From Pelecanus crispus (lineage: Eukaryota > Chordata > Aves > Pelecaniformes > Pelecanidae), in the NCBI RefSeq assembly GCF_030463565.1, contig NC_134675.1, positions 18,745,862-18,809,861 on the forward strand: 64,000 bases of DNA, written 5' to 3'. The notes under the pieces were generated by a model. The model had not been told where the DNA came from, did no database searches, and saw nothing but the letters and a program-made list of their open reading frames with translations. Numbering within the stretch: position 1 is the stretch's first letter; every line of letters begins with the position of its first letter. A program made the position numbers and the translations under genes. Below, piece after piece: positions 1 through 64,000 of the stretch.

Positions 1-731
1 ACACTGAAATCTTACCATTTCCTATGATAAATATGGTATCATGGTTGGAGGACACTGAAAACAACAGAATAGAGTTTAAAAGTTTGGACAGTTTTCTATA
101 AGCAGAAATCCCCAAGCAGATATCACCATACCTTTCTAATAGCATAAGCATTAGCATAGCACATAAGGAATAGAAATCATTAACCTCTGTAGACTCTCTG
201 TAGTTATTTTTTAGAGCAATAGAAGATAGACTGGCATTTTTTTCTTTTTGCTTTTCAGATGGAGTCATGCAGTTATCAAACTAGCATGCATATATGTGGG
301 TGCAGGGGCTGTGTTGTTTCATCTTGTTTTTACGTTCTTGGTTAAGTAGCAACAGCTTCAGTGATAAAGCAGACTTGCAGTGCAAAGAGCAGCTGCAATC
401 CAAAGAGTGGATAGACACCCAACCATCCTTGTCCTTCAGAATTGCCCATTTACTGAGAGATTTGCAAACTCTGCTGGTTCCAAATATCAGGGCAAGCAAA
501 AAGCAAAATGCATGATTAAACCAAACTTCTTTTTTAGGATTGGTTTTCTGATTTTTTGAGGAATTATCATCTGTGTGAACACATGTTACAAAAAACTACC
601 AGAAATGGGAATGTGCTGACATGAATAGGAGAAAGTCCATCCCACAAACTGAAAATAGGCCCAGAGATTTAAAGGGAGAATAGGCATTGGCTTTATCATC
701 CCTACATGCTTTCCTTTTAGAATATTCCCCA
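1..731. other. Unassigned sequence, no gene recognised
   Basis: AT-rich sequence with short open frames on both strands around 281-515. None resembles a protein I know, and no repeat family seen elsewhere in the window is visible. It may be intronic or intergenic host DNA. Confidence 0.4.
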
Positions 732-1308
732 TGTCCTGGTTTTGGCTGGGATAGAGTTAATTTTCTTCATAGCAGCTTGTATGGGGCTATGTTTTGGATT
801 TGTGCTGAAAATGGTGTTGATAACACAGGGATGTTTTCGTTATTGCTGAGCAGTGCTTACACAGAATCAAGGCCTTTTCTGCTTCTCACACCACCCCACC
901 AGCGAGTAGGCTGGGGGTGCAGAAGACATTGGGAGGGGGTACAGCTGGGACAGCTGACCCCAACTGACCAAAGGGATATTCCACACCATATGACATTGTG
1001 CTCAGCACTAAAACTTGGGGGGGGGGGAGGTTGGTGGGGGCTGCCGTTGCTCAGGGACTTGCTGGGCATCGGTCAGTTGGTGGTGAGCAATTGTTTTCTT
1101 TTGCCTCGCTTGTTCTTGGGTTTTATTTTCCTCTCTGTTTTTTGGGGTTCTTTTTACAATTTTTTTTCCCTAATTATTGAACTGTCTTTATCTCAACTCA
1201 TGAATTTTCTCATTTTTACACTTCTGATTCTTCCCCCCCATTTGACTGGGGGGGAGTGAGAGAGTGGCTGTGTGGGGCTTAGTTGCTGGATGGGGTTAAA
1301 CTATGACC
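732..1308 (+). mobile_element. Solo LTR, diverged relative of the type-1 LTR
   Basis: The sequence opens with TGTCCTGGTTTTGGCTGGGA and closes with a decayed GGGGTTAAACTATGACCA, as in the LTRs of the two complete proviruses at 37-44 and 54-61 kb. The shared core module (CTGACCAAAGGGATATTCCA) is at about 968-988. The downstream part differs from type 1 and lacks the ATT-rich stretch. No flanking internal region is seen, so it is read as a solo LTR. No convincing target duplication was found. Confidence 0.75.
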
Positions 1309-2266
1309 AAGTCTCTCTCCATCTTTCTTATAAGCCCCCTTTCTATATTGAAAGGCTGCAGTAAGGTCTCCCCAGAGCTTTCTCTTCTCCAGGCTGAACA
1401 ACCCCAGCTCTCTCAGCCTGTCCTCATAGACTCGTTGACTGTGACTCTTTGGACATGGCCATCCAGACAATTCCTTATCCATCTAACAGTCCATCCATTG
1501 AATCCATATCTCTCCAATTTAGAGAGAAGGATGTTGTGGGGGACCATATCAAAGGCCTAGCAGAAGTCAAGATTGATGACATCTGTAGCTCTTCCCTTGT
1601 CCACTGATATAGTCAATACATCATAGAAGGCCACTAGGTTGGTCAGGCAGGACTTGCCCTTGGTGAAGCCGTGCTGGCTGTCTCGAATCACCTCCCTGTC
1701 CTCCATGTGCTTGAGCATAGCTTCTAGGAGGATCTGCTCCATGATCTTCCCAGGCACAGAGGTGAGGCTGACAGGTCGATAGTTCCCAGGGTCCTCCTTT
1801 CTTCTCTTTTTAAAAATTGGCAGAACATTCCCCTTTTTCCAGTCACTAGGGACTTCACCTGACTGCCATGACTTTTCAAATATGATGGAAAGTGGCTTGG
1901 CAACTGCATCAGACAGTTCTCTCAGGACCCAGGATGCATCTCGTCAGGTCTCATGGACTTATGTATGTGCAGGTTCCTTAGGTGGTCTCAAACTTGGTCT
2001 TCTATGGTGGGAAGGGCTTCATTCCCCCATTCCCTGCCTTGAGGTTCAGGGACTTGAGAGATGTGGGAAGAGAGATTGCCAGTGAAAACTGAGGCAAAAA
2101 AGTTGTTGAGTACTTCAGCCTTCTCCATGTCAGTTGTCACTAGTTGTCCTGTCTTATTTGTTGCGGGGGTACATTTTCTTTAATCTTCCTTTTCTGACCA
2201 ATGTACCCGTAGAAGCCCTTATTATTATTCTTCACATCCCTTGCCAAATTCAACTCCAACTGTGCC
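1309..2266 (-). mobile_element. CR1 LINE fragment with internal deletion
   Basis: The minus strand encodes pieces of CR1 ORF2: a C-terminal part at about 1310-1435, then a jump into the RT region, where 1557-1757 encodes a block matching the RT of the better copy at 2.6-7.3 kb (motif [14 protein letters not shown]). Roughly 600 bp of RT is missing between the two parts. Several stops and frameshifts are present. The 3' tail is replaced by the LTR to its left. Confidence 0.85.
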
Positions 2267-2604
2267 TTAGCTATGGATGTGATCAGTAAGATAATAGCCA
2301 TGTCCCCACCACCTAACAAAAAAGAAACACAAGCTTTCCTAGGTGTTGTGGGTTTCTGGAGAATGCATATTCTGGGTTATAGTCAGCTTGTTAGCCCTCT
2401 CTATCAAGTGACCCATAAGAAGAAGTATTTTGAGTGGGGCTCTGAGCCACAGCAAGCTTTTGAGCAGATCAAACAGGAGACAGCTCATGTGGTAGTCCTT
2501 GGGCCCATTTGTACAGGACCAGCTGTGCAAAAAGTGCTCTACACTGCAGCTGGGGAGCATGGCCTCATCCGGAGCCTCTGGCAGAAAGCACCAGAAGAAA
2601 TCAT
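2258..2604 (+). pseudogene. pol: Retroviral pol fragment, RT to RNase H connection
   Basis: The plus strand encodes about 115 residues matching the RT-thumb and connection region of the proviruses at 40.9-41.2 and 58.0-58.3 kb ([25 protein letters not shown]). It is an isolated piece between two CR1 copies. The CR1 on its right starts directly at a codon inside the pol homology (about 2601), which suggests that CR1 landed in this provirus remnant. Confidence 0.85.
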
Positions 2605-2680
2605 AGAATGCTTTGGGTTGGAAGGGACCTTTAGAGGTCATCTAGCCCAACCCCCCTGCAGTGAGCAGGGACAGCTTTAA

Positions 2681-4339
2681 CTAGAGCAGGTTGCTCAGAG
2701 CACCACCCAACCTGACCTTGAATGTTGCCAGGGATGGGGCCTCTACCACCTCTCTGGGCAACCTGTTCCAGTGCTTGACCACCCGCACTGTAAAAAATTT
2801 CTTCCTTATATCTAGTCTAAATCTATTCTTCTTTAGTTTAAATCCGTTATTCCTTGTCCTGTCACAACAGGCCTTGTTAAAAAGATTCTCCCCATCTTTC
2901 CTGTAGGCCCCCTTTAAGTACTGGAAGGCCGCAATAAGGTCTCCCCGCAGCCTTCTCTTCTCTAGGCTGAACAACCCCAACTCTCTCAGCCTGTCCTCGT
3001 AGGAGAGGTGCTCCAGCCCTCAGATCATTTTTGTGGCCCTCTTCTGGACCCGCTCCAGCAGGTCCATGTCCTTCTTGTGCTGAGGGCCCCAGAGCTGGAC
3101 GCAGTACTCCAGGTGAGGTCTCACCAGAACAGAGCAGATGGGCAGAATCACATCCCTCAACCTGCTGGCCACGCTTCTTTTGATGCAGCCCAGGATTCGG
3201 TTACCTTTCTGGGCTGCAAGCGCACATTGCCGGCTCATGTCCAGCTTTTCATCCACCGGTACCCCCAAGTCCTTCTCCGCAAGGCTGCTCTCAATCTCTT
3301 CATCCCCCAGCCTGTATTGATATTGGGGGTTGCCCTGTCCCAGGTGCAGGACCTTGCACTTGGCCTTGTTGAACCTCATGAGGTTCACAGAGGCCCACCT
3401 CTCCAGCTTGTCCAGGTCCCTCTGGATGACATCTTGTCCTTCTGGTGTGTAAACCGCACCACTCAGCTTGGTGTCGTCTGCAAACTTGCTGAGGGTGCAC
3501 TCAATCCCACTGTCTATGTCACTGATGAAGATATTAAACAGCACTGGTCCCAGTACGGACCCCTGAGGGACTCCACTTGTCACCGGTCTCCATGTGGACA
3601 TCGAGCCATTGACCACTACCCTCTGGATGTGACCATCCAGCCAATTCCTTATCCATAGAACAGTCCACCCATCAAACCCATATCTCTCCAATTTAGAGAG
3701 AAGGATGTTGTGGGGGACTGTGTCGAACGCTTTACAGAAGTCCAAACAGATGACATCCATTGCTTTTCCCTTGTCCACTGATGCAGTCACTCCTTCATAG
3801 AAAGCCACTAGGTTGGTCAGGCAGGACTTGCCCTTGGTGAATCCGTGCTGGCTGTCTCGAATCACCTCCCTGTCCTCCATGTGCTTGAGCATAGCTTCTA
3901 GGAGGATCTGCTCCATGATCTTCCCAGGCACAGAGGTGAGGCTGACAGGTCGGTAGTTCCCGGGGCACTCCTTTCTTCCCTTTTTAAAAATGGGCACAAC
4001 ATTCCCCTTCTTCCAGTTAGCAGGGACTTCACCGGACTGCCGTGACTTTTCAAATATCATGGAGAGTGGCTTGGCAACTACATCAGCCAATTCCCTCAGG
4101 ACTCTGGGGTGCGTCTCATCAGGTCCCATAGACTTGTGTACATTGAGGTTCCTCAGGTGGTCTCGAACCTGATCTTCCCTCACAGTGGGAGGGGCTTTAC
4201 CCCCCTGGTCCCCATCTTTTGGTCCATCGACTTGGGAGGGGTGAGGAGAGAGGTTGCCGGTGAAGACCGAGGCAAAGAAGTTGTTGAGTACCTCTGCTTT
4301 CTCCTTGTCTGTTGATACTAGGTCGGCATTCTTGTTCAT
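2681..4339 (-). pseudogene. CR1 ORF2 reverse transcriptase portion, interrupted
   Basis: The 3' half of CR1 ORF2. An open frame of 439 codons (3020-4339) covers the fingers and palm: [14 protein letters not shown], the [17 protein letters not shown] block and the catalytic FADDTKLSG motif. Near 3017 the frame ends in TGA where the related copy at 61.7 kb has CGA, a likely CpG transition, and the same frame continues to 2681 with the CR1 C-terminal region ([14 protein letters not shown]). One stop is therefore the only clear lesion in this half. The enzyme would prime reverse transcription from nicked target DNA. Translation here is doubtful because the upstream endonuclease is out of frame. 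Confidence 0.88.
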
Positions 4340-5628
4340 CGGCGGGGGGGGGGGGGGGGAGATGGTACGCTTTCTTTAACCTTCCTTTTCTGGTTGACAT
4401 ATCTGTAGAAGCCCTTCTTGTTATTCTTTACATCCCTTGCCAAATTCAGCTCCAGCTGCACCTTGGCCTTCCTGACCCCCTCCCTACACAACCAGGCAGC
4501 TTCCCTGTACTCTTCCCAGGACACCTGTCCCTGCTTCCACTGCCTCTGCAGTTCCCTCTTACTCTTTAGTTTGACCAGCAGGTCTCGACTCAGCCATGCT
4601 GGTCTCTTCCCTTCCTTGCCCGACTTTTTACACTTGGGGACTGATAGCTCTTGCGCTCTATGGAAGGTGTCCTTAAAGATCTGCCAGCTCTGTTCCGTTC
4701 CCCTGTCCCTGAGGACCGTCTCCCAGGGCGTCCTTCTGACTAATTCCTTGAAGAGCTGGAAGTTTGCTTTCCTAAAATTTAGGGACCTGACTGTACTCCT
4801 TGCTTTTCCCATGTCCCTCAGGAGCGTGAACTCCAACGCATGACCACTGCAGCCCAGGCTGCCTCCAGTCTTGATGTCACCGATGAGCTCACTTGCATTG
4901 GTGACCATCAGATCCAGTATTACGTCCCCTCGGGTAGGGGTGTCTGTTACCTGGCTTAGGAAGTTGTCGTCTATGCATTCCAGGAATCTCCTGGATTGCC
5001 TACAGCTCGCCGTGTTGCTTTTCCAGCAAATGTCGGGGTGGTTGAAGTCCCCCAGCAGCACGAGAGTCTGCAAGCACGAAGCCTCCCGGAGCTGGAGGAA
5101 GAAGGCTTCGTCAGCAGGCTCCCCTTGATCAGGTGGCCTGTAGTAGACACCAACCACAAGGTTCCCTTTGTTGCCTCTGTCTCTCATTCTTACCCATAAG
5201 CTTTTGACCTGCTCGTGGCTATTCTTCAGGGACAGCTCTTCACACTGTATTGATTTCTTTATGTAGAGGGCAACGCCTCCGCCCCTCCTTCCTCGCCTGT
5301 CCCTTCTGAAGAGCGTGTAGCCATCGATAGCCACATTCCAGTCGTGGGATTCGTCCCACCAGGTTTCGGTTATGGCAATCAGGTCGTAGCTTTCTAGTAG
5401 CACAGTAGCTTCCAACTCCTCCTGTTTGTTCCCCATGCTGTGTGTGTTCATGTAGAGGCATTTCATCTGGGCTTTTGGCCGTGTCGCCTTCTTAGTGGAA
5501 CATCCCTTGTTTCCCTTGAGGTGTTTCACGGAGGTTTCCCTGTTAGCTCCTGCTACCTCAGAAGCCCCCAGCTCATCTCCGCAAGACTTCAACTGTGCTG
5601 CAGCATCCTCAGCATGCCTTCTTGGCAA
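4336..5628 (-). pseudogene. CR1 ORF2 endonuclease portion, frame intact but uncoupled
   Basis: An uninterrupted 430-codon frame covering the APE-type endonuclease of CR1. Visible motifs are WVRMRDRG, VVGVYYRPPDQG, the LLGDFNHPDICW block (GDFN metal/catalytic motif) and the SGH block (GCSGHALEF). These fit the nicking endonuclease of LINE ORF2. The frame runs into a proline-rich end encoded by the homopolymer at 4344-4359 and stops, while the RT continues in another frame. ORF2 would be one polypeptide if the run length were different, so a sequencing-length error at the run is also possible. Confidence 0.88.
4344..4359. repeat. 16-base G homopolymer in CR1 ORF2
   Basis: Sixteen consecutive G on the plus strand (C on the coding strand), exactly between the endonuclease and RT frames of the CR1. 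A length change here uncouples the two domains. Such runs are also error-prone in sequencing. Confidence 0.9.
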
Positions 5629-5730
5629 CAGGTCGAGGGCTCATAGTAGCACCCCATCCCTCTAACCATTACGTACCATCCCACAGCTTGTCACAGGCAA
5701 GCCTGATATGTCCCCCCTCCCCCTTCACAT

Positions 5731-6867
5731 CTAGTTTAAAGCCCTGTCAATGAGCCCCGCAAGCTCCTGTGCAAAGACCCTCTTTCCCCTTTGAGAAAGG
5801 TGGCTCCCATTTGTCACCAGCAAGCCGGGTGCCATGTAGGCCATCCCACTCTCGAAGAACCCAAAGTTGTGACGGTGGCACCAGCCACGGAGCCATGCAT
5901 TAAGAGATTGGGTCCGCCTGTTCCTTCCAATGTCACCTCCCACAACTGGAAGGAGGGAGGAAAAGATGACCTGTGCCCCCGATTCCCTCACCAACCGTCC
6001 CAAGGCCCTGAAGTCTCTTTTACTCACCCTTGGGCTACGCACTGCAACTTCGTCACCACCCACGCGGAAGAGCAGTAAGGGGTAGTAGTCCGAGGGCCAT
6101 ACCAGGCTGGAAAGTCTCCTGGTGATATCTCTGACCCGGGCTCCTGGGAGGCAGCAGACTTCCCTATGAGGAGGGTCCACCCGGCATATTGGACCCTCCG
6201 TTCCCCTCAGGAGGGAGTCTCCTATGTCTATGACCCATCTTTTCTTCCTTGTGGAGGTGGTAGTAATATGGGGGGTAGGTCTTTGTGGTCTTGGCAACTC
6301 TTCGGGTGTAGATGGATCGACACCCACATCATCCACTGACTGGTCCTCCACCTCTAGAGCCTCATACCTATTGTGCAGAGGCACCTGGGGAGTCATGGTG
6401 GGCAAGGAAAGGGTTCGCTTGCAGCCCCGATTGTGGACTTGTTTCCACTCGCCGCTTCCCTCTAAGACCCTGCCTACATCCTGGTGGGGGGAGGATACTG
6501 GATCCCTTTGGTCACAGGCTTTCTCTGGACGCTGTCCCTGGTCAGGTTTCTGGGAGCTCAGAGCGTGATTCCACCAGTCTATCTCCTGCTCAGACTCCCT
6601 GATGCTCCGTAGCCTGTCTACTTCCTCCCTTAGCTCTGCCACCAGGCTGAGTAGATAGTCCACTTGGTCACAGCGCACACAGCTATTCCCTCTGCTGCCG
6701 TCTGTTCCCAGTGCAACCTGGTGGCACTCCCTGCAGCTAGAGACCTGGACAGCTGTGTGTTTCCCTGGGAGCTCAGTCTGGGTAGATACAGCCTTTCTGG
6801 CTAGTGCAGAGGATATAGCCTTCCACCGGGTGGATACCATAGCCATGCCTAGACTCCCTCTCACCAA
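5731..6867 (-). CDS. CR1 ORF1 protein with zinc-finger-like region and SGNH esterase domain
   Basis: An open frame of 378 codons. The N-terminal third has paired cysteines (CRECHQVALG... then CVRCDQ), which fit a small zinc-binding module, followed by a short leucine-rich coiled coil (VDYLLSLVAELREEVDRLRS). The C-terminal half is an SGNH-hydrolase fold: the nucleophile block IGDSLLRG, a block III region at YYPLLLFRVGGDE, and a C-terminal NGSHLSQRGK block. In the last block the usual catalytic Asp three residues before the His is Asn, and block III has GGDE where the fragment at 21.6 kb has the more typical GTNDT. Both may impair esterase activity. ORF1 proteins of this class bind RNA and may act on lipid. 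Frame intact. Confidence 0.85.
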   Translation of the reverse strand: MVRGSLGMAMVSTRWKAISSALARKAVSTQTELPGKHTAVQVSSCRECHQVALGTDGSRGNSCVRCDQVDYLLSLVAELREEVDRLRSIRESEQEIDWWNHALSSQKPDQGQRPEKACDQRDPVSSPHQDVGRVLEGSGEWKQVHNRGCKRTLSLPTMTPQVPLHNRYEALEVEDQSVDDVGVDPSTPEELPRPQRPTPHITTTSTRKKRWVIDIGDSLLRGTEGPICRVDPPHREVCCLPGARVRDITRRLSSLVWPSDYYPLLLFRVGGDEVAVRSPRVSKRDFRALGRLVRESGAQVIFSSLLPVVGGDIGRNRRTQSLNAWLRGWCHRHNFGFFESGMAYMAPGLLVTNGSHLSQRGKRVFAQELAGLIDRALN

Positions 6868-7267
6868 CTGAACTTACCAAACATACCTCTTGAGCTAGGA
6901 GCAGGGGCACTCGGCCTTCCCCTGCATGCCCTGACCGCAGGAATTGCCGCACCACACCCTCCTGACATGCCACGCCCTGTTTGCCTGTCCTGGTCGCCGT
7001 GCTCCTAGTTGCTCACACTCCCTGGGGGCTGCTTTTATAGGTGGGGGTTTGGCCGCCGTCACTCCTGGCCCCGCCCATGCTGCGTCACAGCTGCTGCACG
7101 TCAGCAGCTCACCCTTTCCTGCTCTAGGCTGGGGGCTGGGCTGCCCGCTCTTGCCCTGCGCTTTTTTGCTGCCTTAGCAAGGGTGCCCCGGTGCGAGCGT
7201 CCGCTCCCGAGGCCTTTGCCTCGGAGACTGCGCTCAAGCGGCAGTTACACCGGGTTTTAAACTGCCG
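6868..7267 (-). promoter_or_regulatory. CR1 5' UTR and probable internal promoter
   Basis: GC-rich, CpG-containing sequence upstream of ORF1, ending at the 5' end of the element. In full-length LINEs this region holds the internal promoter. No specific factor site is claimed. Confidence 0.55.
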
Positions 7268-7301
7268 CCGATTAACTCTATCCCAGCTGAAACCAGGACA
7301 C
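7268..7301 (-). mobile_element. Scrap of type-1 LTR, terminal 33 bp
   Basis: GATTAACTCTATCCCAGCTG followed by AAACCAGGACA is the reverse complement of the first bases of the type-1 LTR. The rest of that LTR is absent, so this is a relic left by later rearrangement or insertion of the CR1. Confidence 0.75.
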
Positions 7302-8275
7302 CTTTGAAGGTGGGATGTGCAAAAGGCCACGTGCAGGATGGAACCCCCGCTGCAAATGGAACCACCAAGTAGACCACTTAGCTCAGAGCAGGGCGGTTGC
7401 TAGTGAAAAAGAAGATTGGGATCGACTAGCTGAATGACTGCACATTAATCGAGGCCACTCAGGAAAAGCAGATCTCTATTATGAATGCCGATCTAGGGGT
7501 TGGCCAGTGTCTATGAAAACCTGTGAGGCAATCCTGACCGCTTGCCCACAATGCCGAATAAGGCTCAAGGCTGATCACCCAAATCAAGCTCCAGCCCAGC
7601 ATATTAGACAAGGCAAGGCTCTTTGGAGCACCTGGCAGATTGACTATGTCAGGTCCTTGAGGCCATCCCATGGGAAGAGATATATTTTAGTAGGAGTAGA
7701 GGTGGTATCGGGACTGTCGATGGCTACAGCTGTTAGCACTGCCACTGGAGATCAGACGGTCCAAGCATTGCGAGGGTGGTTTGGTGTTTTACCCATTCCT
7801 GAATATATCCAAAGTGATAACGGGTCGCATTTTACAGACACAGTGGACTGGGCACGAGGGGAAAGTATTAAATGGGTGTTCCACACACCATATTACCCTC
7901 AGGCCAATGGCATAGTTGAATGAACCAATGGTTTGATTAAGAGACATGCTGATGTCTCACGCCACAACTGGGATATATGGTTGCCACAAGCGGTCTTTAT
8001 TGTTAATAACTGCTGGGGAAGTTATGGGAGCCCAAAAATTTGAGCATTTTGTCTGACGGGGTCACTGACTGGTGACGCCCCCATACCTGATGATCAAAAG
8101 GATAAGTTCCCGCCGAGGACATATGTGGGACAACCTGTTATGGTAAAATTGCCCTCCATCGGTGTGGTACCAATGACATTGGCAAAACCCAGAGGCTTAT
8201 ATGCATGGGAAGCACTGGATGGAAGCAGGAAGACCCACTGTATCAGTGATCAGTGGATAATTCCTGACTTTTAAC
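7302..8275 (+). pseudogene. pol: Retroviral integrase remnant
   Basis: The zinc-binding region is recognisable at about 7444-7560 (H-x3-H in HINRGHSGK, then CPQC). The catalytic core is open at 7507-7923: WQIDYVRS (first Asp), IQSDNGSHF (second Asp), and a third block PQANGIVE (Glu) followed at once by a TGA. The C-terminal domain can be followed through two stops to about 8272 (GLYAWEALDG). It is clearly distinct from the integrase of elements A and B. An env starts about 60 bp later, so this is a separate, env-bearing provirus. Family assignment beyond orthoretrovirus-like is not possible by eye. Confidence 0.85.
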
Positions 8276-8334
8276 CTTTATACTGGCTATACCCTATCAC
8301 CGAGGTTAGGTTTCTTTCTATTCTCTTCCAGGAA

Positions 8335-10435
8335 ATGACAGGGTGGACAGCCATCATCTTTCTGTCCCTCCTGATGAGTGGAGCAACATCGAACTTTGAA
8401 GATGAGCAAGGCCTGAATGACAACGTAGTGGCGAAAATGATAGTAGGATTTGCCTGAATTATGAACTTAACTTCAGTAACAGTTTGCTTACCCACCCCCA
8501 AGTCAGCTGAAGATCCTTTGACAGTTTTTGCACAAGATCTTAGCATTTCATTAGCTTTAGAGCTGACTTGGAAAAATAATAGCAATTACACATGGGATTG
8601 GGGAGGTCACTATACCTCATGCTTGTTTATAAATAACAGTACATATAGCCACTCTCAGGCTACCATAACTTGGGATTTAGGCACACTTAATGTCACATCA
8701 ATCTGGAGTACAAATTGTACTTACACCAACGGTGGTAAAAACCAGACAGTGCCTTGTTCCAGCACTCCATGGGGGGCTACCATAGGTGAAGCCCAATACA
8801 CTGATGACCACTCTCTACGATACACGAAAACATTAAACGCTTTGTGGTGTATCAAACTCCCTGAGCGGGATAGTAATGATTGTCCCAAGGTGTGCAATCA
8901 ACAGACCAACACTGGGTGTCCATATAATTGTTTATGGAATGCTTATGGTCCTGGCTAGGATGGAAGCAAAACAAGAACACCCTCATCAGGAAGATCCCCA
9001 TTATGGGATTGTCAAGTAGAAATTGGATGTAAAGATATAGATAAAATGTCCTTATTATGGTTATACCCTCCTACTCAAAAAGCTTTAATCCAAGGTTGCC
9101 TGTGTAGTAATACTAGGTACTTGAGACCCGCTGTGTTAGAGTGTCTGGGAGGTGACATGGAGGGGCTTGACTTTAAGGGGGTGTCAGAGACTGAAAGAGT
9201 TAATGTCTCAAACATCATGGTGAGGCAAGTTGAGGTCTGCATAGAGAAAAGTTAAGGTCTCCATAGCAATAAATTAGGGTCTGCATAGCACCACTGAGCC
9301 ACAGGTGAGAAGCCAATTGGTGTGGAGCTGGGAGGCGTGCCAGAGGATGCGCAGTTCCGCCTTCTGATGGCTGAAGGTCATGCAGAGTTCATTTGAGGAA
9401 GGGGCTCACGACCACCCCCCCTCCACAGTGGCACCTGCGCAGAAGATGGAGAACATTCTGAAACAAGCCTTAAGGGGAGACTAGAGGCAGGGACTGACCC
9501 ATAAAAGACACAACTTCGAGGAGCCATGTGGTACACCCCCACCATCGGAGGACTCCACACTGCTGCTGCTGCCGCTCCTGCTCTGGACCAGACTCCCCCA
9601 CCCGGTGCCAGCATTGCCGGCACAGCCGGAGGCCCTGCGCTCTGAGAGCAGCACGCCCACCGCCGGAGGACTGCCACGTTTACCATCGACATCGTGGGAT
9701 CCAATGGTGGTGATCTCTCTCTCTCTCCTCTTTCTTCCTTTTCCTTTCCTCTTATAAGTACGTGAATTAGAACCCACGTTGCTTATCATTGAGTTTTCCT
9801 GGTTCGGGTTGCCTACCATTATGCTTTCCTTGTTCGGGTTGGTGTTTACCATCAATAAAGTGTTTAATTGATTATTTGGTGTCGTTTCACCTTAATTTAG
9901 CCCAAGGGAATCACAGAACCTCCACGATCCTCTCTGGACAGCCCAGTTCGGGTCGTGACAGGGGGCTAGCAAAGGATGCACCCCAATAAGTTGTAAAAAG
10001 GAATCTTGTAAAACTTCTGCTGTTGCCGCACCTCCCAACTTAGTGTGGGCATGTTCTGATGGCCACCTATATTCCCGATTACATCCTACTGTTCCTGGAT
10101 TAGCTTGCACTCTTGCTGTGCTTTCTCTTTGTCCTACCTATCGAGAAGGACCCATACCACATAAATGGTGGGATCGTTCTCCGAGAAGTGTGCAAGATGG
10201 ATGGAAAGATGGAATAAAACGACTCAGATGGTGGACGGAATCACTATTCAGGCTAGGAAACGCTCCAGTGCAAAACCAGCAGGCCATTCTAGGACTAGGA
10301 CTACAAATATCAGTCTGAGCCAATGCTACGTTTGATAGTCTGGGGCTCTTGAACCAACATTTGCAACATGCCAGTAAAATGACCATCCAAAACTGAGCTG
10401 TATTGGACTTAATGTTACTAAAAGAGAAGGGTGTA
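8335..10435 (+). pseudogene. env: Retroviral env surface-subunit remnant, split by an LTR
   Basis: The frame opens with a short hydrophobic leader (AIIFLSLLMSGA), a TGA at about 8456, then an open stretch to 8958 rich in N-glycosylation sequons (NNSNYTW, NNSTYS, NVTS, NCTY) and cysteines (CPYNCLWNAYGPG). This is typical of a retroviral surface glycoprotein. The homologous reading continues to 9181, is interrupted by a 779-bp LTR (9182-9960), and resumes to about 10300 with more Cys/Trp-rich sequence. No transmembrane subunit follows; the right side is cut by another LTR piece. Non-functional. Confidence 0.75.
9182..9960 (+). mobile_element. Solo LTR (type 4) inserted in env, target duplication GGGGG
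   Basis: The element runs from TGTCAGAGACTG to TTCGGGTCGTGACA. It has a TATA-like CCCATAAAAGACAC near 9500 and a polyadenylation signal in ATCAATAAAGTGTTT near 9853. A 5-bp direct repeat GGGGG flanks it (9177-9181 and 9961-9965), and the env reading resumes on the far side. A second copy is at 19844-20603. The CT-rich run near 9716-9735 is internal to the LTR. Confidence 0.9.
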
Positions 10436-10626
10436 TGTCCTGGTTTCAGCTGGGATAGAGTTAATTTTCTTCCTAGCAGCTGGCATAGTGCTGTGTTTTG
10501 GATTTAGGATGAGAATAATGCTGATAACACACAGATGTTTTAGTTGTTGCTAAGTAGTGCTTACACTAGTCAAGAACTTTTCAGCTTCCCCTGCTCTGCC
10601 AGGTGCACAAGAAACTGGGAGTGGGC
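10436..10626 (+). mobile_element. 5' fragment of a type-1 LTR
   Basis: The first 190 bp of the type-1 LTR (TGTCCTGGTTTCAGCTGGGA to GAAACTGGGAGTGG), cut off at 10627 by another element in the opposite orientation. Confidence 0.85.
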
Positions 10627-11890
10627 TGTCACAAATGCAGGTTTGTGAATCCTGCTGATTATGTTAGTTTATCATGACTGAGTGGCTTCACACAGTTTGA
10701 TTTAGTAGCAGTTTAGAATTTACTTGTGGCAAATAGCAGGATTTGCTTGTGATATTTTAATAGCACTCAGTCATCAGTGATTAACAAAGTGATTAGACAA
10801 AATTGATCAAAACAGTGACTTAGTTACAGATTCGAAGATGGCAAGGTTCACTCTATTACTACATGGAAGTGCATAAAAGAAAATTAAGTTACACTGAGTT
10901 GGAATGATTCACAGAGAGATCATGGATGCAGAGGATAAGGAGGACCCTCCCGTTGAGTCACAAGGTTCAGAATAGACCCCCTTGCTTTCTAAACTCCTTT
11001 TCAGAGAGGAGTCTGGGTGTGGCTAGGTCCAATCTTAGTCTCAGACTTGCTCAACGGTTTATAGGACTAAGGATAATGCAGTAGTATAAGACTCACACTG
11101 AAATTAAATCGTACATCTATAGACTACTTAAACTGATTCACACTTGCATACCCACAGACACGAATGCACATATATATATAGGTAAAGGTATACCTGTTAA
11201 AAATTCCCCTCGAGTTCAGTGAAATGTTCATGTCACATGCCTTGGCATTTCTCAATGGGTGAGGGTTGAGCCTCGAGGAGTGAAGGGTTTCGGCCCAGGC
11301 TCCACTGTCGGTCTTCGGCGATGGACCTTTGATTTTAGCAAACTTTGAGAGTTTGCTGGCTCTGAGAGGCGTCCCGCTCAGAGGGGAGATGCTGGTGCAG
11401 CCCACTGCAGTCCAGGAGAGCTGAAAGGGCCTCACTTAGGACTGCTGTTTTATAGGATCGTGAGATGATTGGCATTCGTTTTCAGTAAATTTCCATCTGA
11501 GCCACAATTCGGGTCGGTAATTGCTGGAATTCCAGTAATGATGATACCGCTCTGTTTCAAGGCTGTCAGGGGTAGCTGTTCTCACTCCCCTCGTTAGCCA
11601 TAATACGGAGTTTCTGATAAGGACAGGACCACTCTCCACTTCAACCATATAGGAGTTTCTGGTACAATTAAGGGGTGCTTAACTGACCAACTCACTACAC
11701 AAAGGCTGCGGTCTGGAATTCCTGAAATCATAAAGCGGTCGAAGAAAGAGAAAGCGGGGCGGCGTGGAGGATGCACCATCACAGTCCACCCCGTGACTAA
11801 AGTCAGTCCATCTCACCCACAGAGTAGCGGTGTGGTCGCCTCTTGCCTCTGTGCCTATACACAGATTAATACCATATTCCAATTGTAATC
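10627..11890 (-). mobile_element. LTR (type 6) with adjoining 3' non-coding retroviral sequence
   Basis: Starts TGTCACAAATGCAGG on the plus strand. It shares blocks with the LTR at 49636-50110, notably GGCAAGGTTCACT, TACATGGAAG and AAAATTAAGTTACACT near 10840-10900, and the Ser-type element's GTTGAGTCAC and CCCCCTTGCTTTCTAAACTCC near 10955-10995. An env TM frame lies directly upstream in the minus-strand sense (11945-12256), so this is read as its 3' end. The boundary between the LTR proper and 3' non-coding sequence is not resolved. Confidence 0.55.
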
Positions 11891-11944
11891 TTGAGGGAAA
11901 TTTATGGTTGGTTTACTCAATTATCAAGTTTTGGTTAAATGTGG

Positions 11945-12256
11945 TTAAACAGTTTTATATATGTGAGGAGGTTTTGGTAACAATGTCAGTTGTCTAGCTA
12001 TTTTCCACACTCTAACATATAGAACTATATTCAACAGCAAACATAATACAGTAAAAATGAGTAAGATTACAATAGGATGCAATAGCTGATTCAGAATTCC
12101 TGTTGCAGTTGATGACCATCTGGATAAGGCATCCCACCAGTGATGTTCCCCATCTTTTTTCACTTGTTCTAGAGTATAATGTATCTTTTCTGTGTCATGA
12201 TGGATGGTAATCATGGAGTTTTTGTCCATTGTTCTGAATCCTCTAACCAAAGACAT
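11945..12256 (-). pseudogene. env: Retroviral env transmembrane-subunit C-terminal fragment
   Basis: An open frame of 103 codons. It contains an acidic/His-rich ectodomain end (EHHWWDALSRWSS), a single strong membrane anchor of about 25 residues (PIVILLIFTVLCLLLNIVLYV) and a short basic cytoplasmic tail. That order fits the C-terminus of a retroviral TM protein. The fusion peptide and heptad region are missing, so it is a fragment. It lies upstream, in its own orientation, of the type-6 LTR at 10.6-11.9 kb, which suggests one minus-strand provirus. Whether it belonged with the plus-strand env at 8.3 kb cannot be told. Confidence 0.7.
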
Positions 12257-12264
12257 CCCGGAGC

Positions 12265-12507
12265 AACTAGACCTTGAAGAAGTACTGGGAAACTGATAAA
12301 AGGGAACATCCTACCTCAGCAGGTGCCGGAAAAACTGGACGATTGCCAAAAAACAGTAACTAGGGGAAAGGTAATTTCAGCAGGGGGAGATCGTGACCAC
12401 CGACTCAATTTAGGACCAAAAGGATTTGCCCTCCCCACACCTGTAAGGAGCATGCATTAGCATAGTTTTCCTATTACCTAAAATTTCAGTTACCTAGACT
12501 TTTCAGT
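12265..12507 (+). mobile_element. LTR fragment (type 7)
   Basis: Strong similarity to 47987-48180: both contain CTGATAAAAGGGAACATCC, a GGGGGAGATC block, CGACTCAATTTA and CCTGTAAGGAGCATGCAT. Two independent occurrences indicate a repeat family. Its LTR nature is inferred from the 48-kb copy, which continues to an AATAAA-containing segment. Confidence 0.55.
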
Positions 12508-13201
12508 CACCTGGACCCTCTGTGGATTGGGTCAAATTCTTAATAATCAGTGTGCGATACAATAATCATAATCTAGACTCTGACTTCAAAAAAGTACACG
12601 AGTCAGTCCTTGGAGGAAGAACAACAGAGGTCGTGTCATGGTACTCTAGCCGATGGTGAGGGTGCTCCCCCTTCCTCCTACATCACAGTGTGGGCACCCC
12701 CTGTATCACACCAGGAAGCATGAAGGCCTTAGCAGACTGGCTGCTGTTGGATCCACTTCAAAAACCTTTTGGATAAGCTGATGTATTTATACCTCTCAGT
12801 TTGGGAGTTTGGTCTTTACCACTTCCATAAGTTAGTGGATTCTGAAGAGGCTGCCAGACAATCTCAGCTGCAGGAGACAGCAAGCTGCAGGTGGCAATAT
12901 CTGCACAATGATCTTTATCTCTTCCTGTCCATTGTGTCCTGCCTACCTGTTGCTCTCCCTTTGACCTAATGGTGCTTCTCCCAGCAAACATCAGGCCTTA
13001 GCATGAGCTGTGTGTTATCCAAAATCTGAGCAAGAGTTGAGTGAACAGTCACAGGAGGCATCCCTGTCCACAGGGGGATCATGGGTTTTAACATCCAGAA
13101 TATCTCATGTGCTGTTACACTTCCCTGTTCCATAACAGATGTCACCACATCCTGGCAACATTTCTGTATCAGGTGTCAGGAGCAGGGGGGTACCGGTCAC
13201 A
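12508..13201 (-). mobile_element. Partial LTR (type 5)
   Basis: Similar to the right part of the solo LTR at 36101-36885 (GGACCCTCTG, ATAATCATAATCTAGACTC, CACTCAGTCCT-like blocks and the GGGGGTACCGGTCACA end). It lacks roughly the first 220 bp of that LTR. Confidence 0.75.
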
Positions 13202-14872
13202 CAAGGTCAACCCACCACAGTCTTTTTTGGCAACAAATGTGGGGAATTAAAAGGTAAGGAAGCCTAGCAGCTGAGATCCCTCACTAGGGACTGGGGAATT
13301 GACAAAGAAATCGGAAAAGAGACAAATCCACAGCCTCTGGAGGTGGCTCCTGTCAAGTGTGAAGGCAAGATATCTACTCAAGGAAGAGCTTATGAGTTAC
13401 TGAGGGAAGTGGACTACCGTTGAGGAAGGCATCCAATATCTGAGAGAATTAGTGGTGCTGGATGTCATCCGCAGTGACCTGGATGACAACCAGGTCTCCA
13501 AAGATGCAGATGACATCCAGTGTACACAGGCCATGTGGAGGAGGTTGGTCTGAAGTGCAGCATCATCATATTCCAACACCCTGGCAATGATGGACTGGCC
13601 AGACTTGGATACACCACCTGTGGAAAGAGCATCCAAATGGCTTCAACATTTTGAGGAAAATCTCTCTCCCTCCTAATCCCCACGGGCCAGCATCTTGGCC
13701 CCATGAAGCCAGATGACTCAGGAATCCAGCCCTTCCCAGTCAGAGGGAAAGGGAGCCCTAGGCACATGCTACATGTCTCTCTGGTTCTTCCTTCATGACC
13801 AGGGGGATGATGTGAGGAAGTGGGATGGTGAGCCCACCTAGAAGCCCATGTACGCAAACTGGCCTGGCACATTGGATACACAGAAGTATAAGGCTTTGGT
13901 AAACACCAGCAACACAGTGCATCCTAATACCAGTAGGGTATAGGGGCATGGAACCCATCTGGATTTCTGGAGTGACAAGGGGGATCCCAACAGTTGTCTC
14001 TGTTGGAGGCTGAGATGAGCTTAACAGGGACAACTGGCAAAAACCCCATTGTGACCAGCCCAGAGGCCCCTTGTATCCTTGGCATAGACTACCTCAGGAG
14101 AGGGTACTTCAAGGATCCAAAGGGGTACTGATGGGTTTTTGGTGTAGCCGTTGTGGATGCAGAGAAGATTAAACAGCTGTACCTCACCCAACCTCTCTCG
14201 TCCAATACTACAGCTGTGGGGTTGCTGCATGCTGATTCCTACCTGGACAGTGCACCAGCGGCAATATCACACCAAACAAGACTCCCTGGTTCCCATCCAT
14301 GAGCTGATTCATCAATTACAGAGCCAAGGAGTGATCAGAATGATTCGATCACCCTTTAACAGTCCCATATAGCCAGTGTGAAAGTCTGATGGAGGGTGGA
14401 GGCTAACAGTGGATTATCATGGCCTGAACGAAGTCATTGCCATTGTTGTGCTGCTGTACTGGACATGCTAGAACTTCAATATTAACTGGACTCAAAGGCA
14501 TCCAAGCGGTATGGCACAACTGATATCGCCAGTGCATTTTTTTCTCAATTCCTTTGGCAGCAGTATGCAGGCCACAATTTGCTTTCATGGGGAGCAGTGT
14601 CCAATACAGCAGGAATTGACTACCCCGGGGTGGAAGCACAGCTTAACCATTTCCCATGGACTGTTCCAGACTGCACTGGAACATGGCACAGCCCCTGAAC
14701 ACCTGCAATACACTGATATGACATCATTGTGTGGGGCAAAAGCAGAGGAAGTGTTTGAGAAAGGGGAAAAGAAAAAATCCAGATTATTCTGAAAGCTAGT
14801 TTTGCCATAAAAAAAGCAAGCTCAAAGGACACGCACAGGAGATTCAGTTTTTGGGAATAAGAATAAGAATCC
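13202..14872 (+). pseudogene. Decayed gag-pro-pol of a Lys-primed ERV
   Basis: The left end carries a worn primer-site region (TTTTTTGGCAACAAATGTGG, 13224-13243). Gag homology follows at about 13250-13860 (the strand encodes the counterpart of LRELGVLEVIYSDL in elements A and B), then a ruined protease region near 13890, the IHELIHQLQSQGVI block at 14297-14338, and RT sequence to 14870 with TPGWKHSLTI. Many stops and frameshifts. The C-terminal half of pol is replaced by an LTR piece in opposite orientation. Closest relatives in the window are elements A, B and D. Dead. Confidence 0.85.
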
Positions 14873-14965
14873 TGGTCGTGGTTTAGCCCCAGCCAGCAAC
14901 TAAGCACCATGAAGCCACTCGCTCACTCCCCCTACCCCGATGGGATGGGGTGGGGCAGAGAACTG
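14873..14965 (-). mobile_element. Type-1 LTR fragment, terminal part
   Basis: TGGTCGTGGTTTAGCCCCAG onward matches the reverse complement of the 3' end of type-1 LTRs for about 90 bp. It then joins minus-strand pol, so it is the left (3') LTR relic of the provirus at 14.9-17.2 kb. Confidence 0.8.
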
Positions 14966-16722
14966 GAGAACTGGGGTTTCCTATTCGAGCCCATTGTGTG
15001 ATTAGTGCAACCCACTTCCTCCACGCAGCATCAGTCGCATGATGTGTAGAGGGGACCCTCCCTTTGAACATCCACCCCAGCACCGGGCAGTCAGGGTGCC
15101 AGCATGAGCTGTGCTTCAGTACCAACCACTTCCGAAGCAGCTCGAACCCCTTCATATGCTGCCAATATCTCTTTCTCAGTTGGAGTATAGCGGGCCTCGG
15201 ATCCTCTGTATCCCCGACTCCAAAACCCTAGGGGTCGACCTCGAGTCTCCCCTGGTGCTTTCTGCCAGAGGCTCCAGGTAGGGCCATAATCCCCGGCTGC
15301 GGTGTAGAGCACATTTGTAATATCCTGCCCTGCCCGGACTGGCCCAAGGGCTACTGCATGAACTATCTCCCGTTTAATTTGTTCAAAGGCTTGTTGCTGC
15401 TCAGGGCCCCATTTGAAATCGTTCTTCTTCCGGGTCACTTGATAGAGAGGGCTTATGATCAGACTGTAATTTGGAATATGCATTCTCCAAAAAACCCACA
15501 ACGCCTAAGAAAGCTTGTGTTTCCTTTTTGCTACTTGGTGGGACATGGCTGTTATTTTGTTGATCACATCCATTGGGATCTGACGACGTCCATCTTGCCA
15601 TTTTATTCCTAAAAACTGGATCTCCTGTGCAGGTCCCTTGACCTTACTCTGTTTTATGGCAAAACCAGCCTTCAGAAGGTTTTGGACTATTTTCTTTCCC
15701 TTCTCAAAAACCTCTTCTGCTGTATTGCCCCACACAATGATGTCATCAATGTATTGCAGATGTTCTGGAGCTTCACCCTGTTCCAGTGCCGTCTGGATCA
15801 GTCTATGACAAATGGTGGGGCTGTGTTTCCACCCCTGGGGCAGTTGATTCCAGGTTTACTGAACACCCCTCCAGGTAAAAGCAAACTGGGGCCTGCACTC
15901 TGCTGCCAAAGGGATGGAGAAAAACGCATTAGCGATATCAGTTGTGGCATAGCACTTGGCTGCCTTTGACTCCAGTTCGTATTGAAGTTCTAGCATATCT
16001 GGCACGGCAGCACTCAGCGGCAGTGTAACTTCGTTCAGGCCACGATAGACCACTGTTAGTCTGCACTCCCCATTAGACTTTCGCACTGGCCATATGGGAC
16101 TGTTAAAGGGTGAGCGAGTCTTGCTGATCACTCCCTGGCTCTCCAGTCGATGAATCAGCTTATGGATGGGAATCAGGGAGTCTCAGTTGGTGTGATATTG
16201 CCGCCGGTGCACAGTTGTGGTGGCGATGGGCACCTGTTGTTCTTCGACCCTCAGCAACCCCACAATGGAAGGGTCCTCCGAGAGACCGGGCAAGGTGGAC
16301 AGCTGCTTAATTTCCTCCATCTCCAAGGCAGCTATACCAAAAGCGCACCAGTACCCTTTTGGGTCCTTGAAATACCCTCTCCTCAGGTAGTCTATGCCAA
16401 GGATGCACGGAGCGTCTGGGCCAGTCACAATGGGGTGCTTTTGCCACTCATTCCCAGTTAGGCTCACTTTGGCCTCCAGAAATTAGCTGTTGGGATCGCC
16501 CTGTCACTCCAGAAATATAAATGGGTTCTGCCCCTGTATAGCTTGATATCATTAGGGTACACTGTGCACCGGTGTCCACTAGAGCTTTATACTCCTGTGG
16601 GTCTGATGTGCCAGGCCATCGAATCCACACAGTCCAGGAAACCCGGTTGTCCCTTTCCTCCACCTGGCTGGAGGCAGGGCCCCTCTAACACTGGTCATAG
16701 TATTCGTTGTTCACTCGTTGTA
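14966..16722 (-). pseudogene. pol: ERV remnant, gag end through RNase H (element C)
   Basis: Minus-strand pol of the A/B family. From right to left: the end of gag, the conserved UAG-AGG junction (TAG at 16685-16687), protease with ALVDTGAQCTLM, ILGIDYLRRGYFKD, the RT start (SPFNSPIWPVRKSNGE), then fragments of RT and connection to about 14985. Open pieces are broken by several frameshifts and stops. Most of gag is gone: LTR sequence is joined directly to the gag 3' end at about 16722. Integrase is also missing. No function expected. Confidence 0.88.
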
Positions 16723-17168
16723 AACTCCTGGGTTGAGACAAGAACAGTTTAATAATTGAATTTAATAATTGAAATAAAGGAAAATAGGAATGATAATAAT
16801 AACAATATAATAATGATAATAATAATGATAATAATATACAAAGCAAGTGATGCACAATGCAATTGTTCACCTCCCGCCGACCGATACCCAGACAGTTCCC
16901 GAGCAGCAATCGCTGCTCCCCGGCCAACCCCACCCCCCCCCAGTTTATATACTGAGCATGACGTCACATGGTATGGAATAGCCCTTTGGTCAGTTTGCAT
17001 CAACTGTTCTGGCTGTGCCCCCTCCCAGTTTCTTCTCCTACTAAATCCAAAACACAGCACTATGCCTGCTACTAGGAAGAAAATTAACTCTATCCCAGCC
17101 GACACCAGGATAATCCTATACCAGGTACTAGAAAGAAAATTAACTCTATTCCAGATGAAACCAGGACA
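16723..17168 (-). mobile_element. 5' LTR relic of element C with terminal duplication
   Basis: Type-1 LTR in reverse, lacking its last 110 bp or so and ending ACCAGGACA at 17168. The terminal ~55 bp occurs twice in tandem (17070-17115 and 17118-17168, each with AGAAAATTAACTCTAT), a local duplication of the LTR edge. An ATT/AAT-rich tract lies at 16795-16845, as in all type-1 copies. Confidence 0.85.
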
Positions 17169-17435
17169 AAGGGCAAGATGGATGTCATCACATCATAGAA
17201 ACATAGAATCATAGATTGGCTTTGGTTGGAAGGGACCTTTAAAGATCATCTAGTTCTAACCTCCCTGCCATGGGCAGGGACATCTTTCACTAGATCAGGT
17301 TGCTCAAAGGCCCATCCAACCTGACTTTGAACTCTTCCAATGATGGGCCATTCACAACTTCTCTGGGAAACCTGTTCCAGTGTCTCAGCACCCTCATCAT
17401 AAAAGATTCCTTCCTTATGTCCAGTCTAAACCTAC

Positions 17436-18600
17436 TGTGGTGGGTTGACCTTGGCTGGATGCCAAGTGCCCACCAAAGCTGCTCTATCCTTCTCAACTGG
17501 ACAAGGGAGAGAAAATATAATGAAAAGCTCGTGGGTCGAGATAAGGACAGGGAGAGATCACTCACCGATTGCCGTCATAGGAAAAACAGACTCAACTTGG
17601 GGAAAATAAGTTTAATTTATTGCCAATCAAAACTGACTAGGGTAATGAGAAATAAAACCAAATCTTAAAACACCTTTCCCCCCACCCCTCCCTTATTCCC
17701 AGGCTCACCTTCACTCCCAATTTTCTCTACCTCCCCCTCCCAAGTGGCACAGGGGGATGGGGAATTGGGTTGCGGTCAGTTCATCATGTGTCATCTCTGC
17801 TGCTCCTTCCTCCTCAAGGGGAGGACTCCTCACGCTCTTCCCCTGCTCCAGCATGGGGTCCCTCCCACAGGAGACAGTCCTCCACGAACTTTTCCATCGT
17901 GGGTCCTTCCCACAGGCTGCAGTTCTTCACGAACTGCTCCAGCATGGGTCCCTTCCATGGGGTGCAGTCCTTTAGAAGCAGACTGCTCCAGCATGGGTCC
18001 CCTACGGGGTCACAAGTCCTGCCAGCAAGCCTGCTCCAGCATGGGCTCCTCTCTCTCCACAATTCCACAGGTCCTGCCAGGAGTCTGCTCCAGCGCGGGC
18101 TTCCCACGGGGTCATAGCCTCCTTCAGGCACATCCACCTGCTCCGGCGTGGGGTCCTCCATGGGCTGCAGGTGGGTACCTGCTCCACCATTAACCTCCAT
18201 GGGCTGCAGGGGGACAGCCTGGCTCACCATGGTCTTCACCATGGTCTTCACCACAGGCTGCCGGGGAATCTCTGGTCCAGCCCCTGGAGCACCTCCTCCC
18301 CCTCCTTCTTCACTGACTTTGGTGTCTGCATAGTTGTTTCTATCACATATTCTCACTCCTCTCTCCAGCTGCAGTTTGTGTCCTGGTGGGTTTGGGTTTT
18401 TTTTTTCCCCCTTCTTAAATATGTTATCCCAGAGGTGCTACCACTGTCACTGATTGGCTCGGCCTTGGCCAGCAGTGGGTCCGTCTTGGAGCTGGCTGGC
18501 ATTGGCTCTGTCAGACACAGGGGAAGCTTCTAGCAGCTTTTTACAGAATGCACCCCTGTAGCTCCTTGCTACCGAAACCTTGCCATGCAAACCCAATACA
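17436..18600 (-). mobile_element. Solo LTR (type 3, ORF-bearing), target duplication CCTAC
   Basis: In its own orientation the element starts TGTATTGGGTTTGCATGGCA and ends GGTCAACCCACCACA; length 1165 bp. CCTAC flanks it on both sides (17431-17435, 18601-18605). A TATTTAAG motif lies ahead of a GC-rich body with in-phase repeats. Four more full or partial copies are at 24.3, 29.5, 45.8 and 52.3 kb, plus an end piece at 21.9 kb. No internal retroviral genes accompany any copy. Confidence 0.9.
17814..18356 (-). CDS. Repeat-rich open frame inside type-3 LTR
   Basis: A 181-codon frame (GTG-led in this reading; the first in-frame ATG comes after about 40 codons). It has an acidic/glycine-rich start ([13 protein letters not shown]), a middle with VPLQPMEV and HLQPMEDP, and a C-terminal array of about 17-residue units with pattern C-x-PW-x-GP-x-LE-x-F. 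It ends EESSP before TGA. The same frame is open in the partial copies at 29.5 and 46.0 kb and, extended, at 52.5 kb. I do not recognise the protein. Against coding: no good ATG start, and GC-rich repeats with a unit divisible by three stay open easily. Confidence 0.35.
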   Translation of the reverse strand: MRICDRNNYADTKVSEEGGGGGAPGAGPEIPRQPVVKTMVKTMVSQAVPLQPMEVNGGAGTHLQPMEDPTPEQVDVPEGGYDPVGSPRWSRLLAGPVELWRERSPCWSRLAGRTCDPVGDPCWSSLLLKDCTPWKGPMLEQFVKNCSLWEGPTMEKFVEDCLLWEGPHAGAGEEREESSP

Positions 18601-18663
18601 CCTACCCTCTTCAGTTTAAAACCATTGCCCCTTGTCCTGTCACTACATGCCCTGGTAAAAAGT

Positions 18664-19818
18664 TGTACTGATTTAGGCTGGGGTAGAGTTAAATTTCTTC
18701 ATAGCACCTTGTATGGGGCTATGTTTTGGATTTGTGTTGATAATATAGAGATGTTTTCGTTACTGCTGAGCAGTGCTTACACAGAGTCAAGGCCTTTTCT
18801 GTTTCTGTCCTGGTTTCAGCTGCGATAGAGTTAATTTTCTTCCTAGTAGCTGGCATAGTGCTGTCTTTTGGATTTAGAACGAGAAGAATGTTGATAACAC
18901 ACTGATGTTTTAGTTGTTGCTAAGTACTGCTTATGCTAGTCAAGGACTTTTCAGCTTCCCATGCTCTGCCAGGTACACAAGAAGCTGGGAGGGGGCACAG
19001 CCAGAATAGTTGATGCAAACTGACCAAAGGGCTATTCCATACCATATGACATCATGCTCAGTATATAAGATGGGGGGAGTTGGCTGGGGGGCAGCAATCG
19101 CTGCTCGGGAACTGTCTGGGTATCGGTCAGCAGGTGGTAAGCAATTGCATTGTGCATCACTTGCTTTGTATATTATTATCATTATTATTATCATTATTAT
19201 AGTGTTATTATTATCATTCCTATTTTCCTTTATTTCAATTATTAAACTGTTCTTGTCTCAACCCAGGAGTGTTTCTCACTCTTACTCCTCCGATTTTCTC
19301 CCCCATCCCACCAGGCCAGGGGGAGTGAGCAAGCAGCTGCGTGGTGCTTAGTTGCTGGCTGGGCCTAAACTACGACAGTTTTTCACACTGCCCTGCCAGA
19401 GAGTAGGCTGGGGATCCACAAGAAGTTGGGAGGGGACACAGCTGGGACAGCTGACCCCAACTGACCAAAGGGATATTCCATACCATATGATGTCATGCTC
19501 AGCATATAAATCTGGGGGAAGAAGAAGGAAGGGGGGACGCTCGGAGTTATGGTGTTTGTCTTCCTAAGTAACCATTATGCATGATTGAGCCCTGCTTTCC
19601 TGGAGATGGCTAAACACCTGCCTGCTGATGGGAAGTAGTGAATAAATTCCTTTTTTTGCTTTGCTTGCGTGCATGGCTTTTGCTTTACCTGTTAAACTGT
19701 CTTTACCTTAACCTATGAGTTTTCTTATTTTTACTCTTCTGATTCTCTCCCCCTTCCCACCAGGGGGGAGTGAGCGGCTGGGTGGTACCTCGTTGACGGG
19801 TGGGGTTAAACCACAGCA
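18664..19818 (+). mobile_element. Type-1-like LTR split by a younger LTR
   Basis: An LTR resembling the 732-1308 copy, with outer parts at 18664-18805 and 19378-19818. The right part carries the shared core (CTGACCAAAGGGATATTCCA) followed by CATATAAAT, then CAATTATGCATGATTGAGCC-like sequence and a worn end ACCACAGCA. The central insertion is described separately. Confidence 0.8.
18806..19377 (+). mobile_element. Solo type-1 LTR nested in an older LTR
   Basis: TGTCCTGGTTTCAGCTGCGA to CCTAAACTACGACA, 572 bp. Flanks are GTTTC and GTTTT, a 5-bp duplication with one change. The host LTR homology resumes immediately after it, so the order of insertion is clear. Confidence 0.9.
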
Positions 19819-19843
19819 GAGTCCTATATGTAGGCTAAAGGGG

Positions 19844-20603
19844 TGTCAGGGACTGAAAGTTAATGCTTCAAACATCATGGTGAGGCAACTTGAGGTCTGC
19901 ATAGAGACAAGTTAAGGTCTCCATAGTGATAAATGGGGGTCTACATAGCACCACAGGTGAGAAGCCAATTGGTGCTGAGTTGGCACAGAGCCGGAGGCGG
20001 GTCAGACGCAGTTCCACCCTCTGATGGCTGAAGATCATGCAGAGTTTATTTGAGGAAGGGGCTCATGATCACCTGAAAGACCCCTCGCGACCACCCCCCC
20101 TCCACAGTGACACCTGCGCAGAAGATGGAGAACATTCTGAAACAAGCCTCAAGGGGAGACTAGAGGCAGGGACTGACCCATAAAAGACACAACTTCGAGG
20201 AGCCATGTGGTACACCCCCACCATCGGAGGACTCCACACTGCTGCTGCTCCTGCTCTGGACCAGACTCCCCCAACCGGTGCCAGCATTGCCAGCACAGCC
20301 GGAGGCCCTGCACTCTGAGAGCCGCACGCCCACTGCCGGAGGACTGCCACGTTTACCATCGACATTGTGGGATCCAATGGTGGTGATCTCTCTCTCTCTC
20401 CTCTTTCTTCCTTTTCCTTTCCTCTTATAAGTACGTGAATTAGAACCCACGTTGCTTATCATTGCGTTTTCCTTGTTCGGGTTGGCGTTTACCATCAATA
20501 AAGTGTTTAATTGATCATTTGGTGTCGTTTCACCTTAATTTAGCCCAAGGGAATCACAGAACCTCCATGATCCACTCCGGACAGCCCAGTTCGGGTCATG
20601 ACA
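19844..20603 (+). mobile_element. Solo LTR (type 4), target duplication AGGGG
   Basis: Second copy of the LTR at 9182-9960, with TGTCAGGGACTG start and GGGTCATGACA end. AGGGG flanks both sides (19839-19843, 20604-20608). TATA-like CATAAAAGACAC and ATCAATAAAGTG are conserved. Confidence 0.9.
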
Positions 20604-21059
20604 AGGGGGGCCCTGGTATTATTGAGCCCATAGCCTGATATTTGAAAACTAATTAAAAGCAAACGCATTATTCTAAATGTGTTGCAAAACAGTGGTGAGG
20701 ATGGGCTTGCAACATTCTGATATTATGAAAAAACATTTTGACTGCTGCAGCACTTCAGATCCTTTCCCAGCCAGTGTTTGGTCATGTTAACAGATGTCTG
20801 CTACATTCATCTTTGTCTCAATTGCTATTATCCAATTTTGGTTATATTCACTCTGTTGGAAAACTGAATGTACTTTGGAACATAGCTATTATTTTAAACA
20901 CCTATTGTCACCCACAATGAACGGACTGTAAATGCAACAGTGACATTTTTTTGTGTGTGTGGTGAGCTTTCCTACCTGAAAATTGATCTTGTCATCCATT
21001 GTTCACCTTGACTCTCAACTCAAGCAAGCATAACCCCTGTCAGTTACCAGGCAATAGAA
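20604..21059. other. Unassigned sequence
   Basis: About 450 bp with no repeat family or coding similarity that I can recognise. Confidence 0.35.
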
Positions 21060-21470
21060 CCCTGTGCATCAGTAGAGGCTGGGGGCTGGTTTGCTAGAAA
21101 GCAGCTTTGTTGAAAAGGACCTGGGGATCTTTGTGGACAAGAAGTTCAACAGAGGGCAGCAGTGTATTCTTGTAGAGAAGGTGGCCAACCACATACTGGG
21201 CTGCACTAGCAAGTGTATAGCCAGCAGGTTGAGGGCAATGATTCTTACCCTCTCTTCAGCACTTGCAAATCTTGGCACTTGCAAGTCCAACAGAAGTTGG
21301 AACATGGGAAATTCTGACTAGATATACAAAAAGACTTTTCCCCCATGAAGGTGGTCAAACCCTGGAACAGGAGCCCAGAGAGGTTGTGGGATTTCCATTC
21401 TGGGAGACATTCAATCCTCAGCTGAGCAAAGCCCTGAGGAACCTGATCTATGCTACCAATTTTTGCAGCC
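21060..21470 (+). mobile_element. Old CR1 fragment, RT C-terminus and tail
   Basis: The plus strand encodes VEKDLGIFVDKKFNRGQQC and ILGCTSKCIASRLRAMILT, the CR1 block also seen at 3.2 and 61.9 kb, then HEGGQTLEQEPREVVG-like C-terminal sequence after a deletion. Diverged and frameshifted. Confidence 0.8.
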
Positions 21471-21599
21471 AAATTACAGAATAGGTTGCTTGAATTCCCA
21501 CCAGTTTGTTACACTCAAAATCTTGTTATAGACAAAAGGAACATACCTTATATGCAAAACTAAGAATTTACTCTTGACCTAATTAGTCTTAACAGTCCT

Positions 21600-21873
21600 C
21601 CTCACACCCTTTCCCTTACTGACAGGATCAAGAATACCACCTGGGCCCCCATGCCCCTGACTACTGCCCCTTGAGCTCTGTAGTCACTTCTGATACTGTC
21701 CAGGTTAGCCCTGGCAGTATCATTTGTGCCCACATGGAATAACAGCAAAGGGTAGTAGTCAGAGGGCTGAACAAACCTCATCAGTCCCTCCATAACATCC
21801 CAGATCCTGGATCCTGGCTCCCGGCAGGCAGCAAAACTTTCTAGATGATTGGTTGGGTTGACAGATGGGTGCC
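21600..21873 (-). mobile_element. CR1 ORF1 esterase fragment
   Basis: The minus strand encodes VQPSDYYPLLLFHVGTNDTA and YRAQGAVVRGMGAQVVF, matching the SGNH block III region of CR1 ORF1 at 5.9-6.1 kb. GTNDT is the canonical form. It is cut on the right by an LTR. Confidence 0.8.
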
Positions 21874-22118
21874 TGTGGTGGATTGACCTTGGCTGACCAT
21901 CAGGTTCCCACCCAGCTGCTCTATCACTCCCCCTCCATCAACAGGACAGGGCGAGAAAATAAAATGGAAGGCTTGTGGGTCAAGATAAGGACAGGGAGAT
22001 TACTTGAAAATTACTGCCACAGGCAAAACAAACTCAACTTGGGGAAATAAATTTAATTTGTTGCCAATTAATTGTAACATAGTAGAATACAGAGAAATAA
22101 GAACAAAACAAAAAAACG
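21874..22118 (-). mobile_element. Type-3 LTR end fragment
   Basis: TGTGGTGGATTGACCTTGGC onward matches about the last 240 bp (in LTR sense) of the type-3 LTR, including CAACTTGGGGAAATAAATTT. Confidence 0.8.
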
Positions 22119-22123
22119 CCTTT

Positions 22124-23323
22124 GAGTCCAGTTCATGTTAAAGTTCTAGCATGTCCAGCACAGCAGCAATCAGTGGGAGCATGATGTCATTCAGGCCACA
22201 ACAGTCCACTGTTAGTTTCCACTCTCCATTAGACTTTCTCACTGGCGATAAGGGACAGTTAAAGGGTGAGCGAAACTTGCTGATAACTCCTTGACTCTCC
22301 AGTCAAAGAATCAGCTTATGGATGGAAATAAGGGAGTCTTGGGTGTGCGATATTACTGCTGGTGCCCTGTTGTGGCAGCGATCGGCACCTGTTGTTCTTT
22401 GACCCTCAGCAACACCACAACAGAAGGGTCCTCCGAGAGACCAGGCAAGGTGGACAACTGTTTCATTTCCTCTGTCTCCAAGGCAGCTATACCAAAAGCC
22501 CATGTCGTGGTTTAGCCCCAGCCAGCAACTAAGCACCACACAGCCGCTCGCTCGCTCACTCTCCCTACCCCGATGGGATGGCAGAGAGAATCAGAGGAGT
22601 AAGAGGGAGGAAAAACTCCTGGGTTGAGATAAGAACAGTTTAATAATTGAAATAAAGTAAAATTGTAATGATAATAGTAACAATATAATAATGATAATAA
22701 TACACAAAGCAAGCAATGCACAATGCAATTGCTCACCACCCGCTGACCGATACCCAGACAGTTCCCAAGCAGCAATCCCTGCTCCCCGGCCAGCCCCCCC
22801 CAGTTTATATACTGAGCATGACATCATATGGTATGGAATAGCCCTTTGGTCAGTTTGGATCCACTATTCTGGCTGTGCCCCCTCCCAGTTTCTTGTGCAC
22901 CTGGCAGAGCATGGGAAGCTGAAAAGTCCTTGACTAGTAGTAAGCAGCACTCAGCAACAACTAAAACATCAGTGTGTTATCAACATTCTTCTCCTACTAA
23001 ATCCAAAGCACAGCACTATGCCTGCTACTAGGAAGAAAATTAACTCTATCCCAGCCAAAACCAGGACAGCCCAATGGTACCCTTTTGGGTCCTTGAAATA
23101 CCCTCTCCTCAGGTAGTCTATGCCAAGGATGCACGGAGCCTCTGGGCCAGTCACAATGGGGTGCTTCTGCCACTCATTCCCAGTTAGGCTCACTTCAGCC
23201 TCCAATTCAGTTAGGTGTTGGGATCCCCCTGTCCCTCCAGAAATACAGATGGGTTCTGCCCCTGTATAGCTTGATGGCATTAGGGTACGCTGTGCACCAG
23301 TTTCCAGTAGAGCCTTATACTCC
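22124..23323 (-). pseudogene. pol: ERV protease-RT remnant split by a solo LTR
   Basis: Minus-strand pol of the A/B family in two parts: 23074-23323 (protease region, ILGIDYLRRGYFKDPKG, and a worn DTGA counterpart reading ETGA) and 22124-22497 (start of RT). The LTR at 22503-23068 sits between them. Several stops. Its right edge joins a second LTR piece. Confidence 0.85.
22503..23068 (-). mobile_element. Solo type-1 LTR, target duplication GCCCA
   Basis: TGTCGTGGTTTAGCCCCAGC to AACCAGGACA (reverse of type 1), 566 bp. GCCCA flanks both sides (22498-22502, 23069-23073) and pol homology resumes across it. Confidence 0.92.
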
Positions 23324-23489
23324 TGGCAGGGCATGGGAAGCTGAAAAGTCCTTGACTAGTGTAAGCACTACTTAGCAACAACTAAAACATCAGTGCATTA
23401 TCAACATTATTCTCATCCTAAATCCAACACACTGCACTATGCCTGCTACTAGGAAGAGAATTAACTCTATCCCAGCTGAAACCAGGACA
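23324..23489 (-). mobile_element. Type-1 LTR fragment
   Basis: The last ~165 bp on the plus strand (first part in LTR sense), ending ACCAGGACA. Joined directly to protease sequence at its left. Confidence 0.85.
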
Positions 23490-24294
23490 GACATGTACCT
23501 CACCGTTACTACCACTAACCTTTAATGTTGTTATCAAGTATATCTTTGAATCAGCAGTTGTGCAGATCCTCATACATCTAGGATGAGCCTCATAATATAT
23601 GTAGGATTAGTAATGACTTTTTGGATGCCTCTCAAGATAATGGAATTCTATTTACTTTTCACTAACCCTATTGGGTTATGATGCAATGTACTAATACTTT
23701 CTCACATTTGCCACGATGTTCAGTTAGCAAAGTCATGTCAGCAATACAGTAATAAAAAGTTACCTTCAAGTGATATTTTAGGATTTTCAAGCTGCTGCTT
23801 TAAAACAGACTCAGTGAGAACTCTCAGCTCTTTGAAAACTACTGCTATCTTCAAAGGAGCCCATAAAGAACACAGAAGACAAACATTAGCATTACTCAGA
23901 CATTTTATACCAAAACACAGATTAACAGATTACCCTACATATAAATAGATCATTACGCATATACATAACTTTAAGCATATGCATAGTGTACTCATGAAAT
24001 GACTGGGATTATATTATGCCCTCTTATTTTTAAGCACCTTTTGTTTATAACATCACAGCCTAAAGATCAGCAGCTCAGAAGTGTAACTCAGAATATGTTC
24101 CCCACACATATCATAAACAACCAGCATACAGAAAAATTATTAACTTACTGATAACCTAGTCACTCTAACTGTTTTTTTCCAGGGTATAAAAGTACAAATT
24201 AATGTATACATGAAACAACATATCTACATATCTCCCTCTCAGGAAGTCTGCCTGACTTCCCGAGAAAGCAAACACAAGTCTCTCCTAAACCTTG
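23490..24294. other. Unassigned AT-rich sequence
   Basis: About 800 bp of non-repetitive, AT-rich sequence. I see no exon or repeat family in it. Confidence 0.4.
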
Positions 24295-25404
24295 TGTATT
24301 GGTTTTGAGTGGCAAGGTTTCAGTAGTGGGGGGGGCTACAGGGGTGGCTTCTGTAAAAAGCTTCTAGAAGATTCCCCTATGTCTGACAGGGCCAATGCCA
24401 GCCAGCTCCAAGATGGACCCACTGCTGGCCAAGGCCAATCCAATCAGTGACAGTGGTAGCACCTCTGGGATAACATATTTAAGAAGGGGGAAAAAAAAAA
24501 CCCCAAACCCACCAGGACACAAACTGCAGCTGGAGAGAGGAGTGAGAATACATGATAGAAACAGCTATGCAAACACCAAGGTCAGTGAAGAAGGAGGGGG
24601 AGGAAGTGCTCCAGGGGCTGGAGCAGAGATTCCCCTGCAGCCCATGGTGAAGACCATGGTGAGGTAGGTTGTCCCCCTACAGCCCATGGAGGTTAATGGT
24701 GGAGCAGATATCCACCTGCAGCCCATGGAGGACCCCATGCCAGAGCAGGTGGATGTGCCTGAAGGAGGCTATGACCCCGTGGGAAGCCTGCGCTGGAGCA
24801 GGCTCCTGGCAGGACCTATGGACCTGTGGAGAGAGGAGCCCACGCTGGAGCAGTCTGCTCCTGAAGGACTGCACCCCATGGAAGGGATCCACGCTGGAAC
24901 AGTTTGTGAAGAACTGCACCCCATGGAAGGACCCATGTTGGAGACATTCATGGAGGACTGTCTCCTGTGGGAGGGACCCCATGCTGGAGCAGGGGAAGAG
25001 CGTGAGGAGTCTTCCCCTTGAGGAGGAAGGAGCAGCAGAGACGACACATGATGAACTGACCACAACCCCCATTCCCCATACCCCTGTGCAGCTCAGAGGG
25101 AGAAGGTAGAGAAAATCAGGAGTGAAGTTGAGCCTGGGAATAAGGGAGGGGTGGGGGGAAGGTGTTTTAAGATTTGGTTTTATTTCTCATTACCCTACTC
25201 AGTTTTGATGGGGAAAATCAGTTTAATTTATTGCCAAAGTCGATTCTGTTTTGCCTATGACGGTAATTGCTGAGTGATCTCCCTGTCCTTATCTTCACCC
25301 ATGAGCATTTTTGTTATATTTTCTCTCCCCTGTCCAGTTGAGAAGGGGAGTGATAGAGTGGCTATGGTGGGCACTTGGCATCCAGCCAGGGTCAAACTAG
25401 CACA
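24295..25404 (+). mobile_element. Solo LTR (type 3, ORF-bearing)
   Basis: TGTATTGGTTTTGAGTGGCA to GGTCAAACTAGCACA, 1110 bp. Flanks CCTTG and ACTTG suggest a 5-bp duplication with one change. The LTR frame is open at 24395-24667, broken by TAG at about 24665, and open again at 24686-25021 in another frame, so this copy could not make the full repeat protein. Confidence 0.88.
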
Positions 25405-26544
25405 ACTTGCTAGGAATTCATATATCTAAAGCTGAAGTATTTTCCAGGAATCTTTCATTTTATCTCTCCCTCCCTCTTCCAGTCTTTATTTCATTTATAT
25501 ACTGCCTGTGGTGCAGTAAGTAGCTATTATGGAACAAGCACAAAATGCAACATATTCTGCTTTGCATCTCAGTAAAAAAATAGAAATTCTGAAATATACT
25601 ACAAGATATAATCTGCCCAGCAAGTGGACAACCTGGAGCCTCCCAGGGACCATAAGAAAAAAAAGTCTTCCCACAAACCCACAAGGGAGCTGCTTTTTAA
25701 AATTCCATATGTATGATAACCAGTGAATTCAATTAGATGGCTGCTTGCTTGCATCAGCATTTGGCTATGCTGTTTTTACTTCAGAGATAGTGCAAAAAAC
25801 AAAAATGGTTTGTAGTTTATAGTCTTTCTTGACCATAACATAGTGCCCACAGGAGAACATAAAATTGTAACCAAGTAGCTGGCAGGCTGGCAAAAGCCAA
25901 TGTTTGCCATTTAATAGAATTTACAGAGGATTTTGGCATATGACCCGTTTTAATTTTGTCTGAAAAAATGTACTAAGGAAATGCACTCAGTTTTTCCATT
26001 CCCAAATAAAACTTTTTCCTCTGGAAAGAAAACAAACCCAAACAAACCAAAAGATCCCCACCCCAAACCCAAGCAAACAGGTATTTTCCATTTGGATTTT
26101 TTCTTTCCCAAATAATTCTGTTTGGGCTATAAAGCAAAATAAATAGTATTTTAAAGATAAATATGTACCTACATGCTTATAAGATTGTAGGAAAGGGTAG
26201 TATAAAATAGCACACATCTGCTTTCAGTACCAGCTCTATAAAAAATAAGGTTTAGTCTATATCCATTTCCAATACCTTCTCTGAAAGAACACCAACCTTC
26301 TTCATGAAGAGAGAAGAAACTGATTTGTTACAAGCTGCATATTACCAATCTATTCTTTCAAGTGTGATTTGCTAAGATTTCATTACATGTATATAAAATT
26401 TCCCATAATTTCCTTTAATTCTCTCCTTCATTCCTCCCTCTTGTCTTCATCCCACATATATAGTGTTCTGAATTAAGCTTGTACATCAACTGTGTAATAC
26501 AAAAGCCCATGGAACCACAAAAAGTAGTTACCACTCCAACACGC
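25405..26544. other. Probable 3' flank or intron of the DHX29 remnant
   Basis: Non-repetitive AT-rich DNA next to the last recognisable DHX29 exon. I looked for the final DHX29 coding exon on the minus strand and did not find it. Confidence 0.45.
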
Positions 26545-26667
26545 CTGAAAATGGATCCAGCCATCAACTGTCAGGAGATGCTCCTGATGCTGGACTTCTA
26601 TATCCCCACTAAAAAGCAAAATAGGAAAGGGGGATATTAAAGTAGTCTCTCTCAAATATACCTTAGT
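26545..26667 (-). pseudogene. DHX29: DHX29 late exon (C-terminal domain)
   Basis: An exon-like block of 123 bp on the minus strand. It is preceded by an acceptor (ACATAG) and encodes VYLRETTLISPFPILLFSGD then IEVQHQEHLLTVDGWIHFQA, a close match to the C-terminal region after the OB-fold of DHX29, the DExH ATPase that helps 48S ribosome scanning on structured mRNAs. The reading is uninterrupted. The donor position reads GC rather than GT (CAG/GCGTGT). The next exon is not found. Orientation agrees with the 5' exons at 50.5-51.8 kb. Identification rests on remembered vertebrate DHX29 sequence. Confidence 0.88.
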
Positions 26668-27729
26668 CTATGTCATGTGCATATAAATACACACAAGCAT
26701 TAAACCCAACAAAAACCCAAAACCACATAAGAACCATAACACCACATTTGATTGCTACTTTTAAAAGAAAAAAAAATGTATTTTTTGTTTTTAAGATTGA
26801 TCAACACAAGTCATTATACACAAAACAGCTGGTGGCAATTTGTCTGCTCTATACCATATAAAATACATCACATTTAAACCTCTTAAGTGACAGGCTTATA
26901 TGCTACTAGGAAACTAGCTAAAGCCACAATTTTCTGGTTAAAATTCAAACAGAAAGATAATGTTAGCCTAGTGCTATCCAGAAAAAAAAGAGACATCAAA
27001 ACTAACAAACCTACTGAAATAAGAGGCAGGTAAAACTCTTATATTAGACATTCTTAGCAGCAGCTGGCTTGTCAATCTGTTTATCTATATCCACATATGC
27101 ACATGCATACATGCATAAATGTGGACACAGAGTAAACTATGGGGCTAGACTCAGCATATGCTACTTCTGGCTTTGGAACTTCTTGCAGACAAAGGTGTAA
27201 CAGGATGAGAGAGGAGTTGTAGCTGGAGGAAAGGAAACAACGAGAGCGCATCTTCACACAGAAGCACAGGCTTTGTTTGTTCCACTGTTCATGGAATAAC
27301 TTATCTACCTTAGCTGCTGTCTTGCCTTTACACTACAAGGTTATTGGGGCAGGAAATATTTTCAGCTCTCCAAAAAATACTATCGCTTCATATGCGTTAA
27401 GAAGTCTAACATAATTTCCTGCTCTTCTACAGTAAAGTTGGCCATTAAGCAACTGCTATCAAGGTTTTGTTGTACCAGAAGTTTATCTAACTAAATGTAA
27501 ACACTTGACTTCAGCAAACAGCTGACAAAATTTTGAGCTGGGAGGGGGAAGAAAGCAACAGAAGAAAAATGCAATTCACTTAGGAAGTTCAGCAGTCAGT
27601 TACAGAACTGGCTATTTCATTTTAAGTTATTATTGGGGATATTCTTTCTTCACATCCTGAAATTAATAAGGTATTAGTAAAACTCTGAATTTAAAAAGGT
27701 ACATACTCCAGTCCACCAGCAGGCAATGA

Positions 27730-27824
27730 CACTCCATCCCAAATATTCATGCTTTCCAGTAGAAGATTTCTTTCTTATAAAAACACTTGTATTTTCTGCA
27801 ACCACCTTGGAGTGCGGGCTGTTT
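27730..27824 (-). pseudogene. DHX29: Possible decayed DHX29 exon
   Basis: After a good minus-strand acceptor (GTTTTCCTCATAG) the sequence encodes ETA, then a non-matching stretch, then QKIQV, a stop, and RNLL, which can be laid on the DHX29 exon that follows the CIVETA region. Its position between the neighbouring DHX29 exons is right. The match is weak and could be chance; the 3' limit is a guess. Confidence 0.3.
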
Positions 27825-28148
27825 CTATGAGGAAAACATTACCTGGAATATGGGATTAGATATATGGTACTATATATACAGCAAATACTAAATCTCTAAG
27901 CCGTACTTAAAATAAAAAGATACACTTACATCAAGTATACACTTCTGCTTAGAACTCACACAAACTAAACTAGGAAAGACTAATTAAAACATTTTCTCAC
28001 CAAAAATAAAAGGCCATTTACATAAGATTGTGACTCATCTTTCAAACTAACTGTTAACAGACTTGTTCTTTGATATGAAGAACAACACACCCTTAGTATT
28101 TTAATTCATAAGTTTTGATTCTCTGGTGGAAGTAAGGACTAGCTTCTC

Positions 28149-28274
28149 CAATACAAGCAACTGCAAAAACGTATACTAACAAAATGCGCATATCAAAGAA
28201 CTCAAGTACCGACACAACTACCTGAATTGAGGGTTTTTCATCAGTCCCTAGCGTTCCACTTGCTTTTGTCTTGT
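28149..28274 (-). pseudogene. DHX29: Decayed DHX29 exon (C-terminal region)
   Basis: After an acceptor-like ACTATTTAG the minus strand encodes KASGTLGTDE, then a hydrophobic stretch with VVSVLEFFDM, and ends with VACIGEA. This follows the order RASQTL, then AVLVAGLYD, then LACIVETA of vertebrate DHX29, with a gap of some residues in the middle. The frame is open but diverged, as expected for a relaxed copy. It lies between the exons at 28380 and 26545, the correct place. Confidence is moderate because individual matches are short. Confidence 0.55.
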
Positions 28275-28379
28275 CTAAATAGTAACTGTGATATATTACC
28301 ACTTTAAAAGGGCAGGATATTTTCAGAGGTAAATTTTAACAGACATCATTTGAGTGCAGAGCATAATTATTCAGTTTAC

Positions 28380-28463
28380 CTGTAGATTTAACAGTGAAGT
28401 CCTATTAAGGAAATGTCTTCTGCAGCAAGTCATTTTAGCATGATACCCTCCTTCTTGTTGAGC
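28380..28463 (-). pseudogene. DHX29: DHX29 exon (after helicase core)
   Basis: 84 bp bounded by CCTTAG acceptor and CTACAG/GTAAAC donor on the minus strand. It encodes QQEGGYHAKMTCCRRHFLNR then TSLLNLQ, the counterpart of the DHX29 block QEGGY...CRRNFLNRTSLLTL that follows the helicase-associated domain. Splice sites look usable and the frame is open. All exons between this point and the N-terminal exons in the 35-44 kb block, including RecA-like domains 1 and 2, are missing from the window, so no active helicase could be made. Confidence 0.9.
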
Positions 28464-28726
28464 CTAAGGAAAAAAAATCCTGTCTTATTAGAGCAAAAAG
28501 AGTACATCAAGAGTATAACAATATGAAAGCGGTAGTAAGTTAAAAGGCAATACTGTGTTTTGGTGAGCATTCTTCACTCAAAACCAGAAATAAATGGCAT
28601 TAACAAAGATGAATGCTGCTGGTCTAACAGCATACAGGAGAACATAGCTGTAACAGGTTCATTGCATTACCAATTACTTGCAGCTGTAGCAGGTCTAATG
28701 CTCTGGAAAGGAAATTTTATGAGAGC

Positions 28727-29019
28727 TGTCATGGTTTAACCCCAGCCAGCAACTAAGCACCATGCAGCCGCTCGCTCACTCCCCCTACCTCAGTGGGATG
28801 GGGGAGAGAATTGGAGGAGTAAGAGTGAGAAAACTCCTGGGTTGAGATAAGAACAGTTTAATAATTGAAATAAAGTAAAATAGTAATAATAATAATAAAG
28901 AATATGCAAAGCAAGTGATACACAATGCAATTGCTCACCACCCGCCAACCAATGCCTAGTCAGTCCCCGAGCAGCAGTCACTGCCCCCTGGCCAAATCCC
29001 CCCAGTTTATATACAGAGC
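28727..29019 (-). mobile_element. Type-1 LTR, 3' half only
   Basis: TGTCATGGTTTAACCCCAGC to CCCCAGTTTATATACAGAGC. The first ~270 bp in LTR sense are missing. It lies in what would be a DHX29 intron. Confidence 0.85.
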
Positions 29020-29520
29020 ATAAAATTAAAATACATAACTAACTTAAATATCAGTATATTGAGAATATATCTAAATGGTATTTATTTGAAATAAACCTTG
29101 GATACAACTGATTAATGAAAGTGTAAAAATTGGAAAATGAAAGTGTTACTGCATTAGTTCATCAAGTCTATCTCCCTGCCAATTCAGAATTGTTCCTTCT
29201 AATACATTCTATAGGACATTATAGAATTAAAATGGGCAAAAATTAACTTCTAAAAACTGAGATAGTATAAAAAGGATACACTTTACTTTTAAATCAGTAC
29301 TTAATCATGATTCTCTACATCTATGAACAAATCCCCTTGTTGTTCTTCACATAATTTGAAAATCCAAAGATTCATCCCAAACTTGTACCTAAAATGAAAG
29401 CTCTTCTATGAGCTCAGCACTATTTTTTTTTTCTGTCTGTAAGTGTATGTTAATAAGGATAGAACAAAATTCTTGCAGTGCTAACCTCCCAACATTCACA
29501 ATAACAGTATGATTTATAAA
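29020..29520. other. Unassigned AT-rich sequence, probable DHX29 intron
   Basis: About 500 bp between LTR pieces. No coding similarity was noticed on either strand. Confidence 0.4.
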
Positions 29521-30019
29521 TGTGGTGGGTTGACCTTGGCTGGGAGCCAAATCCCCACCAAGCTTCTCTATCACTCTCCCTCCCACCTGCTCTGGCATGG
29601 GGTCCTCCATGGGCTGCAGGTGCATATCTGCTCTGACATTGACCTCTATGGGCTGCAGGGGGACAGCCTGGCTGACCATGGTCTTCACCACAGGCTGCAG
29701 GGGAAACTCTGTTCTCGCCCCTGGAGCACCTCCTCCCCCTCCTTCTTTGCTGACCTTGGTGTCTGCATAGTTGTTTCTCCCACATATTCTCACTCCTCTC
29801 TTCCAGCTGCTGTTGCACAGCAGTGTTTTCCCCTTCTTAAATACGTTATCACAGAGGTGTGACCACCTTCACTGATTGGCTCAGCATGGGCCAATGGTGG
29901 GTCTTTCTTGGAGCTGGCTGGCATAGGCTCTATCAGACATGGGGGAAGCTTCTGGTGTCTTCTCACAGAAGCCACCACTGCAGCCCCTCCCCCTACCAAA
30001 ACCTTGCCATGTAACACCC
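29521..30019 (-). mobile_element. Type-3 LTR with large internal deletion
   Basis: Begins TGTGGTGGGTTGACCTTGGC and ends in CCTTGCCATGTAACACC. After 60 bp it jumps to the CACCTGCTCTGGCATGG part, so about 550 bp including the C-terminal repeat array of the LTR frame is lost. The N-terminal half of that frame is open (29389-29793, minus). Confidence 0.85.
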
Positions 30020-30405
30020 CACCCCCACCCCCAAAAAATCATCATACTCTCACATATTTTCTTTTGTTCTTCCAAGGAGACTTTACTCGCATGGCTCACT
30101 TCATTATCGCTCTCTACAGTTACCTGAAAGGAGGTTGTAGCGAGGTGGGTGTCGGTCTCTTTTCCCAAGTAACAAGTGGTAGGATGAGAGGAAACGGCCT
30201 CAAGTTGCGTCAGGGGACGTTTACATTGGATATTAGTAAAAATTTCTTCACTGAAAGTGTTGTCAAGCATTGGAACAGGCTGCCCAGGGAAGTGGTTGAG
30301 TCACCATCCTTGGAGGTATCTGAAAGACGTGTAGACGCTTAGGGACACGGTTTAGTGGTGGACGTAGTAGTCTTAGGACAATGGTTGGACTTGATCTTAA
30401 GGGTC

Positions 30406-30605
30406 TGTCGTGGTTTAGCACCAGACAGCAACTAAGCACCACGCAGCTGCTCACTCACTCCCCCTACCCCGATGGGATGGCGGAGAGAATCGGAGGAGTA
30501 AGAGTGAGAAACACTCCTGGGTTGAGATAAGAACAGTTTAATAACTGAAATAAAGTAAAATAATAATGATGATAATAACAATATAATAACAACAACAACA
30601 ACAAC

Positions 30606-30639
<34 letters not shown>

Positions 30640-31008
30640 TACAAAGCAAGTGATGCACAATGTAATTGCTCACCACCCGCCGACCGATACCCAGACAGTT
30701 CCCGAGCAGCGATCACTGCTCCCCGGCCAACCCCCCCCCCCCAGTTTATATACTGAGCATGACGTCATATGGTATGGAATAGCCCTTTGGCCAGTTTGGA
30801 TCAGGTATTCTGGCTGTGCCCCCTCCCAGTTTCTTGGGCACCTGGCAGAGCATGGGAAGCTGAAAAGTCCTTGACCAGCATAAGCAGTACTTAGCAACAA
30901 CTCAAACACCAGTGTGTTATCAACATTCTTCTCCTACTAAATCCAAAACACAGCGCTATGCCAGCTACTAGGAAGAAAATTAACTCTATCCCAGCTAAAA
31001 CCAGGACA
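30406..31008 (-). mobile_element. Solo type-1 LTR, target duplication GGGTC
   Basis: TGTCGTGGTTTAGCACCAGA to AAACCAGGACA, 603 bp, with GGGTC on both sides (30401-30405, 31009-31013). It is longer than its relatives because the trinucleotide tract at 30590-30638 has expanded. Confidence 0.93.
30590..30638. repeat. (AAC)n(AAT)n microsatellite inside an LTR
   Basis: About six AAC-type units followed by about ten AAT units. The other LTR copies have a shorter mixed ATT/ATC tract at the same place. Confidence 0.9.
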
Positions 31009-31045
31009 GGGTCTCGTCCAACCTAAATGATTCTATGCTTCTATG

Positions 31046-34000
31046 TTTAACATTCATGGGTGACCTGTGTGATGGCCTCCATGGTCAGGTCCACCCCTCA
31101 ATCACGAGCCCATCTGTATGTTGCATCTCTCCCTAGATGTCCCAATGTTTCGTGGGCCCACTGAGCTACAAATAGCTCACCCTTACACTCCCAGTCCAGG
31201 TCCACCTCAGCCACTTCAATTTTGACAGCCTTGTCTGCCTGTTCATTGTTTTGATGTTCAGTGGCACAGCTTTTGGGCATGTGAGCATCTACATGACATA
31301 CCTTTAGAGCCATGTTTTCTACCTGGGCAGCAATGTCTTGCCACAATGCAGCAGCCCAGATAGGTTTACCCCTGCGCTGCCAATTGGTCTTCTTCCACTG
31401 CTGTAGCCACCCCCATAGGGCATTAGCCACCATCCAGGAGTCAGTATAGAGTATTGGCCACTTATCGTTCAGCAATCTCTAGGGCTGGTTCAATGGCTTT
31501 TACTTCTGCAAACTGACTTGACTCACCTTCTCGTGCAATGGCCTCAACGACTTGTATAGGATTATCGTGTAGGATTCCATACAGCAGCTTTCCACCTCTG
31601 ATGCTTTCCCACAAGACAACAGGATCCATCAGTGAACAGGGCATATTGCTTCTCATTTTCTCGTAGTTTATTATACAGTGGGGCCTCTTGAGCACACGTC
31701 ACCTCCTCCTCAGGTGATATTCCAAAATCTCTGCCTTCTGGCCAGTCCATGATCTCTTCCAGGATTCCTGGGCAGTTTGGTTTCCCCGGTCGAGCTCGTT
31801 GCGTGATCAACATTACCCACTACTACTCAATGTAGCGCTAGTTGCCTGATGTGTAGAGGGGATGTTTCCTTTAAACATCCTGTGTAGCACGGGCAATTGC
31901 GGTGCCAAGAGGAGATATGATTCTGTACAAACTTCTGAAGCGGCTCAAACCCCCTCATGCTGCTAGCATCTCTTTTTCAGTCAGGGTGTAGTGGGCTTCT
32001 GATCCTCAATACCCCTGGCTCCAAAACCCTAATAGTCGACCTCAGGTTTCTCCTGATGTTTTCTGCCAGAGGCTCCAGGTGAGACCATGCTCCCCGGCTG
32101 CAGTGTAGAGTACATTTTGCACAGCTGGTCCTATCCGGACAGGCCCAAGAGTTACCGCACGAGCTATCTCCTGTTTGATCTGCTCAAAGGCTTGCTGTTG
32201 CTCAAGGCCCCACTCAAAATAGTTCTTCTTTTGGGTTACTCGATAGAGAAGGCTCACAAGCTGACTTTAACCTGGAATATACATTCTCCAGAATCCCACA
32301 AGGCCTAGGAAAGCTTGTGTTTCCTTCTTGTTAGCTGGTAGGGACATAATTGCTATCTTGGTGACCACATCCATAGGCAAGCTGCCATTTTACTCCTAAG
32401 AACTGGATCTCCTGTGCAGGTCCCTTGACCTCGCTTCTTTTTATGGCAAAACCAGCTTCCAGAATAATCTGATTTTTTTTTTTCCCCTGTATCTCCCTTC
32501 TCAAACACTTCTGCTTTCTTGATTATGTCATCGACGTATTGTAGATGTTCAGGGGCATCACCCTTTTCCAGCGCAGTTTGGATTAGTCCACTAGAAATGG
32601 TGGGGCTGTGCTTCCACCGCTGGGGTAGTCGATTCCAGGTGTATTGGACACCCCTCCACGTAAAAGCAAACTGTGGCCTGCACTCTGCTGCCAAAGGAAT
32701 TGAAAAAAATGCATTGGCAGTTGCAGAATACCACTTGGCTGCCTTTGACTCCAGTTCATATTGGAGCTCTAGCATGTCTGGTACAGCAGCACTCAGTGGT
32801 GGCATGACGTTGTTCAGGCCATGATAGTCTACTGTTAACTTCCACCCTCTGTCAGACTTTAGCACTGGCCATATGGGACTATTAAAAGGGGAGTGAGTCT
32901 TGCTGATGACTCCTTGGCTCTCCAGTTGATGAATCAGCTCATGGATGAGAGCCAGGTAGTCTTGGGTGCTTTTGCCACTTGTCCCTGTTAAGCTCACCTC
33001 AGCCTCCAATACAAACAATTCTTGGCATGCCCCTGTCGCTCTAGAGATTCAGATGGGTTCCGTGCCCTTATACCCTGATGGCACCAGCATACACTGGCAC
33101 CAGTGTCTACCAAAGCCTTATACTCCTGTGGGTCTGATGTGCCAGGCCATCGAATCCACACAGTCCAGTATACCTGGTCATCCGTTTCCTCCTCCTGGCC
33201 AAAGGCAGGGACCCTCTAGTCCTGTTCCTGGTCAAAGTATTCACTGTCTGACCCTTGCAGTGCCAGACCAGAAGTCCCCTCACCAGGATCAAGGGAGGTG
33301 ATCTCAGTCCTTCTATGTCTGGGAGATCGCTCATTGTCTTCTTGTGTCTCTACAGCAACTAAGCTGACAGCCTTCCTGGGTGGCCCCTTCTTAGCAGCTG
33401 TCTTCCCTCTCAGTTCACGTACACGGGCTTCCAGCTTAAAGGTGGGTTCACCATCCCACTTCCTCATGTCCTCCCCCTGGTCACACAGGAATAACGAGAG
33501 GGTTCCCTTTCCCTCTGACTGGGGCAGGAAGGGACTGACTCCTTGGGGCACGCCTGACAGCCAAGGCTCTGGCCCATGGGGATGAGGGAGAGAGGTTTTC
33601 TTCAAAGTTTTGGAGCCAAGAAGACACTCCACAGTTGGTGTATCCATATCCAGGCAATACATCGCTGCCAAGATGTTAGAATATGATGCTGGGGCACTTT
33701 GAAACACCTTCCTCCACATGGCCCATGTGCACAGGACATCCTCTGGATCTTTGGAGACCTCATAATTGTCTAGATCACCGTAGATGACTTCCAGCACCAC
33801 TAATTCTCTCAGGCACTGGATGCCTTCATCTGCAGTAGTCCACTTTCATGGGGAGTTCACAAGATCTTCCTTGAATGGATATCTTGCCCTCACACTTGAG
33901 AGGAGCTGTCTCCAGAGACTGCAAATTGCTGCCTTTTTTCCAATTCCTCTCTCAATTCCCTGGTTTCTAGCAAGGGATTCCAGCTGTTGGGCTGCCTTAC

Positions 34001-34135
34001 CTTCCAATTGTTGAATGTCGGCCCCATTATCCCAGCATTGGAGCAGCCAAGCAGCGATCTGCTCACCTGGCTGGCGGCTGTAATCTTTCCGCATGTCTCG
34101 AAGTTCTGACGAGGTCATTGGGCACCAAAAAGGAC
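31046..34135 (-). pseudogene. Minus-strand provirus remnant, gag to integrase N-terminus (element D)
   Basis: From right to left: gag from mid-protein (33216-34120), a TAG-AGG junction at 33216-33218, a worn protease region (33020-33215), RT with SPFNSPIWPVLKSD and a DDII active-site region (32353-33018), connection (32042-32257), RNase H with ALFTDGSC (31562-31813) and YTDSWMVANALWG (31098-31475), then HHCC-region sequence (WAHETLGHLGRDATYRWARD). Frameshifts and stops are numerous. The primer site TGGTGCCCAA runs straight into mid-gag, so leader and gag N-terminus are deleted. Belongs with the type-2 LTR on its right. Confidence 0.9.
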
Positions 34136-34734
34136 TGTGGTGGGTTGACCTTGGCTGGATGCCAGGTGCCCACCAAGCTGCTCTATCACTCCCCCTCCTC
34201 AGCAGGACAGGGGGAGGGAGAAAATAAGATGGAAAAAACCTCATGGGTCAAGATAAAAGCAGTTTAATAAAGCAAAAGCAAAAGCCAAAGCCGCGTGCAG
34301 AAGCAAAGGAAAACAAAAGATTTATTCTCTACTTCCCATCAGCAGGCTATGTCCAGACACTTTCTGGGAAGCAGGGCTTCAGTATGCGTAGCAGTTGCTC
34401 CGGAAGATAAATGTCGTAATAACAAATGCCGTACCTTCCTCCTCCTTTCTCTCAGTTTTTATTGCTGAGCCGATGTCATATGGTATGGAATATCCCTTTG
34501 GTCAGTTTGGGTCAGCTGTCCTGGCTATGTCCCCTCACAAGATCTTGCCCATCCCCAGCCTACTGGTGAGGGGGGGAAATGTTGGAGAGACAGCCTTGAT
34601 GCCGTGGGAGCACTGCTCAGCAGTAGCCAAAACAATGGTGTGTTACCAACACCTTTCTAGCTACCGATACAAAGCACAGCACTATGAGGGCTGCTATGGG
34701 GAAGATTAACTCCATCTCAGGCAGACCCAATACA
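34136..34734 (-). mobile_element. 5' LTR of element D (type 2)
   Basis: TGTGGTGGGTTGACCTTGGC to GGCAGACCCAATACA; in its own sense it starts TGTATTGGGTCTGCCTGAGA. It has the shared core in reverse (CATATGGTATGGAATATCCC) and an AAAGCAAAAGCAAAAGCC stretch. The same LTR type occurs in the opposite orientation at 44866-45471. Together they bracket the inverted DHX29 block. Confidence 0.92.
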
Positions 34735-34831
34735 CCCACTTTGTTATCTATTTTTACATTCGCATCATTGTGGGCTACTGAAGGGAAAAAGGGAAATGTG
34801 TTGAAACTTCTCCTTTCCTAAGCTGTTTTTC

Positions 34832-34892
34832 CTTTCTCTCTCTCTTTTCTTTTTCTTCTTTTTTTTTTTTTGGTTTTTTTTTTTTGTTTTAC
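34832..34892. repeat. Low-complexity polypyrimidine tract
   Basis: CTCTCT followed by T-rich sequence with runs of about 14 T. It lies in intronic sequence 240 bp ahead of the first plus-strand DHX29 exon. Confidence 0.9.
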
Positions 34893-35131
34893 TGGGCTCG
34901 AAATACTGAATGTGTTTTGCTGGAAAGGAAAGATTCTTGAAACACATCTCAGTGAGATTAGGAAAGTGACTATAAAAGTTTGAGAGGTTTTGACTGTTAG
35001 TTACTTAAAATCTAATTGTTCTTCCTTTTGTGTAAACTTGGTATAAAGGAGAAAAATCCACATTTTTTTTTATGAAGTTCATTAAAAATGACAAGCGTTC
35101 AACTTGTAATTAATAATTCTCTTTGAAATAG

Positions 35132-35252
35132 AACAAGGTACATACATCTGGCTGCCAAGCTTCAGAAGCAAAAGAATAAGCAAGCATCTCCAAGCAAGAC
35201 AAAGACAAGCAAGGCCAGAAGGTAGCACAGAAGAAAATAAGAATTCAGCAAG
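35132..35252 (+). pseudogene. DHX29: DHX29 N-terminal exon, broken, inverted block
   Basis: Acceptor-like GAAATAG at the left and AGCAAG/GTAGAG donor at the right. The plus strand encodes YIHLAAKLQKQKNKQAS, matching the DHX29 segment with YLHLAAKLLDAKEQA that precedes the KNKQGQKEAQEK region, followed by Lys-rich sequence interrupted by two stops (TAG and TAA) and a small frame change near the start. The orientation is opposite to the DHX29 exons at 26-28 kb and 50-52 kb. With the two next exons it forms a collinear trio on the plus strand. Confidence 0.75.
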
Positions 35253-35530
35253 GTAGAGCTATGCAAATTGCCTGTGTTTTATTTTGTGGCCTGCATATTT
35301 GTTAGGCAAGTCAGTCTCTGAGTCGGATTGAATTGATTTCATCATCTTTGATGTCACTATGTGAATTGCAGGTTTTTCTGAATCTATTCATGTGGGTCAA
35401 ATTCTAAAATGTTAGTAACACTTCATTACTTCTAGTTTTGGGTGCTCAATTAATATAATGAATCTTTTCTTTTTAAGGAATAGATGCTCAGCAATTGGTG
35501 GGTATAAGTTGTATTCTCTCTCCTTGAAAG

Positions 35531-35677
35531 AAGTGGTAATACTTGAAGAACATGCTGTATTTCATCTGGCTATAAAGATTTCAAACCAACAACAAAATGA
35601 AAAGAAAAAAAATCCCTTACCTCATCCTCAAGAAACCACTTTGAATTTGAGCTTGCTTGCTGCAAAAGAAGACAAAG
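35531..35677 (+). pseudogene. DHX29: DHX29 N-terminal exon, inverted block
   Basis: After the pyrimidine-rich TTCTCTCTCCTTGAAAG, the plus strand encodes EVVILEEHAVFHLAIKISNQ then QQNEKKK and TTLNLSLLAAKEDK, matching the DHX29 stretch MKISHQQNERKK...ALNFNLF, with donor AAAG/GTGTGT. The open frame extends left to 35458 and right to 35733, but those parts look intronic. Another acceptor-like site at 35476 would give a longer exon. The low-complexity N-terminal region diverges quickly, so the Lys-rich core and order carry the call. Confidence 0.8.
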
Positions 35678-36100
35678 GTGTGTCAGGAATTGTTCAGTAC
35701 AAGCTTGACATGTACCACAAACTTCCAGTGTAAGTTATCTTTTTTTTTTCTAGGTTGTGTTGCATTGCATTGCAGTGCTCTGATTGTGGGAAAGGCAGGT
35801 AGACTACCTCACTGATCCTTTAAAGGATCTATATTTGGTTTAACACATGATGTTGAAAGCTATTTTTGCCCTACCATCATGTCTAAAATCTTGGGGTTTT
35901 TTTTTTTCTGTAGTTGTAGGGCTGTTTACTGTTCCCATTGTCACCCTCATCATTTGAAACTATTTTCATTGTAAACTTTCTGTTACTTTATTTTCTAATA
36001 GTCAAATATTAGTGAAAGTTCTAAAATTATTTAGTGATCAAAGATGGCAAACAGAATATTGTAATTAAATTCCTGCTAGATACTTTTATGGGAAAAGCAG

Positions 36101-36885
36101 TGTCACCTGACACTGAGGGGACAGACAAGTTCTTTTAGGGATCCTTGGCAGAATGATGACAGCACTAAATCATAGTTACAATTAAAGCTTTATTGTCTTG
36201 ACAGGATATTATGATTAGTATAGCACAAAAATTATTATTAGAATGGCACAGGATTTCTACAAGCAGAATCAATGTAGCACAATTTATAATAGTGTAATAC
36301 AAAATTTTATAGCTTATGGTTTCTAATCACTGGGACCCTCTGCAGATCAGGTCAAATCTTAATACGTGGTTTGCTGTATCAACATAACAATCATAATCTA
36401 GACTCAAAAAACATATAAAAGAATACAAGTCACTCAGTCCTCAGAGGAAGCAGATGACAGTGGAGGCATCCCTGACCACTGGAGGGTCATGGGTCTCACT
36501 GTCCAGCAGCAGTTCCAGGCCAAGTTCCCCCCTAGGACTTGTAACTGCTTGATTTTATAGACAGTGCTCTGTGTGCTGTCATGCTTTCCTGTTCTGTGAT
36601 GGGGTCATCAACAACACCTGGTTGGCCAGGTGCCTGGGACCTTCAAGGCTGCTAAGGAGGGAGTAATCGGCCTGGTGCCCAGGAATCTTGAGGCCGGTAG
36701 GGAGGGGAAGAAGAAATCTGTTTGGTTTATCTACTTGGTTCATAGGATCTTCAGGGCCTGATAATGAGGGAAAGGAAATGAATATATGACCCACTCGGTC
36801 ACAGAGAATGGCTGCTTGCCTTATAAAATGGCATTAGTTATGCTAACCACATTACCGGGGTCAGGAGGAGGGGGTACCAGTCACA
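36101..36885 (-). mobile_element. Solo LTR (type 5), target duplication AGCAG
   Basis: TGTCACCTGACACTGAGGGG to GGGGGTACCAGTCACA, 785 bp, with AGCAG at 36096-36100 and 36886-36890. A partial copy lies at 12508-13201. It sits in the DHX29 intron between the exons at 35.5 and 37.1 kb. Orientation is inferred from the ATTAAAGCTTTATT region and is not firm. Confidence 0.88.
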
Positions 36886-37160
36886 AGCAGAAATTTCTAT
36901 TGTGTATCAGTGCCAGTATTTTCCCTCTGTTTATTTAACAGAGCTACAGAACATTTCAGTAAATACTGCTTTCTAGTAAAAATACATTTGAAGAGAAGTC
37001 TTGGCTCTCAAAGGAATGTAAAATAAATTTTAGGAGAATTAAAATGTGTGTCTTTCTGCTCTTATAGTGAAAAATAAAGAACCACTAGATATAAGAAACT
37101 TTGATTATAGTGCTCGAAGCTGGACTGGTAAGTCTCCAAAATAATTTTTGATTGACTTGT

Positions 37161-37726
37161 TGTCCTGGTTTCGGCTGGGATAGAGTTAATTTTCTTCCTA
37201 GTAGCAGGCATAGTGCTGTGTTTTGGATTTAGTATGAGAAGAATGTTGATAACACGCTGATGTTTTTAGTTATTGCTAAGTACTGCTCATGCTGGTCAAG
37301 GACTTTTCAGCTTCCCATGCTCTGCCAGGTGCACAAGAAGCTGGGAGGGGGCACAGCCAGAATAGTTGATCCAAACTGACCAAAGGGCTATTCCATACCA
37401 CATGACATCATGCTCAGTATATAAACTGGGGGGGGGTTGGCCGGGGAGCAGTGATTGCTGCTTGGGAACTGGCTGGGTATCGGTCGGCGGGTGATGAGCA
37501 ATTGCATTGTGCATCACTTGCATTGTATATTATTATTATTATTATATTGTTATTATTATCATTATTATTTTACTTTATTTCAATTATTAAACTGTTCTTA
37601 TCTCAACCCAGGAGTGTTTTTTTTCCACTCTTACTCCTCTGATTCTCTCCCCCATCCCATCGGGGTAGGGGAAGTGAGCGAGCGGCTGCGTGGTGCTTGG
37701 TTGCTGGCTGGGGCTAAACCATGTCA
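37161..37726 (+). mobile_element. 5' LTR of provirus A (type 1)
   Basis: TGTCCTGGTTTCGGCTGGGA to GGGCTAAACCATGTCA. Core module at 37375-37417, TATA at about 37418-37424 (AGTATATAAAC), ATT-rich tract at 37529-37565, and ATTAAA near 37586 as possible polyadenylation signal. The terminal ACCATGTCA differs from the usual ACCACGACA. Confidence 0.93.
37375..37425 (+). promoter_or_regulatory. Conserved LTR core with TATA box
   Basis: CTGACCAAAGGGCTATTCCA, then TACCACATGACATCATGCTC, then AGTATATAAAC. Nearly the same module occurs in every long type-1 and type-2 LTR of the window although the rest of type 2 is very different. TGACATCA is a half-variant of a cAMP-response/ATF site. The role is inferred from position. 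Confidence 0.6.
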
Positions 37727-37734
37727 GTTCTTTT

Positions 37735-37752
37735 TGGCGCCCAACGTGGGGC
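37735..37752 (+). other. Primer-binding site, tRNA-Lys type
   Basis: TGGCGCCCAACGTGGGGC, eight bases after the LTR end. It is the complement of the 3' end of tRNA-Lys(1,2)-type primers. The same sequence is at 54724-54741 in provirus B. Confidence 0.88.
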
Positions 37753-37846
37753 ACAAAGGGTTTGAGATAATAACAGATTAACCAGAGTGTATTAAGGAAT
37801 TTGTTGACAGTTGCCGGTCATGATATTAGTTCATCTGATCTGTACC

Positions 37847-39775
37847 ATGTTCTTTTCCTGGCTGTGCATGTTAAAGCTTGGTGTTGGTCTGTGCATTGCA
37901 CTATGCTCTGCAGTGATCAATGATGTTTTGCTTGGGAGGTTCCTTATCGAAATCCTGACCTTGAGCATTGTTTGGTATCTGGGTTTCATACACAAGTCAT
38001 TACTGTACTTTGGGTGCCACCTCATGGAAACAGTTAGCAATTATACCTTTTCCTCGGAGAGGTTTTTTGTGGAGGAAATACAAAATGGCACCTTCATTAC
38101 CTTATTCTATAATGCTTCCTCCCTCATTACAAAAATTTTTCAGTATCTTGAACATCCCTGGGCAGTTAAGATACTTCTATTGATACTTCTTGGGAATATT
38201 GTTTTGGTTTTGACAAAGGTTAGTAAGCGCTTTAAGAATATCATCCAGAGACCTGCCCCAAGGCTGGAGAGTTATGAGTGGCAGGCTGTGTGGGATTGTA
38301 TGGGCAAGTACCTAGGGCAGTGGGCACCTCCAATGTTTTGGAACTTCACCCCTGAACAAGTGCAGAATCCTGAAGAACTAGTAAAGTATTTGGGAAAAGT
38401 ATGTTGTCACCCTGGCAACTCCAGAGAGACACAACTCATTGCAACATGCTGGGGGCTGGCCCATGCTTATAGAGCCCTGTTGAACACTATTCAGTACCCT
38501 CAAGGGAAACAGAGGGTCTCTGGATCGGATGACAAAACAACAGGCACTGCAGCTACTCCAACCACAGCCACGGGCACTGCGGCTACTAGAACCCCCACCA
38601 CAGGTACTGCAGCCACTCCAACCCCAGTGACAGGCACTGTGGCTAAAACAGAGAATCAACCCGCGCCAGTATCAGTTGCCCCTATACAGAAGAAAAAATA
38701 CACGAGAAAATCAGCTCATTTAGTAAGGGATGAAGATGAACCAGGGCCATCACGAGAACCAGAGGAGGAAGAACCCATAAATGAGATGGTAACCACCCAA
38801 TTCCTATCCCTGAGTGAGCTGCGAGATATGCGAAAAGATTTCAGTCGTCATCCAGGCAAGCACATCATCACCTGGCTGCTCCGATGCTGGGATAACGGGG
38901 CCAGTAGCCTGGAATTAGAGGGTAAGGAAGCCAAGCAGCTAGGATCCCTTTCTAGGGAAGGGGGCATTGACAAAGCAATTGGAAAAGGGGCAAAACCGCT
39001 CAGCCTCTGGAGGCGACTTCTGTCAAGCATGAAGGAAAGGTATCCCTTCAAGGAGGATGTTATATATAGCCCAGGCAAATGGACCACCGTAGAGAAGGGT
39101 ATCCAGTACCTGAGGGAATTAGGTGTGCTGGAGGTTATTTATAGTGACCTGAATGATGAGCAGTTACCCAAAGACCCAGATGAAGTCAGGTGCACACGAC
39201 CCATGTGGCGGAAGGTGATACGGAACACACCAGCATCGTATTCCAACTCGTTGGCAATACTGGCCTGGAAAGATGACGAGGCACCAATGGTGGATGAAGT
39301 GGCTGGACGACTCCGGGAATATGAAGAAAGTATCTCTTCATCCCTATGGGCCTGTGTCTCGGCTGTGGAAAAACTGTCTGAAAAAATGTGCCGAGAGTTC
39401 CAACAACTCAGAGGGGATCTGTCCTACTCCCCACCTGCACGGACCAGTGTCTCAGCCATTAGGAGTCAACGTCCCTATGCTCAAGAGAGAGGATATAGAG
39501 GATACACACCACGGGGCACCCTGTGGTTTTACCTGCGTGACCACGGAGAGGACATGAGGAAGTGGGATGGAAAATCCACCTCGACCCTAGAGGCACAGGT
39601 GCATGAGTTGCAAGGAAAAACTATTACAAAAGGTGGTTCTCCCAGGAAAATTGCAGCTCCAGTTTCAAGTGAGCAGTTCCCCAGACAGAGGAGGAGGGCT
39701 AATTCTACTCCCGATCTTAATCAAGGGACTTTTGATTCACATGTACAAGGAGTGAACAACGAATACTATGACTAG
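37847..39775 (+). CDS. gag: gag of provirus A with N-terminal membrane region
   Basis: An open frame of 642 codons from the ATG shared with provirus B; an upstream in-frame ATG at 37820 is absent in B. Residues 4-24 and 32-56 are hydrophobic. Residues 60-100 carry three N-glycosylation sequons (N65, N80, N89), then a third hydrophobic segment at about 106-123 (KILLLILLGNIVLVL). A spacer and a Thr/Pro/Ala 10-residue repeat array (38540-38648) follow, then a basic stretch and a helical region with LRDMRKDF and VEKGIQYLRELGVLEVIYSD. It ends EYYD. No CCHC zinc knuckle is visible. Function as gag is inferred from position ahead of protease; membrane segments at a gag N-terminus are unusual. Confidence 0.82.
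   Translation: MFFSWLCMLKLGVGLCIALCSAVINDVLLGRFLIEILTLSIVWYLGFIHKSLLYFGCHLMETVSNYTFSSERFFVEEIQNGTFITLFYNASSLITKIFQYLEHPWAVKILLLILLGNIVLVLTKVSKRFKNIIQRPAPRLESYEWQAVWDCMGKYLGQWAPPMFWNFTPEQVQNPEELVKYLGKVCCHPGNSRETQLIATCWGLAHAYRALLNTIQYPQGKQRVSGSDDKTTGTAATPTTATGTAATRTPTTGTAATPTPVTGTVAKTENQPAPVSVAPIQKKKYTRKSAHLVRDEDEPGPSREPEEEEPINEMVTTQFLSLSELRDMRKDFSRHPGKHIITWLLRCWDNGASSLELEGKEAKQLGSLSREGGIDKAIGKGAKPLSLWRRLLSSMKERYPFKEDVIYSPGKWTTVEKGIQYLRELGVLEVIYSDLNDEQLPKDPDEVRCTRPMWRKVIRNTPASYSNSLAILAWKDDEAPMVDEVAGRLREYEESISSSLWACVSAVEKLSEKMCREFQQLRGDLSYSPPARTSVSAIRSQRPYAQERGYRGYTPRGTLWFYLRDHGEDMRKWDGKSTSTLEAQVHELQGKTITKGGSPRKIAAPVSSEQFPRQRRRANSTPDLNQGTFDSHVQGVNNEYYD
38540..38648 (+). repeat. 30-bp tandem repeat in gag, about 3 units
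   Basis: In-frame units encoding the pattern GTAATPTPTT. Provirus B has about six units at 55538-55732. Confidence 0.85.
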
Positions 39776-39778
39776 TGT

Positions 39779-39781
39779 TAG
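39779..39781 (+). promoter_or_regulatory. gag-pol junction stop (UAG) in provirus A
   Basis: TAG followed by AGGGGCCC, with pol open in the same frame after it and no ATG near. The equivalent junction exists in provirus B (56862), element C (16685) and element D (33216). In A an additional TAG two codons upstream (39773) comes from CAG to TAG and ends gag early. Confidence 0.65.
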
Positions 39782-42700
39782 AGGGGCCCTGCCTCCAGCC
39801 AGGTGGAGGAAAGGGACAACCGGGTTTCCTGGACTGTGTGGGTTCAATGGCCTGGCACATCAGACCCACAGGAGTATAAAGCTCTAGTGGACACCGGTGC
39901 ACAGTGTACCCTAATGATATCAAGCTATACAGGGGCAGAACCCATTTATATTTCTGGAGGGACAGGGCGATCCCAACAGGTAACTGTACTGGAGGCCAAA
40001 GTGAGCCTAGCTGGGAATGAGTGACAGAAGCACCCCATTGTGACTGGCCCAGAGGCTCCGTTCATCCTTGGCATAGACTACCTCAGGAGAGGGTATTTCA
40101 AGGACCCAAAAGGGTACCGGTGGGCTTTTGGTATAGCTGCTTTGGAGACAGAGGAAATTAAACAGTTGTCCACCTTGCCCGGTCTCTCAGAGGACCCTTC
40201 CATTGTGGGGTTGCTGAAGGTTGAGGAACAACAGGTGCCAATCGCTACCACAACTGTGCACAGGCGGCAATATTGCACCAACCGAGACTCCCTGATTCCC
40301 ATCCATAACCTGATTCGTCGACTGGAGAGCCAGGGAGTGATCAGCAAGACTCGCTCACCCTTTAACAGTCCCATATGGCCAGTGCGAAAGTCTAACGGGG
40401 AGTGCAGACTAACAGTGGACTATCGTGGCCTGAGCGAAGTTACACCGCCATTGAGTGCTGCCGTGCCAGACATGCTAGAACTTCAATACGAACTGGAGTC
40501 AAAGGCAGCCAAGTGCTATGCCACAACTGATATCGCTAATGCGTTTTTCTCCATCCCTTTGGCAGCAGAGTGCAGGCCCCAGTTTGCTTTTACCTGGAGG
40601 GGTGTTCAGTAAACCTGGAATCAACTGCCCCAGGGGTGGAAACACAGCCCCACCATTTGCCATAGACTGATCCAGACGGCACTGGAACAGGGTGAAGCTC
40701 TGAAACACATGCAATACATTGATGACATCATTGTGTGGGGCAATACAGCAGAAGAAGTTTTTGAGAAGGGAAAGAAAATAGTCCAAAACCTTCTGAAGGC
40801 TGGTTTTGCCATAAAACAGAGTAAGGTCAAGGGGCCTGCACAGGAGATCCAGTTTTTAGGAATAAAATGGCAAGATGGACGTCGTCAGATCCCAATGGAT
40901 GTGATCAACAAAATAACAGCTATGTCCCCACCAACTAGCAAAAAGGAAACACAAGCTTTCTTAGGCGTTGTGGGTTTTTGGAGAATGCATATTCCAAATT
41001 ACAGCCAGATTGTAAGCCCTCTCTATCAAGTGACCCAGAAGAAGAACGAATTCAAATGGGGCCCTGAGCAACAACAAGCCTTTGAACAAATTAAACGGGA
41101 GATAGTTCATGCAGTAGCCCTTGGGCCAGTCTCGGCAGGGCAGGATATTAAAAACGTGCTCTACACCGCAGCCGGGGAGAATGGCCCTACCTGGAAGCTC
41201 TGGCAGAAAGCACCAGGGGAGACTCGAGGTCGACCCCTAGGGTTTTGGAGTCGGGGATACAGAGGATCCGAAGCCCGCTATACTCCAACTGAGAAAGAGA
41301 TACTGGCAGCATATGAAGGGGTTCGAGCTGCTTCAGAAGTGGTTGGTACTGAAGCACAGCTCCTGCTGGCACCCCGACTGCCGGTGCTGGGGTGGATGTT
41401 CAAAGGGAGGGTCCCCTCTACACATCATGCAACTGATGCTACGTGGAGTAAGTGGGTTGCATTGATCACACAACGGGCTCGAACAGGAAACCCCAGTCAC
41501 CCAGGAATCTTGGAAGTGATCATGGACTGGCCAGAAGGCAAAAACTTAGAATATCACCAGAGGAGGAGGTGACACGTGCTGAAGAGGCCCCACTGTATAA
41601 TAAATATCCAGAAAACGAGAAGCAATATGCCCTGTTCACTGATGGGTCCTGTTGTCTTGTGGGAAAGCATTGGAGGTGGAAAGCTGCTGTATGGAGTCCT
41701 ATACGACAGTTCGCAGAAACTGCTGAAGGAGAAGGGGAGTCGAGTCAGTTTGCAGAGGTGAAAGCCATCCAGCTGGCTGGCTTTAGGTATTGCTGAATGA
41801 GAAAAGTGGCCAGTCCTTTATCTCTATACTGACTCATGGATGGTGGCAAATGCCCTGTGGGGGTGGCTGCAGCAATGGAAGCAGAGCAACTGGCAGCGTA
41901 GAGGCAAACCCATCTGGGCTGCCGCATTATGGCAAGATATTGCAGCCTGGGTAGAGAACCTGGTTGTAAAAGTTCGTCACATAGATGCTCACGTACCCAG
42001 GAGCCGGGCTACTGACGAACATCAAAACAACCAGCAGGCGGGTCAGGCTGCTAAGATTGAAGTGGCTCAGGTGGATTTGGACTGGCAACATAAGGGTGAA
42101 TTATTTATAGCTTGGTGGGCCCATGACGCCTCAGGCCATCAAGGAAGGGATGCAACATATAGATGGGCTCGTGACCAAGGGATGGACTTAACTATGGAGA
42201 GTATTGCACAAGTTATTCATGCATGTGAAACATGCGCTGCAATCAAGCAAGCCAAGCGGTTCAAGCCCCTTGGGTATAATGAACGACGGCTGAAATATAA
42301 ATATGGGGAGGCCTGGCAGATTTATTATATCACGCTCCCACAAACTCGCCAAGGCAAGCGCCATGTGCTCACCATGGTGGAAGCAACCACCGGATGGTTG
42401 GAAACATATCCCGTGCCCCATGTCACCACCCGGAACACCATCCTGGGCCTTGAAAAGCAAGTCCTGTGGCAACATGGCACCCCAGAAAGAATCGAGTCAG
42501 ACAATGGGACTCATTTCCGAAACAACCTCATAGACACCCGGGCCAAAGAGCACGGCATTGAGTGGGTATATCACATCCCATACCATGCACCAGCCTCGGG
42601 GATAATCGAGCGATACAATGGACTGTTAAAGACTACCCTGAGAGCAATGGGTGGTGGGACATTCAAACATTGGGATACACATTTGGCAAAAGCCACCTGG

Positions 42701-42970
42701 TTAGTCAACACTAGGGGATCTGCCAATCGAGCTGGCCCTGCCCAATCAAAAGTTCTACGTACTGCAGAAGGAGATAAAGTCCCTGTAGTGCACATAAAAA
42801 ATATGCTGGGGAACACAGTCTGGGTTACTCCTGCCTCAGGCAAAGACAAACCCATTCATGGGATTGTTTTTGCTCAAGGACCTGGGTGCACTTGCTGGGT
42901 GATGAGCAAGGATGGGGAAGTCCGATGTGTACCTCAAGGGAATTTGATTTTGGGTGAAAATAGCCAATGA
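39782..42970 (+). pseudogene. pol: pro-pol of provirus A, damaged
   Basis: Protease with ALVDTGAQCTLM, then ILGIDYLRRGYFKD, RT with the first Asp in TDIANAF, PQGWKHSPTI and YIDDIIVWG, connection, RNase H with ALFTDGSC and YTDSWMVANALWG, integrase zinc region (HDASGHQGRD...CETCAAIKQ) and core. Lesions: TGG to TGA at 40022, TAC to TAA at 40610, a 1-base loss near 41545, an insertion plus TGA near 41780-41795, and WQIYYITL instead of WQIDYITL in integrase (first catalytic Asp lost). The C-terminus is intact to 42970 and is longer than in B. Protease, RT, RNase H and integrase order is normal. Confidence 0.93.
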
Positions 42971-43451
42971 ACTGAATTGTATGATATTAATTGCTATATA
43001 ATACTGTATGTTATCTCTTATTGTATGTTATCTCTTAACTGTATGTTAATGTAATAATACAGTATAATGTTAATATAATAATATAGTCTGTTAATGTTAA
43101 GTATATAGTACTGTATGTTATGGTTGCTATATGCCATATCAATGGTATTACAGTGAGAACTGCCCAGCTTAATGGAAATGAACTTTGATGAAACCGTGTT
43201 GGAATGAGAACTGGCTTCAGCATGCAACCATCCAACACTGCACTCCATCTCTCCTGCTCTGAAAGACAGATGGAACCCAAAGTCATGGGCTAAATGAACT
43301 CACTGGACATTGTAGAGGGATGGGCCATAGACGAAGGGAATGATATCTGTGTGTATATCAAGATAGGGAAAGCGGTGGTGATTAATTAGAACACATTGGA
43401 GAGGGGAGGGCCTGTGCATGACGTAGATGGTATAGAATAAGGGGTGGATAC
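42971..43451 (+). other. 3' non-coding region of provirus A
   Basis: About 480 bp between pol and the 3' LTR, where other retroviruses have env. It begins with AT-rich short repeats (TGTATGTTATCTCTTA twice, 43007-43040) and ends with GAATAAGGGGTGGATAC just before the LTR, a possible short polypurine primer. No coding frame. Provirus B has the same region at 60001-60518. Confidence 0.75.
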
Positions 43452-44016
43452 TGTCCTGGTTTTGGCTGGGATAGAGTTAATTTTCTTCCTAGTAGCGGGC
43501 ATAGTGCTGTGTTTTGGATTTAGTAGGAGAAGAATGTTGATAACACGCTGATGTTTTTAGTTGTTGCTAAGTACTGCTTATGCTGGTCAAGGACTTTTCA
43601 GCTTCCCATGCTCTGCCAGGCGCACAAGAAACTGGGAGGGGGCACAGCCAGAATAGTTGATCCAAACTGGCCAAAGGGCTATTCCATACCACATGACGTC
43701 ATGCTCAGTATATAAACTGGGGGGGGTTGGCCGGGGAGCAGCGATCGCTGCTTGGGAACTGTCTGGGTATCGGTCGGCGGGTGATGAGCAATTGCATTGT
43801 GCATCACTTGCATTGTATATTCTTCTTCTTATTATATTGTTGTTATCATCATTATTATTTTACTTTATTTCAATTATTAAACTGTTCTCATCTCAACCCA
43901 GGAGTGTTTTTTTTCCACTCTTACTCCTCTGATTCTCTCCCCCATCCCATATGGGCAGGGGGAGTGAGCGAGCGGCTGCGTGGTGCTTGGTTGCTGGCTG
44001 GGGCTAAACTACGACA
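43452..44016 (+). mobile_element. 3' LTR of provirus A (type 1)
   Basis: TGTCCTGGTTTTGGCTGGGA to GGGCTAAACTACGACA. A perfect TGACGTCA palindrome (ATF/CREB site) is at 43694-43701, where most other copies have TGACATCA. Confidence 0.93.
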
Positions 44017-44094
44017 CTGGTGCAGGAAGAATTTTCCCAAGAGTCCAAATCCTGCTTTTGAAAAGGTTCCAGTTGGAAAATATTGGAAATGTAG

Positions 44095-44865
44095 GTATGT
44101 ATTTGCTATGAACTTTACATTTTACTTCTGGTTAATTTAAAAATACATATGCTGGGTACTTCTGTCTTGTCATGTTGATCTAGATTTATATGAATATAGT
44201 ATGTTTAACCTAAACCAATTTTTTTAGTCTACCAGGGAGGTATTTCACTCCGGGTAGCTCTGCAAAAGTAATGCTTAGGCTGTAAACTATGGCAAAAATA
44301 AGTTTCTAGTGAATGATCCCTTAAAGAAAGGATTAGCTTTTAATTCTGTACTGCTGACTGAAATGTTCTGAAGCACATTACTTCTGTGAGATAAATTTGG
44401 ACAATTAACTTCTGGTATTCTCATTCGAAGTAATATATTAAATCGTAGGTTTTAAGCATATGAATACCAAAACCCATTTTGGGATTGTTTAAAATAAAGC
44501 AGAAATTAGAAATTTGTGTGAAAGCTACCATAAGTTTGTAACCAAAACAGTGCAATATCAGTGATTTTTAAGTTTATTCTAGAAAATGAGTCTATAATAT
44601 AGTGGTATAAAGTAGAATATTATAATGTACAAATAAAATATACATGGCATTGCAAATGAGTAATGTTTCTTAAAGGAAACAAGTAAAAGGGAAAACCTGT
44701 TAAAAGCTACTAACTATTTAAACATACTGATCCCCCAAGAATATGAGACATTTGGCTGCTGGTCTGGCTGGCACATATCTGTTAATGACCTACTGAGATG
44801 CCTGTTTAACTGTCATCTCAGTCAGTGCCAAGTAGTTACAACCACACAAACAAATACTTAGTCCT
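44095..44865. other. Probable DHX29 intron, inverted block
   Basis: AT-rich single-copy sequence directly after the split DHX29 exon. I searched the plus strand for the next DHX29 exon (RVI-KSEDD region) and did not find it. Confidence 0.45.
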
Positions 44866-45471
44866 TGTATTGGGTCTGGCTGGGATGGAGTTAATCTTAC
44901 CCATAGCAGCCCTCATAGTGCTGTACTTTGTATTGGTAGCTAGAAAGGTGTTGGCAACACACCATTGTTTTGGCTACTGCTGAGCAGTGCTCCCACAGCA
45001 TCAAGGCTGTCTCTTCAACATTTCCCCCCCTCACCAGTAGGCTGAGGGTGGATGAGACCTTGGGAGGGGACATAGCCAGGACAGCTGACCCAAACTGACC
45101 AAAGGGATATTCCATACCATATGATGTTGGCTCAGCAATAAAAGCTGAGAGAAAGGAGGAGGAAGGTGGGGCATTTGTTATTACGACATTTGTCTTCCGG
45201 AGCAACCACTACGCGTACTGAAGCCCTACTTCTCAGGAAGTGTCTGGACATCGCCTACTGATGGGAAGTAGAAAATAAAATCTTTGTTTCCTTTTGGTTT
45301 TTTGCTTCTGCACGCAGCCTTTGCTTTTGCTTTTTTTTATTAAACTGCCCTTATCTTATCCCACAAGGTTTTTTTTCCATCTCATTTTCTCCCCACCAGT
45401 CCTGCTGAGGAGGGGAGTGACAGAGCAGCTTGGTGGGCACCTGGCATCCAGCCAAGGTCAAACCAACCACA
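44866..45471 (+). mobile_element. LTR type 2, plus orientation, followed by a PBS
   Basis: TGTATTGGGTCTGGCTGGGA to CAAACCAACCACA, 606 bp, with the shared core (CTGACCAAAGGGATATTCCA) and CAATAAAAG as TATA-like element. It is the inverse partner of 34136-34734. A primer site and leader follow, so it was a 5' LTR. Confidence 0.92.
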
Positions 45472-45479
45472 GGCCTTTT

Positions 45480-45497
45480 TGGTGCCCAACGTGGGGC
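45480..45497 (+). other. Primer-binding site, tRNA-Lys type variant
   Basis: TGGTGCCCAACGTGGGGC, one base different from the A and B sites. Confidence 0.85.
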
Positions 45498-45793
45498 ATG
45501 AGAAATTCGAGATAATGATAGTAATTGGGAGAGGTAGCGGGCAAAACATAGACTGAACAATGTTAGAAAACAGAATATTCATGGGGAATTTTGGTTGTTA
45601 TAATTGTGGTGAAGGGACAAGGGGTGGATTGTGTGTAAATTGTCCACTTTCTTTTGGTATTGTGATGATGTTATTTTGATTTTGGTATGGGGAATTTTTT
45701 TTGTTGATGTGAGTGAAGTTTGTGAAGATTGTGTGATGAATGTGGATTTTAATGATAACTTAAATATGTGATTCACAGAGGTGAGGGGTGGAA
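45498..45793 (+). mobile_element. Retroviral leader remnant (type-2 family)
   Basis: About 300 bp of non-coding leader after the PBS, starting ATGAGAAATTCGAGATAATG, similar in position to the GTTTGAGATAA leader of A and B. Truncated by the next LTR. Confidence 0.6.
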
Positions 45794-46355
45794 TGTATTG
45801 GGTTTGTGTGGCAATCTTTTGGTAGCGGGGGGGCTACAGGGGTGGCTTCTGTGAGAAGCTGCTAGAAGCTTCCCCTATGTCCCATAGAGCCAATGCCAGA
45901 CAGCTCCAAGACGGACCCACCACTGGCCAAGGCCGAGCCAATCAGCAATGGTGGTAGCACCTCTGGCATAAAATATTTTGAAAGGGTGGGGGGGGGGACA
46001 ACCCAACCGGGGACACAAACTGCAGCTGGAGTGAGGAGTGAGAATATGTGGGAGGAACGACTATGCAGACACCAAGGTCAGTGAAGAAGGAGGGGGAGGA
46101 GGTGCTCCAGGGGCCAGAGCAGAGATTCCCCTGCAGCCCCTGGTGAAGACCATGGTGAGCCAGGCTGTCCCCCTGCAGCCCATAGAGGTTAATGGTGCAG
46201 GAGATATCCACCTGCAGCCCATGGAGGACCCCATGCCAGAGCAGGTGGATATGCCTGAAGGAGGCTGTGACCCTGTGGGAAGCCCGTGCTGGAGCAGGCT
46301 CCTGGCAGGACCTGTGGACCCATGGAGAGAGGAGCCCATGCTGGAAAAGGCTTGC
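45794..46355 (+). mobile_element. Type-3 LTR, 5' half
   Basis: TGTATTGGGTTTGTGTGGCA to about ATGCTGGAAAAGGCTTGCTGG, where CR1 sequence takes over. The LTR frame is open through its N-terminal and middle parts (46038-46355) and then runs on into CR1. Confidence 0.87.
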
Positions 46356-46799
46356 TGGCAGGTCCAGAGAAGGGCAACAAAGCTGGTGAAGGGTCTAGAG
46401 AACAAGTCTTATGAGGAGCAGCTGAAGGAACTGGGGTTATTTATCCTGGAGAAAAGGAGGCTGAGGGGAGACCTTATCGCGCTCTACAACTGCCTGAAAG
46501 GAGGTTGTAGTGAGGTGGGTGTTGGTCTCTTCTCCCAAGTAACTAGTGATAGGATGAGAGGAAATGGGCTCAAGCTGTGCCAGGGTAGATTTAGATTGGA
46601 TATTAGGAAAAATTCCTTTACGGAAAGGGGGGGTCAAGCATTGGAACAGGCTGCCCAGAGAGGTGGTGGAGTCACCATCCCTGGAAGAGTTCAAAAAATG
46701 TGTAGACGTGGCACTTTGGGACATGGTTTAGTGGGCATGGTGGTGTTGGGTTGATGGACTGATGATCTTAGAGGTCCTTTCCAACCTTAATGATTCCTA
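46356..46799 (+). mobile_element. CR1 3' fragment
   Basis: The plus strand encodes [20 protein letters not shown] and [18 protein letters not shown], the CR1 C-terminal region, and ends with TTCCAACCTTAATGATTCCTAG. Confidence 0.9.
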
Positions 46800-46864
46800 G
46801 TTTTTACTTTCATTAAAAATAATCCAGCCACCAAGCCAGGAAACATGAAATTGCTACTCTGCCC

Positions 46865-46956
46865 TTAATTGGTTTAGTGGTGGACTTGGTAGTGTTAGGT
46901 TAATGGTTGGACTGGATGATCTTAAAGGTCTTTTCCAACCTAAATGATTCTATGAT
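46865..46956 (+). mobile_element. CR1 3' tail piece
   Basis: TTGGTTTAGTGGTGGACTTG to CCTAAATGATTCTATGAT, the last ~90 bp of a CR1. Confidence 0.85.
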
Positions 46957-47986
46957 TAGTAATCTTTGAATCAGGGAGTGTAGGGACTGCATGGAGTACA
47001 TGCACTGCAGCCTCCCGATTTTTATCAGGGTTAGGGTTGATATTTGAACTGAAGGGCCACACACTGCCGTCCAGCAGGTGCCAGGTTCTGCTGTTCAAAA
47101 CATCAAAATCCAAAATATTTTCATTGTGATCTTTGATTGCAAAGCACATGTGCTTCTTGCCCAGGAGCCATAAATTAACTTTCAAGGTTTGGCAAATAGC
47201 ACTTTCTCCATTTATTCCGGTAATTTTAACTCTTTGCTGTCTAGGTCGTACACCCAGCATCCTGTTGTGTTAACATTGAAATTTGTGCTCCTGTATCTAT
47301 TAGGAATTTTACCAATTGTCGTCGAGGACCAACTGGAATCAGAATATATGGGCCATTATTATTTATCCATTGACAGGATTCCACTTGCCAGACAGGTAGG
47401 CCCAGTTGCCATCCTAGCATTACTCATTTTTTGGCCTCATGCTTTGCAATTCATCCCTAAGGGGGAAGAAAGGGTTATCGCTCTTTCTTGGACTGGTTGA
47501 TGGTGCCGGAGTACTTGGAGTACGCTCTCTTTTTTTGCCATCATCGCCTTTCTGGAATGCTTGAATTAGACTCAGGATAATGCCAGTAGGCTGTCTCTGA
47601 ATTGTGATTTTGGGAATGCCTAGTGCCAATGCTTTCCTCCACAGCTCATTTCTCCACTCCCAGGATTCTGCTCGAGGGTCTTTAGGCGAACCTCCAGGGT
47701 CTTTAGGCATATTTTCCCTTGGTCTAGTTTCTGTTCCCTGTGGGGGTGTTTTTACTGGTTGCACCTGGTTTATTGGTTGCACTCGGTGTTCTCCTGTTCA
47801 GGGCCTCGGGTCCGATTTCTCGGCCAATGGATTGTCCCACTGATATACTGCAGAAAATGGAATTTTTTTCTGCTGAGCAAAAACAATGAACCATGTGTAA
47901 CAGAATCTGGTGGTTGGAGGGAGGAGCTAAGAGATAAAGAAGTATTTACTTTGTCAATTAACTATGAAAAGAAGTGGTGGCTATAA

Positions 47987-48390
47987 CCTTGAAGAGGAAC
48001 TGAGAAACTGATAAAAGGGAACATCCTGCCCCAGAAGGTGCCGAAAAACTGGATGATTGCCGAAGCATGGTAACTGGGGGAAAGGTGAAAGCAGCAGGGG
48101 GAGATCAAGACCATCGACTCAATTTAAGACTGAAATGACTTGACCCCCACCTGTAAGGAGCATGCATGCTAATTTACGTAGCAAGCGAGTCTAATTTAAA
48201 TATAGCTAACCAACAGCAGATGGGATGGTAATTACTGACCAATGAACATAAATTTAGGTGGGTCTTTGCTAATCATGTAATGGGATAAATACGTTGTGGT
48301 TCCTGTGTGTGGTGTGCTAGCTTTGTTGAATTACCACCTAGTACCCATCTCTGTGCAGAAATGAATTAAATAAAATACCCCTGCTCTGTG
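47987..48390 (+). mobile_element. LTR (type 7) inserted in gag of element E
   Basis: TTGAAGAGGAACTGAGAAAC to about AAATAAAATACCCCTGCTC interrupts gag. It has GGGATAAATACG as TATA-like element and AATTAAATAAAAT as polyadenylation signal near 48365. The left half matches 12265-12480. Exact ends and target duplication not resolved. Confidence 0.6.
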
Positions 48391-49542
48391 TATATATTGG
48401 CGTATTGCACACTGGGTAAATGATCCTGCTTTTGGGATAACACCACCCCATTTCATGGGCATGGTTTACAATGTCATGCATTAATTCTGCCCAGGTAGGG
48501 AATTGGTTGCGGGGGTCATTATCACCTAATCCCTCATTGTGTTCTGTGTCTCTTTTTATTTCATCTCGTTTTGCAATTAAGTAGGGTTTAAGAATTGCCA
48601 GGGCTCCTCTAAATAGTGGTTTTAGCATCGCATAATCAGTTGTGGCAGATATTGGGATATTATTGGATTCTTGTTTATGCATGGCTTGTATGCAGTCAGA
48701 TTTTGTGATAGCTGTGGAGAGCTCATTAAGAGATCTTATGGGGATTATGGAGAGTTCACCTCATTCCATAGCATCTATTCCCCCAGCCCAATAAGCTACT
48801 CTGCTAGTGATAGAATGGGATGCATTTGGCGGGTTGGGTCCTAAGTTTAAAAGAATTCCCGGACCCCAAAAGCCATTTGCTTCATCTCCACTCAGCATTA
48901 TTTGGTCACTGCCACTTAGGCAGACTCACCACAAATACTCTGTTTCAGTTTCACCTGGCTTTCTGCCGTATTTTTCTTGTAAATTTGCCAGTTGTAATGG
49001 ATCTCAGGGAATGATTCACACGGTATATCACGGAGCACCACCCCGAGGTCCTTCAGATTGTTCTGTTTTAATAATGGGTCTGGTTTCATATTCAGGGGAA
49101 TTTGAGGGAAACAAAGAATGATCTTCCCCTGATTCACTATTGTCGGGATTACCCCATATGTTACCATCCCATTCTTCAGGGGATGCAATTAATTTTCTAA
49201 TCTGTACAATGTCAGGGGGATGGGGAACCTGCATAAGCATCATTTCGACCTTTTCTTCCAACTTTTGTTTTTTCTCTTTTTCTTCCTGTAACTGTTTCTG
49301 CAGCTGATCAATTTTTAAAGACAGTATTAATTCAGCAGCCTTTCTGCCTTCTATTTCTTCTTTTAGGTCCTGCTCCCTTTTATTGTTATTCTTCCTATCC
49401 TGATAAGCAGCTTCCAAACAAGTACCTAGCATTTTGCAAATAATTCCTTTTCCTTTTTCATTCTTTATATGCCCCCTGGCCACATTTAGCTGTTCTTCCA
49501 CAGCTTCCCAATCATGCCAATTATCATGAGCCCATTCTGAGA

Positions 49543-49578
49543 ATTTGGGACTTATTTGGGACTTATTTGGGACTTATT
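49543..49578. repeat. Three tandem 11-bp units
   Basis: TTTGGGACTTA repeated three times, just inside the start region of element E gag. Confidence 0.9.
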
Positions 49579-49614
49579 CCATGCTTCCGTAAGTAATTAG
49601 TGATACTACTTGCC

Positions 49615-49632
49615 ATCCTGCCGACTACGCCA
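49615..49632 (-). other. Primer-binding site, tRNA-Ser type
   Basis: On the minus strand TGGCGTAGTCGGCAGGAT, complementary to the 3' end of vertebrate tRNA-Ser (AGA/UGA type). It lies 3 bp inside the LTR end at 49636, the right place for a retroviral PBS. Confidence 0.8.
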
Positions 49633-49635
49633 ATT

Positions 49636-50110
49636 TGTTGCAAATGGGTGATTTAGGACACTTAAAGAATCATCAACAAAGGCATTAGTAAAAGTGGTTT
49701 TAATATGATGTTGTAAAAGTGCGACTTAACAAAGTTCAAGGGCAAGGTTCACTATTAATTACTGCATGGAAGAATTATACAAAGGAAAATTGAGTTACAC
49801 TCGAGTTAGCTGCACCTAAGCTCCATCGGGAGTTTAGAAAGCAAGGGGGTTTACTCTGAACCTCGTGACTCAATGGGAGGATCTTCCTTACTTTTTGTAT
49901 TTCTTCCATTAGACATAAACCGTTGTCCAAGTCTGACAAGATTGGACCTGGTTGCACCTAAGCTCCGTCAGGAGTGTAGAAAGCAAGGGGGTCTACTCCG
50001 AATCTCGTGACTCAACGGGAGGGACCTCCTTACCTTTTTGTGTCCCCAGTTTCTCTATGAATCAGTCTAACTGATAGATAGATCTTAACACTTGAACAAT
50101 AACAACTGCT
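49636..50110 (-). mobile_element. 5' LTR of element E (type 6)
   Basis: Starts TGTTGCAAATGGG on the plus strand, immediately next to the Ser-type PBS. Contains two ~80-bp direct repeats (49811-49890 and 49953-50034, each TGCACCTAAGCTCC to CCTTAC). Related to the LTR at 10627. The right end is not sharply defined. Confidence 0.7.
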
Positions 50111-50532
50111 GTAAAGGGAAAAAACAAAACAAAACAAAAACAACTTTTGCAAGAAATCTTTTAGATTTCTAGGTTTAAGATTCAACAACCACAGAAATCA
50201 AAACACTAAAAGTACGCAAGGCAAACTTAAACCCACACAAGTACATAGACTGCCAACTGTAAATAAACAGAATGAACCCATTCCAGGAGAAAATTAAGCT
50301 ATGATTTACCACAAGAATGAACTACAAAAAGTCTTCCAGAATTCACATGAAAAAAACGTTACCTTCAAATAACCATTCCACTGAAGTTAAAATAATGTGG
50401 GTGACCATTATTAAGCATATCATCTTTTCAGGAGTTTTCCACATCAGTGTTGAAGTCAATGCAAGTCCTGTATTTTGGAAAACTTCGTCCTCTCTTCCCT
50501 CCAAGTAAATACAAATTAATTTCCCAGATTAC
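50111..50532. other. Probable DHX29 intron
   Basis: Single-copy AT-rich DNA between the element E LTR and the next DHX29 exon; no feature seen. Confidence 0.4.
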
Positions 50533-50675
50533 CTTAGTTTCAGGGCCATTTTCTTTCTTTTTGTTATCTACTAAGCGAGATGGAAGTTCACGTGTCACAG
50601 GAGAACAAAATTTTGCTCTAGGTTTCTGTTGCTGTTCTTCAAACTGCTGGCAAGGCAAACCTTCAGGCAAGGCAT
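50533..50675 (-). pseudogene. DHX29: DHX29 N-terminal exon
   Basis: 143 bp with acceptor TTATTTTGAAG and donor ACTAAG/GTAATC on the minus strand. It encodes ALPEGLPCQQFEEQQQKPRA then KFCSPVTRELPSRL, matching the DHX29 segment DALPEGF...FEEQQPKSRPKFQSP just after its UBA-like N-terminal domain. The frame is open and the splice sites look good. Minus strand, in the original orientation relative to MTREX at the right. Confidence 0.9.
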
Positions 50676-51063
50676 CTTCAAAATAAAAAGGCCATATCAC
50701 AGAATGTCAATAATAATTACTTAAAATCTTTTTAAGTGTGTTGGGAGCCAACTAGAAGAACATAAAACAAAAACAGCATGCCTGAAATAAAGTTAGGCTT
50801 TAGCATTTAGATAAGTCAGCATTTGCTTGTTGGATTTCCATAAAACTCTAAGAGTAGGAAGAAGAGGACTACAAGACTTTATACATAAAAAAAAAAAAAT
50901 CACAGAACCAGTCAGCAGCACATCTAGGAAAAGAACACTGTGATGACTACTGGTCTTAATGAAACAATATATTTAATTACTACTATGAAGCATTCCCATG
51001 TCATAGTAGGTCCTATTACTCTTCTGTTAAAAACTGTAGTCAATTCTTTGTCACCATACTCGC

Positions 51064-51133
51064 TGTCAGGAAGGTTTAAACAAAGCCAATCAAGTGCAGA
51101 GTGAAGATCACTACCATATTTTACTTGAAATAA
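51064..51133 (-). pseudogene. DHX29: DHX29 exon with UBA-like motif, donor changed
   Basis: The minus strand encodes KYGSDLHSALDWLCLNLPD, the end of the UBA-like domain of DHX29 (GGDLHSALDWLCLNL). The donor reads GC (CCTGACA/GCGAGT) where GT is expected; a G to A change at the exon end would also alter the joined codon. The left part of the exon (ALQAFSFKTKD region) is not recognisable, so the 5' boundary at TTTCAAG is tentative. Confidence 0.82.
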
Positions 51134-51728
51134 AAGAATTCATTCCTTATTGCAGAGAAGGCCCATTTACATCTTCAAGGAAATTTTGTATGTCAATGGA
51201 ACTACTGTAAGGAAATAAATAATTCTACCAGAAAGAACAAGGCATTTTTCCTCAGCTTACAAGAACTGGTATAAAATAATTTGATCATCAAAATATGATG
51301 TGACACACTTCTTCCTATCTGGCTTAAAAAAATAATCCAGACATCATAATTTTAGTATTTTTAACACTTCTAAAACACAAACCAAGCTTAGGTTGCTACT
51401 GAGGTGGTTGTATAAAATCTGTTTTCTTCCTCTGACAGGAAGAAGGGTCTATATGCACAGCAGAATCCCAAATATAACTCTTTATAGTCCTGCATGCAAT
51501 ATATCATTTGTTACTTTAGAAATATAGATGTTCTCCTGCCCTGTTAGTTTACCCCTATTTCTTAAAGCACACTCAAAATCCCAAACACCTCAAGCTCAAG
51601 AGAGTCAATGTCTAATACATGAATGTAGCTTACCTGCATAACTTAATACTTATACCTGAAGAAATATTTACTCAGCTAAAAAAAGTACTATGAAAACCAA
51701 AGCTGTTTTACCTAAAGAAGATACTCAC

Positions 51729-51802
51729 CTTAAGAACAGATTTATCTAGATTTGAAGCAGCACTGGAATCTGTTGTTGAACTACAACTGTAAGTTTTTGG
51801 AC
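51729..51802 (-). pseudogene. DHX29: DHX29 early exon
   Basis: 74 bp bounded by AATTTGCAG acceptor and CTTAAG/GTGAGT donor. It encodes GPKTYSCSSTTDSSAASNLD then KSVLK, matching DHX29 GPKIYSFNSTNDSS...NLDKSILK. It is the most 5' DHX29 exon in the window; the first exon with the start codon is missing. Confidence 0.88.
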
Positions 51803-52269
51803 CTGCAAATTACAAATAACCATCAATTACATAAGCAGAACACAGAGAACATTAATTACAATAGCTAAAGCAAACCAAACATAATGCAGATTAATGCGGG
51901 CAAGTATTACACTAATTTGCCAGAGACACACACACATACATAACAACAATAAAAATAATCAATGGTACAGAGAGACCCTTGAACAAGGAATAGCAAAGAA
52001 GGGTATGACTCTTAGCAGACAAAATGTAAAATCACGAGTGGCACAATGAGAGGAAATGTAATTGACTGCTCGCTCACTCTCAACCCAGAAACAAGAAGTG
52101 CCAAATAGGGAAGCTAATGGCAGGTTCAAAACAAACAAGAGTGATTTTTTTTTTAATTTTATTTTTTTTATTGCCAAGTGCATAGATACATAACAGAACT
52201 CTTTGCTGCTAAAGGTGTGGATATTGGGTGTTTACCTAAGTCCAAGGGCAGACAGGATAGCTTTGTAGT

Positions 52270-53407
52270 TGTATTGGGTTTGCGTGGCAAGGTTTTGGGA
52301 GCAGAGGGGCTGCAGGGGTGGTTTCTGTGAGAAGGTGCTAGAAGCTTCCCCTATTTCTGATAGAGCCAATGCCAGCCGGCTCCAAGACAGACCCATTGCT
52401 GGCCAAGGCTCAGCCAATCAGCGACGGTGGTAGTACCTCTGTGATAACATATTTAAGAAGTGGGGGGAAAACTGCACAACAGAAATAGCAGCCAGAAGAG
52501 AGGAGTGAGAATATGTGAGAGAAATAACTCTGCAGACACCAAGGTCAGTGAAGAAGGAGAGGGAGGAAGTGCTCCAGGGGCACTGCAGATTCCCCTGCAG
52601 CCCATGGTGAAGACCATGGTGAGCCAGGCTGTCCCCCTGCAGCCCATGGAGGTACACGGTGGAGCAGATATCCACCTGCAGCCCATGGAGGACCTCACAC
52701 CAAAGCAGGTGGATGTGCCCGAAGGAGGCTGTGACCCTGTGGGAAGCCCGTGCTGGAGCAGGCTCCTGGCAGGACCTGTGGACCCGTGGAGAGAGAGGAG
52801 CCCACGCTGGAGCAGGTTTGCTGGCAGGATTTGTGACCCCATGGGGGACCCATGCTGGAGCAGTCTGCTCCTGGACTGCACCCCGTGGAAGGGACCCACG
52901 CTGGAGCAGTTCCTGAAGAACTGTAGCCCATGGGAAGGACCCACATTGGAGAAGTTAATGGAAGACTGTCTCCCGTGGGAGGGACCCCACACTGGAGCAG
53001 GGGAAAAGTGTGAGGAGTCCTCCCCTGAGGAGGAAGGAGCAGCAGAGACAATGCGTGATGAACTGACAGCAACCCCCATTCCCTGTCCCCCTGTGCCGCT
53101 CAGGGGGAGGAGGTAGAGAATTTGGGAGTGAAGTTGAGCCTGGGAAGAAGGTAGGGGTGAGGGGAAGGTGTTTTAAGATTTGGTTTTATTTCTCATTACC
53201 CTACTCAGTTCTGGTTGGCAATAAATTAAACTGATTTTCCCCAAATTAAGTCTGTTTTGCCTATGACAGTAATTGCTGAGTGATCTCCCTGTCCTTATCT
53301 TGACCCACGAACGTTTTTATGTTTTCTCTCCCCTGTCCAGTTGAGAAGGGGAGTGATAGAGTGGCTTTGGTGGGCACTTGGCATCCAGCCAGGGTCAAAC
53401 CACCACA
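52270..53407 (+). mobile_element. Solo LTR (type 3, ORF-bearing), longest open frame
   Basis: TGTATTGGGTTTGCGTGGCA to CAGGGTCAAACCACCACA, 1138 bp. TATTTAAG at about 52451. It occupies most of the gap between the first DHX29 exon present and the first MTREX exon present, where both gene starts should be. Target duplication unclear (TGTAG occurs near both ends but not flush). Confidence 0.9.
52460..53116 (+). CDS. Repeat-rich open frame inside type-3 LTR, extended version
   Basis: A 218-codon frame, GTG-led. Order: basic start, [46 protein letters not shown], then about four units of the pattern C-x-PW-x-GP-x-LE, and an acidic end (EESSPEEEGAAETM). Compared with the 17.8- and 24.3-kb copies a single T is missing after the SSP codons, which removes the stop and adds 35 residues. 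No match recognised; see the 17.8-kb entry for doubts about translation. Confidence 0.35.
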   Translation: MGGKLHNRNSSQKRGVRICERNNSADTKVSEEGEGGSAPGALQIPLQPMVKTMVSQAVPLQPMEVHGGADIHLQPMEDLTPKQVDVPEGGCDPVGSPCWSRLLAGPVDPWRERSPRWSRFAGRICDPMGDPCWSSLLLDCTPWKGPTLEQFLKNCSPWEGPTLEKLMEDCLPWEGPHTGAGEKCEESSPEEEGAAETMRDELTATPIPCPPVPLRGRR

Positions 53408-53490
53408 ACCTGTAGCAAATATGCTGCCAAATAGAGACTGGGAGAAAAATAACATTTTTTTTCTTTCCTGTTCCTTCACTGTTCTTGCAG

Positions 53491-53525
53491 GGACATCAGT
53501 TCATCTCATATCATGAGACTTGTTA
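53491..53525 (+). pseudogene. MTREX: MTREX exon remnant with small deletion
   Basis: After a strong acceptor (CACTGTTCTTGCAG) the sequence GACATCAGT then TCATCTCATATCATGA can be laid on the MTREX segment GDVTINPTASCLVMTTE with loss of 15 bp (INPTA). The expected donor is gone (CTTGTTAGA). Position and orientation ahead of the next exon are right. Short match, so moderate confidence. Confidence 0.5.
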
Positions 53526-53710
53526 GATTCAACTTGGAAAGCACCTCAACAGCCAATCTTTAAATGCTTTTGAGTTTTGTGCAAAATAAGATTTCATATT
53601 GCCATATAAATGTCAACCAAAAATTCCGGCAATTTCTTAGTGATATCTCTGTAACATGACTGTTGTTACTTCATGTGATGGATCTCAGTATTTGTTTTTT
53701 CCTTTTCTAG

Positions 53711-53801
53711 ATTTTGAGAAGTATGCTCTACAGAGGTTCTGAGGTTAGGCGAAACGTCGCATGGGTTATTTTTGATGAAATCCACTACATGAGAGATTCA
53801 G
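53711..53801 (+). pseudogene. MTREX: MTREX exon with helicase motif II (DEIH)
   Basis: 91 bp between TTTTCTAG and ATTCAG/GTATCC. It encodes [20 protein letters not shown] then [10 protein letters not shown]. This is RecA domain 1 of the Ski2-like RNA helicase MTREX (MTR4, SKIV2L2), the exosome-associated helicase of nuclear RNA decay; DEIH is motif II. Two residues differ from the near-invariant vertebrate sequence (MRE to RRN), which is unusual for this protein. The exon itself is open with good splice sites. Confidence 0.93.
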
Positions 53802-54144
53802 GTATCCTAGATGTACAATTTTTCTTTTCAAATCTTTTCTTTTTTTTTCAAGAACAAAAAACATTTCTTTTAAAGAATTAAGTCTTTATTCTCTGTCTTA
53901 AAGTCTGTCATCATTGTGCATGAATAATTCAGAATTTGTTTTCTACTGAATGTATGAAATAGTTATTGTGTGTCACGGTCTGCATTTTCTTTGCCAAGGC
54001 AAAAGCCACTGGCATTTGTGTATACATATAGGGGAGGCTTTTTTTAAGTTTTTGTTTTATTTTGTCTTTAAGCATGCTGTTCTTTGGTCTTTTTCCATTT
54101 TCAGAATGTGGTGTGGTTTGAGAAGAGACAATTATTTTGCTCAC

Positions 54145-54715
54145 TGTCCTGGTTTCGGCTGGGATAGAGTTAATTTTCTTCCTAGCAGCAGGCATAGTGC
54201 TGTGTTTTGGATTTAGTAGGAGAAGAATGTTGATAACACGCTGATGTTTTTAGTTGTTGCTGAGTACTGCTTATGCTAGTCAAGGACTTTTTCAGCTTCC
54301 CATGCTCTGCCAGGCGCACAAGAAACTGGGAGGGGGCACAGCCAGAATAGTTGATCCAAACTGACCAAAGGGCTATTCCATACCATATGACATCATGCTC
54401 AGTATATAAACTGGGGGGGGGTGGCCAGGGAGCAGCGATCGCTGCTCGGGAACTGTCTGGGTATCGGTCGGTGGGTGGTGAGCAATTGCATTGTGCATCA
54501 CTTGCTTCGTGTATCATTATTATTATTATCATTATTATACTGTTACTATTAGCATTACTATTTTACTTTATTTTAATTATTAAACTGTTCTTATCTCAAC
54601 CCAGGAGTGTTTCTCACTCTTACTCCTCCGATTCTCTCCCCCATCCCATCGGGGTAGGGGGAGTGAGCGAGCGGCTGCGTGGTGCTTAGTTGCTGGCTGG
54701 GGCTAAACCACGACA
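54145..54715 (+). mobile_element. 5' LTR of provirus B (type 1)
   Basis: TGTCCTGGTTTCGGCTGGGA to GGCTAAACCACGACA. Core module and TATA at 54361-54410, ATT-rich tract at 54515-54560, ATTAAA near 54578. Confidence 0.95.
54361..54410 (+). promoter_or_regulatory. Conserved LTR core with TATA box, provirus B
   Basis: CTGACCAAAGGGCTATTCCA, TACCATATGACATCATGCTC and AGTATATAAA, the same module as in provirus A and the type-2 LTRs. Confidence 0.6.
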
Positions 54716-54723
54716 GTCCTTTT

Positions 54724-54741
54724 TGGCGCCCAACGTGGGGC
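54724..54741 (+). other. Primer-binding site, tRNA-Lys type
   Basis: TGGCGCCCAACGTGGGGC, eight bases after the LTR end, identical to provirus A. Confidence 0.9.
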
Positions 54742-55537
54742 CCGAAGGGTTTGAGATAACAACAGATTAACTAGAGTGTATTAAGGAGTCTGTTAACAGT
54801 TGCCGGTCACGATATTAGTTCATCTGATCTGCACCATGTTCTTTTTTTTTCAGCACGCGTTAAAGCTTGTTGTTGGTTTGTGTAGTGTGCTATGCTCTGC
54901 AGTGATTCATGATCTTTTGCTTGGGAGGCTCCTTATCAAAACCCTGACCTTGAGCATTCTTTGGTATTTGGGTTTCATACAGAAGTCACTACTGTACTTC
55001 GGGTACTACCTCATAGAGAGAGTTAGCAACTATACTTCTTACTCTGAGAGGCTTGTTGTGGAGGAAATACAGAATGGCACCTTTGCTGCTTTCTTCTATG
55101 ATGTTTCCTCCTTCATTACAACAACTTTCCAGTATCTTGAACACCCTTGGGCAGTTAAGGTACTTCTATTGATACTTCTTGGGAATGTTGTTTCCATTTT
55201 GATAAAGGTCAGTAAGCAGTTTAAAAATATCATCCAGAGATCTACCCCAAGGCTAGATAGTTATGAGTGGCAGGGTGTGTGGGATCGTATGCGCAAGTAC
55301 CTAGGGCAGTGGGGACCTCCAGTGTTTTGGAACTTCACCCCTGAACAAGTGCAGAATCCTGAAGAATTGTATTTGGAAGTATTTGGAAGAAGTATGTTGT
55401 CACCCTGGTAGCTCCAGAGAGACACAAATCATTGCAACATGCTGGGGACTGGCCCATGCCTATCGAGCCGTGGTCAACACTAATCAGTACCCTCAAAAGA
55501 AAGAGAAGGTCTCTGGATCTGATGACAAAACAACAAG

Positions 55538-55732
55538 CACTGTCGCTACTCAAACCCCCACTACAGGCCCTGCGGCTACTCCAACCCCCACTACAGGCCT
55601 TGCAGCTACTCAAACCCCTGCCCCAGGCACTGTGGCTACTCCAGCCACAGCCATGAGCACTGCGGCTACTCAAACCACAGCCATGGGCACTGCGGCTACT
55701 CAAACCCCAGTGACAGACACTGCGGCTAAACC
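55538..55732 (+). repeat. 30-bp tandem repeat in gag, about 6 units
   Basis: In-frame units of the pattern AATQTPTTGT. Provirus A has about three. Confidence 0.88.
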
Positions 55733-56861
55733 AGAGAACCAACCTGCGCCGGTATCAGTTGCCCCTATACAGAAGAAAAAATACACGAGGAAATCAGTTC
55801 GTTTAGTAAGGGATGAAGATGAACCAGGGCCATCACGAGAACCAGAGGAGGAAGAACCCATAAATGAGATGGTGACCACCCGATCCCTATCCCTGAGTGA
55901 GCTGCGAGATATGCGAAAAGATTTCGGTCGTCATCCAGGCGAGCACATCATCACCTGGCTGCTCCGATGCTGGGATAACGGGGCCAGTAGCCTGGATTTA
56001 GAGGGTAGGGAAGCCAAGCAGCTGGGATCCCTTTCTAGGGAAGGGGGCATTGACAAAGCAATTGGAAAAGGGGCAAAACCGCTCAGCCTCTGGAGGCGAC
56101 TTCTGTCAAGTGTGAAGGAAAGGTATCCCTTCAAGGAGGATGTTTTATACCGCCCAAGCAAATGGACCACCGTAGAGAAAGGTATCCAGTACCTGAGGGA
56201 ATTAGGCGTGCTGGAGGTGATTTACAGTGACCTGAATGATGAGCAGTTACCCAAAGACCCAGATGAAGTCAGGTGCACACAACCCATGTGGCGGAAGGTG
56301 GTACGGAGCGCACCAGCATCGTATTCCAACTCGTTGGCAATACTAGCCTGGAAAGACGACGAGGCACCAACGGTGGATGAAGTGGCTAGACAACTCCGGG
56401 ACTACGAAGAAAAGCTCTCTTCCTCCCTACGGGCCTGTGTCTCGGCTGTGGAAAAACTGTCTGAAAAAATGTGCCAAGAGTTCCAACAACTCAGAGAGGA
56501 TCTGTCCTACTCCCCACCTGCACGGACCAGTGTCTCAGCCATTAGGAGTCAACGTCCCTATGCTCAAGAGAGAGGATATAGAGGATACACACCACGGGGC
56601 ACCCTGTGGTTTTACCTGCGTGATTATGGAGAGGACATGAGAAAGTGGGATGGAAAACCCACCTCAACCTTAGAGGCACGGGTGCGTGAGTTGCAAGGAA
56701 AAACTATTAGAAAAGGCAGTTCTCCCAGGAAAATTGCAGCTCCAGTTTCCAGTGAGCAGTTCCCGAGACAGAGTAAGAGGGCTAATTTTACTTCCGACCT
56801 TGATCAGGGGACTTTTGATTCACATTTACAGGAAGTGAACAGCGAATACTGTGACCAGTGT

Positions 56862-56864
56862 TAG
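56862..56864 (+). promoter_or_regulatory. In-frame UAG at the gag-pol junction of provirus B
   Basis: Gag ends at TAG and pol continues in the same frame for 671 codons without a nearby ATG. The downstream context AGGGGCCCTGCC is conserved in A and C and nearly so in D. This fits termination-suppression expression of Pol, as is known for gammaretroviruses. Confidence 0.65.
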
Positions 56865-58877
56865 AGGGGCCCTGCCTCCAGCCAGGTGGAGGAAAGGGAC
56901 AACCAGGTTTCCTGGACTGTGTGGATTCGATGGCCTGGAACATCAGACCCACAGGAGTATAAGGCTCTAGTGGACACTGGTGCACAGTGCACGCTAATGC
57001 CATCAAACTATAGAGGGGCAGAACCCATCTGTATTTCTGGAGTGACAGGGGGATCCCAACAGCTAACTGTACTGGAAGCTGAAGTGAGCCTAACTGGGAA
57101 TGAGTGGCAAAAGCACCCCATTGTGACTGGCCCAGACGCTCCGTGCATCCTTGGCATAGACTACCTCAGGAGAGGGTATTTCAAGGACCCAAAAGGGTAC
57201 CGGTGGGCTTTTGGTATAGCTGCTTTGGAGACAGAGGAAATTAAACAGTTGTCCACCTTGCCCGGTCTCTCAGAGGACCCTTCGATTGTAGGGTTGCTGA
57301 AGGTTGAAGAACAACAGGTGCCGATCGCTACCACAACTGTGCACAGGCGGCAATATTGCACCAACCGAGACTCCCTGATTCCCATCCATAACCTGATTCG
57401 TCGACTGGAGAGCCAGGGAGTGATCAGCAAGACTCGCTCACCCTTTAACAGTCCCATATGGCCAGTGCGAAAGTCTAACGGGGAGTGCAGACTAACAGTG
57501 GACTATCGTGGCCTGAGCGAAGTTACACCGCCACTGAGTGCTGCCATGCCAGACATGCTAGAACTTCAATACGAACTGGAGTCAAAGGCAGCTAAGTGGT
57601 ATGCCACAATTGATATTGCTAATGCATTTTTCTCCATCCCTTTGGCAGCAGAGTGCAGGCCCCAGTTTGCTTTTACCTGGAGGGGTGTTCAGTACACCTG
57701 GAACCGACTGCCCCAGGGGTGGAAGCACAGCCCCACCATTTGCCATGGACTGATCCAGACAGCACTGGAACAGGGTGAAGCTCCAGAACATCTGCAGTAC
57801 ATTGATGACATCATTGTGTGGGGCAACACAGCAGAAGAAGTTTCTGAGAAGGGAAAGAAAATAGTCCAAATCCTTCTGAAGGCTGGTTTTGCCATAAAAC
57901 AGAGTAAGGTCAAGGGGCCTGCACAGGAGATCCAGTTCTTAGGAATAAAATGGCAAGATGGACGTCGTCAGATCCCAATGGATGTGATCAACAAAATAAC
58001 AGCTATGTCCCCACCAACTAGCAAAAAGGAAACACAAGCTTTCTTAGGCGTTGTGGGTTTTTGGAGAATGCATATTCCAAATTACAGCCAGATCGTAAGC
58101 CCTCTCTATCAAGTGACCCAGAAGAAGAACGAATTCAAATGGGGCCCTGAGCAACAACAAGCCTTTGAACAAATTAAACGGGAGATAGTTCATGCAGTAG
58201 CCCTTGGGCCAGTCTCGGCAGGGCAGGATATTAAAAACGTGCTCTACACCGCAGCCGGGGAGAATGGCCCTACCTGGAAGCTCTGGCAGAAAGCACCAGG
58301 GGAGACTCGAGGTCGACCCCTAGGGTTTTGGAGTCGGGGATACAGAGGATCCGAAGCCCGCTATACTCCAACTGAGAAAGAGATACTGGCAGCATATGAA
58401 GGGGTTCGAGCTGCTTCAGAAGTGGTTGGTACTGAAGCACAGCTCCTGCTGGCACCCCGACTGCCGGTGCTGGGCTGGATGTTCAAAGGGAGAGTCCCCT
58501 CTACACATCATGCAACTGATGCTACATGGAGTAAGTGGGTTGCATTGATCACAAAACGGGCTCGAATAGGAAACCCCAGTCGCCCAGGAATCTTGGAAGT
58601 GATCATGGACTGGCCAGAAGGGAAAAACCTTAGAATATCACCAGAGGAGGAGGTGACACGTGCTGAAGAGGCCCCACTGTATAATAAATATCCAGAAAAT
58701 GAGAAGCAATATGCCCTGTTCACTGATGGGTCCTGTCATCTTGTGGGAAAGCATTGGAGGTGGAAAGCTGCTGTATGGAGTCCTATACGACAAGTCGCAG
58801 AAACTGCTGAAGGAGAAGGGGAGTCGAGTCAGTTTGCAGAGGTGAAAGCCATTCAGCTGGGCTTTAGATATTGCTGA
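56865..58877 (+). CDS. pol: Protease, reverse transcriptase and most of RNase H of provirus B
   Basis: An open frame with aspartic protease (ALVDTGAQCTLM), ILGIDYLRRGYF, RT domain (catalytic Asp in TIDIANAFFSIPL, LPQGWKHSPTI, YIDDIIVWG), connection ([15 protein letters not shown]) and the start of RNase H (ALFTDGSC, SSQFAEVKAI). All catalytic motifs up to there look intact, so this is the best preserved retroviral enzyme region in the window. The frame is lost in RNase H just before the YTDSW motif. The motif style (SPTI, YIDD) resembles ERV-L/class III and gamma-like pol; exact class needs a tree. Confidence 0.92.
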   Translation, partial: RGPASSQVEERDNQVSWTVWIRWPGTSDPQEYKALVDTGAQCTLMPSNYRGAEPICISGVTGGSQQLTVLEAEVSLTGNEWQKHPIVTGPDAPCILGIDYLRRGYFKDPKGYRWAFGIAALETEEIKQLSTLPGLSEDPSIVGLLKVEEQQVPIATTTVHRRQYCTNRDSLIPIHNLIRRLESQGVISKTRSPFNSPIWPVRKSNGECRLTVDYRGLSEVTPPLSAAMPDMLELQYELESKAAKWYATIDIANAFFSIPLAAECRPQFAFTWRGVQYTWNRLPQGWKHSPTICHGLIQTALEQGEAPEHLQYIDDIIVWGNTAEEVSEKGKKIVQILLKAGFAIKQSKVKGPAQEIQFLGIKWQDGRRQIPMDVINKITAMSPPTSKKETQAFLGVVGFWRMHIPNYSQIVSPLYQVTQKKNEFKWGPEQQQAFEQIKREIVHAVALGPVSAGQDIKNVLYTAAGENGPTWKLWQKAPGETRGRPLGFWSRGYRGSEARYTPTEKEILAAYEGVRAASEVVGTEAQLLLAPRLPVLGWMFKGRVPSTHHATDATWSKWVALITKRARIGNPSRPGILEVIMDWPEGKNLRISPEEEVTRAEEAPLYNKYPENEKQYALFTDGSCHLVGKHWRWKAAVWSPIRQVAETAEGEGESSQFAEVKAIQLGFRYC

Positions 58878-60000
58878 ATGAGAAAAGTGGCCAGTCCTTT
58901 ATCTCTATACTGACTCATGGATGGTGGCAAATGCCCTGTGGGGGTGGCTGCAGCAATGGAAGCAGAGCAACTGGCAGCGCAGAGGCAAACCAATCTGGGC
59001 TGCCGCATTGTGGCAAGATATTGCTGCCCGGGTAGAGAACCTGGTTGTAAAAGTTCGTCATGTAGATGCTCATGTACCTAAGAGTCGGGCCACTGAAGAA
59101 CATCAAAACAACCAGCAAGTAGATCAGGCTGCTAAGATTGAAGTGGCTCAGGTGGATCTGGACTGGCAACATAAGGGTGAATTATTTATAGCTCGGTGGG
59201 CCCATGATGCCTCAGGCCATCAAGGAAGGGATGCAACGTATAAATGGGCTCGTGATCGAGGGGTGGACTTAACTATGGACAGTATTGCACAGGTTATTCA
59301 TGAGTGTGAAACATGCGCTGCAATCAAGCAAGCCAAGCAGTTCAAGCCCCTCGGGTATAGTGAACGATGGCTGAAATATAAATATGGGGAGGCCTGGCAG
59401 ATTGATTACATCACACTCCCACAGACCCGCCAAGGCAAGCGCTATGTGCTCACCATGGTGGAAGCATCCACTGGATGGCTGGAAACATATCCCGTGCCCC
59501 ATGCCACCACCCGGAACACCATCCTGGGCCTTGAAAAGCAAGTCCTGTGGCGACATGGCACCCCAGAAAGAATCGAGTCAGACAATGGGACTCATTTCCA
59601 AAACAACCTCATAGACACCTGGGCCAAAGAGCATGGCATTGAGTGGGTATATCACATCCCTTACCATGCACCAGCCTCCGGGAAAATTGAGCGATACAAT
59701 GGATTGTTAAAGACTACCCTGAGAGCAATGGGTGGTGGGACATTCAAACATTGGGATACACATTTAGCAAAAGCCACCTGGTTAGTTAACACCAGGGGAT
59801 CTGCCAATCGAGCTGGCCCTGCCCAATCAAAACTTTTACGTACTGTAGAAGGAGATAAAGTTCCTGTAGTGCACATGAAAAATATGCTGGGGAAGACAGT
59901 CTGGGTTACTTCCCCCTCTGGCAAAGGCAAACCCATTCGTGGGATTGTTTTTGCTCAAGGACCTGGGTGCACTTGGTGGGTGATGCGAAAGGATGGGTAA
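58878..60000 (+). pseudogene. pol: RNase H end and integrase of provirus B
   Basis: The open part 58921-60000 carries YTDSWMVANALWGWL, the HHCC zinc region (HDASGHQGRD...CETCAAIKQ), the core triad in WQIDYITLP, IESDNGTHF and ASGKIERYNG, and a C-terminal domain ending early at a TAA (59998) where provirus A reads on for 17 residues. All three catalytic acids are present. The link to the upstream frame is broken by one extra G in the CTGGGCTTTAG stretch and by the TGA in GAATGAGAA, the latter shared with provirus A. Confidence 0.9.
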
Positions 60001-60518
60001 GTCCGATGTGTACCTCAAGGGAATTTGATTTTGGGTGAAAATAGCCAATGAACTGAATTGTATGATATTAATTGCTATATAATACTGTATGTTATCTCTT
60101 AACTGTATGTTATCTCTTAACTGCATGTTAATATAATAATATATTAGGTTAATATTAAGTATATAATACTGTATATTATGATTGCTATATGCCACATCAG
60201 TGGTATTGCAGTAAGAATTGCCCAGCTTAATGAAAATGAACTTTGATGAAACCATGTTGGAATGAGAACTGACTTCAGCATGCAACAGTCCAACACTGCA
60301 CACCACCTCTCCTGCTCTGAAAGACCGTGATGACAGATGGAACCCAAAGTCATGGGCTAAATGAACTCAATGGACATTTTAGAGGGATGGGCCATAGACG
60401 AAGGGAATGATACCTGTGTGTATATCAAGATAGGGAAAGCGGTGGTGATTAATTGGAACACATTGGAAAGGGGAGGGCCTGTGCATGACGTAGATGGTAT
60501 AGAATAAGGGGTGGATAC
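60001..60518 (+). other. 3' non-coding region of provirus B
   Basis: Counterpart of 42971-43451: AT-rich TGTATGTTATCTCTTAAC repeats at 60086-60125, then sequence ending GAATAAGGGGTGGATAC before the LTR. No env. Confidence 0.75.
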
Positions 60519-61089
60519 TGTCCTGGTTTTGGCTGGGATAGAGTTAATTTTCTTCCTAGCAGCAGGCATAGTGCTGTGTTTTGGATTTAGTAGGAGAAGA
60601 ATGTTGATAACACACTGATGTTTTTAGTTGTTGCTGAGTACTGCTTATGCTAGTCAAGGACTTTTTCAGCTTCCCATGCTCTGCCAGGTACACAAGAAAC
60701 TGGGAGGGGGCACAGCCAGAATAGTTGATCCAAACTGACCAAAGGGCTATTCCATACCATATGACATCATGCTCAGTATATAAACTGGGGGGGGGTGGCC
60801 AGGGAGCAGCGATCGCTGCTTGGGAACTGTCTGGGTATCAGTCGGCGGGTGGTGAGCAATTGCATTGTGCATCACTTGCTTCGTGTATCATTATTATTAA
60901 TATCATTATTATACTGTTACTATTAGCATTACTATTTTACTTTATTTTAATTATTAAACTGTTCTTACCTCAACCCAGGAGTGTTTCTCACTCTTACTCC
61001 TCCGATTCTTTCCCCCATCCCATCGGGGTAGGGGGAGTGAGCGAGCGGCTGCGTGGTGCTTAGTTGCTGGCTGGGGCTAAACCACGACA
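60519..61089 (+). mobile_element. 3' LTR of provirus B (type 1)
   Basis: TGTCCTGGTTTTGGCTGGGA to GGCTAAACCACGACA, 571 bp, followed by the duplicated CTCAC. Confidence 0.95.
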
Positions 61090-61307
61090 CTCACTCAAAA
61101 TATCCATTATGTGTTCCTTTCTGCAACGATTCGAAATGCCCATCAGTTTGTTGAATGGATTTGCCATCGTCACAAACAGGTAATATTTCTGATGTGATAT
61201 ACCTCCACCCTTGTACTCTTGTGACATAATACTGTCTCTTCAGTTGATGAGAACTGGACTTTTGAGCCTCTTTTTAGTCATCTTATTATTGCTTATAAAT
61301 GATGGTA

Positions 61308-62684
61308 TAGAATCATAGAATGCTTTGGGTTGAAAGGGACCTTTAGAGGTCATCTAGCTCAACCCCCCTGCAGTGAGCAGTGAGCAGGGACAGCTTTAAC
61401 TAGATCAGGTTGCTCAGAGCCCCATCCAACCTGACCTTGAATGTTGCCAGGGATGGGGCCTCTACCACCTCTCTGGGCAACCTGTTCCAGTGCTTCACCA
61501 CCCTCATTGTAAAAAATTTCTTTCTAATGTCTAGTCTAAATCTATTCTTCTTTAGTTTAAATCCGTTATTTCTTGTCCTGTCACAACAGGCCTTGTTAAA
61601 AAGATTCTCCCCATCTTTCCTGTAGGCCCCCTTTAAGTATTGGAAGGTTGCAATAGGGTCTCTTCGCAGCCTTCTCGTCTCTAGGCTGAACAATCCCAAC
61701 TCTCTCAGCCTGGCCTCATAGGAGAGGTGCTCCAGCCCTCGGATCTTTTTGGTGGCCCTCCTCTGGACCCGCTCCAGCAGGTCCATGTCCTTCTTGTGCT
61801 GAGGGCCCCAGAGCTGGACACAGTACTCCAGATGAGGTCTTACCAGAGCAGAGCAGAGGGGCAGAATCACCTCCCTCGACCTGCTGGCCACGCTTCTTTT
61901 GATGCAGCCCAGGATACAGTTGGCTTTCTGGGCTGCAAGTGCACATTGCCGGCTCATATCCAGCTTTTCATCTACCAGTACCCCCAAGTCCTTCTCCGCA
62001 GGGCTGCTCTCAATCCCTTCATCCCCCAGCCTGTATTGATATCGGGGGTTGCCCTGTCCCAGGTGCAGGGCCTTGCACTTGGCCTTGTTGAACCTCATGA
62101 GGTTCACAGAGGCCCACCTCTCCAGCTTGTCCAGGTCCCTTTGGATGACATCTCGTCGTTCTGGCGTGTCAACCGCACCACTCAGCTTGGTGTCATCTGC
62201 AAACTTGCTGAGGGTGCACTCGATCCCACTGTCTATGTCATTGATGAAGATGTTAAACAGCACTGGTCCCAGTACGGACCCCTGAGGGACTCCACTTGTC
62301 ACCGGTCTCCATGTGGACATCGAGCCATTGACCACGACCCTCTGGATGCGACCATCCAGCCAATTCCTTATCCACCGAACAGTCCACCCATCAAACCCAT
62401 ATCTCTCCAATTTAGAGAGAAGGATGTTGTGGGGGACTGTGTCGAACGCTTTACAGAAATCCAAGTAGATGACATCCATTTCTTTTCCCTTGTCCACTGA
62501 TGCGGTCACTCCTTCATAGAAAGCCACTAGGTTGGTCAGGCAGGACTTGCCCTTGGTGAATCCGTGCTGGCTGTCTCGAATCACCTCCCTGTCCTCCATG
62601 TGCTTGAGCATAGCTTCTAGGAGGATCTGTTCCATGATCTTCCCAGGCACAGAGGTGAGGCTGACAGGTCGATAGTTCCCAGGA
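61308..62684 (-). mobile_element. 5'-truncated CR1 with open RT frame, in MTREX intron
   Basis: The minus strand is open from 62692 to 61400 (about 430 codons): [60 protein letters not shown] and the C-terminal [14 protein letters not shown]. It is cut at its 5' end after the first RT blocks. The tail at 61308 has ATAGAATCATAGAATGC. No stop in the remaining coding part, so it is a recent insertion, very close in sequence to the 2.6-kb copy. It lacks its own start and endonuclease. Confidence 0.93.
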
Positions 62685-62692
62685 TAGATCAC

Positions 62693-63786
62693 TCCTATTT
62701 TCTTTGGTTGTACTCCTAGCCTTTGCAGCTATACTGGCTGTTGGTTCTACATAGTAACATTAAAGCTGTTTCTTTAAAGTTTATTTTCAACACTTACTTG
62801 CACACTACCTTGATTTCAACAAACATTTTGAATTATGAAACATGATGAACGTAGTATAATTCTCAGAGGGCCGATAGAGAAGTGTATATTTGGAGAATTT
62901 TTTGAAGAACTCAGGAAAAAGGCCATGTGGGAATCAAAAGTAAATCATAAATCCATAGGAAATACTATATATGCATGCAAATAAAATGAGAAGAGAGGAA
63001 TGTGACAAATCTATCCTGTCCCATAACAGGATAAACATAATAAACATAAGTTTATTTTATTCTGTTTTTTAAGAGATGCTTTTGCAGCAAGGAATATAGG
63101 AATTAGAATTGGGGAAGTTACTATTCACAAGAGGTTGTTCTGATTTTTATAAATTTCCCAAAGATTGATTCTTGTGTGGTTTGTAATGAAAGGAGTGTAG
63201 CATAAGAGATGTCTACTCAAGCTTGGCACAAAACCTTGACTTTGTTTTGCAGAACACTATACTGTGATTTTTGTTTTTAAAGCAGATTTATGTAATAGTT
63301 AATGTCTTAAAAGAATTGTTTTGTTTATTTTTTTCTAAACAAGCTTTTCCCATGCATTAAAACCTTAAATGTTTTTAAAAGTCTACAGTGTGTCTTTTTT
63401 AGGTGGTGTAAAAATACTGCAGGCTGTTTTACAAAATAGAAATTAACAGTTCTTCCTTTGGTTTTAAAAGGTATTAGGGTTTTGAGTCTGTGTAATAATA
63501 TAGAAGAAAACATTACTGTCCTTACTTTTTCTGTTTATGAGAAAGAATTTTTGTAGCCAATTTTTGTTCTTCTAAAGGATTTGCAAACTTTCATGTTCTT
63601 AAGCAACATTATTAGTACAAATCCATACTCAAGAAAGAAAATTTATCTTAGTTTCTGTGAGTCTTACTTTCTGGTTTTTAGAAAGATGTAGTAGTAGTAA
63701 TGTATTGAGTTTTCCATCAAGCAAGTATTTTTACAATGCAATTTGAAACATAAAATATTTACGTGTATACTGTTCTTTCTTTACAT
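62693..63786. other. MTREX intron, single-copy
   Basis: AT-rich DNA between the split exon and the next MTREX exon. No further exon, repeat family or RNA gene seen. Confidence 0.5.
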
Positions 63787-63885
63787 CCTTGCCATGTGAT
63801 TTACACAGACTATCGACCCACTCCACTGCAGCATTATATATTCCCAGCAGGAGGAGATGGACTCCATCTGGTTGTTGATGAAAAT
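63787..63885 (+). pseudogene. MTREX: MTREX exon with lost acceptor
   Basis: 99 bp encoding [20 protein letters not shown] then [13 protein letters not shown], a perfect-looking match to MTREX, with donor AAAAT/GTAAGG. The base pair in front of the exon is AT (TTTACAT) instead of the required AG, so normal splicing into this exon should fail. The coding sequence is otherwise undamaged. The window ends shortly after it, and the gene's later exons lie outside. Confidence 0.93.
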
Positions 63886-64000
63886 GTAAGGAATATTCAG
63901 TTTGTTTGAAAGACCTTTTTCCTTGCATATCAGTTATGAACTTGATCTCTTGCAAAATTTGGATTTGCTATGCAAAGGATGTTTGTGTTAAAGTAAAATG

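Follow-up and report, generated by a model that had tools for sequence, protein, structure and literature searches.

The 64,000-nucleotide stretch analyzed here (the window; C45:18745862-18809861, within the 1.31-Gb Pelecanus crispus genome) very probably belongs to a bird W chromosome on which DHX29 and MTREX persist as degenerate copies – and on which two ERV proviruses, A and B, very probably landed in exons of these genes after coding constraint had been lost. Read in this way, a striking pattern becomes a dated sequence of events. With Z and W copies in one genome, the target-site duplication records, like a small fossil, the state of the exon at insertion, and the pseudo-exons provide a clock that shares its chromosome with the LTR clock. 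A question can then be asked gene by gene on the W or Y: do ERVs kill genes, or do they settle in dead ones?

Proviruses within DHX29 and MTREX exons

We observed that provirus A (37161..44016, + strand) lies between the two parts of a single DHX29 exon. The 5' part (37068..37160, +) starts at aa 357 and includes one target copy (37156-37160); the 3' part (44017..44094, +) runs to aa 411 and includes the other (44017-44021). Provirus B (54145..61089, +) occupies an equivalent position in the MTREX exon encoding aa 260-302, between a 5' part (54105..54144, +; target copy 54140-54144) and a 3' part (61090..61179, +; target copy 61090-61094). The initial annotation had placed these elements in the same two exons and in the sense orientation of each, and its boundaries match ours within a base. 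It had further predicted that the exon halves would rejoin once the proviruses were removed. Consistent with this prediction, we found that the flanks joined across A form one frame (DHX29 aa 357-411) with one stop, and that the flanks joined across B form one frame (MTREX aa 260-302) with one stop. The AG and GT borders are kept in both cases, and both target exons are uninterrupted on C46, the contig that carries the homologous locus. A PDB comparison of the 31-residue exon before B returned MTR4 chains (best E 6.9e-13).

Both elements have the features of an ERV provirus: paired LTRs (37161-37726 and 43452-44016 in A; 54145-54715 and 60519-61089 in B), TG...CA ends, and a target-site duplication, which in A contains one mismatch. 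Each carries RT, RNase H, and integrase pieces. A domain scan of seven open stretches from A and B returned matches to these domains in five, while the two long first frames had no family match in the same scan. The best PDB match of the A/B pol is Pr125Pol (7o0h, 1.8e-45), with RT p80 (4hkq, 4.4e-45) almost level. We take 7o0h to be a foamy-virus enzyme and 4hkq a murine-type enzyme. Membership in ERV class III (spuma-like, ERV-L), for which pol should lie nearer to spumaviruses than to gammaretroviruses, is at most a candidate assignment.

The two proviruses had also been thought to be tied together by inner UAG codons. A UAG does end the first long frame in both copies. Because A and B have different target duplications and different ages, and because their LTRs are K2P 0.060-0.072 apart, we read this codon as a feature of the family that establishes no link between the two insertions. 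The differing target duplications and ages also led us to reject the possibility that A and B are duplicates of one insertion. A third, more diverged provirus-like stretch is present at 30399-34135 (-), with an A/B-family LTR at 30399-31009 and an LTR2-type LTR at its other end.

Putative Z and W copies of the gene pair

SPIN1 is a classical avian Z-W gene. In a search of the P. crispus genome, a human SPIN1 query produced three exon matches on C45 (22.2 Mb) and three on C46 (86.8 Mb). On the basis of this single paired gene and the contig sizes, we take C45 to be the putative W and C46 the putative Z, so that location of the window's DHX29 and MTREX copies on a sex-limited chromosome is indicated indirectly. 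SPIN sexing markers are named in the title of an earlier paper (PMC9140868). As a control for a retained W gene, we compared the two SPIN1 copies and found that 19 of 705 coding sites differ. C45 would therefore be able to keep genes under selection – and DHX29 and MTREX are not among them.

A complete homologue with a common gene order, as expected for the partner of a degenerate W gametolog, is present on C46. DHX29 is covered there by 26 matched stretches (aa 1-1363, with gaps that total 9 residues of the human query) and MTREX by 27 (aa 1-1042, with gaps that total 27 residues). The genes are arranged head-to-head, with DHX29 on the - strand, MTREX on the + strand, and first exons ~460 bp apart. 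Three of the 27 MTREX stretches overrun a stop, each at an exon edge where the match departs from the human sequence or an adjacent stretch takes over, and we read these stops as intron rather than lesions. Searching the genome with DHX29 identified C46 and one stretch of C45 (74%); the other matches listed (34 of 210 candidates scored) are 30-58% identical, a level that other helicases would be expected to give.

The copies on C45 are fragmentary. The DHX29 3' remnant (23496..29520, -; aa ~1032-1357) was identified by tblastn, contains deletions, and is collinear with C46:20537232-20547321; a solo LTR whose ends could be read lies inside it (24295-25404). A DHX29 5' remnant (50075..52269, -; aa 63-217) was identified by tblastn and by its match to C46. 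The MTREX remnant (53408..64000, +; tblastn) contributes aa 231-335 within the window and runs on past the window end. At least partly mapped on C45 are 11 of the 26 DHX29 stretches and 16 of the 27 MTREX stretches, a count from which MTREX aa 882-919, present twice on C45, is missing because doubly covered C46 stretches were filtered out. At 28652-29021, the DHX29 exon encoding aa 1018-1100 stops at an LTR fragment of the A/B family, and the next 1.9 kb of Z sequence is gone.

Both copies carry disabling lesions, with stops in exons of both genes, indels, and missing exons. Premature stops are found at aa 277 and 381 of DHX29 and at aa 266, 405, 575, and 665 of MTREX. We gave less weight to a stop at DHX29 aa 1279, which is close to an exon edge, and rejected one at MTREX aa 308 as a lesion, as it lies beyond the exon's splice donor. 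Introns are retained in the W copies of DHX29 and MTREX, and we thus rejected the idea that they are processed pseudogenes.

Degenerate Y/W gametologs have a complete partner on the Z, while the W copy accumulates stops, indels, deletions, and TE insertions. The locus described here shares each of these properties, though it differs from degenerate gametologs in general in concerning one particular head-to-head pair, in which LTRs border a deletion and an inversion. Among the papers listed in a search of one literature collection (20 of 119), none of those on sex chromosomes registered a hit for DHX29, SKIV2L2, or MTREX.

We infer that the W copy descends from an ancestral Z-W pair. An unlikely though not negligible alternative is that a later transposition brought the segment from the Z to the W, where it decayed. 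Noncoding divergence between W and Z is K2P 0.150 over 9,411 sites at the window locus (0.13-0.15 as a range), less than the 0.212 at SPIN1 (3,122 of 4,196 sites aligned), and Z-to-W transpositions are known from songbirds (Xu et al. 2020, PMC7692361). The transposed region on the songbird W resembles the present locus in being a large DNA copy of Z genes that is decaying. However, the lower divergence is explained no less well by a younger evolutionary stratum, and C46 matches extend ~80 kb past the right end of the window (the extent fetched), with gaps and rearrangements. Moreover, in the portion of PMC7692361 available to us, the birds-of-paradise region is recent and has no detected TE insertions, whereas the locus here is TE-rich and more diverged – a weak argument, since that region is much younger.

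Loss of constraint and the order of insertions

To order the insertions relative to the loss of constraint, the initial annotation had called for dating by LTR divergence. The LTR pair of A differs by K2P 0.046 and that of B by 0.018, corresponding to per-copy divergences of 0.022 and 0.0088. For comparison, we made a conservative count of changes on the W branch at 851 codons where C46 equals human, with some tblastn stretches entering introns by a few codons. There are 124 amino-acid differences between W and Z, 94 of them W-derived, 8 Z-derived, and 22 ambiguous. The 94 W-branch replacements over 2,018 nonsynonymous sites give a rate of 0.0466 (95% interval 0.038-0.057), which is 2.1x the per-copy LTR divergence of A and 5.3x that of B, with the caveat that gene conversion between LTRs would make A and B appear too young. 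Both differences are significant in a binomial comparison (P = 3e-4 for A and 6e-10 for B; 7e-4, two-sided, for A when one intronic codon is left out). The rate thus exceeds the LTR divergence of both proviruses, and constraint would therefore have been lost before either insertion, in agreement with the earlier proposal that the region lacked coding constraint when they landed. Two MTREX exon stretches on C45 are without replacement: aa 303-335 (33 codons compared with C46) and aa 882-917 (identical to human).

The target-site duplications provide a second line of evidence. Both copies at B read CTCAC, as previously annotated, versus CTTCC on C46, a difference of two W-only changes, one of which replaces a proline shared by the Z and human with threonine. 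As both copies share these W-only changes, the changes predate the duplication, and the MTREX exon was already mutated when B landed. The duplication at A had been given as two copies of CTTGT, and this required correction: its 5' copy reads CTTGT and its 3' copy CTGGT. Since the C46 site also reads CTGGT, the 5' copy probably mutated from CTGGT to CTTGT after insertion. With its unchanged copy identical to the Z, the duplication at A bears no sign of an earlier mutation.

These results suggest a sequence in which recombination with the Z stopped and the W copies of a complete head-to-head Z pair lost coding constraint. The W copies would then have gathered stops, indels, deletions, an inversion, and many ERV insertions. 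A and B would represent independent integrations of the same ERV family into exons that purifying selection no longer guarded, which is why they would never have been removed. Available parts of Peona et al. (2021, PMC8310711) describe the avian W as an ERV refugium; that study counts elements, while here the order of insertion and constraint loss is read at single exons.

The initial annotation had also raised the possibility that the insertions helped kill the genes. Either insertion alone would destroy its exon, but inactivation of the W copies of DHX29 and MTREX by the exonic insertions themselves is highly improbable. The LTR ages of A and B would account for fewer replacements than the W shows (by factors of 2.1 and 5.3), the duplication at B holds an earlier replacement, and the other lesions, namely a 9.2-kb deletion (described below), the missing exons, and the stops, would have been enough alone. 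Most likely, the insertions did not kill DHX29 and MTREX and instead settled in dead genes. Slightly less probable again is that the window holds a duplicated pseudogene pair located on an autosome or on the Z, and not on the W. Segmental duplication also yields degenerate extra copies of gene pairs, but SPIN1 has matching copies on C45 and C46, and LTR families taken from the window are far more extensive in the C45 stretch than in its C46 counterpart – though the choice of families, being C45-derived, is biased.

We next considered whether exonic, sense-oriented hits exceed chance expectation, restricting the counts to clean insertions (at least 250 bp, with those accompanied by deletion or rearrangement left out). 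Within the window, two of five clean insertions are in coding sequence versus 0.68 expected (P = 0.14; coding sequence is 13.6% of mapped host bases). Across both genes and their C45 continuation, the count is three of ten versus 0.77 expected (P = 0.037; coding 7.7%), a comparison made after the hits had been seen. The third exonic hit, outside the window, is a solo LTR of ~1.06 kb (window-relative 88783-89841) in the MTREX exon encoding aa 661-684, with TG...CA ends and the duplication GAGTG. It belongs to another family than A and B, and no sequence of the window matches it at E 1e-5. For two of two exonic proviruses to be in sense has a chance probability of 0.25.

The pair of exonic sense insertions had been presented as an anomaly, a view that these counts, with no clear statistical excess in the window, do not sustain. 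Least plausible of all is that the A/B family targets exons in sense orientation: both exonic copies are in sense, and a third DHX29 exon ends at a same-family LTR fragment (28726) on the - strand, the gene's sense there, but coding insertions within the window are not in clear excess, LTR1 matches occur in both orientations (20 of 36 stretches on + across 184 kb of C45), and the third full exonic hit matches none of the window's repeats. We accordingly rejected an exon-targeting or sense preference, as the insertion counts give it no clear support; no exon preference is needed to explain the exonic hits. The observation of exonic ERVs at this locus is true, and it is ordinary W-chromosome decay. 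On a sex-limited chromosome, an exonic ERV in sense orientation is by itself no sign of anything unusual.

LTR-bordered rearrangements and neighboring sequence

The DHX29 part that contains A and the MTREX remnant are both on the + strand. Because the pair on C46 is head-to-head, this arrangement is abnormal, and we attribute it to an inversion of ~34.7-44.9 kb and reject it as the native gene order. The inverted block (34735..44865, +) comprises DHX29 aa 261-411 and provirus A, and matches at 34744-44866 run opposite to C46. It is flanked by two LTR2-type LTRs, one at 34136..34734 (-) and one at 44866..45471 (+), whose 5' ends form its left and right borders, respectively. C46 matches end at most 10 bp from the 5' ends of these two inverted copies, which differ by K2P 0.115 (a few adjoining bases included). 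Recombination between inverted LTRs would also exchange their target duplications; here one flank of the inversion (GTCCT) matches C46, while the outer flanks were not found.

An LTR3-type LTR (52270..53407, +) with TG...CA ends and non-matching flanks marks a deletion junction. Its flanks match C46 sites 9.2 kb apart (C46:20560293-20569494), and the deleted sequence includes DHX29 exon 1, the shared 5' region, and MTREX to ~aa 231. The element resembles a product of LTR-LTR recombination – the origin of solo LTRs described in Peona et al. (2021, PMC8310711) – in having both LTR ends and no internal part. Unlike an ordinary solo LTR, its flanks are 9.2 kb apart on C46, as expected if two separate elements recombined. 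We infer that recombination between LTRs made both the inversion and the 9.2-kb deletion.

A bolder proposal, which we consider rather doubtful, is that DHX29 and MTREX were silenced in one step, when a single recombination between two W-specific LTR3 elements took out their common 5' region and left the LTR at the junction as a scar; the exonic ERVs, including A and B, would have arrived later. If true, genes on this part of the W would have been killed by ERV-ERV recombination and not by exonic insertion. The W replacement rates of DHX29 and MTREX are 0.0595 and 0.0401, respectively (P = 0.063 for the difference), and a common date of death for the two genes is possible but not favored.

We made several additional observations on the surrounding sequence. 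Positions 1-23495 of the window have no match to the expected C46:20500001-20537231 in our filtered match list. This region contains many LTRs and repeats with reverse-transcriptase frames (from a Pfam scan that covered 81 of 254 open stretches lying outside A and B), which are presumably CR1-like. Stretches 2599-3964 and 61311-62683 share 94.7% identity. Beyond the window, C45 contains a palindrome (window-relative 92175-97020 and 99864-104709) with 4.85-kb arms that are 99.94% identical (one mismatch, two gaps) and separated by a 2.8-kb spacer; arm-to-arm conversion or recent duplication likely accounts for this identity. Each arm holds the MTREX stretch aa 882-917, which is 100% identical to human.
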